From Lachnospiraceae bacterium (GTDB taxonomy: Bacteria; Bacillota; Clostridia; Lachnospirales; Lachnospiraceae): a stretch of 55,499 nucleotides of DNA. Numbering within the stretch: position 1 is the first letter of the stretch; each line of letters begins with the position of its first letter. Under the pieces are notes generated by a model, which made no database searches, was not told the DNA's origin, and worked only from the letters and a program-made list of their open reading frames with translations. Shown piece by piece: positions 1 through 55,499 of this stretch. The stretch is from positions 1 to 55,499 of the forward strand of contig JAFZLB010000009.1 in the NCBI GenBank assembly GCA_017551665.1, written 5' to 3'. The position numbers were made by a program, and so were the translations under genes.

Positions 1-18
1 GCGTATACCTATACTTAT

Positions 19-108
19 GGATAGTATACCCCTACAAGCAGCAAAAATCAAGGGCCATAGGAAATTTTGTATAATTCCTATAGCCCTTGGTAATTGCTGC
101 TACTATCC
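19..108. repeat. Long multi-tier inverted repeat
   Basis: Three nested perfect arms fold this stretch into one long hairpin. GGATAGT (19-25) pairs with ACTATCC (102-108), AGCAGCAA (37-44) with TTGCTGCT (94-101), and CAAGGGC plus ATAGGAA (49-55, 57-63) with TTCCTAT plus GCCCTTG (75-81, 83-89). The loop is 11 nt. No U-run follows, so it is not a classic terminator. It may be a small inverted-repeat element or a structured RNA; nothing in it looks coding. Confidence 0.7.
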
Positions 109-144
109 GATTTTCATTCAAGGTTCATGAAAGAGCCCTGCCCT

Positions 145-171
145 TTGACTCTTGTCTGCCTGTATTATAAT
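145..171 (+). promoter_or_regulatory. Promoter of nagA-like gene
   Basis: TTGACT (145-150) lies upstream of TATAAT (166-171). The spacing is short (15 nt), or 17 nt if TAATAT at 168-173 is used. The block is strikingly similar to the promoter before the aldolase gene (5577-5605): both carry a TGTATTATAATATA core followed directly by GTTAAAT. Confidence 0.6.
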
Positions 172-177
172 ATATAT

Positions 178-197
178 TGTTAAATGAAATAATTAAT
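178..197. promoter_or_regulatory. Putative ROK-repressor operator, nagA site
   Basis: GTTAAATGAAATAATTAAT lies just after the -10 box, where a bound repressor would block initiation. The 13-nt core TTAAATGAAATAA (180-192) also occurs, on the opposite strand, in front of the ROK repressor gene (26648-26660). Confidence 0.6.
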
Positions 198-224
198 TCT
201 CTCGAAAGGAGCGTGTGTGTCGGT

Positions 225-1382
225 ATGTTGTTTCACAACGGAAACTTTTTTTTGAACGGCGGATTTGTGCGGGGTGCGATGCGCGTGACGGAAGGGCGGA
301 TTGCCGCGGTCGGTGAGACGGTTGAGGCGCTCCCCGGTGAAGATGTCCGGGATCTTGAGGGGCAGACCGTCGTGCCCGGCTTCCTTGATGTGCATACCCA
401 CGGGGCTTACGGGGTGGACGTGAACCATGCGAGCGCGGAAGACTTTGAAACCGTCTGCCGCTTTGTTGCCACGCAGGGCGTGACCGGCTGGCTTTGTTCC
501 GTCCTTACGGATACAAAGGAACAGACACTTCACGAAATTGCGGAGTACAGGAAATGGAAAACACTTCCGCACAAGGGCGCACGTCTTTTGGGGATTCACT
601 TAGAGGGTCCCTTCCTTGCCGTTTCGCGCAAGGGTGCCATGCCGGAGCATCTGCTTTGCACACCGGATCTTGAACTGATCCGGGAATACCAGGAAGCAGC
701 CGGAGGAGAGATCCGTTATATTACGCTCGCACCGGAGCTTCCCGGTGCGACAGAGATGATTCCCGCGCTGCGCGACATGGGCATCGAGGTTTCCCTCGGT
801 CATTCCGATGCGGACTACGTAACCTCCGTGCGTGCCATCCAAAACGGTGCGCGTTCCGCCACACACACGGGAAACGCCATGCGGCTTCTGCACCAGCACG
901 AACCCGCCCTGTTCGGTGCCGTACTCGAACATGACGCGGTGTACTGCGAGATCATCTGCGACGGCAGGCATCTGCATCCCGGCACGGTGCGGCTGATTCT
1001 GAAAGCAAAGGGTTATGAAAAGGCCGTCGCCATCACCGACAGCATCATGGCGGCGGGACTGCCGGACGGCGATTACAAGCTCGGCGTCAATGACATCGTG
1101 GTGAAGGACGGGGACGCGCAGCTCAAAGACGGCGGCGGCCGTGCGGGCAGCACGCTTACGGCAGCGACGGCACTGCGGAATCTTTCCGCCTGGACCGGCG
1201 CTTCCCTGTCGCAGCTGCTGAAGCTCTTTACGGAAAATCCCGCAAAACTGCTGCGGCTGGAACAGGACTATGGCGTGCTCACCCCGGGCGCGTACGCGGA
1301 TTTTGTCGTGCTGGACAAAGAACTGCATGTGCTGCATACCTTTGTCGGCGGCGGGGAATGTGTGCCGCCCGAAAAGAGCTGA
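225..1382 (+). CDS. nagA: N-acetylhexosamine-6-phosphate deacetylase family (NagA-like)
   Basis: Amidohydrolase of the NagA family, normally turning GlcNAc-6-P into GlcN-6-P plus acetate in the cytoplasm. Residues (from ATG 225): metal motif HTH at 57-59, EGPF with metal Glu127, metal His193 and His214, and catalytic Asp272 in ITDS. ATG 225 follows GAAAGGAG (204-211); an upstream TTG at 177 and GTG at 213 are possible but fit the ribosome-binding site worse. The usual HHREPG segment, whose Arg contacts the sugar phosphate, reads HQHEPA here (His225 in place of Arg), and the usual LFNAM/LYNAM reads TGNAM. Deacetylase chemistry looks intact, but the substrate may carry something other than a 6-phosphate. 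First gene of a locus with sulfatase, SIS and NagB-like enzymes, and followed closely by a CBM9-like gene. Confidence 0.9.
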   Translation: MLFHNGNFFLNGGFVRGAMRVTEGRIAAVGETVEALPGEDVRDLEGQTVVPGFLDVHTHGAYGVDVNHASAEDFETVCRFVATQGVTGWLCSVLTDTKEQTLHEIAEYRKWKTLPHKGARLLGIHLEGPFLAVSRKGAMPEHLLCTPDLELIREYQEAAGGEIRYITLAPELPGATEMIPALRDMGIEVSLGHSDADYVTSVRAIQNGARSATHTGNAMRLLHQHEPALFGAVLEHDAVYCEIICDGRHLHPGTVRLILKAKGYEKAVAITDSIMAAGLPDGDYKLGVNDIVVKDGDAQLKDGGGRAGSTLTAATALRNLSAWTGASLSQLLKLFTENPAKLLRLEQDYGVLTPGAYADFVVLDKELHVLHTFVGGGECVPPEKS

Positions 1383-1405
1383 AGTTTTTCCGGGGGAGAA
1401 AGCAT

Positions 1406-2023
1406 ATGTCCGACACCAATACCTATACGGTAATTTACATGGAAGAAATCGAATGGGACGCCGTTCCGAAAGCGGAGATCCGCCTGACACCCTGGGCGGC
1501 GCATCCCCTGTGCTATCCCGCTTACGCGCAGCTGGCGGTGGCGGCGGACGCGCTTCATGTGCGGCTGTTTGCGGAAGAAGCGCAGCCGCTTTCCCGCGTG
1601 ACGGAGGACAACGCGCCGGTGCATCTGGACAGCTGTCTGGAATTTTTTATCGAACCGGAACCCGGGAAGGGCTACTGGAATTTTGAAGCCAATCCCGCCG
1701 GCGCCTTCAAGGCCGCCTTCGGCGAAGGACGCGGGAACCGGACGCGCCTGCAAACGGATGTGCCCTACCGTTCTTTCTTCCGGATTGAAACGGAACAGGA
1801 CGGAACCGGCTGGGGCATCCGTTATGCGGTGCCGCTGACGCTTCTCTTTCCCGAAGGGACATGTCCCGCGGAAGCACGCTGCAATTTCTACAAATGCGGC
1901 GACGAAACCGCCACGCCCCATTTCCAGTGCTGGAATCACATTGCGACCCCCGCGCCGGATTTTCACCGGCCGGAGTATTTCGGGACGCTGCGGTTTTCGC
2001 CGATGCGGCGCATCCTTTCGTAA
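1406..2023 (+). CDS. CBM9-like carbohydrate-binding protein
   Basis: About 205 residues starting MSDTNTYTV. It resembles the carbohydrate-binding family 9-like (DOMON-related) proteins of Firmicutes: an all-beta protein with the LDSCLEFFIEP and GYWNFEANPAG segments typical of that group. ATG 1406 is chosen because GGGGGAGA (1392-1399) precedes it; the longer open frame from 1358 overlaps nagA. There is no signal peptide, so it probably works in the cytoplasm, which is odd for a glycan binder and suggests handling of imported saccharides. Its last 61 bases overlap the end of the convergent radical SAM gene. Family assignment is by overall pattern only; the ligand is unknown. Confidence 0.7.
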   Translation: MSDTNTYTVIYMEEIEWDAVPKAEIRLTPWAAHPLCYPAYAQLAVAADALHVRLFAEEAQPLSRVTEDNAPVHLDSCLEFFIEPEPGKGYWNFEANPAGAFKAAFGEGRGNRTRLQTDVPYRSFFRIETEQDGTGWGIRYAVPLTLLFPEGTCPAEARCNFYKCGDETATPHFQCWNHIATPAPDFHRPEYFGTLRFSPMRRILS

Positions 2024-3075
2024 GCATAAGAGAAAAACATCCGGTGCGCCTCACAGTGCCGGTGAATGCCGGTCTGCCGGTCGCGCTCCCGCCGGCATCC
2101 GTTTCTGCAAAGGCGGTACCAGGGGCAGTCGCGGCATTGTGACGGAACGGAATGTGAGGCTTCAAGAAACGCGGTTTCTTTTCCGGATTTCAGAATCTTC
2201 AAAAAAGAGTGTTCGCCGATATTGCCGAGCAGCCATTCATCCGTGCCGTAAAAATCACAGGGATACAGGCTGCCGTCGCTTTCCATCATCAGGGCGTTGC
2301 CGCAGATCCCCGCCATGGCGCAGCTGTCCGGCTGCCCTCCCGCCAGCATGTGAATCCAGTTGTCAAAGGTCCGGACGCTGACCGCCCGGTTCTGCTGCCA
2401 CGCCTTCTCATACAGATCAAAGGTTTCGCAAAGGAAGCGGCCGTAAGCCTCCGCGGTGAGTGCATACGCCCCCGGCTGCCCCTCAAGCGGATCCATGCAG
2501 GGAATGAACTGCAGAAAGCGGTACGGCGCAAGCGTCCGGAAGACTTCCTTTGCCTGCCTTGCGGCAACCTCCGTCACCACGCATAAAACGTTGCATTCCA
2601 CTCCCGCTTCCAGCAGGCGGTCCAGATTTGCAAGCACAGCGCCGTACGTTTCCTTTCCGGCGGCATCCCTGCGGCAGCTGTCATGCACCAGCGCCGTTCC
2701 GTCCAGGGAAACGCCGGTCAGAAACTGCTCCCTTGCCAGAAACGCGATCATTTCAGCGGAAAGATGCAGACCGTTGGTCTGGATGGCGTTCGTGACGCGA
2801 AGTCCCTTTGTGTTGTACATCTTCTGGAAACGGAGGACGGATTCATAAAAGGGAAGACCTGCCAGGGTGGGCTCCCCGCCCTGAAACAGGAAATGCGCCG
2901 CACCTTCCGCGGAGCGCAGGACCCGCCTGATGGCAGTCTCCAGCACGGCTTCGGACATGCGCCGTGGTTCCTGCCCGGCACTGCGGTATTGCAGTTCATC
3001 CGCGTAAAAGCAGTAACTACAACGCATATTGCAGCGGCCGGACACCGGTTTGATCATCAGCGTAGCGGCGGGCAC
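1963..3075 (-). CDS. Anaerobic sulfatase-maturating enzyme (radical SAM/SPASM)
   Basis: Radical SAM enzyme of the anSME family, which oxidises a Cys or Ser of sulfatases to the catalytic formylglycine without oxygen. The N-terminus gives the CX3CX2C cluster motif at Cys15, Cys19 and Cys22 (CNMRCSYC), followed by FYADE. Twin C-terminal SPASM Fe-S regions are visible: CGNALMMESDGSLYPC and the CRDCPWYRLCRNGC cluster. The start is GTG at 3075 with AGGGGAGG just upstream, and it matches the family N-terminus. Its client is very probably the Cys-type sulfatase at 8452-9822. It lies tail to tail with the CBM9-like gene (61-nt overlap), downstream of the GH3 gene with 17 nt between, so the two minus-strand genes probably form one transcript. 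Confidence 0.93.
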   Translation of the reverse strand: MPAATLMIKPVSGRCNMRCSYCFYADELQYRSAGQEPRRMSEAVLETAIRRVLRSAEGAAHFLFQGGEPTLAGLPFYESVLRFQKMYNTKGLRVTNAIQTNGLHLSAEMIAFLAREQFLTGVSLDGTALVHDSCRRDAAGKETYGAVLANLDRLLEAGVECNVLCVVTEVAARQAKEVFRTLAPYRFLQFIPCMDPLEGQPGAYALTAEAYGRFLCETFDLYEKAWQQNRAVSVRTFDNWIHMLAGGQPDSCAMAGICGNALMMESDGSLYPCDFYGTDEWLLGNIGEHSFLKILKSGKETAFLEASHSVPSQCRDCPWYRLCRNGCRRERDRQTGIHRHCEAHRMFFSYAYERMRRIGENRSVPKYSGR

Positions 3076-3092
3076 GGCCTCCCCTTTCCCGC

Positions 3093-5531
3093 CTAAAGCG
3101 TCTGCGCCTCTGAGGGGCAGGTATAGGCGCGTTTTCCCATCACGTTTCTTTTTGCGCCCGTCAGGCGGACGGTTTTTTGCAGCGGCAGATGCTCGACGCT
3201 GGTGCCGGCAAAGAGCGTCAGTTCGCCGGGCTCCACGACAAATTCCATGTCCTCGTTATAAAAACCGAGCTGCGCCGTATCCAGCTGAAAACGGATTTCC
3301 GCTTCTTCCCCCGGCGCCAGCGTGACTTTATGAAAGCCCTGCAGCTGGATGTTCGGCCTCGTCACATGCGCACCGAAAAAGCTGCTGTAAAGCTGCACCA
3401 CCTCCGCGCCTTCGCGGCTGCCGGTGTTTTTCAGGCGGCAGCGGAGTCTGATGACGCCGTCCGTCGGCACCTCTTCTGTCTCCGTCTGCAAATCCGAAAG
3501 CGCAAATGCCGTATAGGAAAGACCGTGTCCGAAGCAAAAGAGCGGACTGTCCTCACCGTCCACATAGCCGCCGGAGAAGATGGCCGCATTGCCGGCATCC
3601 GCCCCGCTGCGGTAGCCGGAGCCGTTTTTGTGATAGTAAAACAAGGGGATCTGACCGGGGCTGCGCGGTATCGACATCGTGAGTTTTCCGGAAGGAGAAA
3701 AGACGCCGTCCAGAAGATCCCGCAGCGCCTCACCCGCAAACTGTCCGGGCAAAAAGGCCTGCACGACAGCCTCCGCCCGTTTCGCGGCAGCGTTCACCGC
3801 AAAGACGCCCGGTCCGTACAATACAAGCACCACCGGCTTCCCGACGGCGGCGACCGCGTCAAAGAGCTGCTGCTGAACCCCCGGCAGATCCAGGAACTGC
3901 CGGTCCTTTCCCTCACCGCCCGTCACGTTGAACCAGCCGCTGTTGCCGCCGAGTGCCATAATGACAACGTCCGCGCTTTCCGCAGCTTTCACGGCTTCCG
4001 CAAAACCTTCCGTCCCGTCACCGGTAATGGAACAGCCTTCCGCGTACAGGATCCCGTGGCTGTCCGAAAGCGCTTCCTTCAGCGTTCTTCCGCCCATGCC
4101 GCGGATGATCGTGTTCATGTCGTCCAACTCTCCGTCCCTTCCCTCCGCATACATTTCCATCAGTGCGGCAAAGGGTCCCCGCGGCAGCTCCTCCGTTTCC
4201 GCCTTCGCCTGCTCGTCGGCCATGCCCTGGAAGGTGGTTTTGCGGCCGGAGGCACCGGCGGTCAGCATCTCGATATAGGCGGGATAGGTGTAGCCGCTGA
4301 CCGGATAGCGGAGGCTGTCCGCGTGCGGTCCGATCACTGCCAGCTTCTGTTCCTTTTTTAACGGAAGAACGCCTTCGTTTTTCAGCAGCACCAGCGAGCG
4401 TTCCGCGATGGTTCTTGACAGGGCGCTCTTTTCGGGCGTGTTCATGGAAACGGAAATCTTTTCCGTATCGCAGTAGGGGTTTTCAAACAGTCCCGTATCG
4501 AATTTCACCTTCAGCACACGGCGCACGGATTCATCCATCAGTGCCTCATCCAGTTCTCCCGCACGGACATGGTCCGGGAGTTTCCGGAAGGCGCCGCCGA
4601 CGGGGATTTCCGTGTCGCAGCCGCCCTTCTTCGCCAGAAGCCCCGCTTCCTCATAAGTCTTTGACAGTTTGTAGTAGGTATACAGTTTGAGGACGGCGGC
4701 ACCGTCGGAAGTCAGCACCCCCCGGAATCCCATGGTGTCGCGCAGCAGCGTCCTTGCGATGCGCGGGTTTGTGATCACGGGCATGCCGTCGATTTCACCG
4801 TAATTTGCCATCATGCCGCCGAGATGTGCCATCCTGTCCGCCGCCTCAAAGGGCGTCGCGAACACTTCGTACAGCTCCCGGTCGTTGATGCGGGCGGCGG
4901 CGGTGTTCAGACCGCCCTGGGTTTCCGCATATCCGAGGAAGTGCTTTGCGATGCAGCTCATGCCCTCGCTCTGCATTCCGCGGATATAATGAATGCCGAA
5001 CTGGCTGACAACATAAGGGTCTTCGCCGAAACACTCGTAGGTCCGGCCCCAGCGCGGGTCTCTCGAAACGTCGATCACCGGGCTCATTGCGGAGGTCAGG
5101 CCGACCGCGCGGGATTCCTGCCCGGATATTTTCGCCATCGCTTCCGCGAGTGCCGGTTCCCAGGTGCAGCCCAGGTTGATCATCGCGGGGAACATGGTGC
5201 CGCCCTTCGCCGGATAGCCGCAGAGGTTTTCCGTCTGCAGCGCAACCGGAATGCCGAGGCGGGTTTCCTTTACGAAAAAGTCCTGCAGTTCGTTGACGAT
5301 CTCCGCAATCCGCATGGGACTGCCGAGTCCCGTCATGGAAAACTGCGTGAAGCGTCCGTGGCCTTCGGAAAACTTTTCCTTCAGTTTTTCGCGGTCTACC
5401 CTTCCTTCCGTCAGAAAGGACGCCGCCAGATCACCGCAGAGCTGCGCGGCTTTTTCCTCCAGTGTCATGCGGGAAAGCAGGTCTTCGACCCGATCCGCCA
5501 CCGGCTGTGTTTTGTCGCGATACAGTTCCAT
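3093..5531 (-). CDS. Glycoside hydrolase family 3 beta-glycosidase
   Basis: GH3 exo-acting beta-glycosidase of about 812 residues: N-terminal TIM barrel, alpha/beta sandwich domain, and C-terminal fibronectin-III-like domain (NTGSREGAEVVQLY onward). The catalytic Asp is expected in GVLTSDG at about residue 276; the conserved KH motif (CIAKHFLGYAE) is present. ATG 5531 is preferred because GGAGG sits 8 nt upstream; an in-frame GTG at 5540 overlaps that site. No signal peptide is seen, so the enzyme should cleave imported oligosaccharides in the cytoplasm. The GH3 family covers glucosidases, xylosidases and N-acetylglucosaminidases; the amino-sugar context suggests the last, but the sequence does not prove it. 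It is divergent from the aldolase gene across a shared promoter region. Confidence 0.9.
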   Translation of the reverse strand: MELYRDKTQPVADRVEDLLSRMTLEEKAAQLCGDLAASFLTEGRVDREKLKEKFSEGHGRFTQFSMTGLGSPMRIAEIVNELQDFFVKETRLGIPVALQTENLCGYPAKGGTMFPAMINLGCTWEPALAEAMAKISGQESRAVGLTSAMSPVIDVSRDPRWGRTYECFGEDPYVVSQFGIHYIRGMQSEGMSCIAKHFLGYAETQGGLNTAAARINDRELYEVFATPFEAADRMAHLGGMMANYGEIDGMPVITNPRIARTLLRDTMGFRGVLTSDGAAVLKLYTYYKLSKTYEEAGLLAKKGGCDTEIPVGGAFRKLPDHVRAGELDEALMDESVRRVLKVKFDTGLFENPYCDTEKISVSMNTPEKSALSRTIAERSLVLLKNEGVLPLKKEQKLAVIGPHADSLRYPVSGYTYPAYIEMLTAGASGRKTTFQGMADEQAKAETEELPRGPFAALMEMYAEGRDGELDDMNTIIRGMGGRTLKEALSDSHGILYAEGCSITGDGTEGFAEAVKAAESADVVIMALGGNSGWFNVTGGEGKDRQFLDLPGVQQQLFDAVAAVGKPVVLVLYGPGVFAVNAAAKRAEAVVQAFLPGQFAGEALRDLLDGVFSPSGKLTMSIPRSPGQIPLFYYHKNGSGYRSGADAGNAAIFSGGYVDGEDSPLFCFGHGLSYTAFALSDLQTETEEVPTDGVIRLRCRLKNTGSREGAEVVQLYSSFFGAHVTRPNIQLQGFHKVTLAPGEEAEIRFQLDTAQLGFYNEDMEFVVEPGELTLFAGTSVEHLPLQKTVRLTGAKRNVMGKRAYTCPSEAQTL

Positions 5532-5576
5532 ACCTTCCACCTCCGTTCCCCTTTGCGCTCCGATTGAAAAAATACC

Positions 5577-5605
5577 TTTGTCTCTTTTATCCCTTGTATT
5601 ATAAT
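5577..5605 (+). promoter_or_regulatory. Promoter of aldolase-SIS-TSUP unit
   Basis: TTTGTC (5577-5582), 17-nt spacer, then TATAAT (5600-5605). Closely similar in sequence to the nagA promoter. Confidence 0.65.
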
Positions 5606-5610
5606 ATAAT

Positions 5611-5632
5611 TAGTTAAATAAAAAAATAATTC
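5611..5632. promoter_or_regulatory. Putative ROK-repressor operator, aldolase site
   Basis: AGTTAAATAAAAAAATAATT starts about 6 nt after the -10 box, in the same place as in the nagA, SBP and repressor promoters. It sits between the divergent GH3 and aldolase genes and could govern both. Confidence 0.5.
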
Positions 5633-5651
5633 CTTCGGAGGTGGACAGATC

Positions 5652-6506
5652 ATGCTGACAACAAACGCCGCGCAGCTTGTCCGGGCGGCAAAGGAAGGCT
5701 ACGCGATTCCCGCGATCAACACGCAGGGCGGCAGCTTCGATATCATCCGCGCCATCTGCAAGGCGGCGGAGGAGCTGCACTCTCCCGTCATCCTTGCGCA
5801 CTATGTCGCCACCGGTGCCTACGCCGGAAACGACTTTTTCGCCGAGGTGGCAAAATGGTGCGCGGATAGAGTTTCCGTTCCCGTTTCCATTCACCTTGAC
5901 CACGGCGACAGTCCCGAAATCTGCCGGGAAGCGCTGGACTTGGGCTTCACCTCGCTCATGATCGACGGTTCCACCAGGCCGGTGGAAGAAAACGCCGCCC
6001 TTACGGCGGAGGTGCTCCGTATGGCAGAGCCGTATCAGGTGCCGGTGGAAGCGGAGATCTGGGAACTGCTGCGCCTGGATGAAACGGGCGCGGCCATGGA
6101 AAACAAAAACATCGCGGACCCGGAGATGGTAAAGGAATTTCTTTCCCTTTGCGCACCGGATACACTGGCAATCGGCATCGGCAACGCGCACGGATACTAT
6201 CACGGCGAGCCGGACATTCACCTGGATGTGCTGCAGGAGGTCCGGAAGTTTACGGATCTTCCGCTGGTGCTGCACGGCTGCACCGGCATGCGGGAAGAGG
6301 TCATCCGCGAGGCCATCCGTCTCGGCGTTGCCAAAATCAATTTCGGAACGGAGATCCGCTGGAAGTATGTGAACCACTACCGGGAGGGGCTGGACAGCCT
6401 GGATCACGCGGGACATTCCTGGAAGATTTCGCAGTACGCAAGCGACAAACTGGCGGAGGATATCAAGGGCATCATCCGCCTGGCCGGTTCCGAAGGCAAA
6501 GCGTAA
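5652..6506 (+). CDS. Class II fructose/tagatose-bisphosphate aldolase family
   Basis: 284-residue class II (metal-dependent) aldolase of the Fba/GatY/KbaY type, which cleaves a ketose 1,6-bisphosphate to dihydroxyacetone phosphate and an aldehyde. It shows the metal-binding HLDHG motif, EAEI, and the HG loop before the C-terminal barrel strands. It starts at ATG 5652 after GGAGGTGG. Relative to typical family members the usual HGGSG loop reads HGCTG, and the following NIDTD-like segment reads NFGTEI, so ligand contacts differ. It leads an operon with the SIS-domain and TSUP genes. It could cleave tagatose- or fructose-type bisphosphates or an analogue with another C6 group. Confidence 0.88.
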   Translation: MLTTNAAQLVRAAKEGYAIPAINTQGGSFDIIRAICKAAEELHSPVILAHYVATGAYAGNDFFAEVAKWCADRVSVPVSIHLDHGDSPEICREALDLGFTSLMIDGSTRPVEENAALTAEVLRMAEPYQVPVEAEIWELLRLDETGAAMENKNIADPEMVKEFLSLCAPDTLAIGIGNAHGYYHGEPDIHLDVLQEVRKFTDLPLVLHGCTGMREEVIREAIRLGVAKINFGTEIRWKYVNHYREGLDSLDHAGHSWKISQYASDKLAEDIKGIIRLAGSEGKA

Positions 6507-6538
6507 ACACACACCGCATCAGAAGGGAGAACGGGGTC

Positions 6539-7594
6539 ATGGAAAAACAAAACAGCGCGATCACCTATCGTGAGATGTACCGGCAGGCGGAGATTTTTGC
6601 CGCGCTGAACAAAAGCATTCCGGAGATTCACGCCACGCTGGAAACGGTGTTTGCGGAAACATACGACGAACTGATCTTTACGGGCTGCGGCACGAGCCTT
6701 TACCTCGCGCAGTCGGCGGCGCAGGCCTTTGCCTCACTGAATCCCGTGCCCGCCCGCGCGGTCTGCTGCTCGGAGCTGTATCATTTTCCGGAAACCTTTC
6801 TCAAGGGGAAGCGCACGCTGGTGCTGCCAATTACAAGAAAAAGCTACACGACGGAGGTGCGCATGGCCATCGACCGTGCGCGCACATTTGACGGCGTCAA
6901 AACCCTCTCCGTCACCTGCGACAAAGACGCGGCAGCCTACAACGATTTCATGGTCTTTTGTCCGGAAGCGGAGGAGGAAAGCGTTATCATGACGGGTTCC
7001 TTTACCGGCATGCTTTACCTGACTTCGCTGATTGCCTTCCACGCGGCCGGCAGAAAAGACCTCATCGAAGATCTGCGGGACTACCCTTCCCACGCGGAGG
7101 CCTTTTTGAAGCGCTCGGATGAAACGGCAAAATCCGTCCTGCAGGCACGCCCGGACTTCAATCTGTTCATCATGCTGGGACAGGGGGTGCACTACGGCGT
7201 CGCGAATGAGTGCATGAACAAAATCAAGGAAATGAGCCTCTCCAATTCGGAAGCTTATTATACGATGGAATACCGGCACGGTCCCATGAGCCTCGTGGAC
7301 GGACACACGATGATCGTTCTGTTCCCCCATTCGAAAACGGCGGCCTCCGATCTTGCGCTGCTGGAACAGATGAAATCCTTCGGTGCGTATACGCTGGCCG
7401 TGGGGGCGCATGTTTCCGAAACCTTTGCCCTTGCCGACTGCTGCCTGGATCTGCCCTTCCCTTACGACGACATCCAAAGCACCGCCATGACCGGTTTCAT
7501 CGGACAGTTCCTCGGCTACCATCTTTCCCTTTTGAAGGGACTGGACGCGGATACGCCGAGACATCTGTCACAGGCCATCGTGCTGCCGTCCTGA
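6539..7594 (+). CDS. SIS-domain sugar isomerase/deaminase (AgaS/GlmS-like)
   Basis: 351 residues with two SIS domains. The first opens with TGCGTS (48-53); the second contains the ExRHGPxSL signature (MEYRHGPMSL). Family members include AgaS (galactosamine-6-P deaminase/isomerase), FrlB and the isomerase half of GlmS. ATG 6539 lies 32 nt after the aldolase stop with GGGAGA upstream; the much longer open frame starting at 6149 is a read-through of the aldolase region. The phosphate-cradling motif, normally SxSGxT/S, reads ITRKSYTTE (residues 98-106): Lys and Tyr replace the small residues. I infer a ligand other than an ordinary hexosamine 6-phosphate. Next to an aldolase and NagA homologue, an AgaS-like step to a tagatose derivative is plausible. 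Confidence 0.85.
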   Translation: MEKQNSAITYREMYRQAEIFAALNKSIPEIHATLETVFAETYDELIFTGCGTSLYLAQSAAQAFASLNPVPARAVCCSELYHFPETFLKGKRTLVLPITRKSYTTEVRMAIDRARTFDGVKTLSVTCDKDAAAYNDFMVFCPEAEEESVIMTGSFTGMLYLTSLIAFHAAGRKDLIEDLRDYPSHAEAFLKRSDETAKSVLQARPDFNLFIMLGQGVHYGVANECMNKIKEMSLSNSEAYYTMEYRHGPMSLVDGHTMIVLFPHSKTAASDLALLEQMKSFGAYTLAVGAHVSETFALADCCLDLPFPYDDIQSTAMTGFIGQFLGYHLSLLKGLDADTPRHLSQAIVLPS

Positions 7595-7600
7595 CGCGGT

Positions 7601-8329
7601 ATGGAAAGCGCCGCGTGGATTGCGATTCCCGCCGTCGCTTTTGTGGCGGGACTGGTGCAGGCGAGCTGCGGCATCGGCTTTGCCATCATTGTGATGTCAC
7701 TCTGGCCGCTGTGGATTCCCTTCCGCGTCGCGTCAGCCATTGAACATGTCGCGGCCATGCTGGTCAGCGGCTATCTCGTGATCCGTCTGTTCCCGCATAT
7801 CCGCTGGAAGCTGATCCTGCCCTGCCTGGCGAGCGGTCTTGTCTGCTCCTTTCTGGGCGTGCGGATGATGCTGACGTTTTCCGAGACCTTCCTGCACAAA
7901 ATCCTCGGCATCACCCTTCTGCTGCTGACGGCCTGGTTTCTCTTTTTCAGCAAAAAAGTAAAGCTGCGGCCTTCCGTGACAACAGGACTTGCTGTCGGCT
8001 GCGTCACGGGATTTGCCGGCGGCATCTTCAACATCGGCGGTCCGCCGATGGCCGCCTATCTGCTTTCGGTTTCGGATGACAAAAACGCGTACAGCGCTTC
8101 CGTCCAGGCCTATTTCCTGATTGCCGGCACCGTGGCGCTCGTTTCGCATCTCACCGCCGGCACCTTCACCGCCGATATGCTGCCTGCCGGCTCTTTTGCG
8201 CTTGCGGGTACCTTTGCCGGGATGCTGCTCGGTTTTATCCTGTTCCGGCGGCTGACCCTGCCGAAAATCAAAACGCTGCTCTATGTTTTTATGGCCACGG
8301 CGGGCGTGCTGTTGCTGCTGTTCGGGTAG
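7601..8329 (+). CDS. TSUP-family anion exporter (TauE/SafE)
   Basis: 242-residue polytopic membrane protein with the internal two-fold repeat of the TSUP (sulfite/sulfonate exporter TauE/SafE) family. The repeats contain GIGFAIIV near the N-terminus and GFAGGIFNIGGPPMAAYLLS in the middle. Members move sulfite, sulfate-related or organosulfonate anions out of the cell. It starts 6 nt after the SIS gene stop, so it is operonic. Next to an apparently cytoplasmic sulfatase, export of sulfate or a sulfur-bearing end product is the natural reading. A second TSUP gene (27449-28231) closes the locus. Confidence 0.88.
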   Translation: MESAAWIAIPAVAFVAGLVQASCGIGFAIIVMSLWPLWIPFRVASAIEHVAAMLVSGYLVIRLFPHIRWKLILPCLASGLVCSFLGVRMMLTFSETFLHKILGITLLLLTAWFLFFSKKVKLRPSVTTGLAVGCVTGFAGGIFNIGGPPMAAYLLSVSDDKNAYSASVQAYFLIAGTVALVSHLTAGTFTADMLPAGSFALAGTFAGMLLGFILFRRLTLPKIKTLLYVFMATAGVLLLLFG

Positions 8330-8416
8330 GAAAAACCTTACAGCATTTCTTTCCTTTTTTCTATCATTGCAATCAACGCCGTCTGCATCTCTTCCGGTAA
8401 AAACGAGAGCCTGCAT

Positions 8417-8445
8417 TTGTGAATTTTTCAGGGAAACGATATAAT
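8417..8445 (+). promoter_or_regulatory. Sulfatase promoter, predicted leaderless
   Basis: TTGTGA (8417-8422), 17 nt, then a perfect TATAAT (8440-8445). Initiation 7 nt past the -10 box falls on the A of the sulfatase ATG (8452). No Shine-Dalgarno site lies at a usable distance; AGGGA at 8430-8434 is 17 nt away. Confidence 0.6.
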
Positions 8446-8451
8446 AATAAA

Positions 8452-9822
8452 ATGCAACAGACAAAACGACCGAACATCATCTTTTATTTTTCAGACCAGC
8501 AGCGGCATGACACCATCGGCTGTTACGGACAGGAGTTGCCGGTGACGCCGCGTCTGGATCAGCTGGCTTCCGAGGGGCTGCGCTTCGCGTGGGCCTTTTC
8601 CCCGCAACCGGTCTGCGGTCCCTGCCGTGCGCTGTTCCAGTCCGGAAAATACGGCACGGAAACGGGCTGTTTCCGCAACAGCAAAATGCTGCCGCATGAC
8701 ATCAAAACACTGGCGAATTACATCGAAGAGGCCGGCTACGAGACGGCATACATCGGAAAGTGGCATCTCGCGAGCGAAGGGGAGATGGAGCAGAAACCGC
8801 GCATTGATCATTCGGTCACGGCGGTGCCGCCGGCGTACCGCGGCGGGTATACCGGCTTCTGGCGCGTGGCGGACATGCTGGAGTTTACTTCGCACGGCTA
8901 TGACGGCTATGTGTTTGACGAGAACAACAACCGGATCGATTTCAAGGGCTACCGCGTGGACTGCATCACGGATCTTGCCCTGGATTTCTTTGCGGTACGG
9001 GATAAGGAAAAGCCCTTCTTTATGACGATCTCCCATATCGAACCGCATCACCAGAACGACCACGGGCATTACGAGGGACCGGAGGGCTCTAAGGAAAAAT
9101 ATAAAGACTGCAAGCTTCCGCCGGATCTGGAAGCGCTCGGCGGTGACGCGAGAGAGGAGTATCCGGACTACCTCGGACAGTGTGAGGCACTGGACCGGAA
9201 CCTGGGCCGCGTGATCGACCGGCTGAAGGAAGAGGGTATTTATGAGGACACGGTGATCATCTATGCTTCGGACCACGGCTCCCACTTCCGCACGCGCAAT
9301 ACGGACGGGCACTTAAACGGCTATGACGATTACAAGCGTTCCGCGCATGACAGTGCCACCCATGTGCCGCTCATTATCAAAGGAGACGTGTTTTCCGGCG
9401 GCAGGGTGGAGCACAGGATTGTCAGCACGGAGAGTCTGCCGAAGACGATTCTCTCCCTCGCGGGTGTGGATGTCGGCGGCAAGATGGTCGGCGAGGACCT
9501 CCGCAAGGTGGTCACAACGGAAGACCCCGACCGCCCGAATGAAGCTTACGGTCAGATCAGCGAGAGCCGCTGCGGGCGCTATATCCGCACGGCGGAGTAT
9601 ATGTATGCAGTGTACGCGCCGCACATCAACGGCGGTGCAGAGGCGGCCTCCGATGTCTACGCGGATGATTATCTCTACGACATGAGGAAGGATCCGTATC
9701 AGCTCCACAATCTCATCGGGGATCCGGCATACACGCCGGTGCGTCTGGAATTAAGAGAAAAACTGTTGCAATGGATTCAAAAAGCGGAAGGCGCAGCACC
9801 GCGCATCATAGACGCCGAGTGA
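8452..9822 (+). CDS. Cys-type sulfatase, cytoplasmic
   Basis: 456-residue formylglycine sulfatase of the alkaline-phosphatase superfamily (type I, S1). The maturation motif C-x-P-x-R is CGPCR with Cys55 as the predicted formylglycine. The N-terminal metal Asp is in FSDQQ, the second metal site is ASDHGSH, and a late Lys/His pair lies in KRSAHDSATH. No signal peptide: the protein begins directly with the first core strand (RPNIIFYFSD). It should therefore act in the cytoplasm on imported or metabolised sulfate esters, matured by the anSME at 1963-3075. ATG 8452 is chosen over GTG 8419 because the -10 box lies between them. Substrate is unknown; GlcNAc-6-sulfate or a breakdown product fits the neighbours. 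Confidence 0.92.
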   Translation: MQQTKRPNIIFYFSDQQRHDTIGCYGQELPVTPRLDQLASEGLRFAWAFSPQPVCGPCRALFQSGKYGTETGCFRNSKMLPHDIKTLANYIEEAGYETAYIGKWHLASEGEMEQKPRIDHSVTAVPPAYRGGYTGFWRVADMLEFTSHGYDGYVFDENNNRIDFKGYRVDCITDLALDFFAVRDKEKPFFMTISHIEPHHQNDHGHYEGPEGSKEKYKDCKLPPDLEALGGDAREEYPDYLGQCEALDRNLGRVIDRLKEEGIYEDTVIIYASDHGSHFRTRNTDGHLNGYDDYKRSAHDSATHVPLIIKGDVFSGGRVEHRIVSTESLPKTILSLAGVDVGGKMVGEDLRKVVTTEDPDRPNEAYGQISESRCGRYIRTAEYMYAVYAPHINGGAEAASDVYADDYLYDMRKDPYQLHNLIGDPAYTPVRLELREKLLQWIQKAEGAAPRIIDAE

Positions 9823-9847
9823 ATACGGCATATCATCCGCCCGGTTG

Positions 9848-11020
9848 TCACACATTGTCGTGCAGCAGGGTCATTTCCGTCAATGCTCCGCCGATCAGGG
9901 GTCTGCACCAGTCGATAAAGGCCTGTGTGACGCCGTTTCCTTCCGCGTTGATGAACGCGTCCGGCAGGGGGCGTTCCGTCAGCATCACTTCAGAAAGGTC
10001 TGTCAGCCGCGTTTCGATCCGGTATGGCGCGTCGCTGACCCTGTGAAAAGAAACCATCTTTCCGCTTTCCCCGCCGATGACCGCACGAAAGGCCTCTTCT
10101 CCGGCAAGCTGCGCTTCCTCCCGGTCCGCCGCGCTTTGCAGTGCCACGGCGTTTCTTCCCAAAATGCCGGGTCTCTCGCTTCTTGCTTTGCAGCCCAGTT
10201 TCCGCATGATGACAGCTGCAAGATGCGCCGCAACATCTCCCGGATATGCCCAGCGGGCGTCTTTGAAGACCGGCGCGACAATCGATTCACCGTCCGGATT
10301 TTTCAGTCCCTCACAGACCACAACGACAATGCCCGGCTTTTCCTTTGACAGCCGCTCCACATCGGCAAGGAAGACTTCTTCGTCAAAGGCGCGTTCCGGA
10401 AAATAAATCAGATCGGGGTCGAGGCCGTCCCCGTCCCGCGCAAGCGAAGAAGCTGCCGCAATCCAGCCGACGTTGCGCCCCAGGGTTTCAAAGACGGAGA
10501 CATGGATCGGCAGACTTGCCACTTCCGCGCTAAGCTCCTTCGCACTCTGGGCTGCAAAGCGTGCGGCACTGCCGTAGCCCGGACTGTGATCTGTCACCGC
10601 AAGATCATTGTCGATGGTTTTCGGGATGCCGATCACGCGGATGCCGTTGCCGCGTTTTTGGCAGCTCTCAAACAGCTTTCCGCAGGCGTCCATCGTGCCG
10701 TTGCCGCCGGTCATCAGCACGCAGCCGATCTTCCGTTGCTCCAGCACCTCCGCCATCCGCGCATATTCCTGCGCCATCAGCACATCCCTCGAAGTACCGA
10801 TCGCGGAGCCCGGCGTAAAGGGAAGCTTCTGCAGACGTTCTTCCCCGATGCGTTCCAGTTCGATGAGATCATCACGCAGCAGACCGCCCGTGCCGTGTCT
10901 CGCCCCGTATATATGTCCCGTTTCCGGATGCTGTTTCGCTGCCGTGATGACGCCGTAAAGAGAGGCGTTGATCACCGCCGTCGGTGCGCCGCCGTGCAGA
11001 ATCAGGATGTTTTCCTTCAT
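9848..11020 (-). CDS. 6-phosphofructokinase family (PPi-PFK-related)
   Basis: 390-residue PfkA-superfamily enzyme phosphorylating C1 of a ketose. It matches the group of clostridial PPi-fructose-6-P phosphotransferases: PKTIDNDLAVTDH (133-145), PGYGSAAR and GRNVGW. The residue that decides the phosphoryl donor (E. coli position 104) is Asp in PPi enzymes (GGNDS); here the motif is GGNGT (105-109), with Gly108, as in ATP enzymes, while Lys134 (position 124) keeps the PPi-type state. I infer ATP use, with moderate confidence. Its ATG overlaps the stop of the upstream DUF624 gene by 4 nt, so the two are translationally coupled. Likely step: a ketose 6-derivative to its 1-phosphate before the class II aldolase. 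Confidence 0.85.
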   Translation of the reverse strand: MKENILILHGGAPTAVINASLYGVITAAKQHPETGHIYGARHGTGGLLRDDLIELERIGEERLQKLPFTPGSAIGTSRDVLMAQEYARMAEVLEQRKIGCVLMTGGNGTMDACGKLFESCQKRGNGIRVIGIPKTIDNDLAVTDHSPGYGSAARFAAQSAKELSAEVASLPIHVSVFETLGRNVGWIAAASSLARDGDGLDPDLIYFPERAFDEEVFLADVERLSKEKPGIVVVVCEGLKNPDGESIVAPVFKDARWAYPGDVAAHLAAVIMRKLGCKARSERPGILGRNAVALQSAADREEAQLAGEEAFRAVIGGESGKMVSFHRVSDAPYRIETRLTDLSEVMLTERPLPDAFINAEGNGVTQAFIDWCRPLIGGALTEMTLLHDNV

Positions 11021-11874
11021 AACGCTTCCGTCCCTTTCCCTTCTGTTTTTTGCATGATTCTGTCTGCTTCTTCTTCGCCGAAACGTGCCGCAAGATGTGC
11101 CCTGTCTTCTTCTTCCCTGCGTGCCCTCAGTGTTTCCTCAATGCGGTAGATGCGGTCCAGCTGCGGGTACAGCAGCATGCAGCCGGTCAGGTCCGCAAGC
11201 CAGAAGCCCGTCAGCGGAAGCAAAAACAACGTGTAGGGAAACAGCGCGATGACCAGTCCCCAATAAACCAGCTGCAGCAGGGCGGCTGCCAGCACCCGCG
11301 GCAAAGCGCCGAACACAAAGAGCAGGCCGTTGAACAGAATCCGCGGAAAGGACTCATCCAACACCGCCATCTGCGGCATGACCGAAACAAAGACCATGAA
11401 CAGCAGCAACAGATAGAGCATCGGCATGACCCACTGACTGACACCGTCCGTTTCCTGCGCCCGGAACTTCCAGTACAGCAGAAAGGACGCGGCGGCAAAG
11501 GACGCGCCGAAGAGCATCCCCCCCGGCAGATACAGTTTCCATGCGCTGCCGATGGCGCGGCGGAAGGAAGGCCACCAGTCGGAGGGTTCATCCCGCAGGG
11601 AGCGCAGGATGGTGTCAAAGAGTCCGTAACGCGCGGCCAGAAAAGGGATGCCGGACAGAAGACCGGCAAGGAGCGTCACCGGCATCCGCCCTGCGTACAC
11701 GCCGTAGGACACCGTGAGCGCACAGGGCACAAAAAAGAGGACACAGATCAGATTGCAGATCAGGTACTTCTTTCCGTCGCTCCACAGCAGCTCCCAGAAT
11801 CTCCGTATTCCTTTTTTCCGCGGTGCGTCGGGATCCACACCCGGTCCCGGCCGGTCACTGTTCCAAAACAACAT
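11017..11874 (-). CDS. DUF624 (YesL-like) membrane protein
   Basis: About 285 residues with several hydrophobic spans and the N-terminal signature of YesL-like DUF624 proteins from Clostridia (GPGVDPDAPRKKG, then RRFWELLW). These proteins accompany CUT1 sugar transporters and glycan loci; their molecular role is not established. ATG 11874 (MLFWNSDRPG) fits the family N-terminus better than the ORF's first Met at 11898. The C-terminus is a charged helix. It is divergent from the gene at 11897 with only 22 nt between starts, and coupled to the PFK gene downstream. Confidence 0.8.
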   Translation of the reverse strand: MLFWNSDRPGPGVDPDAPRKKGIRRFWELLWSDGKKYLICNLICVLFFVPCALTVSYGVYAGRMPVTLLAGLLSGIPFLAARYGLFDTILRSLRDEPSDWWPSFRRAIGSAWKLYLPGGMLFGASFAAASFLLYWKFRAQETDGVSQWVMPMLYLLLLFMVFVSVMPQMAVLDESFPRILFNGLLFVFGALPRVLAAALLQLVYWGLVIALFPYTLFLLPLTGFWLADLTGCMLLYPQLDRIYRIEETLRARREEEDRAHLAARFGEEEADRIMQKTEGKGTEAL

Positions 11875-11880
11875 GCTTTC

Positions 11881-11889
11881 TGTTATACT
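11881..11889 (+). promoter_or_regulatory. Extended -10 promoter, predicted leaderless
   Basis: TGTTATACT is an extended -10 element (TGnTATACT). Its -10 box ends 7 nt before ATG 11897, so the transcript would start at or next to the start codon. No Shine-Dalgarno site is present. The -35 region is poor (TTCCAA). Confidence 0.5.
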
Positions 11890-11896
11890 CAAAACC

Positions 11897-12520
11897 ATGA
11901 AACGAAAGGTCTTCCTGGACTATACCCTTCCCCGCATCATCGCCGCTCTTATGGTGGCCGGCGTGATTGCGTGGCTCATTGCCGACGCGTTCTCGTCGCC
12001 GAAACCGGATTATGTGATCGGCTATGTCGGTTCCCGCCGTCTGTCGGACGAAAGCGTCCATGCCATTTCCCATGCGCTGTCCGCATACGGCGAGGACATC
12101 AACGGCAACGGCGAAGTCCTTGTTTCCCTCAACCAGTATCTGATTCAATATGATAGCACAGAAGCGGATCCCTATGAACAGATGGCGGGTATTTCCTCTC
12201 TTTCCGTCGATCTGAAGGAGCTGGACTTTGTCTGCCTGATCGTGGAAAACGCGGACCGTTTCATCGAAAGCTGTGACACGGTGCTGACGCTTTCCGGCGG
12301 TAAGATCACGCTGCAGACGGAGATCACCGATGTGCGTCTGCCGTTTCAGGCCTCACCCGTCCTGACTGCCGTTCCCCTTCCCGCAAAAGACGCGGACATT
12401 CTGAGGGAATGCAGCATTGTCATCACGGAAGAACCGGGCGCGCGTACCCTCATGGGCGGACAGACGCGTACCGAAGCCGATACGCGTCTGTTTGAAGCCG
12501 TCATGTTTCCGCGGGAATAA
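11897..12520 (+). CDS. Membrane-anchored protein of unknown function
   Basis: 207 residues: short basic N-terminus, one transmembrane helix (about residues 11-30, PRIIAALMVAGVIAWLIADA), then an extracytoplasmic domain of about 170 residues. I do not recognise the family. The domain contains many Asp and Thr residues and a TLMGGQTRTEADTRLFE segment near the end. ATG 11897 is supported by the extended -10 element 7 nt upstream. It is divergent from the DUF624 gene and ends in a strong terminator. Its position between the transporter and PFK genes suggests an accessory role in the sugar locus, but this is guesswork. Confidence 0.65.
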   Translation: MKRKVFLDYTLPRIIAALMVAGVIAWLIADAFSSPKPDYVIGYVGSRRLSDESVHAISHALSAYGEDINGNGEVLVSLNQYLIQYDSTEADPYEQMAGISSLSVDLKELDFVCLIVENADRFIESCDTVLTLSGGKITLQTEITDVRLPFQASPVLTAVPLPAKDADILRECSIVITEEPGARTLMGGQTRTEADTRLFEAVMFPRE

Positions 12521-12557
12521 GGGGGCCGTAAGCTTCACGGCCCCCGTCTTTTTTTTT
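12521..12557 (+). terminator. Intrinsic terminator
   Basis: GGGGGCCGT (12521-12529) pairs perfectly with ACGGCCCCC (12537-12545) around a 7-nt loop, followed by a run of nine Ts (12549-12557). It ends the plus-strand gene at 11897-12520 and separates it from the convergent binding-protein gene. Confidence 0.92.
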
Positions 12558-12558
12558 C

Positions 12559-14094
12559 TTACGGCAGGTTGGCGTAATCCGCCTCCGTGTAATCCTTGCC
12601 CGCTTCCCAGTTTTCAAATTCCATATCGGAGAAATCCACGCCGATCGCGTCGCAGGCTGCCTGCCATGCGGCGGTCTCCGCTTCCGTCAGGGTGCGCAGC
12701 GCATCCATCGGATCATCAAGCGCCTGGGAGAGGATACCCTGTGCGATATTCGCAAAGCTCGGGTCCACGCCCTGCACCGTCGCGTAGAAATCATAGAAGA
12801 CCGGATCGCGCTGGGTCAGGAGCGGGATGTTGATGCATTCCGAAGCGGCATCATAATACTCCAGCATGACGGGGTTGGTCATGCTCACTTCGTTGACGCC
12901 CTTTGTCGGCGAGACATAGGAACCGGAGCCGACAACATCGGACTGATAGGTGTAGTTTTCCGTGTCATAGAGGGCTTCCAGATATCTGGCCGCCTGCTCC
13001 GGATACTTGGTCTGGCTGTAAATGCCCATCCAGGTCTGGTTTTCGTTCACCGCCGCGTAGCCGTTTGCGCTGTTCTTCGGCGGCGCCATGACGCCGTAAT
13101 TGAGTTCGGGATGGTCATTGCCCCAGGTGCCGATGCACCAGATGCCCTGGCACAGAAACGCCGCCTTGCCCTGGCCGAAGAGTTCTCTTGCTTCCGGCGC
13201 GTTGATGGACGCGGTATCGGGATAGAGGCTGCCGTCTTCGACGATGCCGGCCAAAAGCTCCACCGCCGCTTCCACTTCCGGCGTGTCATAAGGCGCTTTG
13301 CCGTCCACCGTCAGCGCACGGCCCTGGTTGGCGATCTTTCCGCCCGCACCCTGGATGAAGGCACGCAGCAGAATGTCGCAGCGGTTGGCCTGGCTGCCGC
13401 CTTCGATGAGACCCCAGTATTCGCCGTTCCCCTGCTCCGTGACGATGCGGCAGGCTTCCCTGAACTCTTCAAAGGTGGTCGGCACTTCGAGATTGCAGGC
13501 TTCCAGAATGTCCTTGTTGTAATAGAACATCGTGTTCGGCGGTGTCTGCGCTTCCGGAACGGTGTAGAGATGACCGTTCAGCGTGAACAGGCCGTCCACG
13601 AGAATCCCGTCCACGAAGGAATCAATGAATTCCTGCGAGACATAGTCTTCCATCGGCAGGAACCAGTTTTCGTTCACCGCGATGGTGAGGTTCATGTTCG
13701 TCGGCACGGGGAAGAGATCCGGGCCTTCTCCGCTGGCAATCGCCGTGACCACCGTGCTGTTGAACTGGTCGATTGTGAGCTGTGTGTATTCCACGATGAT
13801 ATCCGGGTTGTTCTTCATGAATTCCTCGTGGAACTTCTCACGATAGGGCAGAACGGCATCCGACCAGTCATAGACGCGCAGCGTGATCTGCTCCGCGGGT
13901 TCTTCCGTGGTTTCTTCCGGCTGCGAGGCTTCCGCCTGTGCCTGCGATGTTTCCGCAGCTGCCGTGGACGCTTCCGCGGGTGCCTGCGACGCCGCCGTGC
14001 TGCTGCCGGTATCCCCGCCGCTGCCGCCGCAGCCTGCAAGCAATCCCGCGACGAGCAACAACGCGCCTGCCCTTGTCAACAAGTTTCTTTTCAT
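12559..14094 (-). CDS. CUT1 sugar ABC transporter, solute-binding lipoprotein
   Basis: 511 residues, family 1 extracellular solute-binding protein for an oligosaccharide ABC importer. The signal peptide ends in a lipobox (LLAGC, Cys about 22), followed by a Ser/Thr/Ala/Glu-rich tether of about 45 residues and then the binding domain (ITLRVYDWSD onward). ATG 14094 follows GGAGGG. It is the last gene of a minus-strand unit whose order is DUF4838 protein, MalF-type permease, MalG-type permease, this protein; no ATPase is encoded, as is usual for CUT1 systems that share one. The cargo is unknown; the cytoplasmic glycosidases encoded nearby suggest an oligosaccharide. Confidence 0.9.
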   Translation of the reverse strand: MKRNLLTRAGALLLVAGLLAGCGGSGGDTGSSTAASQAPAEASTAAAETSQAQAEASQPEETTEEPAEQITLRVYDWSDAVLPYREKFHEEFMKNNPDIIVEYTQLTIDQFNSTVVTAIASGEGPDLFPVPTNMNLTIAVNENWFLPMEDYVSQEFIDSFVDGILVDGLFTLNGHLYTVPEAQTPPNTMFYYNKDILEACNLEVPTTFEEFREACRIVTEQGNGEYWGLIEGGSQANRCDILLRAFIQGAGGKIANQGRALTVDGKAPYDTPEVEAAVELLAGIVEDGSLYPDTASINAPEARELFGQGKAAFLCQGIWCIGTWGNDHPELNYGVMAPPKNSANGYAAVNENQTWMGIYSQTKYPEQAARYLEALYDTENYTYQSDVVGSGSYVSPTKGVNEVSMTNPVMLEYYDAASECINIPLLTQRDPVFYDFYATVQGVDPSFANIAQGILSQALDDPMDALRTLTEAETAAWQAACDAIGVDFSDMEFENWEAGKDYTEADYANLP

Positions 14095-14170
14095 AACGGT
14101 CCCTCCTTATAAAGTAAATGAATGTTTTATCTCCCCATGCACCGCGCAGTGCATGAACGGATTCGTCACA

Positions 14171-15034
14171 TCAGCCCTTCACGGCACCCGCCATTCCGTT
14201 GATGAAGAATCGCTGGAATGAGATGAAAATAATGATGATCGGGATCATCGCGATGGCACCGCCCGCACAGATGCCGGTCCAGTCGATCGTGTTCTCCCCC
14301 TTGAAGGCGTAGAGACCGACCGCAAGGGTGCGGGAGGACGGGTTGTTCAAGGTCAGGATCAGCGGCAGCTGAAAGGCATTCCAGGTCCAGACGGATTCCA
14401 TGATGACCACCGTCGTGGAAATCGGTCTGGACAGCGGACGCATGACACTGAAATAGGTTTTGAAAAAGCCGCAGCCGTCGATTTTTGCGGATTCCTCCAG
14501 TTCGTTCGGAATCGTGGAATAATAACTCGAAAACAGCAGCAGGAAAATGACATGCGCACCGCCGGCACCCGACAGAATGAGCCCCAGCCTTGTGCCCATC
14601 AGCCCCATGCTGCGGATGATCTGATAGACGGGAATGAGCGTCGAAACCAGCGGGATGCAGATGGAGGACAGAAAGACCGCCATCAGCAGGCCGCGTCCGA
14701 AGAAGCGGTAGCGGCCCAGCACATAGCCCGCCGTGTTTGTCATGATGAGTACGAGAATGACGCTGCATACCGTCACGATTACGGAATTCAGGAAATAGGT
14801 GGCAAAGGATGCCCGCAGCCAGACCCGCGTGAAATTCTCCAGCGTAAAGGTGGAGGGGAAGAGGGAGAGCTGGCTTTTGAAAAACTCATTCTGCGGCTTC
14901 AAAGAGGACATGATGGTCCAGACCATCGGATAGATCCAGATGAGCGAACAGACCAGCAGAACGATGTGTGTGATCACCGTTGTGATTTTCAGTTTTTTCC
15001 GGTTCTTTTTCCGGACCGTTTGTGCCTGTGACAT
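14171..15034 (-). CDS. CUT1 ABC transporter permease, MalG type
   Basis: 287-residue permease with about six membrane helices and the cytoplasmic EAA motif that docks the ATPase (ELEESAKIDGCGFFKTYF). The N-terminus is a basic leader before helix 1. It pairs with the MalF-type permease encoded 18 nt upstream. A 76-nt gap separates it from the downstream binding-protein gene. Confidence 0.92.
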   Translation of the reverse strand: MSQAQTVRKKNRKKLKITTVITHIVLLVCSLIWIYPMVWTIMSSLKPQNEFFKSQLSLFPSTFTLENFTRVWLRASFATYFLNSVIVTVCSVILVLIMTNTAGYVLGRYRFFGRGLLMAVFLSSICIPLVSTLIPVYQIIRSMGLMGTRLGLILSGAGGAHVIFLLLFSSYYSTIPNELEESAKIDGCGFFKTYFSVMRPLSRPISTTVVIMESVWTWNAFQLPLILTLNNPSSRTLAVGLYAFKGENTIDWTGICAGGAIAMIPIIIIFISFQRFFINGMAGAVKG

Positions 15035-15052
15035 CCGCGGTTCCTCCGCCTG

Positions 15053-15991
15053 TTATGATTGCATCGCCTGCAGTCTGGACTTGATCGCGTTTAAGACAAG
15101 TCCCAGGACAATAATGATCAGACCGAACAGTGTCGCCGCCGCGGAAGCAAAGCCGAAGCGCGGCAGACCGAGCTCCGAGGTAAACGCGGTGCGGTACACG
15201 TAAGTGGCAATGACATCCGTCGAATAAAAGGGGCCGCCGCCCGTCAGCGTCTGCATCAGGTCAAAGACCTTCAGGGAATTGATCGTGCAAAGAATCAGGA
15301 TGATGCCCGCCGTCGGCGCAATGTTGGGCAGCGTGACATGGAAAAAGGTTTTCGGCTTTGTCGCACCGTCAATGGCGCTGGCTTCCACAATATCCTGCGG
15401 TACCGCCGCCAGTGCGGCAAGCCAGTAAATCATGTAGGTGCCCATATCCTTCCAGACCGCCACGGCGACCACCGTCGGCATGGCATACTTCGCGTTCCCC
15501 AGCCAGTTGATCGCCTTGCCGATGATGCCGGTGGACACAAGGGCGTAGTTCACGATGCCCTGCGTGGAAAAAATGAAGATCATCACGATGCCGACGACCG
15601 AGGCCGTAATGACCACCGGCAGAAACAGGCAGACACGGTAAAAGGTTCTGCCCTTCAGCTTCGCGTCATTGAGCAGATAGGCGAAAATCAGGGACACCAG
15701 CACCTCTGCAGGCACCACCATCAGCATATATTTGAAGCTGTTTTGAAAGGCGTTCCAGAACATCTTCTCGCCGAAGAGCTGTTTGTAGTTCTGCAGGCCG
15801 ATATAAGTCATGTCGGAGGTCATGCCGGACCAGTTGTGCAGGGAATAATAGAAGGAGCAGATGATCGGATAGCCCTGGAACAGGACGTAAAAAACAAGCG
15901 TCATGATGACGAAGGCCCAGCACCAGGCATTCAGTCGTAAATAACGCTGTCTTTGCACCGCGTTGCGTGTGGTGATGGTCCTTGTCTTCAT
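15053..15991 (-). CDS. CUT1 ABC transporter permease, MalF type
   Basis: 312-residue permease with about six membrane helices and the EAA motif (DIVEASAIDGATKPKTFFHVTLP). It contains the GGPFYSTD stretch typical of MalF-type subunits. Its start overlaps the stop of the DUF4838 gene by 4 nt (15988-15991), implying translational coupling. Confidence 0.92.
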   Translation of the reverse strand: MKTRTITTRNAVQRQRYLRLNAWCWAFVIMTLVFYVLFQGYPIICSFYYSLHNWSGMTSDMTYIGLQNYKQLFGEKMFWNAFQNSFKYMLMVVPAEVLVSLIFAYLLNDAKLKGRTFYRVCLFLPVVITASVVGIVMIFIFSTQGIVNYALVSTGIIGKAINWLGNAKYAMPTVVAVAVWKDMGTYMIYWLAALAAVPQDIVEASAIDGATKPKTFFHVTLPNIAPTAGIILILCTINSLKVFDLMQTLTGGGPFYSTDVIATYVYRTAFTSELGLPRFGFASAAATLFGLIIIVLGLVLNAIKSRLQAMQS

Positions 15992-17895
15992 GGCGATTCT
16001 CCGTCCTCCGGCCGCAGTCCGGTGAACTGCTGCGATACTTTCAGCACGCGGTACACATCCAGATACGGCTGGTACGCGTCTTCGTTTTTACAGATGATAT
16101 CCCGGAAGGCCGCAAAATACTTTGACGCCTCCGTCTCTTCCCCGCGGCAAAGGTGTTCCAGCGCTTTTGCGAAGGGGATGCTGTAGGTTGCGTGGTACGT
16201 CAAAAGCTCCATGTTGCGCCGGATGTGCGCGGGGCTTTCCATTTCCCATTGCGCAAAGACCGGCAGCATTTCTTCCGCAATCCCTGCGATGGCCGCAAAG
16301 TGCTCCGCCTTTTCCGGCTGTGTGCGTGCCCCCTTCGCATTGAAATAGTCCGTGTCGGAATGTGCGGACATGCGTTCAAAATACGCGGCGGCTTCCTTTG
16401 CCCTGTCCCCGTAGGCAGCGGCAAAATACTGCGTCTTCAGTTCCTCAAAGCTCCTGTCTTCCTCCAGAAGCGCCAGTCCCATCACGTAAACGGGAAAGCT
16501 GTTCGGCAGAAAAACGCGCAGCTCCTGGCAGGAAATATAACCGTTCATCCCGTAGCGCTTCAGCATCCGCAGATCATCGAAGAGAATCTTTGCGATCTTC
16601 ACATAACCGAACTCGCCGTAATGCGCCCGGCCCAGGTGGTAGTCATAATCAAAGACCTCGCCGTCGAAAACCTCCTGCCAGAGCTGCAGATACTTCAGAT
16701 TCTCCGCAGGCGTCTTCGGCAGCGTGAGCTGATTGCGGACAAAGGGCGGCAGTGTCACCCCGCCGGGTTCCTCCGGGTAGGAGGATTCAAAAGAGCGGCT
16801 GATCGGCGCAAACATCATCACGAAGCGTTCCGTGTTTTGGAAACGTGCCTTCAGCGGCGCGTACAGCAGCTCATGATAAATCAGAAAAACGATTTTTGTT
16901 TCCAGTCCCTCCGCATCCATCCGTTCCGCCATGCGGTTCAGGATGTCCACGTACTGGTCTGCGGGCGTCGTCTTCCTGCATGCCTCACATTCGCAGATGT
17001 TGTCATGCTCGTCCGCAAGCCAGAAATGCAGGTAACGCGTGTAGGGATGCGCCTGCGCGTAGCGGACAACTTCCTCTATGAGACGTTCTCCCGCCGCCGG
17101 ATTGGCGTAGCAGAGACTGGTGTTTGCGGGCACCCCGTCACGCAGTGCGCGCACGCCCTTCAGTTCGGCGATCAGGGGCCGGATCTCTTCCGCGGGCTCT
17201 TCCTTTGCCGCGTACCATCCGCTGCCGTCATAGCCAAGCGCCCTGGAGGTCCAGCCGTGTCCCACCCGGTGTTCCGTCAGACCGCGCAGCGCAAGCTGTT
17301 TCGTCAGTTCTTCGTCAATCCGCAGGAAATCTTCTTCCGTGGGCATTTCCGGCGTCCGGAAGGGATTCTGCTCCGCGCAGTAATAGCGCTTCAAAAACAC
17401 ATCCGGCCGGAGAAACTGGATGAAGCAGGCATTGTAGCCGGCCTTCGGCAGCCAGTCGATATAGCGCAGCATATTTTCTTCGGACTCGGAGCCCTCGATG
17501 CAGACGCAGCGGTGCCGGAAACGCGCACGCACGGTGGTTTCCGGGCAGTGCAAGGCGTTTGCTTCCGTCAGCGCGGGGATCTGTGTGCCCTCCGATTCGC
17601 CGGTATCCGGCCGGTAAAACACAAAACCGATCCGCCGCAGATAGGCGTACACACCGAGCAGTACCGCCCGCGGCGTTCCGCCGCGCACACGGATCTCATC
17701 GCCGTCCGCGGCATAACGGAAGACATCGTCCTCCGGATTTCCCTCCGGCACAAGCGTTTCATCCGTCATGAGCCGCACTGCGGGAAGGGCGGTACCGGCA
17801 GCGAGCGGCAACAGTGACAGGCAGCGCTCCAGCTCCTGTTGCGCAAAGGCAAGCGTTTCCTGCGAGCCGTATGTCATTGTCCCCTGCTTGTCCAT
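15988..17895 (-). CDS. DUF4838 / GH20-like glycan-active protein
   Basis: 635 residues. The first 110 resemble the alpha/beta N-terminal domain seen before GH20 and GH67 catalytic barrels (VRGGTPRAVLLGVYAYLRRIG). The barrel region holds HFWLADEHDNICECEAC (about 290-310), the hallmark of DUF4838 proteins, with an Asp-Glu pair reminiscent of the GH20 catalytic pair. The C-terminus is helical. No signal peptide, so it should act inside the cell on a saccharide brought in by the transporter encoded next to it. ATG 17895 follows GGAGGA at 8 nt. Activity is unproven; hexosaminidase or uronidase-like action is the best guess. Confidence 0.7.
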   Translation of the reverse strand: MDKQGTMTYGSQETLAFAQQELERCLSLLPLAAGTALPAVRLMTDETLVPEGNPEDDVFRYAADGDEIRVRGGTPRAVLLGVYAYLRRIGFVFYRPDTGESEGTQIPALTEANALHCPETTVRARFRHRCVCIEGSESEENMLRYIDWLPKAGYNACFIQFLRPDVFLKRYYCAEQNPFRTPEMPTEEDFLRIDEELTKQLALRGLTEHRVGHGWTSRALGYDGSGWYAAKEEPAEEIRPLIAELKGVRALRDGVPANTSLCYANPAAGERLIEEVVRYAQAHPYTRYLHFWLADEHDNICECEACRKTTPADQYVDILNRMAERMDAEGLETKIVFLIYHELLYAPLKARFQNTERFVMMFAPISRSFESSYPEEPGGVTLPPFVRNQLTLPKTPAENLKYLQLWQEVFDGEVFDYDYHLGRAHYGEFGYVKIAKILFDDLRMLKRYGMNGYISCQELRVFLPNSFPVYVMGLALLEEDRSFEELKTQYFAAAYGDRAKEAAAYFERMSAHSDTDYFNAKGARTQPEKAEHFAAIAGIAEEMLPVFAQWEMESPAHIRRNMELLTYHATYSIPFAKALEHLCRGEETEASKYFAAFRDIICKNEDAYQPYLDVYRVLKVSQQFTGLRPEDGESP

Positions 17896-17936
17896 CCCCT
17901 GTTCCTCCGGAAGCAGTCGCGGCGACGGCGGCGTTT

Positions 17937-17953
17937 AGTTAAACTGTTTAACT
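17937..17953. promoter_or_regulatory. Perfect 17-bp ROK-type operator
   Basis: AGTTAAACTGTTTAACT is a perfect 8-1-8 palindrome just downstream of the minus-strand -10 box. It is the best-formed copy of the operator family also seen near nagA, the aldolase, the SBP and the repressor gene. Confidence 0.75.
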
Positions 17954-17964
17954 ATTTAAGCACT

Positions 17965-17993
17965 ATTATACCGTTTCCTGGCAATATTTACAA
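17965..17993 (-). promoter_or_regulatory. Promoter of DUF4838-CUT1 operon
   Basis: On the minus strand TTGTAA (17993-17988), 17-nt spacer, then TATAAT (17970-17965). The palindromic operator lies 11 nt downstream. Confidence 0.75.
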
Positions 17994-18066
17994 ATACCTG
18001 TTTTTTTTGATGATTTTTTGTGAATATCTGCCAAAAGCAGCGCTCTATTTTTGGCAGGGTTGCTTA

Positions 18067-18095
18067 TTGTATGCGGTCAGAAGAACCGCTACAAT
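18067..18095 (+). promoter_or_regulatory. Promoter of SBP-nagB-pgi-tim-larA operon
   Basis: TTGTAT (18067-18072), 17-nt spacer, then TACAAT (18090-18095), divergent from the CUT1 promoter. Confidence 0.65.
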
Positions 18096-18101
18096 GAATT
18101 T

Positions 18102-18122
18102 GTTAAACGCTTTAATTAATTG
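18102..18122. promoter_or_regulatory. Putative ROK-repressor operator, SBP site
   Basis: GTTAAACGCTTTAATTAATT covers the expected transcription start of the plus-strand operon. GTTAAAC is identical to one arm of the 17937-17953 palindrome. Confidence 0.6.
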
Positions 18123-18146
18123 TTCTATCCAAAGAAGGGAGCAGCG

Positions 18147-19280
18147 ATGAAAAAGAAAATCATGTCTTATCTGTTGACAGGCGCTCTGCTGACGTTTGTG
18201 CTGGCGGGCTGCGGCGGCAGTGCCGGCAACAGCGGAAACTCCGCCGCATCCACGGCGGACAGCGTGGCGCAGACGGAAGCCTCCACCCCCGCACCGGCGG
18301 ATACCTCCGCGGCAGCACAGACGACGGAAGCGGAGCCGGAACCGGAAGCCCCCGCGGCGGAACCGGTCACGCTCCGGATTGCGTACATGCCCAACTACGC
18401 CGCACTCTGGGCGGTGACGACGGCAAGGGAGAAGGGTTTCTTTGAAGAAGAAGGCATTACCGTGGAACTGACGGAATTTGCGGACGGCCCGACGGAAATC
18501 GCCGCCATGGAATCCGGCTCCATTGATCTGTCTTACATCGGCCCCGGCGCGCACAGACTCTGTGCCACGGGCAACGCGGAGGTCTTTTTGCTGCAGCAGC
18601 TGGGCGACGCGGACTGCGTCATCGGCTTGAAGAGCAAGGGCGTGGAATCCCTCGAAGATCTGAAGGGCAAGACGGTTGCCTATGCCTCCGGTACCTCTTC
18701 GGAACAGATTCTCTCCCTCGCGCTGGAATCCGTGGGACTGACGATGGATGATATCGAAGCCTATGACATGGATACCACCAACATGGTCACGGCCGCGATC
18801 TCGGGTTCCGTGGACGCGCTGGCGACCTGGTCTCCCTACTCTCTCACCATCATGGAAGAGTTGGGGGACGATGCCATCAAATTCTGCTCCAACGTCAGCT
18901 TCTCCGATGTCACCGTGACACCGGCCAGCTGGGTCTGCACGCCCGCCTACGCCGATGAAAATCCGGAGATTCTGGTGCGCTTTATCCGCGCCATGTACAA
19001 GGCGATGGATTACGGCTCCAAAGAGGAGAACATGCAGGAAGTCGCGGGCTTTGTCGCGGAGCAGTGCAAGACGGATGTGGATGCCGCCTACGAACAGCGC
19101 GGCGACGGCTCCTGGTTTACGAAGGACCGCGTGATTGCCGCCGCAAAGGACGGCAGCATGGTGGAATACTACACCCTGCAGCAGAATCAGTTTATTGCCG
19201 CGGAAAAGGTGGATGCCGCCACGGCGATTGACCCGGCGGACTTCGTTCTGACGGAACTGATGATACAGGCAGGCGAATAA
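18147..19280 (+). CDS. NMT1/SsuA-type ABC transporter binding lipoprotein
   Basis: About 377 residues from ATG 18147 (MKKKIMSYLL), preceded by GAAGGGAG. Lipobox LAGC near residue 22 and an Ala/Ser/Glu/Pro tether, then a periplasmic-binding fold of the SsuA/TauA/NMT1 group (LRIAYMPNYAALWAVTTAREKGFFEEEGITVEL). Members bind sulfonates, taurine, nitrate or pyrimidine precursors. It heads a single operon with its permease and ATPase and then NagB-, PGI-, TIM- and LarA-like enzymes. That links a sulfonate-type importer to hexose enzymes, and suggests an anionic sugar as cargo. Confidence 0.85.
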   Translation: MKKKIMSYLLTGALLTFVLAGCGGSAGNSGNSAASTADSVAQTEASTPAPADTSAAAQTTEAEPEPEAPAAEPVTLRIAYMPNYAALWAVTTAREKGFFEEEGITVELTEFADGPTEIAAMESGSIDLSYIGPGAHRLCATGNAEVFLLQQLGDADCVIGLKSKGVESLEDLKGKTVAYASGTSSEQILSLALESVGLTMDDIEAYDMDTTNMVTAAISGSVDALATWSPYSLTIMEELGDDAIKFCSNVSFSDVTVTPASWVCTPAYADENPEILVRFIRAMYKAMDYGSKEENMQEVAGFVAEQCKTDVDAAYEQRGDGSWFTKDRVIAAAKDGSMVEYYTLQQNQFIAAEKVDAATAIDPADFVLTELMIQAGE

Positions 19281-19386
19281 GGGGACAGGATTGCGCGGGG
19301 GATGCGGACGGCATCTCCCGCGCATTTTTCTTATCTGATCTTCCCGCACGCAGCGGATAGAAGCCCTCAACACCGGAGGAATGGAT

Positions 19387-20181
19387 ATGAACGAAAAGAA
19401 AAACAAGGGTGCCGACCTGATTTCAAAGATCCCGAAATGGGTCTGGCTTTTGCTTTCCCTGCTGACCGCGGTGATCGTGTGGACCCTGCTGTCCCTGAAC
19501 CCGACCACCGCCCGCAGTTTTCCGAACGCGATAAAGACCTTCTCTTCCGCGGAGCTGATGGTACGGCGCGGCGTCCTGTTTTCCGATATTTCCAGCAGTC
19601 TGATCTCTGCCGGCATCGGCTTTTTGCTGGGCTTTGTCATCGGTGTTCCGGTGGCCTTCCTCATGGCCTGGTACCGCCCGGTGCGCTTCATCATTGAGCC
19701 CTGGATCCAGTTCATCCGCAACATCCCGCCGCTGGCCTACGTGCCCCTCGTCGTGATCTCCGCGGGCATCGGCAGAAAGCCGCAGATCATCGTCATCTGT
19801 CTGGCCACCTTTCTCACGATCTGCATCACGGTCTTTCAGGGTGTCATCAATGTGGACGAGACGCTGATCAAGGCCGCAAGGGTGCTGGGCGCGAATGACC
19901 GCATCCTCTTTACCCGCGTGATTTTTCCGGCCACCGCCCCCTTCATCATCACGGCAGTGCGCCTTGGCATTTCCGTTTCCCTCACGACGCTGATCGCCGC
20001 GGAATCCACCGGCGCGATGGCGGGGCTTGGTATGCGCATCCGCTCACTCTCCAACACCTTTGAAACGGAGCCGATGCTGCTTTACATCATCATCATCGGC
20101 GTGATCGGCATGCTGGCGGAAAAAATACTGAAATACTTTGAAAGGAAGCTGACCTCATGGCAGGAGAAGAGAGAGATCTGA
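19387..20181 (+). CDS. SsuC/TauC-type ABC transporter permease
   Basis: Permease of about 264 residues with roughly six helices. It has the SsuC-family features QFIRNIPPLAYVPLVVISAGIG and the cytoplasmic loop KAARVLGANDRILFTRVIFPATAPF. ATG 19387 is preferred over ATG 19381 because GGAGG (19375-19379) lies 7 nt upstream of it but abuts the earlier ATG. The end overlaps the ATPase gene by 25 nt. Confidence 0.9.
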   Translation: MNEKKNKGADLISKIPKWVWLLLSLLTAVIVWTLLSLNPTTARSFPNAIKTFSSAELMVRRGVLFSDISSSLISAGIGFLLGFVIGVPVAFLMAWYRPVRFIIEPWIQFIRNIPPLAYVPLVVISAGIGRKPQIIVICLATFLTICITVFQGVINVDETLIKAARVLGANDRILFTRVIFPATAPFIITAVRLGISVSLTTLIAAESTGAMAGLGMRIRSLSNTFETEPMLLYIIIIGVIGMLAEKILKYFERKLTSWQEKREI

Positions 20182-20948
20182 AGGTAAAGATCCGCGGCGT
20201 GACCAAAACCTTCGACGGCCGCAAGGGGCAGGTGATTGCCTTAAACGGCGTGGATCTGGATATTTACAACAATGAGTTTATCTGTGTGGTCGGGCCTTCG
20301 GGCTGCGGCAAATCCACGCTCTTAAACATCATTGCGGGACTTCTGGAAAAGACCTCCGGCGAAGTGCAGGTGGACGGCAAAGAGGTTCAGGGCACCGGCA
20401 TCGACCGCGGTGTTGTCTTCCAGCAGTACGCGCTCTTTCCCTGGCTGACGGTGAAAAAGAATGTGCTTTTCGGCCTGAAGATCCAGAAAAAGAGCCCGGC
20501 GGAAATGGAAGAAATTGCGATGAAATACATCCGCATGGTGGGGCTGGAAAAATTCGCGGACGCCTATCCGAAGGAGCTGTCCGGCGGCATGAAGCAGCGT
20601 GTCGCCATCGCGAGAGCCTACGCGGTCAATCCCTCGCTGCTTTTGATGGATGAGCCCTTCGGCGCCTTGGACGCGCAGACGAGAACGCAGTTGCAGACGG
20701 AGCTTCTGAAAACCTGGGAAGAGGAAAAAAAGACCTGCTTCTTCATCACGCATGATGTGGAAGAAGCGGTGCTTCTTGCCACGCGCGTCATCGTCATGAG
20801 CGCGCGTCCCGGGCGCATCAAGGAAATCATCCCAGTGGACATCCCCTATCCGCGTGACCAGGAAACGAAGATGTCTCCCGCCTTCACCGATCTCAAAAAC
20901 TATATCTGGAACATGGTGTATAAGGAATATCTGGAGGTGGCGGAATAA
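20157..20948 (+). CDS. SsuB/TauB-type ABC transporter ATPase
   Basis: 263-residue ATPase: Walker A GPSGCGKST, Q-loop VVFQQYALFPWLTV, signature LSGGMKQR, Walker B LLLMDEPFGALD, and the switch His in ITHDVEEA. It is of the nitrate/sulfonate/taurine type and partners the preceding permease. Its stop codon overlaps the ATG of the NagB-like gene (TAATG), so transporter and enzyme synthesis are coupled. Confidence 0.93.
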   Translation: MAGEERDLKVKIRGVTKTFDGRKGQVIALNGVDLDIYNNEFICVVGPSGCGKSTLLNIIAGLLEKTSGEVQVDGKEVQGTGIDRGVVFQQYALFPWLTVKKNVLFGLKIQKKSPAEMEEIAMKYIRMVGLEKFADAYPKELSGGMKQRVAIARAYAVNPSLLLMDEPFGALDAQTRTQLQTELLKTWEEEKKTCFFITHDVEEAVLLATRVIVMSARPGRIKEIIPVDIPYPRDQETKMSPAFTDLKNYIWNMVYKEYLEVAE

Positions 20949-21760
20949 TGCACGAATACTATGCCTACGGAAAAGAGGAGCTGATGCGCGCACCGAAGAT
21001 TCCGCTGGAGATTTTTCCGGATAAGGAAAGCTGCTTCCGCAGCATGGCGGAACGGATGATTGAGGTGGTGCGAAAGACAGGGGAAGCGGGAAAGGACTGC
21101 CTGATGATTGTACCGGTCGGTCCTGTCGGGCAGTATCCCTTTTTTGTGGAACGCGTCAACAAAGAGCGGATCTCGCTTACGAACTGCACCTTCATCAATA
21201 TGGACGAATACCTGACGGACGAAGGTAAATATATTGAAGAAACACATCCCTTAAGCTTCCGCGGCTTTATGCAACGGGAGGTGTACGGCAAAATCGATGC
21301 GGCGCTGCTGCCAAAGGAAGAACAGCGCGTCTTCCCGGATCCGGCAAATCCGGCGTATGTCACGGAACTTGTGGCAGCCCGCGGCGGCGTGGACGCGGTC
21401 TTCGGCGGCATCGGCTTAAACGGGCATCTGGCCTTCAACGAGGCCTGCGCGGAACTGCCGGAAGCGGAATTCTGCGCACAGCCGACGCGGGTGCTGGACA
21501 TTGCAAGGGAGACAAGAGCCTGCAACGCCATCGGCGATTTCGGCGGGAAGCTGGAGGATATGCCCTCCCGCTGTATCACGGTTGGCTTCAAAGAGATCTT
21601 AAGCGCCAAAACCATCGTGCTTGGAGTTTTCCGTGACTGGCACCGCGCGGTTGTGCGCAGAGCCGCTTACGGAGAGCGGACGGCGGCATTTCCGGTTTCC
21701 TTTTTGCAGGGCAGGGAGGATGTATGCATCCTGCTGCCGGAATCCGTTGCGGCGCTGTAA
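20948..21760 (+). CDS. nagB: NagB-like glucosamine-6-phosphate deaminase homologue
   Basis: 270-residue member of the glucosamine-6-phosphate isomerase/deaminase family. Catalytic landmarks are kept: NMDEY with Asp86, and GLNGHLAFNE with His160 (Asn before Gly-His is also seen in Gram-positive NagB). The phosphate clamp is not: the TGGTP loop reads VGPVG (57-61), the ANSRFF segment (E. coli Arg172) reads CNAIGDF, and the GSQKA Lys (Lys208) is replaced within FRDWHRA. It therefore probably opens and deaminates an amino sugar with a different 6-substituent. It starts inside the stop of the ABC ATPase gene with GGAGGTGG upstream. Confidence 0.82.
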   Translation: MHEYYAYGKEELMRAPKIPLEIFPDKESCFRSMAERMIEVVRKTGEAGKDCLMIVPVGPVGQYPFFVERVNKERISLTNCTFINMDEYLTDEGKYIEETHPLSFRGFMQREVYGKIDAALLPKEEQRVFPDPANPAYVTELVAARGGVDAVFGGIGLNGHLAFNEACAELPEAEFCAQPTRVLDIARETRACNAIGDFGGKLEDMPSRCITVGFKEILSAKTIVLGVFRDWHRAVVRRAAYGERTAAFPVSFLQGREDVCILLPESVAAL

Positions 21761-21777
21761 AGACAGGCGGATAAGTA

Positions 21778-23040
21778 ATGAAAGAATCCTTACAGCCGGA
21801 GCTTTCCGGCACAAGAAACATCATCACGGAAGCGGAATTCCTTGCGGCGCTGGACGCAGCGGTGCCGCTGCTTGCGCGTTTCCGGGCGGGGCTTCCGGAA
21901 TATCAGGAGCATCTCGGCTGGTTTGATCTTTCCCGGTCTTCCCCGGAACAGCTTGCACGTATGGAGGAACTTGCAGCGACGCTCGCAAAGACCGCGGACA
22001 CGCTGGTCGTCATCGGCGTCGGCGGCTCGAACCAGGCGGCCAGGGCGGTGGTTGAGGCGCTCGGAGCGCGTCAGGGCATGCGGCTTGTCTGGGCGGGCAA
22101 TTCTTTGTCCGCGCATGAGATCAACCGCGTCCTTGCGGAACTGGAAGGCCGGGAATTCTGTATCAACGTCATCGCAAAGAACTTTGAAACCGTGGAGCCG
22201 GGCATTGCCTTCCGCGTCCTGCGGCGGGCGCTGCGGGAACGCTGCGGCGAAGATTACGGGAAACGCATTGTCTGCACCGGAACGGAAGGCAGCCGTCTGG
22301 AAGCATTGGCAACAGAAAACGGCTGGCATTTCCTGCCCTTCCCGCAGGACATCGGCGGACGTTTCAGCGCACTCACCCCGGTGGGACTCTTTCCCCTCGC
22401 GGCCGCGGGCTTTGACCTTGCCGCGTTGGCGAAGGGCGCTTCCGATATGCGCGCGCATCTGTTGGAAGCGACGGCTAAAGAGAATCCGGCATTGCGCTAC
22501 GCGGTCACAAGAAAGCTGCTTTATGATAAGGGCTTCCGGATGGAGATGCTCTCCTTCTTTGAACCGCGCCTCGTGCGCTTTTCGAAATGGTGGATGCAGC
22601 TGTTTGGCGAAAGCGAGGGCAAGGAGGAAAAGGGACTGTATCCCGTCTGCGGAAACTTTTCGGAGGATCTGCATTCCGTCGGACAGTTTTTGCAGGACGG
22701 CTCCCGCGTGATGTTTGAAACATTTCTGGATGTGGCAGACAGCGGCGCGTCCTGCCTGCTGACGCCGGACGGCATTGAGGACGGATTCGCGTATCTGGAC
22801 GGCACGGATTTTGACAGCGTCAACCGCGCCGCCTTTGAAGCGACTTACGCGGCACACGCTGCGGTGCTGCCCTGCCTGCGGCTTTCTTTGCCCTGCCTGA
22901 ACGAAGAAGCTTTCGGAAGTCTGTTTTACTTCTTTTTTGCAGCCTGCACCTTCAGCGCCCTGCTGCTGAACGTCAATCCCTTTGACCAGCCGGGCGTGGA
23001 AGCATATAAGGAGCGCATGTTCAAAAAACTCGGAAAATGA
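21778..23040 (+). CDS. pgi: Glucose-6-phosphate isomerase homologue
   Basis: 420-residue PGI-family aldose-ketose isomerase, closest in layout to Bacilli PGI. Catalytic landmarks remain: DIGGRFS with Arg195, FGESEGK with the base Glu, DLHSVGQ with His299, and the C-terminal NPFDQPGVEAYK. The phosphate-binding elements differ: GGSYLGARA is GGSNQAARA, and the ISKSGTTTEP loop is IAKNFETVEP (132-141), losing the Ser and Thr ligands and adding a Glu. A housekeeping PGI would not lose these. I infer isomerisation of a hexose whose C6 group is not phosphate. Fourth gene after the sulfonate-type transporter start, 17 nt from the NagB-like gene. Confidence 0.88.
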   Translation: MKESLQPELSGTRNIITEAEFLAALDAAVPLLARFRAGLPEYQEHLGWFDLSRSSPEQLARMEELAATLAKTADTLVVIGVGGSNQAARAVVEALGARQGMRLVWAGNSLSAHEINRVLAELEGREFCINVIAKNFETVEPGIAFRVLRRALRERCGEDYGKRIVCTGTEGSRLEALATENGWHFLPFPQDIGGRFSALTPVGLFPLAAAGFDLAALAKGASDMRAHLLEATAKENPALRYAVTRKLLYDKGFRMEMLSFFEPRLVRFSKWWMQLFGESEGKEEKGLYPVCGNFSEDLHSVGQFLQDGSRVMFETFLDVADSGASCLLTPDGIEDGFAYLDGTDFDSVNRAAFEATYAAHAAVLPCLRLSLPCLNEEAFGSLFYFFFAACTFSALLLNVNPFDQPGVEAYKERMFKKLGK

Positions 23041-23053
23041 AAGGAGTGCCGGC

Positions 23054-23893
23054 ATGAAACATATCTGTCTGAATCTGAAACGCTTTGACGTACCTGTCGC
23101 ATACGGCGGCGTCAACCGCCTGGCGGACATCCGCGACTGGGGCGCGGCCGTTGTCTCACAGACACAGGAAGGCTTAAAAAAATATGAACCGGAAGAAGCG
23201 GAGTTTTTGCAGTTTCTGCCGGAGGCACATCTGCTGTCTGCAACGGCGGCACTTTGCGAAAACAGCCCGGTGCAGATCGGCTCCCAGGGCGTGTACCGCA
23301 TGAACACCGCCCCCGGCGGCAACTTCGGCGCCTTCACCACAAACCGCCCCGCCTCCGCCGTAAAAGCGCTCGGCTGTACGGCGACGCTGATCGGGCACTG
23401 CGAAGAGCGCGTGGATAAAAAGGGCATTCTCGCGGAGGCCGGCGTGACGGACGCGGACGCCGTGAACCGCCTGCTGAATATGGAAATCAAATGCGCACAG
23501 GAAGCCGGGCTGAAGGTGGTCTACTGCATCGGCGAAACGGAGGAAGAACAGCCGCAGCGCGACGCGGTGCTCGGGGCGCAGCTGGACACCGGTCTGAAAG
23601 GAACGGACACTTCCGGCATCATCATCGCCTATGAACCGGTCTGGTCCATCGGCCCCGGCAAGACGCCGGCCGGAAAGGACTACATCACGGAAGTCGCACG
23701 CTTCGTCAAGGAGCGCACCGGTGGACTGCCTGTCATTTACGGCGGCGGACTGAAGACGGACAACGCGCAGATGCTGGCCTCCATCGGGGAAATCGACGGC
23801 GGGCTGATTGCTTTGACACGTTTTCAGGGCGAGATCGGATTTTATCCGGAAGAATATCTGGAAATCATCCGTCTTTACCTGGGAAAGGAATGA
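23054..23893 (+). CDS. tpiA: Triosephosphate isomerase homologue
   Basis: 279 residues from ATG 23054 (MKHICLNLKR) after AAGGAG. Catalytic residues are present: Lys9 in NLK, His115 in IGHCEER, Glu194 in YEPVWSIGPGK, with loop 6. The phosphate-holding backbone is altered: YGGSV is YGGGL (229-233) and the LVGGASL turn is LIALTRF (251-257), losing the Ser and the two glycines that hold phosphate. It is also longer than typical TIM (about 250). It may isomerise a three- or four-carbon compound bearing another anion. It lies between the PGI-like and LarA-like genes with spacers of 13 and 3 nt. Confidence 0.82.
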   Translation: MKHICLNLKRFDVPVAYGGVNRLADIRDWGAAVVSQTQEGLKKYEPEEAEFLQFLPEAHLLSATAALCENSPVQIGSQGVYRMNTAPGGNFGAFTTNRPASAVKALGCTATLIGHCEERVDKKGILAEAGVTDADAVNRLLNMEIKCAQEAGLKVVYCIGETEEEQPQRDAVLGAQLDTGLKGTDTSGIIIAYEPVWSIGPGKTPAGKDYITEVARFVKERTGGLPVIYGGGLKTDNAQMLASIGEIDGGLIALTRFQGEIGFYPEEYLEIIRLYLGKE

Positions 23894-23896
23894 GCC

Positions 23897-25384
23897 ATGA
23901 AACATTTTGAATTTGAGTACGGCACAGGGACCATGGGCGCAAACCTGCCGGACAATACGGATGAATTCATCCCCGGTGTGACGGTACCGGATCCGCCCTG
24001 CATCCCGGAGGACAAATTAGAAGAAGCCTATCTCACAAGCATCCGCAACCCCATCGGCATGCCGCCCGTTTCGGAGCTGGTACACGAAGGCAGCAAGGTG
24101 GTCTTTGTCATTCCGGACCGGGTGAAGGGCGGCGAACAGCCCACCTGCCACCGCAGGCTGTCCATGAAATACCTGCTGCGGGAGCTGTATGCGGCGGGCG
24201 TGAAAAAGGAAGACATCCTCTTCATCATTTCCAACGGTCTGCATCCCCGTTCCACCCCCGCGGACGCGCTGGCGCTCTTCGGGGAGGAACTTTACGCAGA
24301 GTTTTGGCCCACGGGACAGATCATCAGCCATGATTCCGAAGACCCGGAACACATGACAGATCTCGGTCTCACAAAGCGCGGCGATCCGGTGCAGATGAAC
24401 CGCTATGTTTTCGAGTGTGACCTGCCCATCCTGATCGGACATGTCATGGGCAATCCCTACGGCGGTTATTCCGGCGGCTACAAGCATTCCGCAACGGGCA
24501 TCACCTCCTGGCGCTCCATCGCCAGCCACCATGTGCCCTCCGTCATGCACCGCGCGGACTTTACGCCGGTGAACGGCGGCTCGCTCATGCGCGAAAAGTT
24601 CAACGAGATTTCCATGAAGATGGAAGAAGAAATGGGACATCCCTTCTTCTGCTGTGACGCGGTGCTGGATTCCAAAGCCAGACAGATCGCCGTCTTTTCG
24701 GGCTACGCAAAAGAGATGATGCCGCAAAGCTGGAAGGTTGCGGACAAGCGCACCTACGTCCACTGGGCGGAAAAGAAATACGATGTCCTTGTGTTCGGAA
24801 TGCCGCAAAAGTTCCATTACGGCAACGGCATGGGCACGAACCCGATCATGATGATGCAGGCCTTAAGCGCACAGGTGCTGCGCTTCAAGCGCGTCATGAG
24901 CGAGCGCTGCGTGCTGATCTGCGCCAGCCTCTGCAACGGCTTTTTCAACGACGACGCCTGGCCCTATCTGCGCGAATGTTATGACTGGTTCCACAGGGAT
25001 CAGATGCAGACGCTGCCGGACATGGACCGCCTCGGCGAATACTTTGCGACAAACGAGGAATATATCCGCAAATACCGCTTCGCTTATGCCTTCCATCCCT
25101 TCCACGGTTTTTCCATGATGAGCTGCGGGCATATCGCGGAGATGAACACGAGCGCGATTTACATCGTCGGCGCACAGGAACCGGGCTACGCGCGCGGCAT
25201 GGGCTTAAAAACAAGGGCGACCTTTGAAGAAGCACTGGAAGACGCGAAGAAAAAGATTGTGGGACCGGAGCCGAACATCCTGGCGCTGCCGCTGACCTTC
25301 AAAACCGCGGCGGTGCATCTCGGGATGAAGAATCCGTCAGAGGACGGCATGGACGCCTACGGCGTGAGAGGCTGCTGCGGCTGA
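23897..25384 (+). CDS. larA: LarA-like nickel-dependent hydroxyacid racemase/epimerase
   Basis: 495-residue member of the lactate racemase LarA (DUF2088) superfamily. The N-terminal domain carries the IPDRVKGGEQPT loop; the middle carries GYSGGYKHSATGI, whose Lys corresponds to the residue that bonds the nickel-pincer cofactor, and the SHH histidines. The family racemises or epimerises 2-hydroxyacids including lactate and aldonates. The cofactor genes larB, larC and larE are not in the window. It is the last gene of the operon, so a hydroxyacid probably arises in the pathway. The gene ends 16 nt from the convergent repressor gene. Confidence 0.8.
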   Translation: MKHFEFEYGTGTMGANLPDNTDEFIPGVTVPDPPCIPEDKLEEAYLTSIRNPIGMPPVSELVHEGSKVVFVIPDRVKGGEQPTCHRRLSMKYLLRELYAAGVKKEDILFIISNGLHPRSTPADALALFGEELYAEFWPTGQIISHDSEDPEHMTDLGLTKRGDPVQMNRYVFECDLPILIGHVMGNPYGGYSGGYKHSATGITSWRSIASHHVPSVMHRADFTPVNGGSLMREKFNEISMKMEEEMGHPFFCCDAVLDSKARQIAVFSGYAKEMMPQSWKVADKRTYVHWAEKKYDVLVFGMPQKFHYGNGMGTNPIMMMQALSAQVLRFKRVMSERCVLICASLCNGFFNDDAWPYLRECYDWFHRDQMQTLPDMDRLGEYFATNEEYIRKYRFAYAFHPFHGFSMMSCGHIAEMNTSAIYIVGAQEPGYARGMGLKTRATFEEALEDAKKKIVGPEPNILALPLTFKTAAVHLGMKNPSEDGMDAYGVRGCCG

Positions 25385-25400
25385 GCGTGATGCAAAAGCG

Positions 25401-26624
25401 TCAGCCGGTGTAGCGCTCGATCGCGTTCAGAATGGCGACCGCCGCACCGCCCAGCGCACCGCTCAGGGGATCCGCTTTCAGGAAGCGGAAGGTTGTTTTG
25501 GAATGCACCATGCTGTAAAGATGTTTGGAGATCGTGCCGGTCAGAAGCTTCTGGTTCTCCGCACGGTCGAAGAGCTTTCCCTCGATCAGCAGCGTATCCA
25601 TGTTGCTGAGATTGGCGATGTTGGCAATCGCGATGCCGAGGGTGGTCAGCGCCTGCTGCACCTCTCCGGTGACAAAGGGATCTCCCTTTTCCTGGGCCAG
25701 AAGGATCTCCTCCATGGAGGGCGCGTCCTTCTTCCCGAGCACCGCTTTCAGGCCGGGTGCTTTGCCGGATTGCATTGCCTCCGTGCAGACGGAAAGGATG
25801 GCGCGGTCACCGGCGTAAGCCTCCAGGCAGCCGCGGTTGCCGCAGGAGCAGAGCGCACCGTTTTCGTGCATGACCATGTGCCCGACCTCGCCGTTGCCGA
25901 TGACGGATTCGCTCATGACGGGGGCATTGACCACAAGCGGACAGGCAATGCCGTCGGCGATGAGCAGATAGGCGAAGAGATCGGCGTCATGCAGAAGATC
26001 CTGCCGGAAAAGCTGTGCGGCGATGGCACGGGAAGCGGTATTGTTCATGGTCCGCACCGGTCCCCGGAAGGCGGTGAGGGAACGGAAGTCGGCGCAGATG
26101 GATTTGTCCAGCCAGTTGTCGCGGGGGTGCATGGTCAGAACGCCCTTCGCGCTGTCCACCAGCCCCGGCACCGCCAGACCCACGCCCTTTACGCTTGCGG
26201 CGTCAAGGCCGGATTGTTTGAGAAGCTTACGGTAAAGAGAAGCGGCGGAACGCAGCGCCCTGTCATAGTCCGTACAGAGCTTCGTGTCCGCGGCGGCATA
26301 CAGCATCCGCCCCCTGAAGTCCGTGATACAGGCCGTGCGTCCGGTATCGCGCATTTCGATACCGAGAAAATGTCCGTACGCGGGATCAATGGTTAAGGCA
26401 TGTGCCTTTCTGCCCGGCGCACCGGTTTCGTCCGGCGCGGTTTCCCGGACAAGCCCTGCGCGGATCATGGCATTGACGCTGGTGGTGATCGTCGGCAGGG
26501 TCAGATCCAGCATATCCTTTAAGTCCGCGCGCTTGACGGGACCGTGCTGGCAGATCAGCCGGAGTATGGCGGTATGATTGGATGTCTTTGCCCGTGCGGA
26601 ATTGGAGCCTGTGATATGCAGCAA
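25401..26624 (-). CDS. ROK-family transcriptional repressor (NagC/XylR type)
   Basis: 407 residues: N-terminal winged helix-turn-helix (HTAILRLICQHGPVKRADLK, about 17-60), then a ROK sugar-binding domain with zinc ligands His249 and CSCGNRGC (259-266). The catalytic Asp of ROK kinases is Thr196 (NNTAS), so it should sense a sugar without phosphorylating it. It starts at TTG 26624 with AGGAGG 8 nt upstream. Its promoter (TTGACC-18-TATAAT) is followed at once by an operator sharing 13 nt with the nagA site, implying autoregulation. It probably represses the whole 0-28 kb locus. Confidence 0.9.
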   Translation of the reverse strand: MLHITGSNSARAKTSNHTAILRLICQHGPVKRADLKDMLDLTLPTITTSVNAMIRAGLVRETAPDETGAPGRKAHALTIDPAYGHFLGIEMRDTGRTACITDFRGRMLYAAADTKLCTDYDRALRSAASLYRKLLKQSGLDAASVKGVGLAVPGLVDSAKGVLTMHPRDNWLDKSICADFRSLTAFRGPVRTMNNTASRAIAAQLFRQDLLHDADLFAYLLIADGIACPLVVNAPVMSESVIGNGEVGHMVMHENGALCSCGNRGCLEAYAGDRAILSVCTEAMQSGKAPGLKAVLGKKDAPSMEEILLAQEKGDPFVTGEVQQALTTLGIAIANIANLSNMDTLLIEGKLFDRAENQKLLTGTISKHLYSMVHSKTTFRFLKADPLSGALGGAAVAILNAIERYTG

Positions 26625-26647
26625 ACGCCCGTCCTCCTTTTCATTTG

Positions 26648-26660
26648 TTATTTCATTTAA
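26648..26660. promoter_or_regulatory. ROK operator at its own promoter
   Basis: TTATTTCATTTAA is the exact reverse complement of nagA-site bases 180-192, placed just downstream of the repressor's -10 box. Confidence 0.65.
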
Positions 26661-26662
26661 TT

Positions 26663-26692
26663 ATTATAAGGGGCGGCAATCCTTATGGTCAA
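26663..26692 (-). promoter_or_regulatory. Promoter of the ROK repressor gene
   Basis: Minus strand: TTGACC (26692-26687), 18-nt spacer, TATAAT (26668-26663). Confidence 0.7.
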
Positions 26693-26754
26693 GAACGGAA
26701 ATAAAAACGGAAGCAATTAGTCACTGTTCACATAAGCATACGGAGGTAAGACAA

Positions 26755-27441
26755 ATGAAATTCTTTCTGGACAGCGCCAAACTGGACGAAATCAGGGAAG
26801 CACACGGCAGTTTCGGCATCGACGGCGTTACGACAAATCCCCGTCACATCATGGTCAGCGGCAAGCCCTTTCTGACCGCCATTCAGGACATCGCGGACTG
26901 GGTGAAGGCAGAGGGCCTGACGGGCATTGACACCTTCCCCGTCTCCGTGGAAATCAATCCGCATCTGGATGATACGGATCAGATGGTGGAGGAAGCAAAG
27001 AAAATCGCCGCGATCAGCGAAAACTTTGTCATCAAAGTGCCCTCGACCCTTGCCGGCATCCCTGCCGCCAGGCGTCTGGAACAGGAAGGCATCCGCACAA
27101 ATGTGACGCTTGTCTTCTCTCCGGCCCAGGCAATTCTTCCCGCGAAGATCGGCGCGAAATTCGTCTCTCCCTTCATCGGCTGGAAAGAAGCCAACGGCGA
27201 GGACTGCAAACAGTATATCAGCGACATCGTCACGATCTATGACAATTACGGTTTTCTTGGTGAGACCGAAATCATCTGCGCCGCCGTGCGCACGCCGAAG
27301 CAGATCGCGGACTGCGCGGTGGCGGGCGCGGACATTGTCACCGCGGGGCTGGATGTGTTCAAGGACTGCATGAAGCACGCCTACACCACACAGGGCATCG
27401 GCATCTTCACGGACGCCTGGGATCATACGGAAGGAAACTGA
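26755..27441 (+). CDS. Transaldolase/fructose-6-phosphate aldolase family protein
   Basis: 228-residue FSA/TalC-type protein. It has GVTTNP near the N-terminus and the Schiff-base Lys94 in IKVPST. ATG 26755 follows GGAGGTAAG. The two residues that bind the substrate phosphate in this family are both changed: the SPFxGR Arg (E. coli FSA Arg134) is Trp143, and the AAS Ser (Ser166) is Ala177. It may thus cleave a ketose with a non-phosphate terminus, or use dihydroxyacetone donors. Sulfofructose transaldolases of the sulfo-TAL pathway belong to this fold, which makes a sulfosugar substrate thinkable. Divergent from the repressor and followed 7 nt later by a TSUP exporter. Confidence 0.85.
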   Translation: MKFFLDSAKLDEIREAHGSFGIDGVTTNPRHIMVSGKPFLTAIQDIADWVKAEGLTGIDTFPVSVEINPHLDDTDQMVEEAKKIAAISENFVIKVPSTLAGIPAARRLEQEGIRTNVTLVFSPAQAILPAKIGAKFVSPFIGWKEANGEDCKQYISDIVTIYDNYGFLGETEIICAAVRTPKQIADCAVAGADIVTAGLDVFKDCMKHAYTTQGIGIFTDAWDHTEGN

Positions 27442-27448
27442 CGCTCCT

Positions 27449-28231
27449 GTGACGGCAGTGTTCGCGGCGGTCGCCTTTGCGGCCTGCCTGGTCGGAAAAA
27501 TCTGCGGAATGGGCGGCGGCATTCTCATCAAGCCGGTGCTGGACGCATCCGGTTTGTTAAGTGTCGCCGCCATTAACTTCATTTCCGCCTGCACCGTGGC
27601 AGGGATGTCGCTCTGGTCCGTGGGAAAGGGAATCCTGCAAAAGGACAGGGCGCTGGATTTCAAAATCTCCACGCCGCTCGCGGCGGGTTCCGCTGCGGGC
27701 GGGATCCTCGGCAGGCTCCTCTTCCGCTACGCGGCGGAACTGACGGGCAACGCGGAGAAGGCGGGTGTTTTGCAAGCCGCGCTCCTTTTTGCCGCGACCC
27801 TTGCGACGCTGCTTTATACACTGAAGAAGGACCGCCTGCGCTCGTATCGTGTCAGCGCGCCGCTGTCCTGCGTGCTGATCGGGCTGTTCCTTGGCGCGCT
27901 CGGCGCCTTTCTCGGTGTCGGCGGCGGCCCCTTCAACATGGCGGTTCTCTTTTTCTTCTTTTCCATGACGGCCAAGACGGCTGCAAAGAACAGTCTTTAC
28001 ATCATCCTGATCAGCCAGGCGGCCGCCATTCTGTACACGGTGATTTCCGGCGAAGTCCCCTCGGTGGAAGTCTCTCTTCTGCTGCTGATGATCGGCTTCG
28101 GCATTCTCGGCAGCGAGGCCGGTTCCCGCATCGGCAGCAGCCTCAGCGAAAAAAGAACGCTGACGCTCTTTCTCTGGGTGATGGTGCTGGTGATGGGGAT
28201 TTGTCTGTATAACATCCTCCGCGCGTATTAA
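27449..28231 (+). CDS. TSUP-family anion exporter, second copy
   Basis: 260-residue polytopic protein with TSUP-type repeats (AACLVGKICGMGGGILIKPVL at the N-terminus and ALGAFLGVGGGPFNMAVLFFFF in the middle). It starts with GTG 27449, seven bases after the transaldolase stop, with only a distant AAGGA as ribosome site, so translation is probably coupled. It differs clearly from the first TSUP protein, so the locus may export two sulfur-containing anions, or one may be an importer. Confidence 0.85.
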   Translation: MTAVFAAVAFAACLVGKICGMGGGILIKPVLDASGLLSVAAINFISACTVAGMSLWSVGKGILQKDRALDFKISTPLAAGSAAGGILGRLLFRYAAELTGNAEKAGVLQAALLFAATLATLLYTLKKDRLRSYRVSAPLSCVLIGLFLGALGAFLGVGGGPFNMAVLFFFFSMTAKTAAKNSLYIILISQAAAILYTVISGEVPSVEVSLLLLMIGFGILGSEAGSRIGSSLSEKRTLTLFLWVMVLVMGICLYNILRAY

Positions 28232-28233
28232 TA

Positions 28234-28262
28234 TTGACACAGTAGCCGGACAGGAGTATAAC
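28234..28262 (+). promoter_or_regulatory. Strong sigma-A promoter of amidase gene
   Basis: Consensus TTGACA (28234-28239), 17-nt spacer, TATAAC (28257-28262), with a leader of about 48 nt before ATG 28317. Confidence 0.8.
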
Positions 28263-28316
28263 AGAATCAAACTGCAGGGGAAATATCATCACAACACACA
28301 GGAGAGAAAAGAATAC

Positions 28317-29300
28317 ATGAAAAAATCCTTCCGTATCCGCACACTGTTGCTTGTATGTATACTCCTGTTTTCTTTCCGTCTTCCTGTCGCGGCTTCGGGT
28401 GAGACCACTGCGAACGGCGTGGATTACGAGGCTGTTTACAACTATGATTTCTACATCAATCAGTACGCCGATCTGAAGGCGGCGTTCGTGGGAAATCCCG
28501 CGGCAGCCTTCCGGCATTTCTTAACGAACGGGATGCGGGAGGGCCGGCAGGCAAGCGCGGAATTCAATGTGCAGCTGTACCGGCAGCGCTACGCGGATTT
28601 GGAGCGCACCTTCGGCGACAACCTTCCCGCTTATTATCTTCATTACATTCTCTGCGGCAAGGCGGAGAGGCGGAATGCCGCCGGTACTGTCGCCGCCGCA
28701 AAACCAGCGCAGACAGCCGCAAACACACAGAAGCAACAGACATCTGCTTCCGCCTTTCCGGTCATCGTGCTGGACCCGGGACACGGCGGAACGGATCCCG
28801 GTTGTGTGCGCGGGAAAACGTATGAGAAAAACATCACTTTTGCCGTGGTGCTGGAAGCCGCGCGGATTCTGCAGGAGAGAGGTTTTGCGGTGCGTCTGAC
28901 GCGGGATTCGGATTACCGTATTGTGCTGGCGGACCGCGTTGCCATTTCCAACAGCTATGAAAACGCCGCCTTTGTCGCGGTGCATGTCAACACGCTGCCA
29001 TACAACAACCGTTACAGCGGCATGGAAATCTTTTGCAACGGGGAGTCTCATCCGGAGAGTCCGCGCCTTGCGCGGAATGTGCTGGCGTACACGACCGGCG
29101 CGACGGGGGCACGCACAAGCAAGGCGGTGACGGATTCCTTTTTCCATGTGCTGAAAAACAACAGCCACCCCGCCTGTCTGATCGAGATCGGCTTTCTGTC
29201 TTCAAACACGGAGTATCCGCTGCTTGTCTCGGACAGTTATCAGAAGCTGGTGGCGGGCGGCATCGCCGACGGAATCACGGCATTTCTCGCGGGGCAATAA
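28317..29300 (+). CDS. N-acetylmuramoyl-L-alanine amidase with YADLK-type repeats
   Basis: 327 residues. Signal peptide (1-26), then two copies of a repeat of about 45 residues with a Y-x-x-x-YADL-x-x-x-F core (FYINQYADLKAAF and YRQRYADLERTF), a Gln/Thr/Ala linker, and a C-terminal Amidase_3 domain. The domain has zinc ligands in LDPGHGG, EKN and AVHVN, and the catalytic Glu in LIEIGFLS. It should cleave the lactyl-amide bond of peptidoglycan stem peptides outside the membrane. The same repeat fills the partial protein at the right end of the window. CAGGAGA lies upstream of ATG 28317. Confidence 0.92.
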   Translation: MKKSFRIRTLLLVCILLFSFRLPVAASGETTANGVDYEAVYNYDFYINQYADLKAAFVGNPAAAFRHFLTNGMREGRQASAEFNVQLYRQRYADLERTFGDNLPAYYLHYILCGKAERRNAAGTVAAAKPAQTAANTQKQQTSASAFPVIVLDPGHGGTDPGCVRGKTYEKNITFAVVLEAARILQERGFAVRLTRDSDYRIVLADRVAISNSYENAAFVAVHVNTLPYNNRYSGMEIFCNGESHPESPRLARNVLAYTTGATGARTSKAVTDSFFHVLKNNSHPACLIEIGFLSSNTEYPLLVSDSYQKLVAGGIADGITAFLAGQ

Positions 29301-29315
29301 ACCCGCAACACCGCG

Positions 29316-31046
29316 TCAGTCCTCATCCACATGCTCCATATCCACATCCGTTTCCGGATGCGGCTTGTAGAGCGGGTCATTCCGGCTGAACTGGTAATCC
29401 AGATCGGGATAGCCCAGCTGCTCGGCGAGCAGGGCGTAGCGTTCGTTGCCCCAGCGCCAGCCGGCATGCGGGTCGCCGACGGTGTAATTGACCTCGCAGT
29501 CCGGATGCAGTTCCTGAAACTCCTGAATCTGCGCAAAGGGGATGGAGGTGGAATTGCCGATCCACAAACGCTCCAACTTCGTCAGACCGAAGCAGGGAGA
29601 GAGATCACGGATCGCGAAATTGTAGCCGAGGTTCAAGTGCTTCAGCTCCGTACATTCCGCCAGCGGCGAGATGTCGGAGATCGCGTTGGAAAAAATCTCC
29701 AGAAACTCTAACTTCTTGCAGTCGGCGAGCGGCGAGATATCCGTGAGATTGCCGAGCATGACGATCAGCACCTCTAAGTCCGGCATATAGGACACGAAGT
29801 AGATATCGCGCAGATAGTTGTTGTGCCCGAGATCCATGTACTTCATCTCCGTGCAGTAAATCAGGCTCTTGGTGTTCTCGGGATTGAGTTCCCCGGCCAC
29901 GTAAGGGGCGCTGGCCAGAATCTTCGTTGCGTCCGTCCGCACGGAATAATCCCTGCCGAACCAGACGCGCCACACCACCTTCACATCCGGGAAATCATCA
30001 CGAATCGCGGCCATGTGCTCATCATCCACGCCGCAGAAATCCATGTCCAGAAAATTCACCTTCGGCATGTACTGCAGAATCTCGCGCACCTCTTCGCCCT
30101 GGTCATCCATTTCGATGTGATTGAAGTCCAGGGTCTTGGTATGGATGTTGATCTTTTTCTCAAAGGCCGTGAAGATATAATGAACTTTGATGTCCGGATA
30201 TTCCTTCATAAACGCGGACACGGCGGGCAGCTTTTTGTAGCCGTCTTCCTCTCTGCCAAAATCGATCTCCGTCAGTTCCGGCAGGGCCTTTGCGGCAAGC
30301 AGCAGCTCGTCGATGTCCTTTGCGGTGAGCTTTGACGCGTCCGGCGAGGTCTCGTCCAGGGCGATGCGTTCTTTGCCGATCACGAGAAACCCTTCGGCAA
30401 GCGCTTCGGGAAAGCTGTCCCGGAACAGCGTCAGTTCCTCCGCCGTCCAGTCCTCTTTTGCCATCGTGCCTTCGACGGTGATTTCCGGATATTCCCCGTG
30501 AAAGGCGAGAAGTTCCTCCAGCGTCCAGGCCGAAAGATCCAGCCGCGCGCTCTGCGTTTCCTTAATGTAAACCATATAATCCGAAGCGGCCCGTGTCGCG
30601 TCCGCGGGGGAAAGCTTTGACAGATCGATGGTGTTTGTATTGCTGTCATAAGAGATCTCCGCGGGCAGATGCACGGTGTAGAGGACATTGACCGCCGGGT
30701 GCGCCTCGCCCCACTGCGCGATCTCGCGGAAGCATGTGCTTTGCCTGAGATCCGCTTCCTTCAATTGAGAAAAGAAGTCGAGCTTTTCGATTTCGTTCGC
30801 TTCGATTTCAAGTTCGATGCGTTCCGCGTTGCCGAAGAAAAAGCCGTGACGGAAAATGATGATCTTATGGCTCATCAGGGCAAACAAAAACACGCCGCCG
30901 AGGACAAGGAGCGTCGCCAAAAACGCGATCAGAACGCGGTGCTTCTTTTTCGGGGGTGAATCCGGCTCTTTTGTATCATGCGTTTCCGGTTCCAAATCAA
31001 CCATTTCCAGGCCGTCATCGGAACCGGCTTTTTGTTCTTCCGTCAT
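29316..31046 (-). CDS. Membrane-anchored leucine-rich-repeat protein 1
   Basis: 576 residues: acidic and Lys/Pro-rich cytoplasmic N-terminus, one transmembrane helix (VLIAFLATLLVLGGVFLFAL), then a large exported region with leucine-rich repeats in the C-terminal half (LEVLIVMLGNLTDISPLADC, LEFLEIFSNAISDISPLAEC, LKHLNLGYN). It ends with a conserved WRWGxERYALLxEQLGY tail and PLYKPHPETDVDMEH. It is clearly paralogous to the proteins at 31047-32798 and 36178-37920. Its ATG directly abuts the stop of its neighbour (TAAATG). Probably a cell-surface binding protein; the ligand is unknown. Confidence 0.78.
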   Translation of the reverse strand: MTEEQKAGSDDGLEMVDLEPETHDTKEPDSPPKKKHRVLIAFLATLLVLGGVFLFALMSHKIIIFRHGFFFGNAERIELEIEANEIEKLDFFSQLKEADLRQSTCFREIAQWGEAHPAVNVLYTVHLPAEISYDSNTNTIDLSKLSPADATRAASDYMVYIKETQSARLDLSAWTLEELLAFHGEYPEITVEGTMAKEDWTAEELTLFRDSFPEALAEGFLVIGKERIALDETSPDASKLTAKDIDELLLAAKALPELTEIDFGREEDGYKKLPAVSAFMKEYPDIKVHYIFTAFEKKINIHTKTLDFNHIEMDDQGEEVREILQYMPKVNFLDMDFCGVDDEHMAAIRDDFPDVKVVWRVWFGRDYSVRTDATKILASAPYVAGELNPENTKSLIYCTEMKYMDLGHNNYLRDIYFVSYMPDLEVLIVMLGNLTDISPLADCKKLEFLEIFSNAISDISPLAECTELKHLNLGYNFAIRDLSPCFGLTKLERLWIGNSTSIPFAQIQEFQELHPDCEVNYTVGDPHAGWRWGNERYALLAEQLGYPDLDYQFSRNDPLYKPHPETDVDMEHVDED

Positions 31047-32798
31047 TTACTCGATGTGCTCCATATCAAAATCCGTTTCCGGGTGCGGCTTGTACAGCGG
31101 GTCCGCCCAGGTGAACTGGTAATCCAGGGTGAGGTAGCCCAGTTGCTTTTGCAGCAGCGCGTAACGTTCCGTGCCCCAGCGCCAGTTCGTGTGCGGGTCT
31201 CCGCACCAGTCGTTCACCTCACAGTCCGGCGCCAGCTCCTTGAAATGCTGAATCTGATCTCTCGGAATCCGCGTGCGCGTGCCGATCCACAGACGCTCCA
31301 GCTGCGTGAGGTTATAGATCGGCGTCATGTCCGCCAGATTGTGATTATAGCAGATATTCAGGTGCTTCAGCTCCTTTAAGTCCGCCAGCGGCGAAAGGTC
31401 CGTGATGTTGTTCGTGAAGATTTCCAGAAACTCCATGTGTTTGCAGTCGGCAATCGGCGAAATGTCCGTGACATTTCCCATCATAATAATGAGCACCTCT
31501 AAATCCGGCATGTAGGAAACAAAGGAAATATCCACCATCCGACCGTTGTGGCCGACATCCAGGTATTTCATTTTTGTGCAGTACTTCAGCCCCTCCGTGT
31601 TGTCGGGCGCGAGCGAGCCGCCCACACCGGAGCGCGAAGCGAGAACCTTTTCCACGTCGGTGCGCACGGAATATTTTGCGCCGAACCAGACACGCCAGAC
31701 GACTTCGACATCGGGAAAATCATCGCGGATGGCCGCCATGTGTTCATTGTCCACGCCGCAGAAATCCATGTCGAGGAAGGTGACCTCCGGCATGTATTGC
31801 AGAATGTCCCGCACCTCCGCGCCGTCGTCATCCATTTCGATGTGATTGAAATCGAGGGTTGGCGTGTGGATGTTGATCTTTTTGTCAAAGGCGGTAAAAA
31901 TATAGGACACCTCAGCCTCGGGACAGGCTTCGCGGAAAGCCGCGATACCGGCGAGGCGAGTGTGTCCGTCCTCTTCCCTGCCGAAGTCCACGGATTTCAA
32001 CTCCGTCAAAGACGGCGCGAGCGAAATCAGCTCCGGATACTCCTTCTTTTTTGAAGCGGAATAATCCAGCGTTTCCGCGTCCAGCGGACAGGAAAGGCCG
32101 TCTGCCATGACGCTGCCCGTGACGATGAGTTCCGGATAACGTTCCAGAAAATCAAGGTAGGTGTCGACCGGCCAGTCCTCCGCGGTCACTTCACCGCTAA
32201 AGCTCAGCGGCGTCGCTTCGCCGGCGGCATCGCGCACGGCATCCAGCTGATCGGCCAGGGATTCTTTTTCCGTATCAAAGCCGTTGACATCCACCTTTGC
32301 CTTGACGGGCGTTTCCAGATAATACAGATGCTCCGACGCCAGCGACACCAACTCCCGCTGCGTTTTCAGCTTCGTCAGATCCGCCGTCTGCGTCCTGTCG
32401 TCATAGCTGACGTTTTGCGGAAAGCGGACGGTATATGCCACCTTCACTTTCGGATGCTTCTTGGCCCAGTCGTGGATCTCGCGGAAACACTCGCTTTTCG
32501 ACAGGTCCGCTTCCTTCAGATTCTTCAGATAATCCAGCTTGGAAATCTCGTCCTTCTGCAGATCGAGCGTCACCCGCTCCGCGTTCCACAAAACGACCCC
32601 GTCCTTGAAAAAGAGGATGCGGTGCGTGAAGTACAGAAACGCAAAGGCAGCAGCCGCCAGTACCAGCAGCCCCAGAACGATTTTCAGCCCGCGCCGTTTC
32701 TTCGGCTGTTCCGCGCCTTCCTCTTCTCCTGTTGCTTTCGCGTCGCTTTCGTTCTCTTCCTTTTTTTCGTCCGCCTGAAGCGCTTTCTCTTCCGCCAT
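31047..32798 (-). CDS. Membrane-anchored leucine-rich-repeat protein 2
   Basis: 583 residues, a paralogue of the flanking LRR proteins: charged cytoplasmic leader, one transmembrane helix (LKIVLGLLVLAAAAFAFLYF), exported helical/beta region with DFGREEDG and MDFCGVDNEHMAAIRDDFPDV, then LRRs and the WRWGTERYALLQ tail. ATG 32798 (MAEEKALQ) is preferred over ATG 32816 because GGTGAGG sits 8 nt before it. It has its own promoter and forms a two-gene unit with LRR protein 1. Confidence 0.78.
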   Translation of the reverse strand: MAEEKALQADEKKEENESDAKATGEEEGAEQPKKRRGLKIVLGLLVLAAAAFAFLYFTHRILFFKDGVVLWNAERVTLDLQKDEISKLDYLKNLKEADLSKSECFREIHDWAKKHPKVKVAYTVRFPQNVSYDDRTQTADLTKLKTQRELVSLASEHLYYLETPVKAKVDVNGFDTEKESLADQLDAVRDAAGEATPLSFSGEVTAEDWPVDTYLDFLERYPELIVTGSVMADGLSCPLDAETLDYSASKKKEYPELISLAPSLTELKSVDFGREEDGHTRLAGIAAFREACPEAEVSYIFTAFDKKINIHTPTLDFNHIEMDDDGAEVRDILQYMPEVTFLDMDFCGVDNEHMAAIRDDFPDVEVVWRVWFGAKYSVRTDVEKVLASRSGVGGSLAPDNTEGLKYCTKMKYLDVGHNGRMVDISFVSYMPDLEVLIIMMGNVTDISPIADCKHMEFLEIFTNNITDLSPLADLKELKHLNICYNHNLADMTPIYNLTQLERLWIGTRTRIPRDQIQHFKELAPDCEVNDWCGDPHTNWRWGTERYALLQKQLGYLTLDYQFTWADPLYKPHPETDFDMEHIE

Positions 32799-32831
32799 CG
32801 CTCGCACCTCACCCATTGCAAAACCGTTTTT

Positions 32832-32860
32832 AATGTAGCACTTTTACCCTCTTTTTGCAA
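32832..32860 (-). promoter_or_regulatory. Promoter of the LRR2-LRR1 unit
   Basis: Minus strand TTGCAA (32860-32855), 17 nt, TGC-TACATT extended -10 (box 32837-32832). It lies after the HD-domain gene stop, so the LRR pair can be expressed on its own. Confidence 0.6.
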
Positions 32861-32889
32861 TTCGGTGAGGCAGCATCCGCGGCTTCACC

Positions 32890-34692
32890 TTACGCTTCCT
32901 CCGTGTCGCGGCGCAGCATGCGGAAGATTTCCTCCGTGCAGCGTTCGTTCCCCTCTTCCACAACGTGCTTCAGCTCCGCGCGGATTTCTTCTTCCTTGCA
33001 AAGCGCGTCCAGATAAGGGATGTTTGCCCTGTCCGTACTGTCCCCTTCCTTCGAAACCCGGCTCATCTGGTCCGCGTAGGCAACAATCTGCGTCACGATA
33101 TCATGGTCCCAGCGCTCCTCCCGGTGATGCCGTATGATCTCCGCGTAGGGCGCGGTTTCCGGGAAACGGGCCAGCATCGAAGCGCCGACGGCCGGATAGA
33201 TCATAAACATGTTCTCTTCTTCGGCGACGTAGTATCTCGCGTAACTGGTCACGGCCTCCGCGACCCAGATCTTGCCGCTGTCATGCAACAGCCCCGCCTG
33301 ACGGACGAAGAACAGCACCTTCTCCTTTTCCGGATATCCGTCCACTTTGGCAAACATCGACGGCTCCCTGTCAAAGAGATGGGACGCGATACGGGCCGAC
33401 AACTCCGACACCACGAGACAGTGCCGGTAGGTCGGCGGATTGATGGCCGCAAGAAGCTGTGCGCACAGGTTGGCAAAGGAAATGTTCAATCCGCAGTCGG
33501 CAAAGGCTTCCAGCATGCGGGTCAGCGCGGTAATCAGCGAAGTCAGACTGCCCAGCTTCGGCATCCCGCGCAGATAGCGGACGGTTCTGTCAAAGAAGGC
33601 AATCACCTGCGTCTCTTCCTCTTCCGTCAGCTTTTCCCCCTTCAGTGTCAGCAGGTATTCCGTCTGCGTCATGACCAGGCGCATGTTGCCGTCGTAGCTG
33701 TAATCCTCGTCGTCCGCTTCCGCGAGCAGCCGCAGCAGATGCTCGCGGTAATCCGCAAGGGGCATTTCTCCCGTCAGATACGCGTTGCGGTACATGGCAA
33801 GATGCAGCACCGCGGAGGACGACAGCGCTCCCTGCAATACTTTGTCTTCCTTCCACAGGGCAAGGAGCTGTCTGGAATGCGTGTTGATTTCCGTCAGCTG
33901 CTCCGCGGTCAGCCCCGCGGCGTTATGGTATTCCGTGAGACTCGCGATGCCCTGCAGTACGCGGTAGCGGTGATTCTTCCAATCGTATTTGGACGCGTGC
34001 TCGATGTAAAAAGGATTTTCCGCGAGTGCCAGCGCTTCCTTCAGAAGCGTCAGGTGCGTTTCGTTTTCTTCGGCGCTCCAGGGCGCTTTCCGGAACGCAA
34101 ACAACGACCAGAGTTCCCTCGTGCTTTTCAGAACGGTCTCCCGCGTCCTGTCATCGGGCAGCGCGGCAAAGGCTTCCGGTTCCAGGAATCCGCGCAGGCG
34201 TTCCGCGGCTTCCAGCCCTTCCGCGCGATAGCGGTTCACCGCTCCGCTTTCCGGATAGAGCTTTACCGTGATGATGACGATGCAGGCGCAGCATTCCATG
34301 AGGATTCCCAGCGCGCGGATGCGCGACGCGATGTCATCTTTTTCCTCCGCGTCCCGCAAGAGCCGCCGGACCACGCGGTAGCGCAGAAGATCATCCACGC
34401 TTTCCCGCCGGAGCGGATCGTATAACACATCGCAAAAGTCAAAGAGATCTTCCGCTTCTTCGGCGGTCAGCGGCGGCGGTTCTGTTTCCGTCTCTTCTCC
34501 CAGCATGGGGTCCAGGATCGTCTCGATGATCTTCGTACTCTTGTCGTTGAGCTCCCGCATACGGCCGTAGTTTTCACCCATCTGCCGGTTGTATTCCTGC
34601 GGGCTTCCGATCCCTTCGAGAGAAGGGGAGGACAACTCCCTGATCCATTCCGACAGTTCCGCGAAGCGGCGAAGTTCTTCTCTTCTTGACAT
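32890..34692 (-). CDS. HD-domain phosphohydrolase-like protein
   Basis: 600 residues, no signal peptide or membrane helix. The N-terminal 400 residues are helical (TPR-like, not assigned). The C-terminal part is an HD domain: RHCLVVSELSARIASH, LLHDSGK, a downstream YPAVGASMLARFPE and IIRHHREERWD. The arrangement resembles HD-GYP phosphodiesterases but the GYP tripeptide is missing, so cyclic-di-GMP activity is uncertain. It starts 2 nt after the NagZ-like gene stop, making one unit. It could be a signalling or stress protein tied to the cell wall. Confidence 0.7.
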   Translation of the reverse strand: MSRREELRRFAELSEWIRELSSPSLEGIGSPQEYNRQMGENYGRMRELNDKSTKIIETILDPMLGEETETEPPPLTAEEAEDLFDFCDVLYDPLRRESVDDLLRYRVVRRLLRDAEEKDDIASRIRALGILMECCACIVIITVKLYPESGAVNRYRAEGLEAAERLRGFLEPEAFAALPDDRTRETVLKSTRELWSLFAFRKAPWSAEENETHLTLLKEALALAENPFYIEHASKYDWKNHRYRVLQGIASLTEYHNAAGLTAEQLTEINTHSRQLLALWKEDKVLQGALSSSAVLHLAMYRNAYLTGEMPLADYREHLLRLLAEADDEDYSYDGNMRLVMTQTEYLLTLKGEKLTEEEETQVIAFFDRTVRYLRGMPKLGSLTSLITALTRMLEAFADCGLNISFANLCAQLLAAINPPTYRHCLVVSELSARIASHLFDREPSMFAKVDGYPEKEKVLFFVRQAGLLHDSGKIWVAEAVTSYARYYVAEEENMFMIYPAVGASMLARFPETAPYAEIIRHHREERWDHDIVTQIVAYADQMSRVSKEGDSTDRANIPYLDALCKEEEIRAELKHVVEEGNERCTEEIFRMLRRDTEEA

Positions 34693-34694
34693 CC

Positions 34695-36068
34695 TTACAT
34701 CTCCGTTTTGAGCAGCAAAATCCGCAGGACGGATTCGTTGATACGTTCCTGTGTCAGCACGCCGCTTTCGACGGCGGCGAGCACCGCCTGATAAGATTCT
34801 TCGAAATGTCCCGCCATCAGCAGCATGTCGCAGCCGGCTTCCAGCGCTTTGACGCTTGCTTCGCCCGGCGTGTAGTGATTGCTGATCGCGCCCATGTCCA
34901 GCGCGTCCGTGATGATGATTCCCTCATAGCCGATATTGTTCCGGAGCAGATCCGTGATGATGACCGGTGAAAGGCTGGCGGGCGTATCATCGCCGGTGAC
35001 ATTCGGCAGGGAAATATGCGCCGCCATGATGAAGGGGATTTTGTTTTTCGCCGCGTCGACAAAGGGGATGAGCTCCGCTTCCCGCAACTCATCCAGGGTT
35101 TTGTAGGAAAAGGCATAACCGGTGTGGGAATCCTCCGCCGTGTCGCCGTGGCCCGGAAAGTGCTTGTAGACGGGAAACACACCCTGTTCCGTAAGTGCCT
35201 CCGCGTACGCGAACGCCTTCTCCGCCGTATCCTGCGGGTCTGAGGAAAAGGCGCGTTCGCCGATCACGCGGTTTTCGGGATTGGTCAGAATGTCCGCCAC
35301 CGGCGCGAAGTCCGTGTTGAAGCCGAGGTCCGAGAGATAGTTACCGATCGTCTGTGCCGCCTCCGTCACCGCCTCTGTGCCGTCCGCGGCGACAATTCCC
35401 ATGGACTCGATCTGCGGTACGCCGAAGGCTTCCTTGATGCCCACGCGCCGGACAATGCCGCCTTCCTCATCCACGCTCAGAAATGCCGGTACACCGCTTC
35501 GTTCCGTCAGGACGCTTTGCATTCCGGCAAGCATTTCCCTTGTCTGTTCCGGGGTTTCGAGGTTTTTCGCAAAGAGCACAATGCCGCCGACCGGGTACCT
35601 TGTCAGCGCTTCCCGCATTTTGTCGCCGCACTGCGTCACGGTTTCCACATCCACGATCGCTTCCGGCGCGATAAAGAAAAGCTGCGCGACTTTTTCTTCC
35701 GTCGTCATGCCGTCGAGCAGGGCCTGCGCTTCCATCAGGCGCAGCTCTTCTTCCGTCGGTTCCGACGCTTCCGTTTCCGCGCTTTCCGCCGCGTTTTCTT
35801 CCCCCGGCGACGCGGCTTGTGTTTCGCTTCCGTCCGCTTCCGCTATGTTTTCGCTGCCTGCTTCCGTGACAGTCTGCGCGGTCTCTTCGCCGCTGTCCTG
35901 CGTTCCGCCGCCCGAGCGCCCGATCACCGTCACAATCGCGCCGATCAGCAGTCCCGCAATCAGAAGCGCGGCCAGCACAATCAGCAACAGCCTCTGCTGC
36001 CCTTTCTTTTTCTTGCGGACGCCCGCGGTCTTTCTGTGATTTTTGGAACGTGGTTTCTTCTGCTGCAT
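34695..36068 (-). CDS. NagZ-like GH3 beta-N-acetylhexosaminidase, membrane-anchored
   Basis: 457 residues: very basic N-terminus, one transmembrane helix (LLLIVLAALLIAGLLIGAIV), an acidic Ser/Glu/Thr linker of about 65 residues, then a GH3 domain of the NagZ type. Diagnostic are KHFPGHGDTAEDSHTG, which holds the NagZ Asp/His acid-base loop, and IITDALDMGA with the nucleophile Asp. It probably removes GlcNAc from peptidoglycan fragments at the outer face. ATG 36068; only a weak GGGAG lies upstream. Followed by the HD-domain gene. Confidence 0.88.
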   Translation of the reverse strand: MQQKKPRSKNHRKTAGVRKKKKGQQRLLLIVLAALLIAGLLIGAIVTVIGRSGGGTQDSGEETAQTVTEAGSENIAEADGSETQAASPGEENAAESAETEASEPTEEELRLMEAQALLDGMTTEEKVAQLFFIAPEAIVDVETVTQCGDKMREALTRYPVGGIVLFAKNLETPEQTREMLAGMQSVLTERSGVPAFLSVDEEGGIVRRVGIKEAFGVPQIESMGIVAADGTEAVTEAAQTIGNYLSDLGFNTDFAPVADILTNPENRVIGERAFSSDPQDTAEKAFAYAEALTEQGVFPVYKHFPGHGDTAEDSHTGYAFSYKTLDELREAELIPFVDAAKNKIPFIMAAHISLPNVTGDDTPASLSPVIITDLLRNNIGYEGIIITDALDMGAISNHYTPGEASVKALEAGCDMLLMAGHFEESYQAVLAAVESGVLTQERINESVLRILLLKTEM

Positions 36069-36096
36069 ATCGTCGTTTTCTCACTCCCTGCAAAAA

Positions 36097-36125
36097 ATTA
36101 TAAGCAAATCCTCCCGTCAGGTCAA
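36097..36125 (-). promoter_or_regulatory. Sigma-A promoter of NagZ-like/HD unit
   Basis: Minus strand TTGACC (36125-36120), 17-nt spacer, TATAAT (36102-36097). Confidence 0.78.
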
Positions 36126-36151
36126 TGAAGGTGCGGAACAGGAGGAAAATA

Positions 36152-36160
36152 TGATACAAT
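36152..36160 (+). promoter_or_regulatory. Extended -10 promoter of LRR3
   Basis: TGATACAAT is an extended -10 element about 7 nt upstream of the expected start of transcription (36167). GGAGGG (36169-36174) follows. No good -35 box is seen; it faces away from the NagZ-like promoter. Confidence 0.45.
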
Positions 36161-36177
36161 GTTTTCCCGGAGGGAAC

Positions 36178-37920
36178 ATGATGTCCGAAACCAAACAACA
36201 ATCCACAGCTGACACTCCCGACACGGAGACAGCGGAGAACACGCCGGACAGCAACGAAAACGCGTACGGAGAGGGCAGTGAGACGCAACCGCGTAAACGG
36301 CGCTGGCTTCGCGCGCTTCTTGTTGTGCTTGTGTTGTCGGCCGCGGTCTTTTTGTTTGCCCTTTTGACGCACCGCCTTGTGTTTTTTGAGGACGGCGTCT
36401 ACATCTGGCTGACACAGCGCGTGGAGCTGGATCTGCGGGAAGACGAGATTCCGAAGCTGGACTATCTCACGCATCTGCGGCAGGCGGATCTGCGCAAGAG
36501 CGCCTGCTTCCGCGAGATCGCGCACTGGGCGGACGCGCATCCGGGCGTGGAGGTGTCTTACACGGTCGCCTGGCCCGATGATGTCGGCTATGACATGGTG
36601 ACAAAGACGGCGGATCTGACAAAGCTCTCTTATGAAGAAGCGCTGCGGGCCGCGGAAGACTTTGTGGATTACCAGCGGGGCGCGGCGGTTGCGGAACTGG
36701 ATCTTTCGGACTGGAGCGCGGCGCAGCTGGACGAGTTCTGCGCGCAGCATCCACAGCTGACGCCTGTCGGGACGCTGCAAATCGAGCGCTGGTCCGTCGC
36801 GGAGCTGAATGATTTTTGCAAACGCTATCCCTCGGTGGAGCCCGAAGGAACGGTCAGCATCCGGGGCGCTGTCTTCCGTCTGGATGAGAAGATGCCGGAT
36901 CTGTCCTCCATGGCGATGGACGGTTTCGAGGAGCTGGAAGAACTCCTTCCCCGCCTGGAACATACGGAAGGCTTTGACTTCGGACGGGAAGAGGACGGCT
37001 ATGAAAAGTTAGCGGATATTTCCGCTTTTATGAAGGCACATCCGGAGCTGAAGGTTCGTTACATCTTCACCGCCTTTGAGAAAAAGATCAATATTCACAC
37101 GAAGATTCTGGACTTCAATCACATCAAAATGGACGACGACGGCGAAGAGGTCCGCGGGATTCTCACGCACATGCCGAAGGTGGAATACCTCGACATGGAT
37201 TTCTGCGGCGTGGACGACGAGCACATGGCGGCGATCCGCGACGACTTCCCGGAGGTCGAGGTTGTGTGGCGCGTCTGGTTCGGTCCGGGGTACAGCGTGC
37301 GGACGGACGCGACGAAGATTCTGGCCAGTGCCTACGGTTCCGGCACGCTGACGAACGAAAACGCGGAGAGTCTGAAATACTGCACCAAGGTCAAGTACAT
37401 GGACATCGGCCACAACAAGGGCTTGTCGAAATGTACCTTCCTTTCTTATATGCCCGATCTGGAGGTGCTGATCATCGCGATCTGTTCCATCGACGACATC
37501 ACGCCGATGGCGGACTGCAAGAAGTTAGAGTTTTTGGAAATCTTCACGAACCGCGTCCCGGATCTTTCGCCGCTCGCGGACTTAAAGGAATTGAAGCATC
37601 TGAATATCGGCTGGAATTACCGTCTGAAGGATCTGTCGCCGATTTATGGTCTGACACAGCTGGAGCGCCTTTGGATCGGCAGACATACGAGTATTCCGAA
37701 GGCACAGGTTGAGGAATTCAAAAAGCTCGCGCCGGACTGCGATGTCAATGACTGGGTCAGCGATTCGCACACGAACTGGCGCTGGGGCACGGAGCGCTAT
37801 GCCCTTCTGCAGGAACAGCTCGGCTATCTGACACAGGATTACCAGTTCCCGAAAAATGATCCGCTCTACAAGCCGCACCCCGAAACAGATGTGGACATGG
37901 AGCATGTGGATGAGGACTGA
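36178..37920 (+). CDS. Membrane-anchored leucine-rich-repeat protein 3
   Basis: About 580 residues, third paralogue of the LRR family: charged leader, transmembrane helix (LRALLVVLVLSAAVFLFALL), the shared DFGREEDGYEKLADISAF and MDFCGVDDEHMAAIRDDFP blocks, LRRs, and the WRWGTERYALLQEQLGYLTQ tail ending in MEHVDED. ATG 36178 or 36181 is chosen from GGAGGG just upstream; ATG 36151 with AGGAGG is an alternative if transcription begins earlier. It lies opposite to the other two copies across the NagZ/HD genes, and precedes the DUF218 gene by 2 nt. Confidence 0.78.
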   Translation: MMSETKQQSTADTPDTETAENTPDSNENAYGEGSETQPRKRRWLRALLVVLVLSAAVFLFALLTHRLVFFEDGVYIWLTQRVELDLREDEIPKLDYLTHLRQADLRKSACFREIAHWADAHPGVEVSYTVAWPDDVGYDMVTKTADLTKLSYEEALRAAEDFVDYQRGAAVAELDLSDWSAAQLDEFCAQHPQLTPVGTLQIERWSVAELNDFCKRYPSVEPEGTVSIRGAVFRLDEKMPDLSSMAMDGFEELEELLPRLEHTEGFDFGREEDGYEKLADISAFMKAHPELKVRYIFTAFEKKINIHTKILDFNHIKMDDDGEEVRGILTHMPKVEYLDMDFCGVDDEHMAAIRDDFPEVEVVWRVWFGPGYSVRTDATKILASAYGSGTLTNENAESLKYCTKVKYMDIGHNKGLSKCTFLSYMPDLEVLIIAICSIDDITPMADCKKLEFLEIFTNRVPDLSPLADLKELKHLNIGWNYRLKDLSPIYGLTQLERLWIGRHTSIPKAQVEEFKKLAPDCDVNDWVSDSHTNWRWGTERYALLQEQLGYLTQDYQFPKNDPLYKPHPETDVDMEHVDED

Positions 37921-37922
37921 GG

Positions 37923-38672
37923 ATGAAGACGTTGTTTCAGGTCTTTTGTATCGTGCTCGCCCTGCTGTGTTTCGGCTACGGTTCCGTTGTGCGGGCCGTC
38001 GGCAGCGGCACCCGCTTCTGGCTGGTGTGGTGGGCGGGCACCGGCTTCTTTGCCCTTGTCGCGCTTGCCCTGCGGCTGGGCTGGTTTGCGCGTCTGCCGA
38101 AACCCGCGCTGTACGCTTTTCTTGGCGTCATCGCCGCAGGCTTGCTGTACGTTGCGGTCTGCACGGCGCTGGTGTTTTCGCATTTCCATGACGCGCCGCA
38201 GGAAGCGCCGGACGTGATCCTCGTGCTCGGCGCACAGGTTTACCCTTCAGGCCCGTCCATCATCCTGCAGCACCGGCTGGATACCGCGCTGGATGTGCTT
38301 TATGCATATCCTGAAACAAAGTGCATCGTCACCGGCGGGCAGGGCGAAAACGAGCACGCGCCGGAAGCACAGGTCATGCGGGATTATCTTATCGCAAACG
38401 GAATTGACCCCGCGCGGATTCAGACGGAAGAAGCATCGAAAAACACGATCGACAACATCAGAAACAGCATGGCACTGTTAGACCCCGTCAACGATACGGT
38501 CGGGATTGTGACAAACAACTTTCATCTCTACCGCGCCCTTTCCATTGCCGAAAAGCAGGGCATTCCAAACGCGGTCGGCATCGCCGCCCCCTCCCGTGTC
38601 TTCTACCTGCCGCACAACGTCTTACGCGAATGCGTCGGGATTTTGAAGGATAAGTTGATGGGGAATATGTAG
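37923..38672 (+). CDS. DUF218 (YdcF/SanA-like) membrane protein
   Basis: 249 residues: three hydrophobic segments in the first 90, then a DUF218 domain (PDVILVLGAQV, IVTGGQGENE, EASKNTIDNIRNS, IVTNNFHLYRA). SanA, ElyC and YdcF of Enterobacteria belong here; roles in envelope integrity are known but the reaction is not. It begins 2 nt after the LRR3 stop and is very likely co-transcribed. Confidence 0.87.
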   Translation: MKTLFQVFCIVLALLCFGYGSVVRAVGSGTRFWLVWWAGTGFFALVALALRLGWFARLPKPALYAFLGVIAAGLLYVAVCTALVFSHFHDAPQEAPDVILVLGAQVYPSGPSIILQHRLDTALDVLYAYPETKCIVTGGQGENEHAPEAQVMRDYLIANGIDPARIQTEEASKNTIDNIRNSMALLDPVNDTVGIVTNNFHLYRALSIAEKQGIPNAVGIAAPSRVFYLPHNVLRECVGILKDKLMGNM

Positions 38673-38758
38673 GCTTCCGTCTTCGCACTCACGGAAGGGG
38701 AATCAGCGCATCGGCGTCTTCGACTTTTACGGACAATCCGCTTGCGATACGAATTTGA

Positions 38759-39670
38759 CTACGACTCTCCCCGCGCAGCTCTCAACTCCGCCTTCAGTCG
38801 CGCAAGCTCCTCCTCCGCAGCGCTAAGCTTCGCCTCTGTGGCTCCAAGCTTCGCCTCTGCGGCTCCAAGCTTCGCCTCTGCCGCGTCAAGCTTCACTACC
38901 ACCGCATCGCGCTCGGCTTCCGCGCGGTCCCTGGCGTTCACGATCGTTGCGTGGATCTCTTCATACTTTCTTCTCGCTCTCAGAATCGATTGGTTATGCT
39001 GTTCCGCACTGACTCTGTACATCGCTTCCGCCACTTCCGACATCGCTTCGCTCCTTTCCGCAAGACTCTTCAGTTCCTCCCAGGTCTCGGCACGAAACAG
39101 CTTCGCCCAGTAGTCCAGCTTATTGTTTCTGTCCTCCTCAGTCGCAAGACCGATTCGGTTCAATGATAACACATTCATCCCGAAGATTGAAGTGTAGATG
39201 TTTCCGTTTGACACATTGGTCAGCAGATATTTTGCATAGAACTCCGGATGCTCCGGAAAAAGATCATGATCCAGAATGCCGATGTGTGTCGTGGGCTTCA
39301 GGCGCTCGTATCCCTTGTCCTCCCCTTTGATATTGTCATAGGCGCGGCAAAGGTACAGCAGCGACCGCTTAATCCACTCCTTGTCCCGTCTGATCTGCAG
39401 TTCAATGTTCAAGATTTCCGCATTGTTCATCTCGACCAACGTATCAACAACAACTTCCTTTTCCAGATACTCGTCGTAATTGATCGGATTAAGCAGCCTC
39501 ACCGAGCGCACGTCTTCCTCGCGGAGCCCCTTCAGTGCGCAGACCAACCCCTTCAGTGCCCTTTCCGATCGCGCCATCACCATGTGAAACAACATATCGT
39601 TTTTGAGTGTAATCTCAATACTGCCGCTTGCGCCCGCAAGCTGCCTCGACAATCTGATTCTGTTTGTCAT
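38759..39670 (-). CDS. PD-(D/E)XK nuclease-family transposase (Rpn-like)
   Basis: 303 residues. The N-terminal two-thirds match the PD-(D/E)XK nuclease transposase family (TLKNDMLFHMVM start, LLNPINYDEYLEKEVVVDTLVEMNNAEILNIELQI with the catalytic D and ExQ, RSLLYLCRAYD, ILDHDLFPEHPEF). The C-terminal third is a coiled coil. ATG 39670 (MTNRIRLSRQ) follows GGAGG at 12 nt; the upstream extension of the frame is not coding. Family members are often domesticated or linked to recombination. It has its own promoter and a structured leader. Confidence 0.83.
   Translation of the reverse strand: MTNRIRLSRQLAGASGSIEITLKNDMLFHMVMARSERALKGLVCALKGLREEDVRSVRLLNPINYDEYLEKEVVVDTLVEMNNAEILNIELQIRRDKEWIKRSLLYLCRAYDNIKGEDKGYERLKPTTHIGILDHDLFPEHPEFYAKYLLTNVSNGNIYTSIFGMNVLSLNRIGLATEEDRNNKLDYWAKLFRAETWEELKSLAERSEAMSEVAEAMYRVSAEQHNQSILRARRKYEEIHATIVNARDRAEAERDAVVVKLDAAEAKLGAAEAKLGATEAKLSAAEEELARLKAELRAARGES
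38825..38887. repeat. 21-bp tandem repeat (3 copies)
   Basis: Three nearly identical 21-bp units starting AAGCTTCGCCTCTG, inside the nuclease gene. Each encodes one heptad (AEAKLGA-like) of the C-terminal coiled coil. Such in-frame repeats can change copy number by slippage. Confidence 0.85.
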
Positions 39671-39776
39671 TCTGATGTTGTACCTCCTGCCTAAACAAAA
39701 AATTATCCAACAGTTCCATCCCGGGAATGCATACACGAGCGAAGCCCGTGCCTGCCCGGCGAAAGCCGGTGAGAAG
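39671..39776 (-). other. Structured 5' leader of nuclease gene
   Basis: About 100 nt between promoter and ATG holding two small hairpins on the minus strand: CCGGC-TTTC-GCCGG and CACGGGC-TTC-GCTCGTG. No ORF is seen. It may stabilise the mRNA or be a regulatory leader; no known riboswitch was recognised. Confidence 0.45.
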
Positions 39777-39805
39777 ATCATATAATATGGTTTATTAATT
39801 GTCAA
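39777..39805 (-). promoter_or_regulatory. Consensus promoter of nuclease gene
   Basis: Minus strand TTGACA (39805-39800), 17-nt spacer, TATGAT (39782-39777), in a very AT-rich stretch. Confidence 0.75.
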
Positions 39806-39857
39806 GTATTATTTTATTTTATATTAATATATTATCCGTTTCTAAAGCAGTATGCTG

Positions 39858-39880
39858 ACCGCTCTCTCAGGGCGGTTTTT
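39858..39880 (+). terminator. Intrinsic terminator-like hairpin
   Basis: ACCGCTC (39858-39864) pairs with GGGCGGT (39870-39876), one G-T pair, followed by five Ts. No plus-strand gene ends here, so it may belong to a lost gene. Confidence 0.55.
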
Positions 39881-39906
39881 GTGCGACGGGCATACGCGAT
39901 CCCTTC
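39870..39906. repeat. Dispersed repeat, copy A
   Basis: GGGCGGTTT followed by GGGCATACGCGATCCCTTC (39888-39906). The same two blocks recur at 41191-41199 and 41213-41231. On the minus strand both read as an EGIAYA-type peptide, so this may be a relic of the start of the gene at 40941-41246. Confidence 0.6.
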
Positions 39907-39962
39907 ATTTCTCCGGCGCGTGGCCGTATATATGGAATATAATCCTTGCGGATGAGCAGGGG

Positions 39963-39989
39963 AAAAAAGGGCGAGCAGGAAGCTCGCCC
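39963..39989 (-). terminator. Intrinsic terminator of lipoprotein gene
   Basis: GGGCGAGC (39969-39976) and GCTCGCCC (39982-39989) form a perfect 8-bp stem with a 5-nt loop. On the minus strand a T6 run follows (39968-39963). Confidence 0.92.
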
Positions 39990-39998
39990 GAAGGAGAA

Positions 39999-40769
39999 TT
40001 AATTGCAGGCTCCCGGTCTAACTACGACTTCCGGGTAATTGTCTTCGACGAAGTCGAAGTGCCATCCCTTTTTTCTGTCACCGCCGAAGATTTTATCGGG
40101 CGTGGTCTCACTATGCTCGACAAGGACAGTCTCATAGTATGGGCAATGTCCGTCCCGGATATTTCGACAGATCTTCGGCATTTCGCTTATTGTTCGAACG
40201 AAATTTGGAGTATTAAACGGTTTCACTTCGCTTAAATCTCCAGTTAGATGGGTGTAGCCGCCTTCGCCATGGTTTTTGATGTAGTCGGTTTCTTGGAATG
40301 ACATATCGTGTAGAACCGTCATCCCGACGAACTCTTCTCGGAAACCCTCGCGAGTGGCGAAAATAAAGATCGTGACGCCGTCTACACGTTTGAACTGTAT
40401 AGTGTCTTTATCATGGCTAGCGAGCGTGAAACCGAAGTTGCGCATGAAGCCAACGAGATCGAATTCGGACTCGGAGATGAAATAATCGGACGGATCGACG
40501 TCTTTAATTTCGCTGTTTTTATCCCAGGGGATGTACCCTGAGTCTACATACTCTGTTTCACTCTCTTTGTGCCATTTGCCGTCGTCTCCTTTATGCCAGC
40601 CCTCTTCTTCCATGTGCTTGGTGTAGGCGTCGGTGTCGGCATCGGTGTCGGCGTTGTCAGCGCCATTGACACTAGGTGTACTAGTTGTCAGGGGCGTAGT
40701 GTTCGGGGCCTCAGTACTGCAAGCTGTTAACAGTGCTGTTAATACGATGAGTGCTGTGATTTTCTTCAT
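39999..40769 (-). CDS. Uncharacterised lipoprotein
   Basis: 256 residues with a lipoprotein signal (LTALLTAC, Cys 17), a Thr/Ser/Pro tether, a short Asp/Thr repeat (NADTDADTDAY) and a soluble domain I do not recognise. The domain contains SDYFISESEFDLVGFMRNFGF and many Asp/Glu and aromatic residues. GGAGGAGG precedes ATG 40769. Base composition is more AT-rich than the flanking housekeeping genes, which fits acquired DNA. It has its own terminator. Confidence 0.7.
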   Translation of the reverse strand: MKKITALIVLTALLTACSTEAPNTTPLTTSTPSVNGADNADTDADTDAYTKHMEEEGWHKGDDGKWHKESETEYVDSGYIPWDKNSEIKDVDPSDYFISESEFDLVGFMRNFGFTLASHDKDTIQFKRVDGVTIFIFATREGFREEFVGMTVLHDMSFQETDYIKNHGEGGYTHLTGDLSEVKPFNTPNFVRTISEMPKICRNIRDGHCPYYETVLVEHSETTPDKIFGGDRKKGWHFDFVEDNYPEVVVRPGACN

Positions 40770-40862
40770 TGTTCTTTCCTCCTCCTAAAATGTTCTTGGT
40801 TTTGAATGCCCTTGTCCAGGCTTCGATTTCGAGTTTCGTGAAATCGATGCGCTGTTGAGTGT

Positions 40863-40906
40863 AGAAAAAGCCGCTTATCTGTTCAGTTCAGAATAGATAG
40901 GCGGCT
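40863..40906 (-). terminator. Intrinsic terminator
   Basis: A 12-bp stem (AGCCGCTTATCT, 40869-40880, with AGATAGGCGGCT, 40895-40906, one G-T pair). Read on the minus strand it is followed by a T-rich run (TTTTTCT). It closes the gene at 40941-41246. Confidence 0.85.
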
Positions 40907-40940
40907 ATGATCTCTTGAAGGTTATCAGGTATAGGAAGCC

Positions 40941-41246
40941 TTAATCATCATCTTCTTCGAGCCATTCTTGTACTGTGTCCTCATCTTCACCGGTAAACAA
41001 TACTATACGCTCAATAGGTTCGCCCGCATGCATCATATTCCGTGCAACTCTCTTTAAGCCCTTCTCGACCATTTCTTCATCTCTCATCATGAGTGTCATA
41101 TATTCTTTCCTCCATTCCCTGCTTTTCTTTGCCTCGTTAACAGCTGCTTCGATTATTGGAAAACCGGCCCGGGAGATCAGCCAGTCCCCCGGGCGGTTTC
41201 CCTGCGTATGATGGGCATACGCGATCCCTTCGGGCTTTGGCTTCAT
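40941..41246 (-). pseudogene. C-terminal remnant of a PD-(D/E)XK transposase
   Basis: 101 residues. The last 55 (REWRKEYMTLMMRDEEM onward, ending in the LFTGEDEDTVQEWLEE helix-turn) match the C-terminal tail of PD-(D/E)XK nuclease-family transposases. The nuclease core is absent. The first 25 residues (KPEGIAYAHHTQGNRPGDW) seem unrelated and recur in part at 39870-39906. There is no convincing ribosome site before ATG 41246. I read it as a decayed copy of the family represented by the two intact genes nearby. Confidence 0.55.
41191..41231. repeat. Dispersed repeat, copy B
   Basis: GGGCGGTTT (41191-41199) and GGGCATACGCGATCCCTTC (41213-41231), matching copy A at 39870-39906. Confidence 0.6.
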
Positions 41247-41635
41247 TCTCGTTTTGGCATTCCTTTACTTTGTTGCCTTGTCCGTTATTCTTTCATCCGG
41301 CGTAATCTGCTTCTGTTGAGAAGAATCGATGTGTACGGTTGAAGCTATATATATGACCGCGCCGTTATGAAGCATACCGGCGCGGTAAAACCACCTATCG
41401 GTGAGTTTTATGAAAGCAAGTGCCACGTTTCCGATGTTTCCATTTGTTATATGGATATGGTTCCGTATCTCTCATGATGTCCGGTGTAAAATCGGCAACA
41501 TCGGCAACATGCACCCGGCGTTTTTCAATTCTCTGCTTCTGCCGTCACATCGGCTCTTCTCAACAGAAGCAGATTACGCCGGTCTCATGCCCCGATTCGC
41601 CTGGACATATTTACCAATGTACCGCAAGCAAGTCA
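41247..41635. other. Non-coding stretch bounded by inverted repeats
   Basis: 389 nt without a convincing gene. It contains a 28-bp perfect inverted repeat (arms 41297-41324 and 41555-41582), an ACCGCGCCG/CGGCGCGGT hairpin (41356-41364 with 41378-41386) and a small direct repeat (ATCGGCAACATCGGCAACAT). Plus-strand open frames here lack ribosome sites and family resemblance. Confidence 0.6.
41297..41582. mobile_element. MITE-like element with 28-bp terminal inverted repeats
   Basis: CCGGCGTAATCTGCTTCTGT and the following 8 nt (41297-41324) recur as a perfect inverted copy at 41555-41582. Similarity continues inward for 9 more bases with two mismatches. The body is 286 bp and encodes no transposase. 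Outer flanks (TTTCAT / TCTCAT) do not give a clear target-site duplication. Confidence 0.55.
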
Positions 41636-41803
41636 TCAATACGCTTTGTACTGCTGTTTATATTCCACACCGCAATCCGTGCAAGTAATGCGGACTTCCT
41701 TCGTTGCCCGCACGGAGGATCCGCAAACCGGGCAGTAGTATTTTCTTACTGTTTGTGTTGATTTGATATATGCAGACGGACGGGTCGACACGTCGTTAAA
41801 CAA
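41636..41803 (-). CDS. Small zinc-ribbon ORF, possibly a remnant
   Basis: 55 residues reading FNDVSTRPSAYIKS at the start, then YYCPVCGSSVRATKE and ITCTDCGVEY, an evident four-cysteine zinc ribbon (CxxC...CxxC). The only near start is TTG 41803, or GTG 41791, and neither has a ribosome site; a stop lies at 41825-41827. It may be a real small protein using a poor start or the C-terminus of a decayed gene. Confidence 0.4.
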   Translation of the reverse strand: MFNDVSTRPSAYIKSTQTVRKYYCPVCGSSVRATKEVRITCTDCGVEYKQQYKAY

Positions 41804-41873
41804 AAAGGATGAACAGAATATGCTTTATCATCTCTCCCATCCTTTTTACCCAGACTCTTTCTGTTTCCGCATG

Positions 41874-42848
41874 TCATTTGGCCTTAGCTAAACGCGCGTT
41901 GAATTTTTCTTCGCTTTCGCCAAGCTGTTCCGCGGCCTGTTTGATGGTAAGCGTACCATTCTTGACAAGGCTGACAAGCATTTTGATGCCGCCTTCTTGT
42001 CTTCCCTCTCTTCTCGCTTTTTTCATTAGCTTTTCGGACTTCAATATCAATATCTCGCCGCCCATTGTCTTTTGAACCTCCTTCCGCAGTTTCTTCTGGT
42101 TCTGCAACAGATAATTCGATATCTCCGTAATCAGATCCGTGAGATCTTCATACATCATTGCTTTGTTCTTTTTGACGGTTTCCCGCTCCAGGCGTTTGCG
42201 AATCGATTCAATCTCCTTCAGGAACGCATCAAACCGTTCTTTGCTCTCCTCAATTCTCTTAAACTCCTTTTGGTAGCGCATAATGTAATACGGCAGGAAC
42301 AAAAACAGTTTCTTCTCAAAGATCTCTTCGCTCGTGTAATCCTGCACATTGATGATACGCGACTCGTAGGTCACCGTCCTTCCGTCAGAAAACTCCACCT
42401 GTACGCGGTGTTTATCAGGTCTTTTCCGATTGCTCCGCAGATACACCACACAGGATTCCGGAAATCGTATTTTGAATACGTTTCCGCTTTTTACGGCACC
42501 GCCTGCAGCGATCACAAAATCGTACTGTATCATTCTGATCGCCATCGTCTGGTCTTCGGTTGACTGTAGTTCAATATGATACAGTTTATCGCCGATACGG
42601 AAAACAGAGTCCGTTATGATCTTTCCGTTCTTTTCAAAGAACTCATTTCGCAACTGCTCAATCTTACGATCAGAACGGTATCTGGTGCCAAATACCTCGT
42701 TGATGAGCGGTATCATCAGCTCCGGCATCTTGGTTGCAATCGTACGGTAAACGTTGTCAAAAATCTTGCTCTTCTTTTTCACAAGTACACGTTTGACAAC
42801 TGGCTTATACTGCGTTTTTATTTTCCCTTTACTCTTTTTGCCTGACAT
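41874..42848 (-). CDS. PD-(D/E)XK nuclease-family transposase (Rpn-like), second
   Basis: 324 residues. A basic N-terminus is followed by the nuclease core (FDNVYRTIATKMPELMIPLINEVFG, ITDSVFRIGDKLYHIELQS with D and ExQ, AIRMIQYDF), a long helical middle, and the C-terminal GRQEGGIKMLVSLVKNGTLTIKQAAEQLGESEE helix-turn typical of the family. ATG 42848 lies 6 nt after an extended -10 box, giving a predicted leaderless mRNA; the ORF's earlier start at 42884 would precede that promoter. It lies 42 nt downstream of the Phd/YefM antitoxin gene, an unusual pairing. Confidence 0.83.
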   Translation of the reverse strand: MSGKKSKGKIKTQYKPVVKRVLVKKKSKIFDNVYRTIATKMPELMIPLINEVFGTRYRSDRKIEQLRNEFFEKNGKIITDSVFRIGDKLYHIELQSTEDQTMAIRMIQYDFVIAAGGAVKSGNVFKIRFPESCVVYLRSNRKRPDKHRVQVEFSDGRTVTYESRIINVQDYTSEEIFEKKLFLFLPYYIMRYQKEFKRIEESKERFDAFLKEIESIRKRLERETVKKNKAMMYEDLTDLITEISNYLLQNQKKLRKEVQKTMGGEILILKSEKLMKKARREGRQEGGIKMLVSLVKNGTLTIKQAAEQLGESEEKFNARLAKAK

Positions 42849-42854
42849 GCCCAA

Positions 42855-42863
42855 ATTATAACA
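42855..42863 (-). promoter_or_regulatory. Extended -10 promoter, predicted leaderless
   Basis: Minus strand TGTTATAAT, perfect TATAAT with TGn extension. ATG begins 7 nt after the box (42848). No Shine-Dalgarno site is present. Confidence 0.6.
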
Positions 42864-42890
42864 TTTATCCGGGGATTTCACCACTTGCTT

Positions 42891-43136
42891 TCAGATCTCC
42901 CGCATCGCGTCAGAAAACGGACGTGTGCGCCCCGCTTCAATATCCTCCATGCCTTCCTGCAACAAATGATATAATTCCAGGCGCCCTATGAGCTTATCGT
43001 AAAGCTCCATGCTCATCACCGCCAGGTCTCCTTTGCCGTTTTTCGTGATGAAAACAGGCTCATCGGAACTGTGACAAAACGTGGAAATATCATTATAGCT
43101 GTTTCTTAAGTCTGCGCTTGATCGAATTGCCGGCAT
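42891..43136 (-). CDS. Phd/YefM-family antitoxin
   Basis: 81 residues with the Phd/YefM pattern: short N-terminal DNA-binding part (MPAIRSSADLRNSYNDISTF), DEPVFITKNGKGDLAVMSMELYDKL core, and an acidic C-terminal helix that would embrace a toxin. GAGGAGG precedes ATG 43136. No RelE/ParE/Doc toxin gene follows; the next gene downstream is a PD-(D/E)XK nuclease. The promoter carries a perfect 13-bp inverted repeat, as expected for autoregulation. Confidence 0.88.
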   Translation of the reverse strand: MPAIRSSADLRNSYNDISTFCHSSDEPVFITKNGKGDLAVMSMELYDKLIGRLELYHLLQEGMEDIEAGRTRPFSDAMREI

Positions 43137-43150
43137 GGGTACACCTCCTC

Positions 43151-43183
43151 ATATAAAGAAATTATACACGAATTTCTTTATAT
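43151..43183. promoter_or_regulatory. Perfect 13-bp operator of antitoxin gene
   Basis: ATATAAAGAAATT (43151-43163) and AATTTCTTTATAT (43171-43183) form a perfect inverted repeat with a 7-nt spacer. It overlaps the -10 box and most of the promoter spacer. Confidence 0.85.
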
Positions 43184-43189
43184 TGTCGA
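43161..43189 (-). promoter_or_regulatory. Promoter of antitoxin gene
   Basis: Minus strand TCGACA (43189-43184), 17-nt spacer, TATAAT (43166-43161). Confidence 0.8.
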
Positions 43190-43205
43190 CAGATGAATGC
43201 GCGGG

Positions 43206-43970
43206 CTAACGCTTTTTGAAAAGCACCAGCTCCGGGTTTTTGCCTTCGGCTTCGTAGGTGCAGATCAGGATGAAGTCCATGTTGGCCAGGACGCCGAAGC
43301 AGCGGTCACCGCCCAGCGGAGACTCCAGCTGGTTTCCGAGATAGGTGCTGCCGTCATTCAGGAACTTCACCGCGACGCCGGAGGGCAGGGGATAGGCGAG
43401 ATTCACATAGCTTCCGACGAGCGCGTTCAGCTTTTCGACCTTCGGCATCCCTTCGATGTGAAGATCATTGATTTCCTTGATCAGCTGCTGCTTGAAAGCC
43501 TCGAACTCCCCGTCATCGCTGAGTTCCTCATAGCGCTTCCAGTAGTCAAGACCCGGCAGCTTCTGCTTCAGATAATCACGCGCCTGTTCCTCGGTAAAGT
43601 TTTCGCCGACCATGTGCGGTATGCAGACTTCGATCATCTCATCCATGTCGTTGTAGGTGTATGTGCCGTCGGCATAGCACCACTTGCAGTAATCCTCATT
43701 GAGTGAGCCGTCCTTTTCATGGCTGATGATCTCATCCTGCAGCGGCATTCCGCAGCACTGGCAGATCAGCTGGCGCGGGGAGCCGAGCAGGGTATTGATG
43801 GAGACATGAAAGAGATCGGACAGGAGCTTCAGGGTTTCCGTGTTCGGCACCGTTTCGCCGTTCTCCCAGCGGGATACCGCCTGTCTGGTCACGAAGACCT
43901 TTTCGGCCAGTTCGCCCTGGGACATTCCGCTTTGTTTTCTGAGTTCGTGCAAAATGTTTTTCGTGCCCAT
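43206..43970 (-). CDS. XRE-family regulator with zinc-ribbon domain
   Basis: 254 residues: N-terminal HTH_3 (LRKQSGMSQGELAEKVFVTRQAVSRWENGETVPN), then a putative zinc-ribbon module (CQCCGMPLQ ... CKWCYADGTY) with its usual helical partner, then a C-terminal domain of about 110 residues I cannot assign. The HTH plus zinc-ribbon arrangement is common in Clostridia, where such proteins are annotated as regulators of unknown signal. Start ATG 43970 has only a weak AAAGG upstream. Confidence 0.85.
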   Translation of the reverse strand: MGTKNILHELRKQSGMSQGELAEKVFVTRQAVSRWENGETVPNTETLKLLSDLFHVSINTLLGSPRQLICQCCGMPLQDEIISHEKDGSLNEDYCKWCYADGTYTYNDMDEMIEVCIPHMVGENFTEEQARDYLKQKLPGLDYWKRYEELSDDGEFEAFKQQLIKEINDLHIEGMPKVEKLNALVGSYVNLAYPLPSGVAVKFLNDGSTYLGNQLESPLGGDRCFGVLANMDFILICTYEAEGKNPELVLFKKR

Positions 43971-44041
43971 TTCTTTTCGCCTTTCGCTGTCTTTTGTTTG
44001 CTTCCCTCTACAACATCATGGGGCAAAACCCCGGAATTCTA

Positions 44042-44052
44042 TTGTAGTACAA
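44042..44052. promoter_or_regulatory. Possible XRE operator
   Basis: TTGTAGTACAA is a perfect 5-1-5 palindrome 72 nt upstream of the XRE gene start; a second CTACAA half-site lies closer to the gene. Autoregulation is a guess. Confidence 0.3.
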
Positions 44053-44110
44053 CCGCCGCGGGAAATCACGCAACCCGTTGTTGCATTCCGGCACAGCAGT
44101 ATGATTTCAG

Positions 44111-44146
44111 GCATCGCAGACAGCATCGCAGACGGCACCGCAGACA
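44111..44146. repeat. 12-bp tandem repeat (3 copies)
   Basis: GCATCGCAGACA, GCATCGCAGACG and GCACCGCAGACA in tandem between the threonine aldolase and XRE genes. Non-coding as far as I can see. Confidence 0.75.
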
Positions 44147-44183
44147 GCGGGGCTTCCCGCGATTTGCTTTGCGGTGCGCCGTT

Positions 44184-45218
44184 TTACAGCAGGGCGATCA
44201 GCGCGTCCACGTCTTCGTCTTTGGTGGCCCAGCTGCTTGCGATGCGCATGATGACATGTTCTTCGTCCGGACGTTCCCAGAAGCTCATGTCTACCGCTTC
44301 GGTCAGACGCGCTTCCTGTTCCCGGTCCAGTAAAAGAAAGAGCTGGTTTGTCGGTGAATCGATGGCGAAGGTATAGTGTTTTTCCGTCAGTGCGTCACGG
44401 ATGCGCTTCGCCGCGGCGATGGCGTGCTGTCCGCAGCGCTCGTACAGACCGTCCGTAAACAGCGTATCAAACTGCAGCCCCGTAACGAAGCCCTTTGCGA
44501 GCAGCGCACCGTTTTGTTTGATGATCGTGAAGAAATGCGGCACCGTGTCCGGCTGCGGGAAGACCACCGCCTCGCCGAAGAGCGCACCACACTTGGTTCC
44601 GCCGATATAAAAGGCATCGCAAAGCTCCGCCAGGTCCGCGAGACTGACGTCATTGGAGGGGCAGGCCAGCGCGTAGGCAAGCCGCGCACCGTCCACGTAC
44701 AGCAGCGCGCCAGCCGCATGCGTCAGGCGGCTGATTTCCTTTAACTCGCTTAAGCTGTACAGCGTGCCGTATTCCGTCGGTTGCGAGAGATAGACCATTC
44801 CCGGCATGACCATGTGCTCTTTGTTTTCATCCTGTTCGAATGTCGCAAAGGCCTTTCGCAGTGTTTCCGCGGACAGCTTTCCGTCCTTCTGCGGCAGGGT
44901 CATGACCTTGTGACCGCCGTGCTCGATCGCGCCCGCTTCATGCAGAGAAACATGTCCGCTTTCCGCCGCGAACACACCCTGATAGGGCTTCAGACAGGCG
45001 GAGATCACGACCGCGTTCGTCTGTGTGCCGCCCGCGAGGAAGAACACATCCGCCCGCGGCGCGTTGCAGGCCGCGCGGATTTTTTCCCTTGCCGACGCGG
45101 AGATTTCGTCCGTGCCGTAACCCGCATGCGGTGTCAGATTGATGTCCGCAAGCGCTTTCAAAATGTCCGGATGCGCGCCTTCCTGATAGTCGGAGGCAAA
45201 TGGCAGCTTCTGGTTCAT
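44184..45218 (-). CDS. ltaE: Low-specificity threonine aldolase (beta-eliminating lyase family)
   Basis: 344-residue fold-type I PLP enzyme, splitting threonine/allo-threonine to glycine and acetaldehyde. Landmarks: DYQEGAHPDIL, FFLAGGTQTN, YVDGARLAYAL, and the PLP Lys in YIGGTKCGALFGEA. Nothing key appears missing. It starts 54 nt after the MurF-like gene stop and may be co-transcribed with it. Confidence 0.9.
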   Translation of the reverse strand: MNQKLPFASDYQEGAHPDILKALADINLTPHAGYGTDEISASAREKIRAACNAPRADVFFLAGGTQTNAVVISACLKPYQGVFAAESGHVSLHEAGAIEHGGHKVMTLPQKDGKLSAETLRKAFATFEQDENKEHMVMPGMVYLSQPTEYGTLYSLSELKEISRLTHAAGALLYVDGARLAYALACPSNDVSLADLAELCDAFYIGGTKCGALFGEAVVFPQPDTVPHFFTIIKQNGALLAKGFVTGLQFDTLFTDGLYERCGQHAIAAAKRIRDALTEKHYTFAIDSPTNQLFLLLDREQEARLTEAVDMSFWERPDEEHVIMRIASSWATKDEDVDALIALL

Positions 45219-45272
45219 GGCAGTTCCTTTCTTTTTTCGGTTTTGGCAATGTGATGCGCCGGAACGCGCAGC

Positions 45273-47228
45273 TCAGTAATTATCCGGCAGATCGTTTTCC
45301 AACAGAATGACCTTTTCTCTTCCGGCGTCCAGTTCATACATGAGGACGGAAGCTTCGTTGAAGCTGTCCTTCACAAAGAGACGCGTTTCGTCAAAGCCGG
45401 CCTTCTTTGCGCCGCGCACGAGCGCTGCGGTGCGCTGCGCGTTCCCCACGAAGATGATGTAATCGCAGACGCCCGCGGCCTGTGCGCCGAAGGCCTCGTT
45501 GTATTCTTCTTCTTTTTCGCCAAGCTCCACCATGCCGGGCGTGACCAGAATCTTCACCCGGTCCCGGAAGAGCGCGAGCGTTTCCAATGCCGTTTTCGCA
45601 CCGGTGGGATTGGCGTTGTAGGCATCGTCCAGAATGGTGACGTTGCCGTGGCGCTTTAACTCTAAGCGGTGCGGCACGCCCTCAATGCGGCGCACGGCGC
45701 GTTTGAGTTTGGAAGCCGGAATGCCGTACAGCGTGGCGGCCGCAATCGCCCCCATGATGTTCTGCACGTTATGCGCACCCACGAGCGACGTGTGGAAGCT
45801 GATGCCGGGGGAACTGTCGTCGCCCGCGGACGGCGCGGTTTCAACGCCCGCGGCCTGCGCATCCTCCGCCGCCTTGCCGTCCAAGGAAATCCGTCGCGCG
45901 TCCGCAACCGCATATCCATGCTCGCTCTGCAGACGCCTGGCGATCTGCGGCGAGAGTTGAATCTTGAACGTTGTGCCCGCCGGTGTCACCTCGATATCAA
46001 TGGCACGGAAATCATTGCCTTCCTTCAATCCGTATGTGACCGCGTCGGGATATTTCATATTTGCACGGATGTTTTCGTCATCCCCGTTCACCAGCTTGAT
46101 GCCTTCCGCCCCAATTACATATTCGCCGATCATGCTTGGCTGTCTGCCGTGATTTTCCCCGATAACTCTGCGGCATTCCGCCGGATGCTTCTCTTCCACC
46201 GCGTCTATCAGTTCATACTTCGTCGCGATGATGTTGTCCAGAGAATGAAATGTTTCAAGGTGCTGCTCCCCAATGGCGGTCACAATGCCGTCATCCGGAT
46301 GCACGAAGTCCGTGATCTCTTTGATGTCATTCACATGCCGCGCCCCCATCTCGCAGACGAAAACCTCATGCGTCGGTTTCATCTGCTCGCGGATGGTGCG
46401 CACGATGCCCATCGGCGTGTTGTAGCTTTCCGGCGTCATCAGCACACTGAACTGTTCCGAAAGCAACGTCGTCAGATAGTATTTCACGCTCGTTTTTCCG
46501 AAGGAGCCCGTCACGCCGATGATGCGCAGCTTCGGCTGTTCCTTTAAGATGCGCTGCGCGTCGCGGATGAAACCGTTGCTAATCGACTGCTCCAGAGGCT
46601 TGTTGATCAGGTTTGCAAGCGCAATGAGAAGCGGTGCGCAGATCACCACAGGGAGCCAGACATACAGGGCAAAAAAATGAAACAACAGCGTGGCTGCCAA
46701 TGAGGCTACACCCATCTCTTCCCGCAGACCGGACAGTTCCGTTCCGGCTGCACACAGTATCATCCACAGAAGAATCAAAGCGCCGGAGGTGAAAAACAGT
46801 CTTTTTACCCGCGGCGTAAGGACAAATTTCTTCTTTGCATTCTTCGGACGGTAATGAATGACGCAAAGGATGACAAGGAGCAAGGCTGTCAGCAACAGAA
46901 TAAAAAAACATATCCGGTAAACCGGAAGCATTCCGATCCGGGTCGCATCTGACGGTTTACCGAGCAGTTGCAAATCAGCCGAGATAATGCCTCCGAGCAC
47001 CAGCAGCAACGTTGCTGCCAGCATGACAGAATTGACAAACAACAACAGCAACAGCAGACATTCTCTTTTGAAGTTTTGCCGCAGGGAACGAAAGTACCCC
47101 TGAAACTGATAGGAGGATAACTGCAGCACATGTGCAAAATGGCGCAATTCAAATATTGCCGCCACAACGCAAAGAAGGGAACCGCATAGATACAGTATTC
47201 GCATACCCGTGTCGCCCATATTCGTCAT
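45273..47228 (-). CDS. Membrane-anchored MurF-like Mur ligase
   Basis: 651 residues. The first 210 contain about six transmembrane helices instead of the soluble MurF N-terminal domain. They are followed by a Mur-ligase ATPase domain (IGVTGSFGKTS at 237-247, then ESYNTPMGIV, VCEMGARHVNDI) and a C-terminal domain (LDDAYNANPTGAKTALE ... LLENDLPDNY). MurF adds D-Ala-D-Ala to the muramyl tripeptide. The membrane fusion and the low-complexity linker within the central domain are departures from classical MurF; it may be a specialised ligase with a separate canonical MurF elsewhere. Confidence 0.85.
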   Translation of the reverse strand: MTNMGDTGMRILYLCGSLLCVVAAIFELRHFAHVLQLSSYQFQGYFRSLRQNFKRECLLLLLLFVNSVMLAATLLLVLGGIISADLQLLGKPSDATRIGMLPVYRICFFILLLTALLLVILCVIHYRPKNAKKKFVLTPRVKRLFFTSGALILLWMILCAAGTELSGLREEMGVASLAATLLFHFFALYVWLPVVICAPLLIALANLINKPLEQSISNGFIRDAQRILKEQPKLRIIGVTGSFGKTSVKYYLTTLLSEQFSVLMTPESYNTPMGIVRTIREQMKPTHEVFVCEMGARHVNDIKEITDFVHPDDGIVTAIGEQHLETFHSLDNIIATKYELIDAVEEKHPAECRRVIGENHGRQPSMIGEYVIGAEGIKLVNGDDENIRANMKYPDAVTYGLKEGNDFRAIDIEVTPAGTTFKIQLSPQIARRLQSEHGYAVADARRISLDGKAAEDAQAAGVETAPSAGDDSSPGISFHTSLVGAHNVQNIMGAIAAATLYGIPASKLKRAVRRIEGVPHRLELKRHGNVTILDDAYNANPTGAKTALETLALFRDRVKILVTPGMVELGEKEEEYNEAFGAQAAGVCDYIIFVGNAQRTAALVRGAKKAGFDETRLFVKDSFNEASVLMYELDAGREKVILLENDLPDNY

Positions 47229-47325
47229 ACAACAGCTTTCCTTTTTCGCACTTGTCCTTTACTCCTTGTATCCGCAGACCCCGGGGACACCGGATTTCAG
47301 TGAATGCAGACAGGGATCTCCCTTC

Positions 47326-48267
47326 TCAAATCTCCAAAAACGAACCAAGAATACGATTGTACAGCACCGGATTCTCCAAAAAACTGTAATGCCCCGCGCC
47401 TGCGATGACGGCAAGCCCCGCCTCCGGCATCAGTGCTTCCATGCGCTTCCCGTCGGACAGCGGCGTCGCCGTATCCTTGTCTCCCCAGATCAGCAGCACC
47501 GGAATTTTGATGCGCGGCATTTCTGCCTGCAGATCCGTGTTGACCACCTTCACCATACTTTGCCGCATCACGGGAGATGCTGCGGCGTAATCCGCGGAGC
47601 CGAATTTTTTTTGCAGCGCGTCAATGCTGCCCGGCGCGATTTTCGCGATGCCGGTTTTTGTCAGCAGATTTTTATATGTCTTATAGCGCTGTGTGCGTTT
47701 CTTCTGTTCTTCCGTTCGTTCCGGCACGATGCCCGCACTGTCGGTGAGGATGGCCTTCGGAACGGTAAAGCCGAAGTCTTCCGGCGCAACGCCCGCCGCT
47801 TCATCCCCCGCCATGCGCGCAAGCAGCCGCAGGATGACGCGCCCGCCGTGGCTGTGGCCTAATAGCACCACACGCCTTCCATTTTGCCCGGCAGGCACGG
47901 TACGGGTACGCATCGCCCCCCGGCTTTCTTCAGGCGTACCCAGGGCATCTGACGGTGCTGTGTCAGGCGGCTGCTCTGACGTAGATTCTTCTGTCAGCGC
48001 ACCTTCCGCATCAAGCACATGCCGCACAAAGGCCGCCGCGAAATCCACATAATCATCCAGATCGTATGCTTCCGCCGGCTCCTCCGATTTTCCGAAGCCC
48101 GGCAGGTCCGGTGACACCACCCTGTATTTCTGTGCGGCAAACTGTTCCACGCCGGCAAATAAATCCGCGTTCGCGCCCCAGCCGTGCAGCATGACAAGCA
48201 GCGGGCCTTCCCCCGCCTCGCGGTAGCGGATGTTGAGGTTATGATATTTGAAGTATCCCTCCGTCAT
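47326..48267 (-). CDS. Alpha/beta hydrolase
   Basis: 313 residues. Oxyanion HGWG near residue 30, nucleophile elbow GHSHGG, acid GDKDT and base GAGHYSFLE complete the catalytic triad. A Pro/Ser/Thr/Glu-rich insert of about 35 residues interrupts the N-terminal half. No signal peptide. Substrate unknown; it precedes the MurF-like gene by 97 nt. Confidence 0.87.
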   Translation of the reverse strand: MTEGYFKYHNLNIRYREAGEGPLLVMLHGWGANADLFAGVEQFAAQKYRVVSPDLPGFGKSEEPAEAYDLDDYVDFAAAFVRHVLDAEGALTEESTSEQPPDTAPSDALGTPEESRGAMRTRTVPAGQNGRRVVLLGHSHGGRVILRLLARMAGDEAAGVAPEDFGFTVPKAILTDSAGIVPERTEEQKKRTQRYKTYKNLLTKTGIAKIAPGSIDALQKKFGSADYAAASPVMRQSMVKVVNTDLQAEMPRIKIPVLLIWGDKDTATPLSDGKRMEALMPEAGLAVIAGAGHYSFLENPVLYNRILGSFLEI

Positions 48268-48354
48268 ATACCGACCTTTCCTGCGATATCGTTCATGCGC
48301 CGTGCCCGACGTAATCAGAGCGAAGCAGATACAACCATCGACGAGGCAGGCGCA

Positions 48355-49848
48355 TCACAACGAAGCCAGCAGCAACACCCATCTTGCCGTATCCGGCAGG
48401 CTCTCGTACAGTCCCGCACAGCCCGCTTTTTTCCAGTGGTTTTCACTGCTCCATGTCACAACATCCACTGCCTCCGGATTGCGCCCGCAAAGAAAATGCA
48501 CCGCGTCCTGTGCCATCTCCCTGCGTTCCGGCCGGTAGATAAAATGATTCGTCACGCACAGGCGCAGCATGTCCTTCAGCAATAAGGCCGAATCCTCCGC
48601 ACTGACCAGATAGGCGGAAGCGTCAATGCGCTCTTTGATCTCCTGCACCGCGGCGGTCATGTGTGCGCGGATGGCATTGCAGACCTCCGGGTTGACCGGC
48701 TGCAGGGTTTGCAGGTAGGTCGCGCTGCCGTAAAAAATCTCGTCGTCCTCCGCGAGCAGCTCCGCGTAATCCTCCCGCGGAAAGAAGCCCGCCAGTACCA
48801 TTTCGTATTTGCGCTCCCCCGTGATGCGGTACAGCTCCGCCGCGGCTGCAAAGGCCGCGCGTTCCTGTAAGGGCGTGCGCACGGCGGTATAGGATTCCCA
48901 TGCCTGCTCCGCCTGCCGCAGCACTTCCTCCGCGTAAATGTCATCGAAGGAACCGTACACATAAGCAAAGCGCGCCATGACCTCCGCAGCCCGGATCGTC
49001 GCCTCGGGCGTCTGCTCGCGCAGCGTCAGATTCGCGCTGATGTCATTGCCGCCGGTGGAAACACCGCTGTAAAACGCACCCTGCGCGTCCTGCATCCGCA
49101 TCAGCCAGGCAACGATCAGACGTGCCTCATCCAAAACATCCGGCACATCGTTGCCGCTTTCCGGGATCCCGCTGTCATCACGGAAACGCTCCGGCGTCAG
49201 CTCGTAGGCCAGCAGCAGATCACGCAGCGTATCGCAGACGGCAATCGTATCACGGTTTCCGGCGGCATCCGTATGCCAGCCGCCAAACACCTCCGCTTCC
49301 ACGGAGGGTTCCTGCTGCAGTCTCGCGTTTGTCAGATGGCAGGCCGCGTGTGCCGAGGTACCGGCCGCACTGCCGCTTACCTCCGTGCCGCAGCGCGCGT
49401 AATAAAACTGCAAGAGACTTCCGGACAGCAGCTCCGCGTGAATGTCCGCACCGATCCGGAAGGCATAAGAGGTTCCGATTTCTTCATTAAAAATATAATA
49501 GCTGCCGCCGGTCTGAAAATCCGTGAAGCGTCCGTAGGCCATTTCCTCGTCCGCCGCCAGTGCACGGACGGCGCCCGTATAGACCACGCTGTCATCCAGC
49601 GCGGAACGGATTTCAAAGGTATCGCCGACCTCTCGCGTGCGGAAGAGCACGGTCTTTTCGCCGCCGGTCTCATATCCGTTTAAGTCCACAAGGGCCAGCG
49701 GAACGGAAGGCGCAACGGGAAATGTCACCTCCGCTTCCCGCGCGAAGGGCGCTCCCTCCGCTGCCGTTTCCGGCGCGGCAGCCCCGCCGCAGGCGCAAAG
49801 AAACAGTGTCAGTGCCGTGACACAGGCACGCAGTCGGGACCGGTTCAT
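48355..49848 (-). CDS. GH9-like lipoprotein lacking catalytic residues
   Basis: 497 residues: lipoprotein signal (FLCAC, Cys20), an immunoglobulin-like cellulase N-domain (about 45-135), then a GH9-type alpha/alpha barrel ([44 protein letters not shown]). In active GH9 enzymes the GGWxDAGD motif supplies two Asp bases; here it reads GGWHTDAAG (189-197) with both changed. The C-terminal NE acid motif is also not found. I infer a non-catalytic surface carbohydrate binder. Its ATG overlaps the stop of the aconitase-family gene by 4 nt. Confidence 0.75.
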
Positions 49849-52169
49849 GCAGCCGTCAGCTTTCCCGCGTTGTAATTGATAAGACAGCCGTCCAGAATGA
49901 TCTGCCGTTCCTTATCGGTCAGCTCACCCAGGGTCATGGTGAAGGCATGGACGCTGTCTTCATGGACGGCAAAGGCGAGGACGCCTTCCACCGCGTTTTC
50001 CACGGCACGTCGGATGTTCAGCAGGAACACGTAATCCAGACGCGCAAAGGGCAAAACACCGCGCTCAATCACAAAGGGCAGCATGCCCCAGTTGATGAGG
50101 TTGGAGCGGTAACGCTTTGTGGCATATTCGTTCGCGATATTGGCCCAGCCGCCGAGCACCTTCTGGCAACTGGCTGCCTGTTCTCTCGCGCTGCCGTCGC
50201 CGGGCTTCACCGCGAAGATCGTGGAACCGAAGCCCACATCGCCTTTGTCCGCGCCGGGCACGCTGTCGTAGATCACCTTCAACACATCCCGCAGTTCCGG
50301 GAAGGCCGCGAGCGGATCCTCGCCGTTCACCAGCGCCGTCTGCGCGGCACGGATCTCCTTTGCGAGACCCACGTATTCCGGATCCCTGCGGGACAGCGTG
50401 AACTCCGCAAGTCCCTCCGGATTGGAGCGGTAAGAGCTTGTCTCCCCGGAGGGAATCAGCTCGTCCGTTGTCGTCACTTCGTCATGGATTTCCGAAACGA
50501 CGCGTAGCAACAGATGATCCGGCAGAGCGCTCATCTTCGGCCAGTCCTTGATGTTGGGGCCTAAGCGCAGGGACTCTTTGCCGTCCGCAACGCCCTTGGA
50601 ATCAAAGACGCGCTTGCCGTAAATATTGGCGTCGTAGTGATAAGCCGGATGACGGAACTCTCCCGCGAATTCCGTGGCCGGTGTCAGGAAACCGCCGGCA
50701 GCCGCCGTGGCCGCAATGGAACGCGCGTCCATCAGCGCGACGGAAGCGATCTGTCCGTTCTGAATCTTGGAGCCTTCGCGGTTCGGGAAATTGCGCGTCG
50801 AATGACGGACGGAAAGCGAACCGTTCGAGGGCGTATCGCCCGCACCGAAGCAGGGGCCGCAAAAGGCGGTTTTCAGGATGGCGCCGGTTTCCAGAATGTC
50901 CGCCGCCACGCCGTTCTTTAACAGCTCCATATAAATCGGCGTCGAAGACGGATAGACGCTGACGGAGAACTCATCGCTGCCGATGTAATGACCGCGCAGA
51001 ATGTCCGCGGCGTCAACGATGTTTTCATAAGTGCCGCCGGCACAACCCGCGATCAGTCCCTGTTCCACCTTCAGCCTTCCGTCAACGATCTTGTCCTGCA
51101 GGCTGTATTCCACCTTGCCGTCCAGACTCTTCTTCGCCTTCTCTTCCACTTCATGCAGAATGTCCTTCGGATTGGCGATGACTTCTTCAATCGTATAAGT
51201 GTTGGACGGATGGAAGGGCATGGCGATCATCGGGCGCACGGCGGAAAGGTCCACTTCCACCACGCCGTCGTAGTACGCGATCTCCGCCGGATTCAGCTCT
51301 TTGTAATACTGCCCGCGCTCGTGAATATCATAATATTCTTTCGCGCGCTCGTCCGTCCGCCAGACGGAGGACAGACAGGTGGTTTCCGTGGTCATCACAT
51401 CCACGCCGATGCGGAATTCCGCGGAGAGCGAAGCGACGCCGGGGCCGACGAATTCCATGATCTTGTTTTTCACATAGCCCTTGTCAAAGACCGCGCCGAT
51501 GATGGCCAGCGCCACATCCTGCGGCCCCACGCCCTTCACCGGTTCGCCCTTGAGATAGATGGCGATGACTTCGGGATAATTGATGTCATAAGTCTGCTGC
51601 AGCAGCTGCTTCACCAGCTCCGGTCCGCCTTCGCCGATGGCCATCGTGCCGAGTGCGCCGTAGCGCGTATGGGAATCACTGCCGAGAATCATGCCGCCCG
51701 CCGTCGCCATCTGCTCGCGCGCATACTGATGAATGACGGCCTGGTGCGGGGGCACATAGATGCCGCCGTATTTTTTCGCGGCGGTCAGACCGAAGACGTG
51801 ATCGTCCTCGTTGATCGTGCCGCCGACCGCGCAGAGCGAGTTGTGACAGTTCGTCAGCGCGTAAGGCAGGGGGAACTTCTCCAGTCCGGATGCCCTTGCC
51901 GTCTGGATGATGCCGACGTAGGTGATGTCGTGGCTGATGAGGGAATCAAAGCGGATCTTCAGCGCACGCGCGTCCGTACCGCTGCCCTTGGCAGCGTCCA
52001 CCGTGTCATGCGCATCCAGAATACCGTAGGCAATCGTGCCCTTCTTCGCTTCTTCCTTTGTGATTTCTTTTCCTGTCTCCGCTTTGATTTTCGCGGAGGC
52101 TTCCGCGCCGTCCGCCACCAGGCTTTCGCCCTTCAGCAGATAGGCGCCGCTTTCGTATAACTGTACCAT
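49845..52169 (-). CDS. Aconitase-family hydratase (YbhJ-like)
   Basis: 774 residues, aconitase superfamily, of the length and layout of the YbhJ-type hydratases. The Fe-S cysteines appear in AGCAGG and [21 protein letters not shown] and RNFPNREGS are classic aconitase signatures. The C-terminal swivel domain includes [13 protein letters not shown]. It would dehydrate/hydrate a hydroxy tri- or dicarboxylate; whether it serves as the cell's aconitase is unclear. It lies 17 nt downstream of glgP and is coupled to the GH9-like gene. Confidence 0.85.
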
Positions 52170-52186
52170 TGCCTTACCTTCCTTGT

Positions 52187-54664
52187 TTATTTTTTCAGAC
52201 TGACCTTATCCAGCTGCCAGATCTCGTCCACGTACTGTTGGATCGTGCGGTCCGAGGTGAACTTGCCGGAGCAGGCCGTGTTGAGCATTGCCATCTTCGC
52301 CCAGTGCTTCTTGTCCTGATAGGCGTCGCGCACATGCTGCTGTGCTTCCACATAAGACTCGAAGTCCTTCAGGATAAAGAACTTGTCCGCCAATGCCGTG
52401 TCAATCGTGTTGAGCAGCGAGTTGTACAGCGGACGGAAGAGCTCCCTGTCCTTGGAGAAGGAGCCGTCCACGAGATGATCCACCACCTTGCGCACGTTGG
52501 GATCCTCGTTGTAAATCTGCATCGGGTTGTAGTCATGGTCATGCTCATGCTTGATAACTTCTTCCGCGGTCATGCCGAAGATGAAGGCGTTCTCTTCGCC
52601 GACCTCTTCCACGATTTCCACGTTCGCGCCGTCCAGCGTGCCGATTGTCACCGCGCCGTTCAGCATCATCTTCATACAGCCCGTGCCGGAGGCCTCGCGG
52701 GACGCGGTGGAAATCTGTTCGGACACATCCGAGGCCGCAAAGATCAGCTCCGCGTTGGAGACGCAGTAGTCTTCGATGAAGATGACCTTGAGCTTGTCGT
52801 TGATCGACTTGTCGTTGTTGATGACATCGCCGACGGAATTGATGAGCTTGATCATAAGCTTCGCCGTCTTGTAACCCGCGGCGGCCTTCGCACCGAAGAT
52901 GAAGACCTCCGGATGGAAATCCATCTTGGGATGCTCACGGATCATGTCATAAAGATAAATCACGTGCAGGATGTTCAGGAACTGGCGCTTGTATTCGTGC
53001 AGACGCTTAACCTGCACGTCGAAGATCGCGTCGGGATTGACCTTCACGCCGTTGTGCTCCAGGATATAAGCCGCGAGACGTTCCTTGTTCTTTTTCTTGA
53101 TCGCCATGAATTCCTGCTGCGCCTTCACCTGATCCGCGTACTTTTTCAGACCGGAAATCTTGGTGAGATCCGTGATCCACTCGTCGCCGATCTTTTTCGT
53201 GATCCAGGCGGAGAGCTCCGGATTCGCGTGGAGCAAAAACCTGCGCTGCGTGACGCCGTTTGTTTTATTGTTGAATTTATCCGGCATCATGTCGTAGAAA
53301 TCTTTTAATTCGCGCTTTTTCAGAATCTCCGTATGCAGGGCCGCGACGCCGTTCACGCTTCTGCCGCCGACGATCGCGAGATGTGCCATCTTCACCTGGT
53401 TATCGTAAATGATCGCCATGGAGCGGATCTTTTGCTGCACATCCATCGACGGCAGCGCGCTGTAATGACGCGAAATGTTTTCGATGAAGCGGCGGTTGAT
53501 TTCTTCGATGATCTGATAAACGCGGGGCAGCAGCCGCTGGAAAAGATCCATCGGCCATTTCTCCAGCGCTTCGGCCATGATCGTGTGGTTCGTGTAGCAG
53601 CAGGTTTTTGTCGTGACGTCCCAGGCCTCGTCCCAGGTCAGGAAATGCTCATCCATCAGCAGACGCATCAGCTCCGCGACCGCCACCGTCGGGTGCGTGT
53701 CGTTCAGCTGGAAGACATTCTTCTCATGGAATTTGCGGATGTCGTCGTGGTAACGGAGGTAGCGCTGGATCGCCGTCTGCACGGAGGCGGAGATGAAGAA
53801 GTACTGCTGCTTTAAGCGCAGCTCCTTGCCGGCGTAGTGATTATCGTTCGGGTACAGCACCTCGCAGAGCTGCTCCGCGAGATTTTCCTGTTCCACCGCG
53901 CGCTGGTAATCTCCCTTGTCAAAGGAATCCAGCTGGAAGGCCTGGATGGGCTCCGCGTCCCAGATGCGCAGCGTGTCCACCATGCCGTTGCCGTAGCCCA
54001 CGACCGGCAAATCATAGGGCACCGCGCGGACGCACTGATAACCTTCCTGCTTGAAATGCGTCCTGCCGTTCTCGTCCGTGTAACTCGTCACGTAGCCGCC
54101 AAAGCGCACTTCCTTGGCGTATTCCGGACGGCGCAGCTCCAGCGGGTTGCCGTGTTCCAGCCAGTTGTCCGGCGTCTCCACCTGATAGCCGTCTTCGATT
54201 TTTTGTTTGAACATGCCGTAGCGGTAGCGGATGCCGCAGCCGTAGGCGTAATAGCCGAGCGTCGCCAGCGAATCCAGAAAGCAGGCCGCGAGTCTTCCCA
54301 GGCCGCCGTTGCCGAGTGCCGGATCGCGCTCCTGATCTTCCAGAAGATTGATGTCCACGCCCAGCTCCGTCAGCGCTTTTTTCACCGGCTCATAGGCACA
54401 GAGATTGATCAGGGAGTTGCCGAAGAAGCGCCCCATCAGAAACTCCATGGACATATAGTAGACCGTCTTCGGATCCTGTGCGGCCGCCGCTTTCTGCGTC
54501 GTCATCCAGTGATCGATGATCGCGTCCTTTAAGGCATAGCAGGACGCGTTGTAGAGCTGCTGCGGTGTCGCCTCCTCCATCGTGATGCGGTAGAGTGTCT
54601 TGATGTTGAACTCCACACTGCGCTTGAACAGTTCCTTGTCGAATGAAACCTTGTTTTTCGCCAT
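52187..54664 (-). CDS. glgP: Glycogen/starch phosphorylase
   Basis: 825 residues, the full length of GT35 glycogen phosphorylases. It releases glucose-1-phosphate from alpha-1,4-glucan. Landmarks: [37 protein letters not shown]-type [13 protein letters not shown], and the PLP site [15 protein letters not shown], in which the usual Asn-Met-Lys reads Cys-Met-Lys. No allosteric regulatory extension is evident. AGGAGG precedes ATG 54664. First gene of a minus-strand unit with the hydratase and GH9-like genes. Confidence 0.95.
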
Positions 54665-54724
54665 ACGTCCGGAATCCTCCTTGTTTTTTTGTTTGAGGTA
54701 AAAGACCTTCTTATTATACTACAC

Positions 54725-54762
54725 AACCCTCCTGTCCGCCATCTTTGGGGCTCAGGAGGGTT
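54725..54762. terminator. Hairpin between YADLK-protein and glgP genes
   Basis: AACCCTCCTG (54725-54734) and CAGGAGGGTT (54753-54762) form a perfect 10-bp stem with an 18-nt loop. No T-run follows on either strand. It probably ends transcription of the minus-strand gene upstream or insulates glgP. Confidence 0.5.
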
Positions 54763-54829
54763 GGTGTCATGTTTTCATGAATGTCTGTTCTTCAGGAGAA
54801 AAAGTGTCAGGCACCATAAAGCCAGTTCC

Positions 54830-55499
54830 TCAATTCGTCCCCTCCTCTTCCAGCCATTCGACATACCGCCGCTCCGCCTTTCCAAACATCTGGTAATGCC
54901 TCCACAGCGCCACTCTGTCATAGCCGAAGGCTTTCTTCAAATCAGGGTAACGGTCGGCGTAGGCCTTGGCATTGAACATAACGCGCGTGTAAACCTTCCG
55001 ACCTTCTTTTTTTCCATATTCAAGATAGTGGCGGTAGAGCAGTTCGTGGTTATAACCGAATGCCGCCTTTAAATCCGGATACAGATCTGCGTAGGCATCC
55101 GTATCAAAGTACGCCGAAGAAGGAATCTCCCTGCGCATCATCACGTCATCCATCTGCCAGCGGTCGGCATAATTGAAGATGCCTTCCCGGAACCGGTTAA
55201 TCCCCCGGACAAAGCGAACCTTGCGTTTCTCATTTTTCCCGAAGGTCACATAGTGGTTCCAGAGCGCGTCATGGTCATAGCCGAATGCTTTCTTCAAATC
55301 TGCATATGTGTCCGCATAGTACCTGGAATCAAAGTTCTGCTTGATCTGCGCAACGGGTGCCGGCGTATACGTACCACCGCCGGATGATGAAGAACCGCCT
55401 CCGGAATTATCAACCTTCTCCCACGTAATCATCACGGGAGAAAGCCCTTTCAGCGTCACGCGGATGCCTCTTGCCGTATTCGTCGCCTGCGGTGTTTCC
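54830..55499 (-). CDS. YADLK-repeat protein, C-terminal part (cut by window end)
   Basis: The reading frame is open to the window edge, so the gene starts beyond 55499; the visible part is about 222 residues. After an upstream domain ending VMITWEKVD comes a Gly/Ser linker, then repeats of a motif of about 45 residues (YADTYADLKKAFGYDHDAL, YADLYPDLKAAFGYNHELL, YADRYPDLKKAFGYDRVAL, each followed by W/YxHYxxxGKxExR), plus one diverged copy. The same repeat occurs twice in the amidase at 28317-29300. It is probably a surface or wall-associated protein; the repeat's ligand is unknown. Confidence 0.8.
   Translation of the reverse strand, partial: ETPQATNTARGIRVTLKGLSPVMITWEKVDNSGGGSSSSGGGTYTPAPVAQIKQNFDSRYYADTYADLKKAFGYDHDALWNHYVTFGKNEKRKVRFVRGINRFREGIFNYADRWQMDDVMMRREIPSSAYFDTDAYADLYPDLKAAFGYNHELLYRHYLEYGKKEGRKVYTRVMFNAKAYADRYPDLKKAFGYDRVALWRHYQMFGKAERRYVEWLEEEGTN

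Follow-up and report, generated by a model that had tools for sequence, protein, structure and literature searches.

What do the enzymes of an aminosugar-phosphate pathway act on once the residues that hold the phosphate have gone? The question is raised by a stretch of Lachnospiraceae DNA (55,499 nucleotides; GenBank assembly GCA_017551665.1, contig JAFZLB010000009.1, positions 1 to 55,499), which we call the window. An initial annotation had proposed a sulfo-sugar pathway from an inventory comprising an importer, a sulfatase with its maturase, two TSUP exporters and sugar enzymes, and every gene that it named is present; it had overlooked a LarA-family gene and the pairing of this gene with one for a TIM-like protein. 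Our analysis indicates that the locus probably encodes a repressor-controlled sulfoglycolysis of C6-sulfo hexoses, entered mainly through amino sugars.

The plus strand carries genes for a NagA-like deacetylase (225..1382; above the nagA cut-off of TIGR00221), a KbaY/GatY- or FBA-like class II aldolase that forms a second aldolase arm (5652..6506; PF01116), a SIS-family protein resembling aminosugar deaminases/isomerases (6527..7594; best NCBIfam match GlmD, below cut-off) and the first predicted TSUP (TauE) exporter (7601..8329; PF01925). An importer operon follows on the same strand, with an NMT1/SsuA-type solute-binding protein (18120..19280; PF09084), an ABC permease (19381..20181; assigned by its recurrence at relatives' loci) and an ABC ATPase (20157..20948; PF00005), and next to it lie genes for a NagB-like deaminase (20948..21760; 86 bits against a nagB cut-off of 237), a PGI-like isomerase (21778..23040; Pfam), the TIM-like protein (23054..23893; Pfam) and the LarA-family protein (23897..25384; PF09861). 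A transaldolase (26755..27441) and the second predicted TSUP (TauE) exporter (27449..28231; PF01925) complete the plus-strand set. The minus strand encodes a PFK-family kinase (9848..11020; Pfam), a DUF4838 protein (15988..17895; PF16126), a possible cytoplasmic glycosidase, and a ROK repressor with a winged-helix domain (25401..26624; PF00480 plus MarR). The sulfatase and anSME, GH3 and DUF4838 genes lie near the pathway genes, and the window contains no Rfam match and no tRNA. A motif search found an operator-like motif common to five promoter regions: plus-strand sites lie 5′ of the NagA-like gene (177..195; TWGTTAWWYNRWWTAAYTA, 0 mismatches), 5′ of the aldolase-SIS-exporter genes (5611..5629; 2 mismatches), 5′ of the importer operon (18100..18118; 1 mismatch) and between the ROK and transaldolase genes (26645..26663; 0 mismatches), and a perfect palindrome, with no strand assigned, lies at 17936..17954, all scored with a pattern built from these very sites.

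We aligned the sugar enzymes to characterised families and scored the positions that bind phosphate. This bore out the claim that catalytic residues are kept and phosphate-site residues lost: the loss was near-invariant in six families, NagA, NagB, PFK, TIM, PGI and SIS (6–80 relatives per family). The references were E. coli proteins, whose phosphate-holding residues are as we take them to be, and, for PGI, the canonical PGI of the window genome; relatives came from loci L054–L133 (the best 80 of 543 NagB candidates) and were kept if at least 38% identical, free of stops and aligned over 85% of the length of the window protein; hits that were shorter or more divergent were left out. In the NagA-like protein, R227 is replaced by H in 60/60 relatives, all of which retain the metal-binding and catalytic E, H, H and D, and H251 is also kept. 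Among the best 80 of 543 NagB-like candidates, the TGGTP loop has become VG--P through a two-residue deletion and K208 has become H in 80/80, and D141 is N in 79/80, with D72, H143 and E148 intact in 80/80 and R172 in 79/80. The PFK shows R162 to H and H249 to L or I in 44/44 relatives, with R243, R252 and D127 intact (n = 44); since R162 is likewise absent from other non-canonical PFKs, its loss alone is weak evidence, and we rejected it as proof of lost phosphate recognition. Residues with which NagA, NagB and PFK bind the 6-phosphate in the Nag pathway have thus been lost, and some (NagA H251, NagB R172, PFK R243/R252) are kept. The TIM-like protein lacks the phosphate gripper of its family (S211 to G, G232 to A and G233 to L in 50/50 relatives and the window), has T172 replaced by P in 50/50 relatives and retains H95, E97 and E167 (50/50); the N-terminal columns of this comparison are misaligned, and the catalytic lysine, identified by eye, is the invariant K9 of alignment A2. 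The PGI-like SKSGTTT loop reads AKNF(E/Q)T(L/V) with catalytic residues intact (n = 10), and the SIS motif GRSGNSPES reads TRKSYTTEV (n = 6). In the class II aldolase, motifs that to the eye look like the DHAP-phosphate site are retained.

The gene set recurs in other genomes. At the best 80 of 543 NagB candidate loci, the NMT1/SsuA-type ABC importer, NagB, NagA, PFK, class II aldolase, TIM and LarA recur in shuffled order, with PGI, SIS plus aldolase, and TSUP as occasional extras; five of the query proteins behind the neighbourhood and co-occurrence counts were taken from first-round loci. Within these best 80, we counted the ABC ATPase at 70, the permease at 66, the solute-binding protein at 65, NagA at 62, TSUP exporter 2 at 19, PGI at 15, DUF4838 at 14, the aldolase together with SIS at 6, TSUP exporter 1 at 6 and a distant sulfatase (24–26%) at 4. 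TIM, LarA or both are absent from the stretch examined at 31 of the 80 loci, many of these stretches being incomplete. Among 483 unlabelled ORFs, a search for further recurrent genes yielded none at more than 6 of the 80 loci; the largest cluster includes a member that looks LarC-like by eye.

The transaldolase had been described as one more enzyme with an altered phosphate site. Its sequence is instead that of a sulfofructose transaldolase, the closest solved match being BmSF-TAL (8bc3, E 7.6e-83), and we therefore rejected mere loss of phosphate recognition. It keeps the Trp138 equivalent and the catalytic D, E, K and S listed in PMC11659671. The protein is 57–78% identical to transaldolases of 19 other genomes, the next group reaching at most 48%. 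Eighteen of the 19 genomes encode a relative (at least 57%) of a sulfoquinovose-isomerase-like query; a GH31 query scoring above the cut-off of PRK10426 (YihQ) likewise has a relative, at about 40% or more, in 18 of the 19. The isomerase-like proteins score 404–536 bits on NF048012, under its cut-off of 700; in the transaldolase neighbourhoods examined, a DUF4867 protein occurs at 12/19 and an SftF-like reductase at 8/19. The window PFK falls within a 13-member clade (UFBoot 90) that includes two PFKs linked to sulfoquinovose isomerases and stands apart from 10 other PFKs; the tree includes the PFK of G226, a genome with neither the LarA nor the transaldolase. In the window genome (91% complete), searches at E ≤ 1e-30 gave no match to an SftI-type sulfoquinovose isomerase or to a GH31 YihQ-type sulfoquinovosidase, the one SQase family covered; sugar entry would therefore not follow the known route. 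The enzyme is rare in this system, a point against the proposed pathway: a sulfofructose transaldolase lies near the cluster only in the window and in the related locus L045, where it replaces PFK and aldolase, and a 38% homologue occurs at one of the best 80 of 543 loci. The window encodes PFK, class II aldolase and transaldolase together.

The fixed pairing of TIM and LarA is the most distinctive part of the system. Of 299 family genomes, 23 encode both proteins and none encodes just one of them (7e-35 if placement were random, kinship ignored), and LarA occurs in 17 of 18 genomes with a strong NagB-like protein (Fisher p 8e-22, kinship ignored). Two loci elsewhere in the phylum, L209 and L211, have LarA and no visible TIM. 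The window LarA is close to PDB 9q3j (E 3.9e-283) and, in alignments read by eye, has Asn at the His174 position with the other NPN-site Lys and His residues kept, which places it in the single-histidine subfamily. In the window genome (L218), larB, larC and larE all score above their NCBIfam cut-offs. Among 150 family genomes searched, LarC was found in 11 of the 13 with LarA and had no match in 2; co-occurrence is weakened as evidence by the presence of LarC in 94 of the 150.

From these families, residues, linkages and the shared motif, we infer the head group, the identity of the amino sugar and each reaction of the following pathway. The sugar would be imported by the NMT1/SsuA-type ABC transporter and lose its N-acetyl group to the NagA-like protein, and the NagB-like protein would convert 6-sulfo-glucosamine to a 6-sulfo-ketose by deamination and isomerisation. 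The SIS-like and KbaY-like proteins may form a side entrance, possibly for the galacto series, and the PGI-like protein another for a neutral 6-sulfo hexose such as sulfoquinovose. In most relatives, the ketose would be phosphorylated at C1 by the PFK-like kinase and cleaved by the class II aldolase; at L045 a sulfofructose transaldolase would cleave it. Products would be phosphates of central metabolism and a C3-sulfo aldehyde, sulfolactaldehyde if the head group is a sulfonate. We infer that the TIM and LarA pair takes this C3-sulfo unit. As its chemistry we prefer, tentatively and as a rather doubtful proposal, that the TIM-like protein acts as a sulfo-lyase, enolising the aldehyde and expelling sulfite (or sulfate) to leave methylglyoxal, which the LarA would turn into lactate by an intramolecular nickel-pincer hydride shift. 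A TSUP protein would export the sulfur anion or sulfonate.

The identity of the head group is where the alternatives divide. The same pathway could act on an O-sulfate ester, taking GlcNAc-6-sulfate or GalNAc-6-sulfate of mucin and glycosaminoglycans to glyceraldehyde-3-sulfate, from which the TIM-like protein would eliminate sulfate; we consider this unlikely. 6-O-sulfated N-acetylhexosamines are common, and the NagA/NagB and SIS/KbaY-like arms would suit both common 6-O-sulfated hexosamines. The idea is also ecologically attractive, gut samples being named in many relatives' records, and the nearby sulfatase, anSME, GH3 and DUF4838 genes fit it. A literature search found no natural 6-sulfonated N-acetylhexosamine. 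The transaldolase could accept a sulfate ester because, according to PMC11659671, sulfofructose transaldolase with G3P yields fructose-6-phosphate, which bears an O-linked tetrahedral anion. However, transaldolase and PFK cluster with sulfoquinovose-pathway genes, and several proteins of a distant TIM/LarA/TSUP locus (L208) have counterparts at a sulfoquinovose-isomerase locus (L224): permeases (62 and 67%), a binding protein (42%), GntR (51%), PFK (41%) and AOR (57%). Moreover, locus L137 has an NMT1 ABC importer, TSUP, TIM and LarA and no hexose enzyme that we could see; for it, DHPS is an obvious C3 sulfonate candidate, and no common C3 sulfate is known. We favour a sulfonate because relatives of the transaldolase with up to 78% identity lie in sulfoquinovose-type loci and because the distant TIM/LarA loci have parts in common with isomerase loci. 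The core route of the initial annotation (deacetylation, deamination, C1 phosphorylation and aldol cleavage of C6-sulfo amino sugars) thus gains from the recurrent neighbourhoods (best 80 of 543), the L045 transaldolase and the shared operator-like motif, while its preferred O-sulfate yields to the sulfonate better backed by enzyme kinship.

It is very improbable that the head group is a C6 carboxylate, with an aminouronate route in which the TIM-like and LarA-like proteins act on tartronate semialdehyde/hydroxypyruvate and LarA on an alpha-hydroxy acid. Characterised LarA relatives act on 2-hydroxy acids, according to PMC7583248, and loci L207 and L211 look Entner-Doudoroff- or sugar-acid-like, with TctABC-like (by eye), SMP-30, DHDPS-family and IlvD-like proteins. 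However, a dehydrogenase, lactonase, dehydratase and aldolase likewise serve the sulfofucose Entner-Doudoroff pathway (PMC12421959), and a carboxylate is at odds with the TSUP proteins, the NMT1/SsuA-type importer and the sulfofructose transaldolase, which both the window and L045 have. Ordinary GlcNAc-6-phosphate catabolism by divergent enzymes with shifted phosphate sites is hardly credible: families and catalytic residues match Nag/EMP enzymes and the NagA-like protein exceeds the nagA cut-off, but six families have simultaneously, and almost invariantly, lost phosphate-site residues, canonical PGI and PFK are kept elsewhere in the genome, and neither the TIM and LarA pair nor the sulfofructose transaldolase would have a role.

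If the sulfoglycolytic reading is true, common gut genera possess the same, so far undescribed, pathway for amino sugars that bear sulfur: among the best 80 of 543, relatives' records name Blautia, Hungatella, Roseburia, Coprococcus and Clostridium clostridioforme. The sulfite or C3 sulfonates that it released would add to the compounds from which hydrogen sulfide forms in the gut. Were the sulfo-lyase chemistry also true, it would be a redox-neutral, oxygen-free and radical-free desulfonation in which all six carbons are used; for the nickel-pincer cofactor, it would be a new class of reaction. Searches of the open-licence literature turned up no title or abstract dealing with the catabolism of sulfonated amino sugars or linking LarA to sulfoquinovose.

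The locus resembles several known systems. With Nag/Aga catabolism of aminosugar 6-phosphates it shares the order of chemistry and the NagA, NagB, SIS, PFK and KbaY families, but its enzymes lack the phosphate-site residues and an NMT1/SsuA-type ABC importer takes the place of the PTS. With the sulfo-TAL (sulfo-SFT) pathway of Firmicutes it has in common the SF-type transaldolase, a TSUP protein and, by prediction, a step that splits a 6-sulfo-ketose and releases a C3-sulfo aldehyde. It differs in its NagA/NagB/PGI-like entry, the genome having no match of the SftI or YihQ type, and in having TIM and LarA; none of the 20 window proteins that we scanned with Pfam is an SLA reductase or dehydrogenase. 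Sulfo-EMP2, published with a PF00365 kinase and a PF01116 aldolase, shares both families, and the window PFK, a putative sulfofructose kinase, groups with isomerase-linked PFKs; in contrast, there is no SqvD-type isomerase match, entry would be through an aminosugar and the C3 end is another. Finally, the LarA is a close member, with its Asn at the His174 position, of the LarA_Bw/LarA_Sp subfamily (PDB 9q3j, 9q2u), for which the authors of PMC12611868 report no substrate and suggest a part in carbohydrate metabolism. For this structurally solved nickel-pincer subfamily, the locus thus proposes a testable pathway, tying it by gene linkage to sulfo-sugar breakdown.

All genes named in the initial annotation were found between positions 177 and 28,231 of the window, an entire contig of 55,499 bases from an assembly of 2.57 Mb that is 91% complete. 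The annotation had described sugar-phosphate enzyme look-alikes with altered phosphate sites; it had overlooked the LarA-family gene and the sulfofructose type of the transaldolase. We ran the alignment check by scoring the window proteins and their strand-checked relatives against references, the scored E. coli residues being presumed to bind phosphate. In six families, phosphate-site residues were lost and catalytic residues kept in all or nearly all relatives used (NagA, n = 60; NagB, n = 80; PFK, n = 44; TIM, n = 50; PGI, n = 10; SIS, n = 6). Thus, the observation is real, within the limits that loss of PFK R162 also occurs outside the clade of the window PFK and that some site residues are still kept (NagA H251, NagB R172, PFK R243 and R252). 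R229, W231 and H232 of the NagB-like protein (20948..21760, + strand) were invariant in an 18-sequence alignment; known sulfonate sites typically have an Arg/Trp pocket.

Of 299 family genomes, 27 held a match to the NagB-like protein at E ≤ 1e-30, and in 18 of these the match was at E < 1e-85. When the species-genome collection was scanned, 543 stretches were found to encode a relative at E ≤ 1e-3, which may take in ordinary NagB, and the best 80 were analyzed; these came from records named Blautia, Hungatella, Roseburia, Coprococcus, Catonella and Clostridium and from many uncultured Lachnospiraceae and Oscillospiraceae. Among these best 80 of 543 loci, many of them incomplete, tblastn detected the ABC ATPase in 70, the ABC permease in 66, the binding protein in 65, NagA in 62, a 385-residue class II aldolase not in the window in 57, TIM in 52, LarA in 51 and PFK in 46, followed by a TauE2-like TSUP exporter (19), PGI (15), DUF4838 (14), SIS with a KbaY-like aldolase (6), sulfatase (4) and a 38% transaldolase (1). 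Gene order was shuffled between these loci, which argues for a common function and against recent inheritance. Since SIS and the aldolase lay inside the same clusters in six loci, four of which also had a TauE1-like gene, the left half of the window probably belongs to the system. A CBM9_2 protein (PF16011; 1358-2023, + strand) overlaps the end of the NagA gene, and CBM9_2 also adjoins a 73% NagB relative in locus L054. A Cys-type sulfatase (8419-9822, + strand; CGPCR motif and, by eye, no obvious signal peptide) and an anSME-like radical SAM/SPASM protein (1963-3075, − strand) lie beside a pathway with no apparent need for a sulfatase.

An operator-like palindrome, TWGTTAWWYNRWWTAAYTA, was present at five window sites: four precede NagA, FBA-SIS-TauE1, the DUF4838 operon and the importer-NagB-PGI-TIM-LarA operon, respectively, and the fifth lies between ROK and the transaldolase. 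With up to two mismatches and both strands counted, there were 10 matches in the window against 0.02 expected, statistics that are optimistic because the pattern was derived post hoc from these very sites; the sole other match at this level, AT-rich, abuts the second site (5594-5612). A stricter form of the motif found four of the five sites. Exact matches were lacking in 242 of the 244 fetched loci, the remaining two being stretches of the window's own contig.

The TIM-like (23054..23893, + strand; E ≤ 1e-50) and LarA-like (23897..25384, + strand; E ≤ 1e-100) proteins occurred in an identical set of 23 of the 299 family genomes. LarA accompanied strong NagB in 17 of 18 genomes, G072 being the exception (Fisher p = 8e-22, kinship ignored), and was also found in six genomes without strong NagB, so that different entry routes seem to converge on a single exit, TIM plus LarA. 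At locus L045 of genome G184, a sulfofructose transaldolase adjoins TIM and LarA, and neither PFK nor aldolase was seen within 20 kb; the window carries transaldolase, PFK and aldolase. Eight of 398 phylum genomes, the window's own included, have LarA; among the seven others, TIM was found at five loci and was not seen at LarA loci L209 and L211, a looser pairing than inside the family. TSUP genes adjoin the pair in another lineage (L206 and L208, Pfam-tested; L210 and L212, by eye). An apparent operon at L137:3134-16570 joins TIM, LarA and TSUP with a 2-oxoacid-dehydrogenase-type complex and an NMT1 importer that has two ATPases; hexose enzymes were not seen there, and direct use of a C3-sulfonate is possible. 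At L134:4971-13174, larB (by eye) and larC lie next to TIM, LarA, an FGGY kinase and a LUD-domain protein.

The nearest solved relatives of the window LarA are 9q3j (E 3.9e-283) and 9q2u (E 6.9e-236); these probably correspond to the proteins from Blautia wexlerae and Streptococcus plurextorum described in PMC12611868. Excerpts of that paper describe replacement of the second catalytic histidine by Asn, absence of lactate racemization in the one LarA tested, neighbors including G6P isomerase, TIM, FBA and GlcN6P isomerase, and a proposed but unspecified carbohydrate role; an excerpt of PMC7583248 suggests that a LarA without one histidine may transfer a hydride to a neighboring position. In the window genome, larC, larB and larE all score above NCBIfam cut-offs. 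In our reading, the pair would process the C3-sulfo aldehyde; elimination to methylglyoxal and then an internal hydride shift to lactate would be a chemically neat, if speculative, route.

The window's sulfofructose transaldolase (26755..27441, + strand) keeps the catalytic D, E, K and S and a tryptophan treated as sulfonate-orienting in excerpts of PMC11659671. Its counterparts in 19 other genomes share 57-78% identity with it, the next group reaching at most 48%. LarA is absent from 16 of the 19; all 16, and two of the three LarA-bearing genomes, have relatives of an isomerase-like query from L183 (at least 57%) and of a GH31 query from L181 (about 40% or more). The GH31 query passes the cut-off of PRK10426, the presumed YihQ model. 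On the model of SftI, the sulfoquinovose isomerase, the isomerase query reaches 404 bits, short of the cut-off of 700. The 19 neighborhoods fetched held a DUF4867-type protein in 12 and an SftF-like, reductase-like protein in 8 (one of each Pfam-tested). Both the isomerase and the GH31 match were absent from the window genome, and G184 had a GH31 match of 31% only. The window PFK falls in a 13-member clade with two isomerase-neighboring PFKs (UFBoot 90), 10 other PFKs lying outside. L208, a LarA locus in another family, and the isomerase locus L224 share permeases, a binding protein, GntR, PFK and an aldehyde ferredoxin oxidoreductase (AOR); the isomerases of L224-L226 score 458-536 bits, below the SftI cut-off of 700. 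AOR genes were observed at TIM/LarA and isomerase loci L208, L224 and L226, that of L208 being Pfam-tested and those of L224 and L226 57% like it.

The kinship of the transaldolase to that of the isomerase/GH31 genomes, the PFK clade and the parts shared by L208 and L224 favor a sulfonate head group, which we consider fairly probable. On the other side, the O-sulfate preferred in the initial annotation would suit the gut, where 6-O-sulfated hexosamines are abundant, and our literature search surfaced no natural 6-sulfonated hexosamines; moreover, the transaldolase evidence within this system comes from two loci, and the enzyme also forms F6P in the excerpts of PMC11659671. An O-sulfate seems rather unlikely. 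The proposed sulfo-sugar pathway is in part supported and extended, with sulfonate as the favored head group. Judged from its genes, the pathway appears to be a variant of sulfoglycolysis that is entered through amino sugars and has an unusual pair for the C3 unit, rather than one of a wholly new kind.
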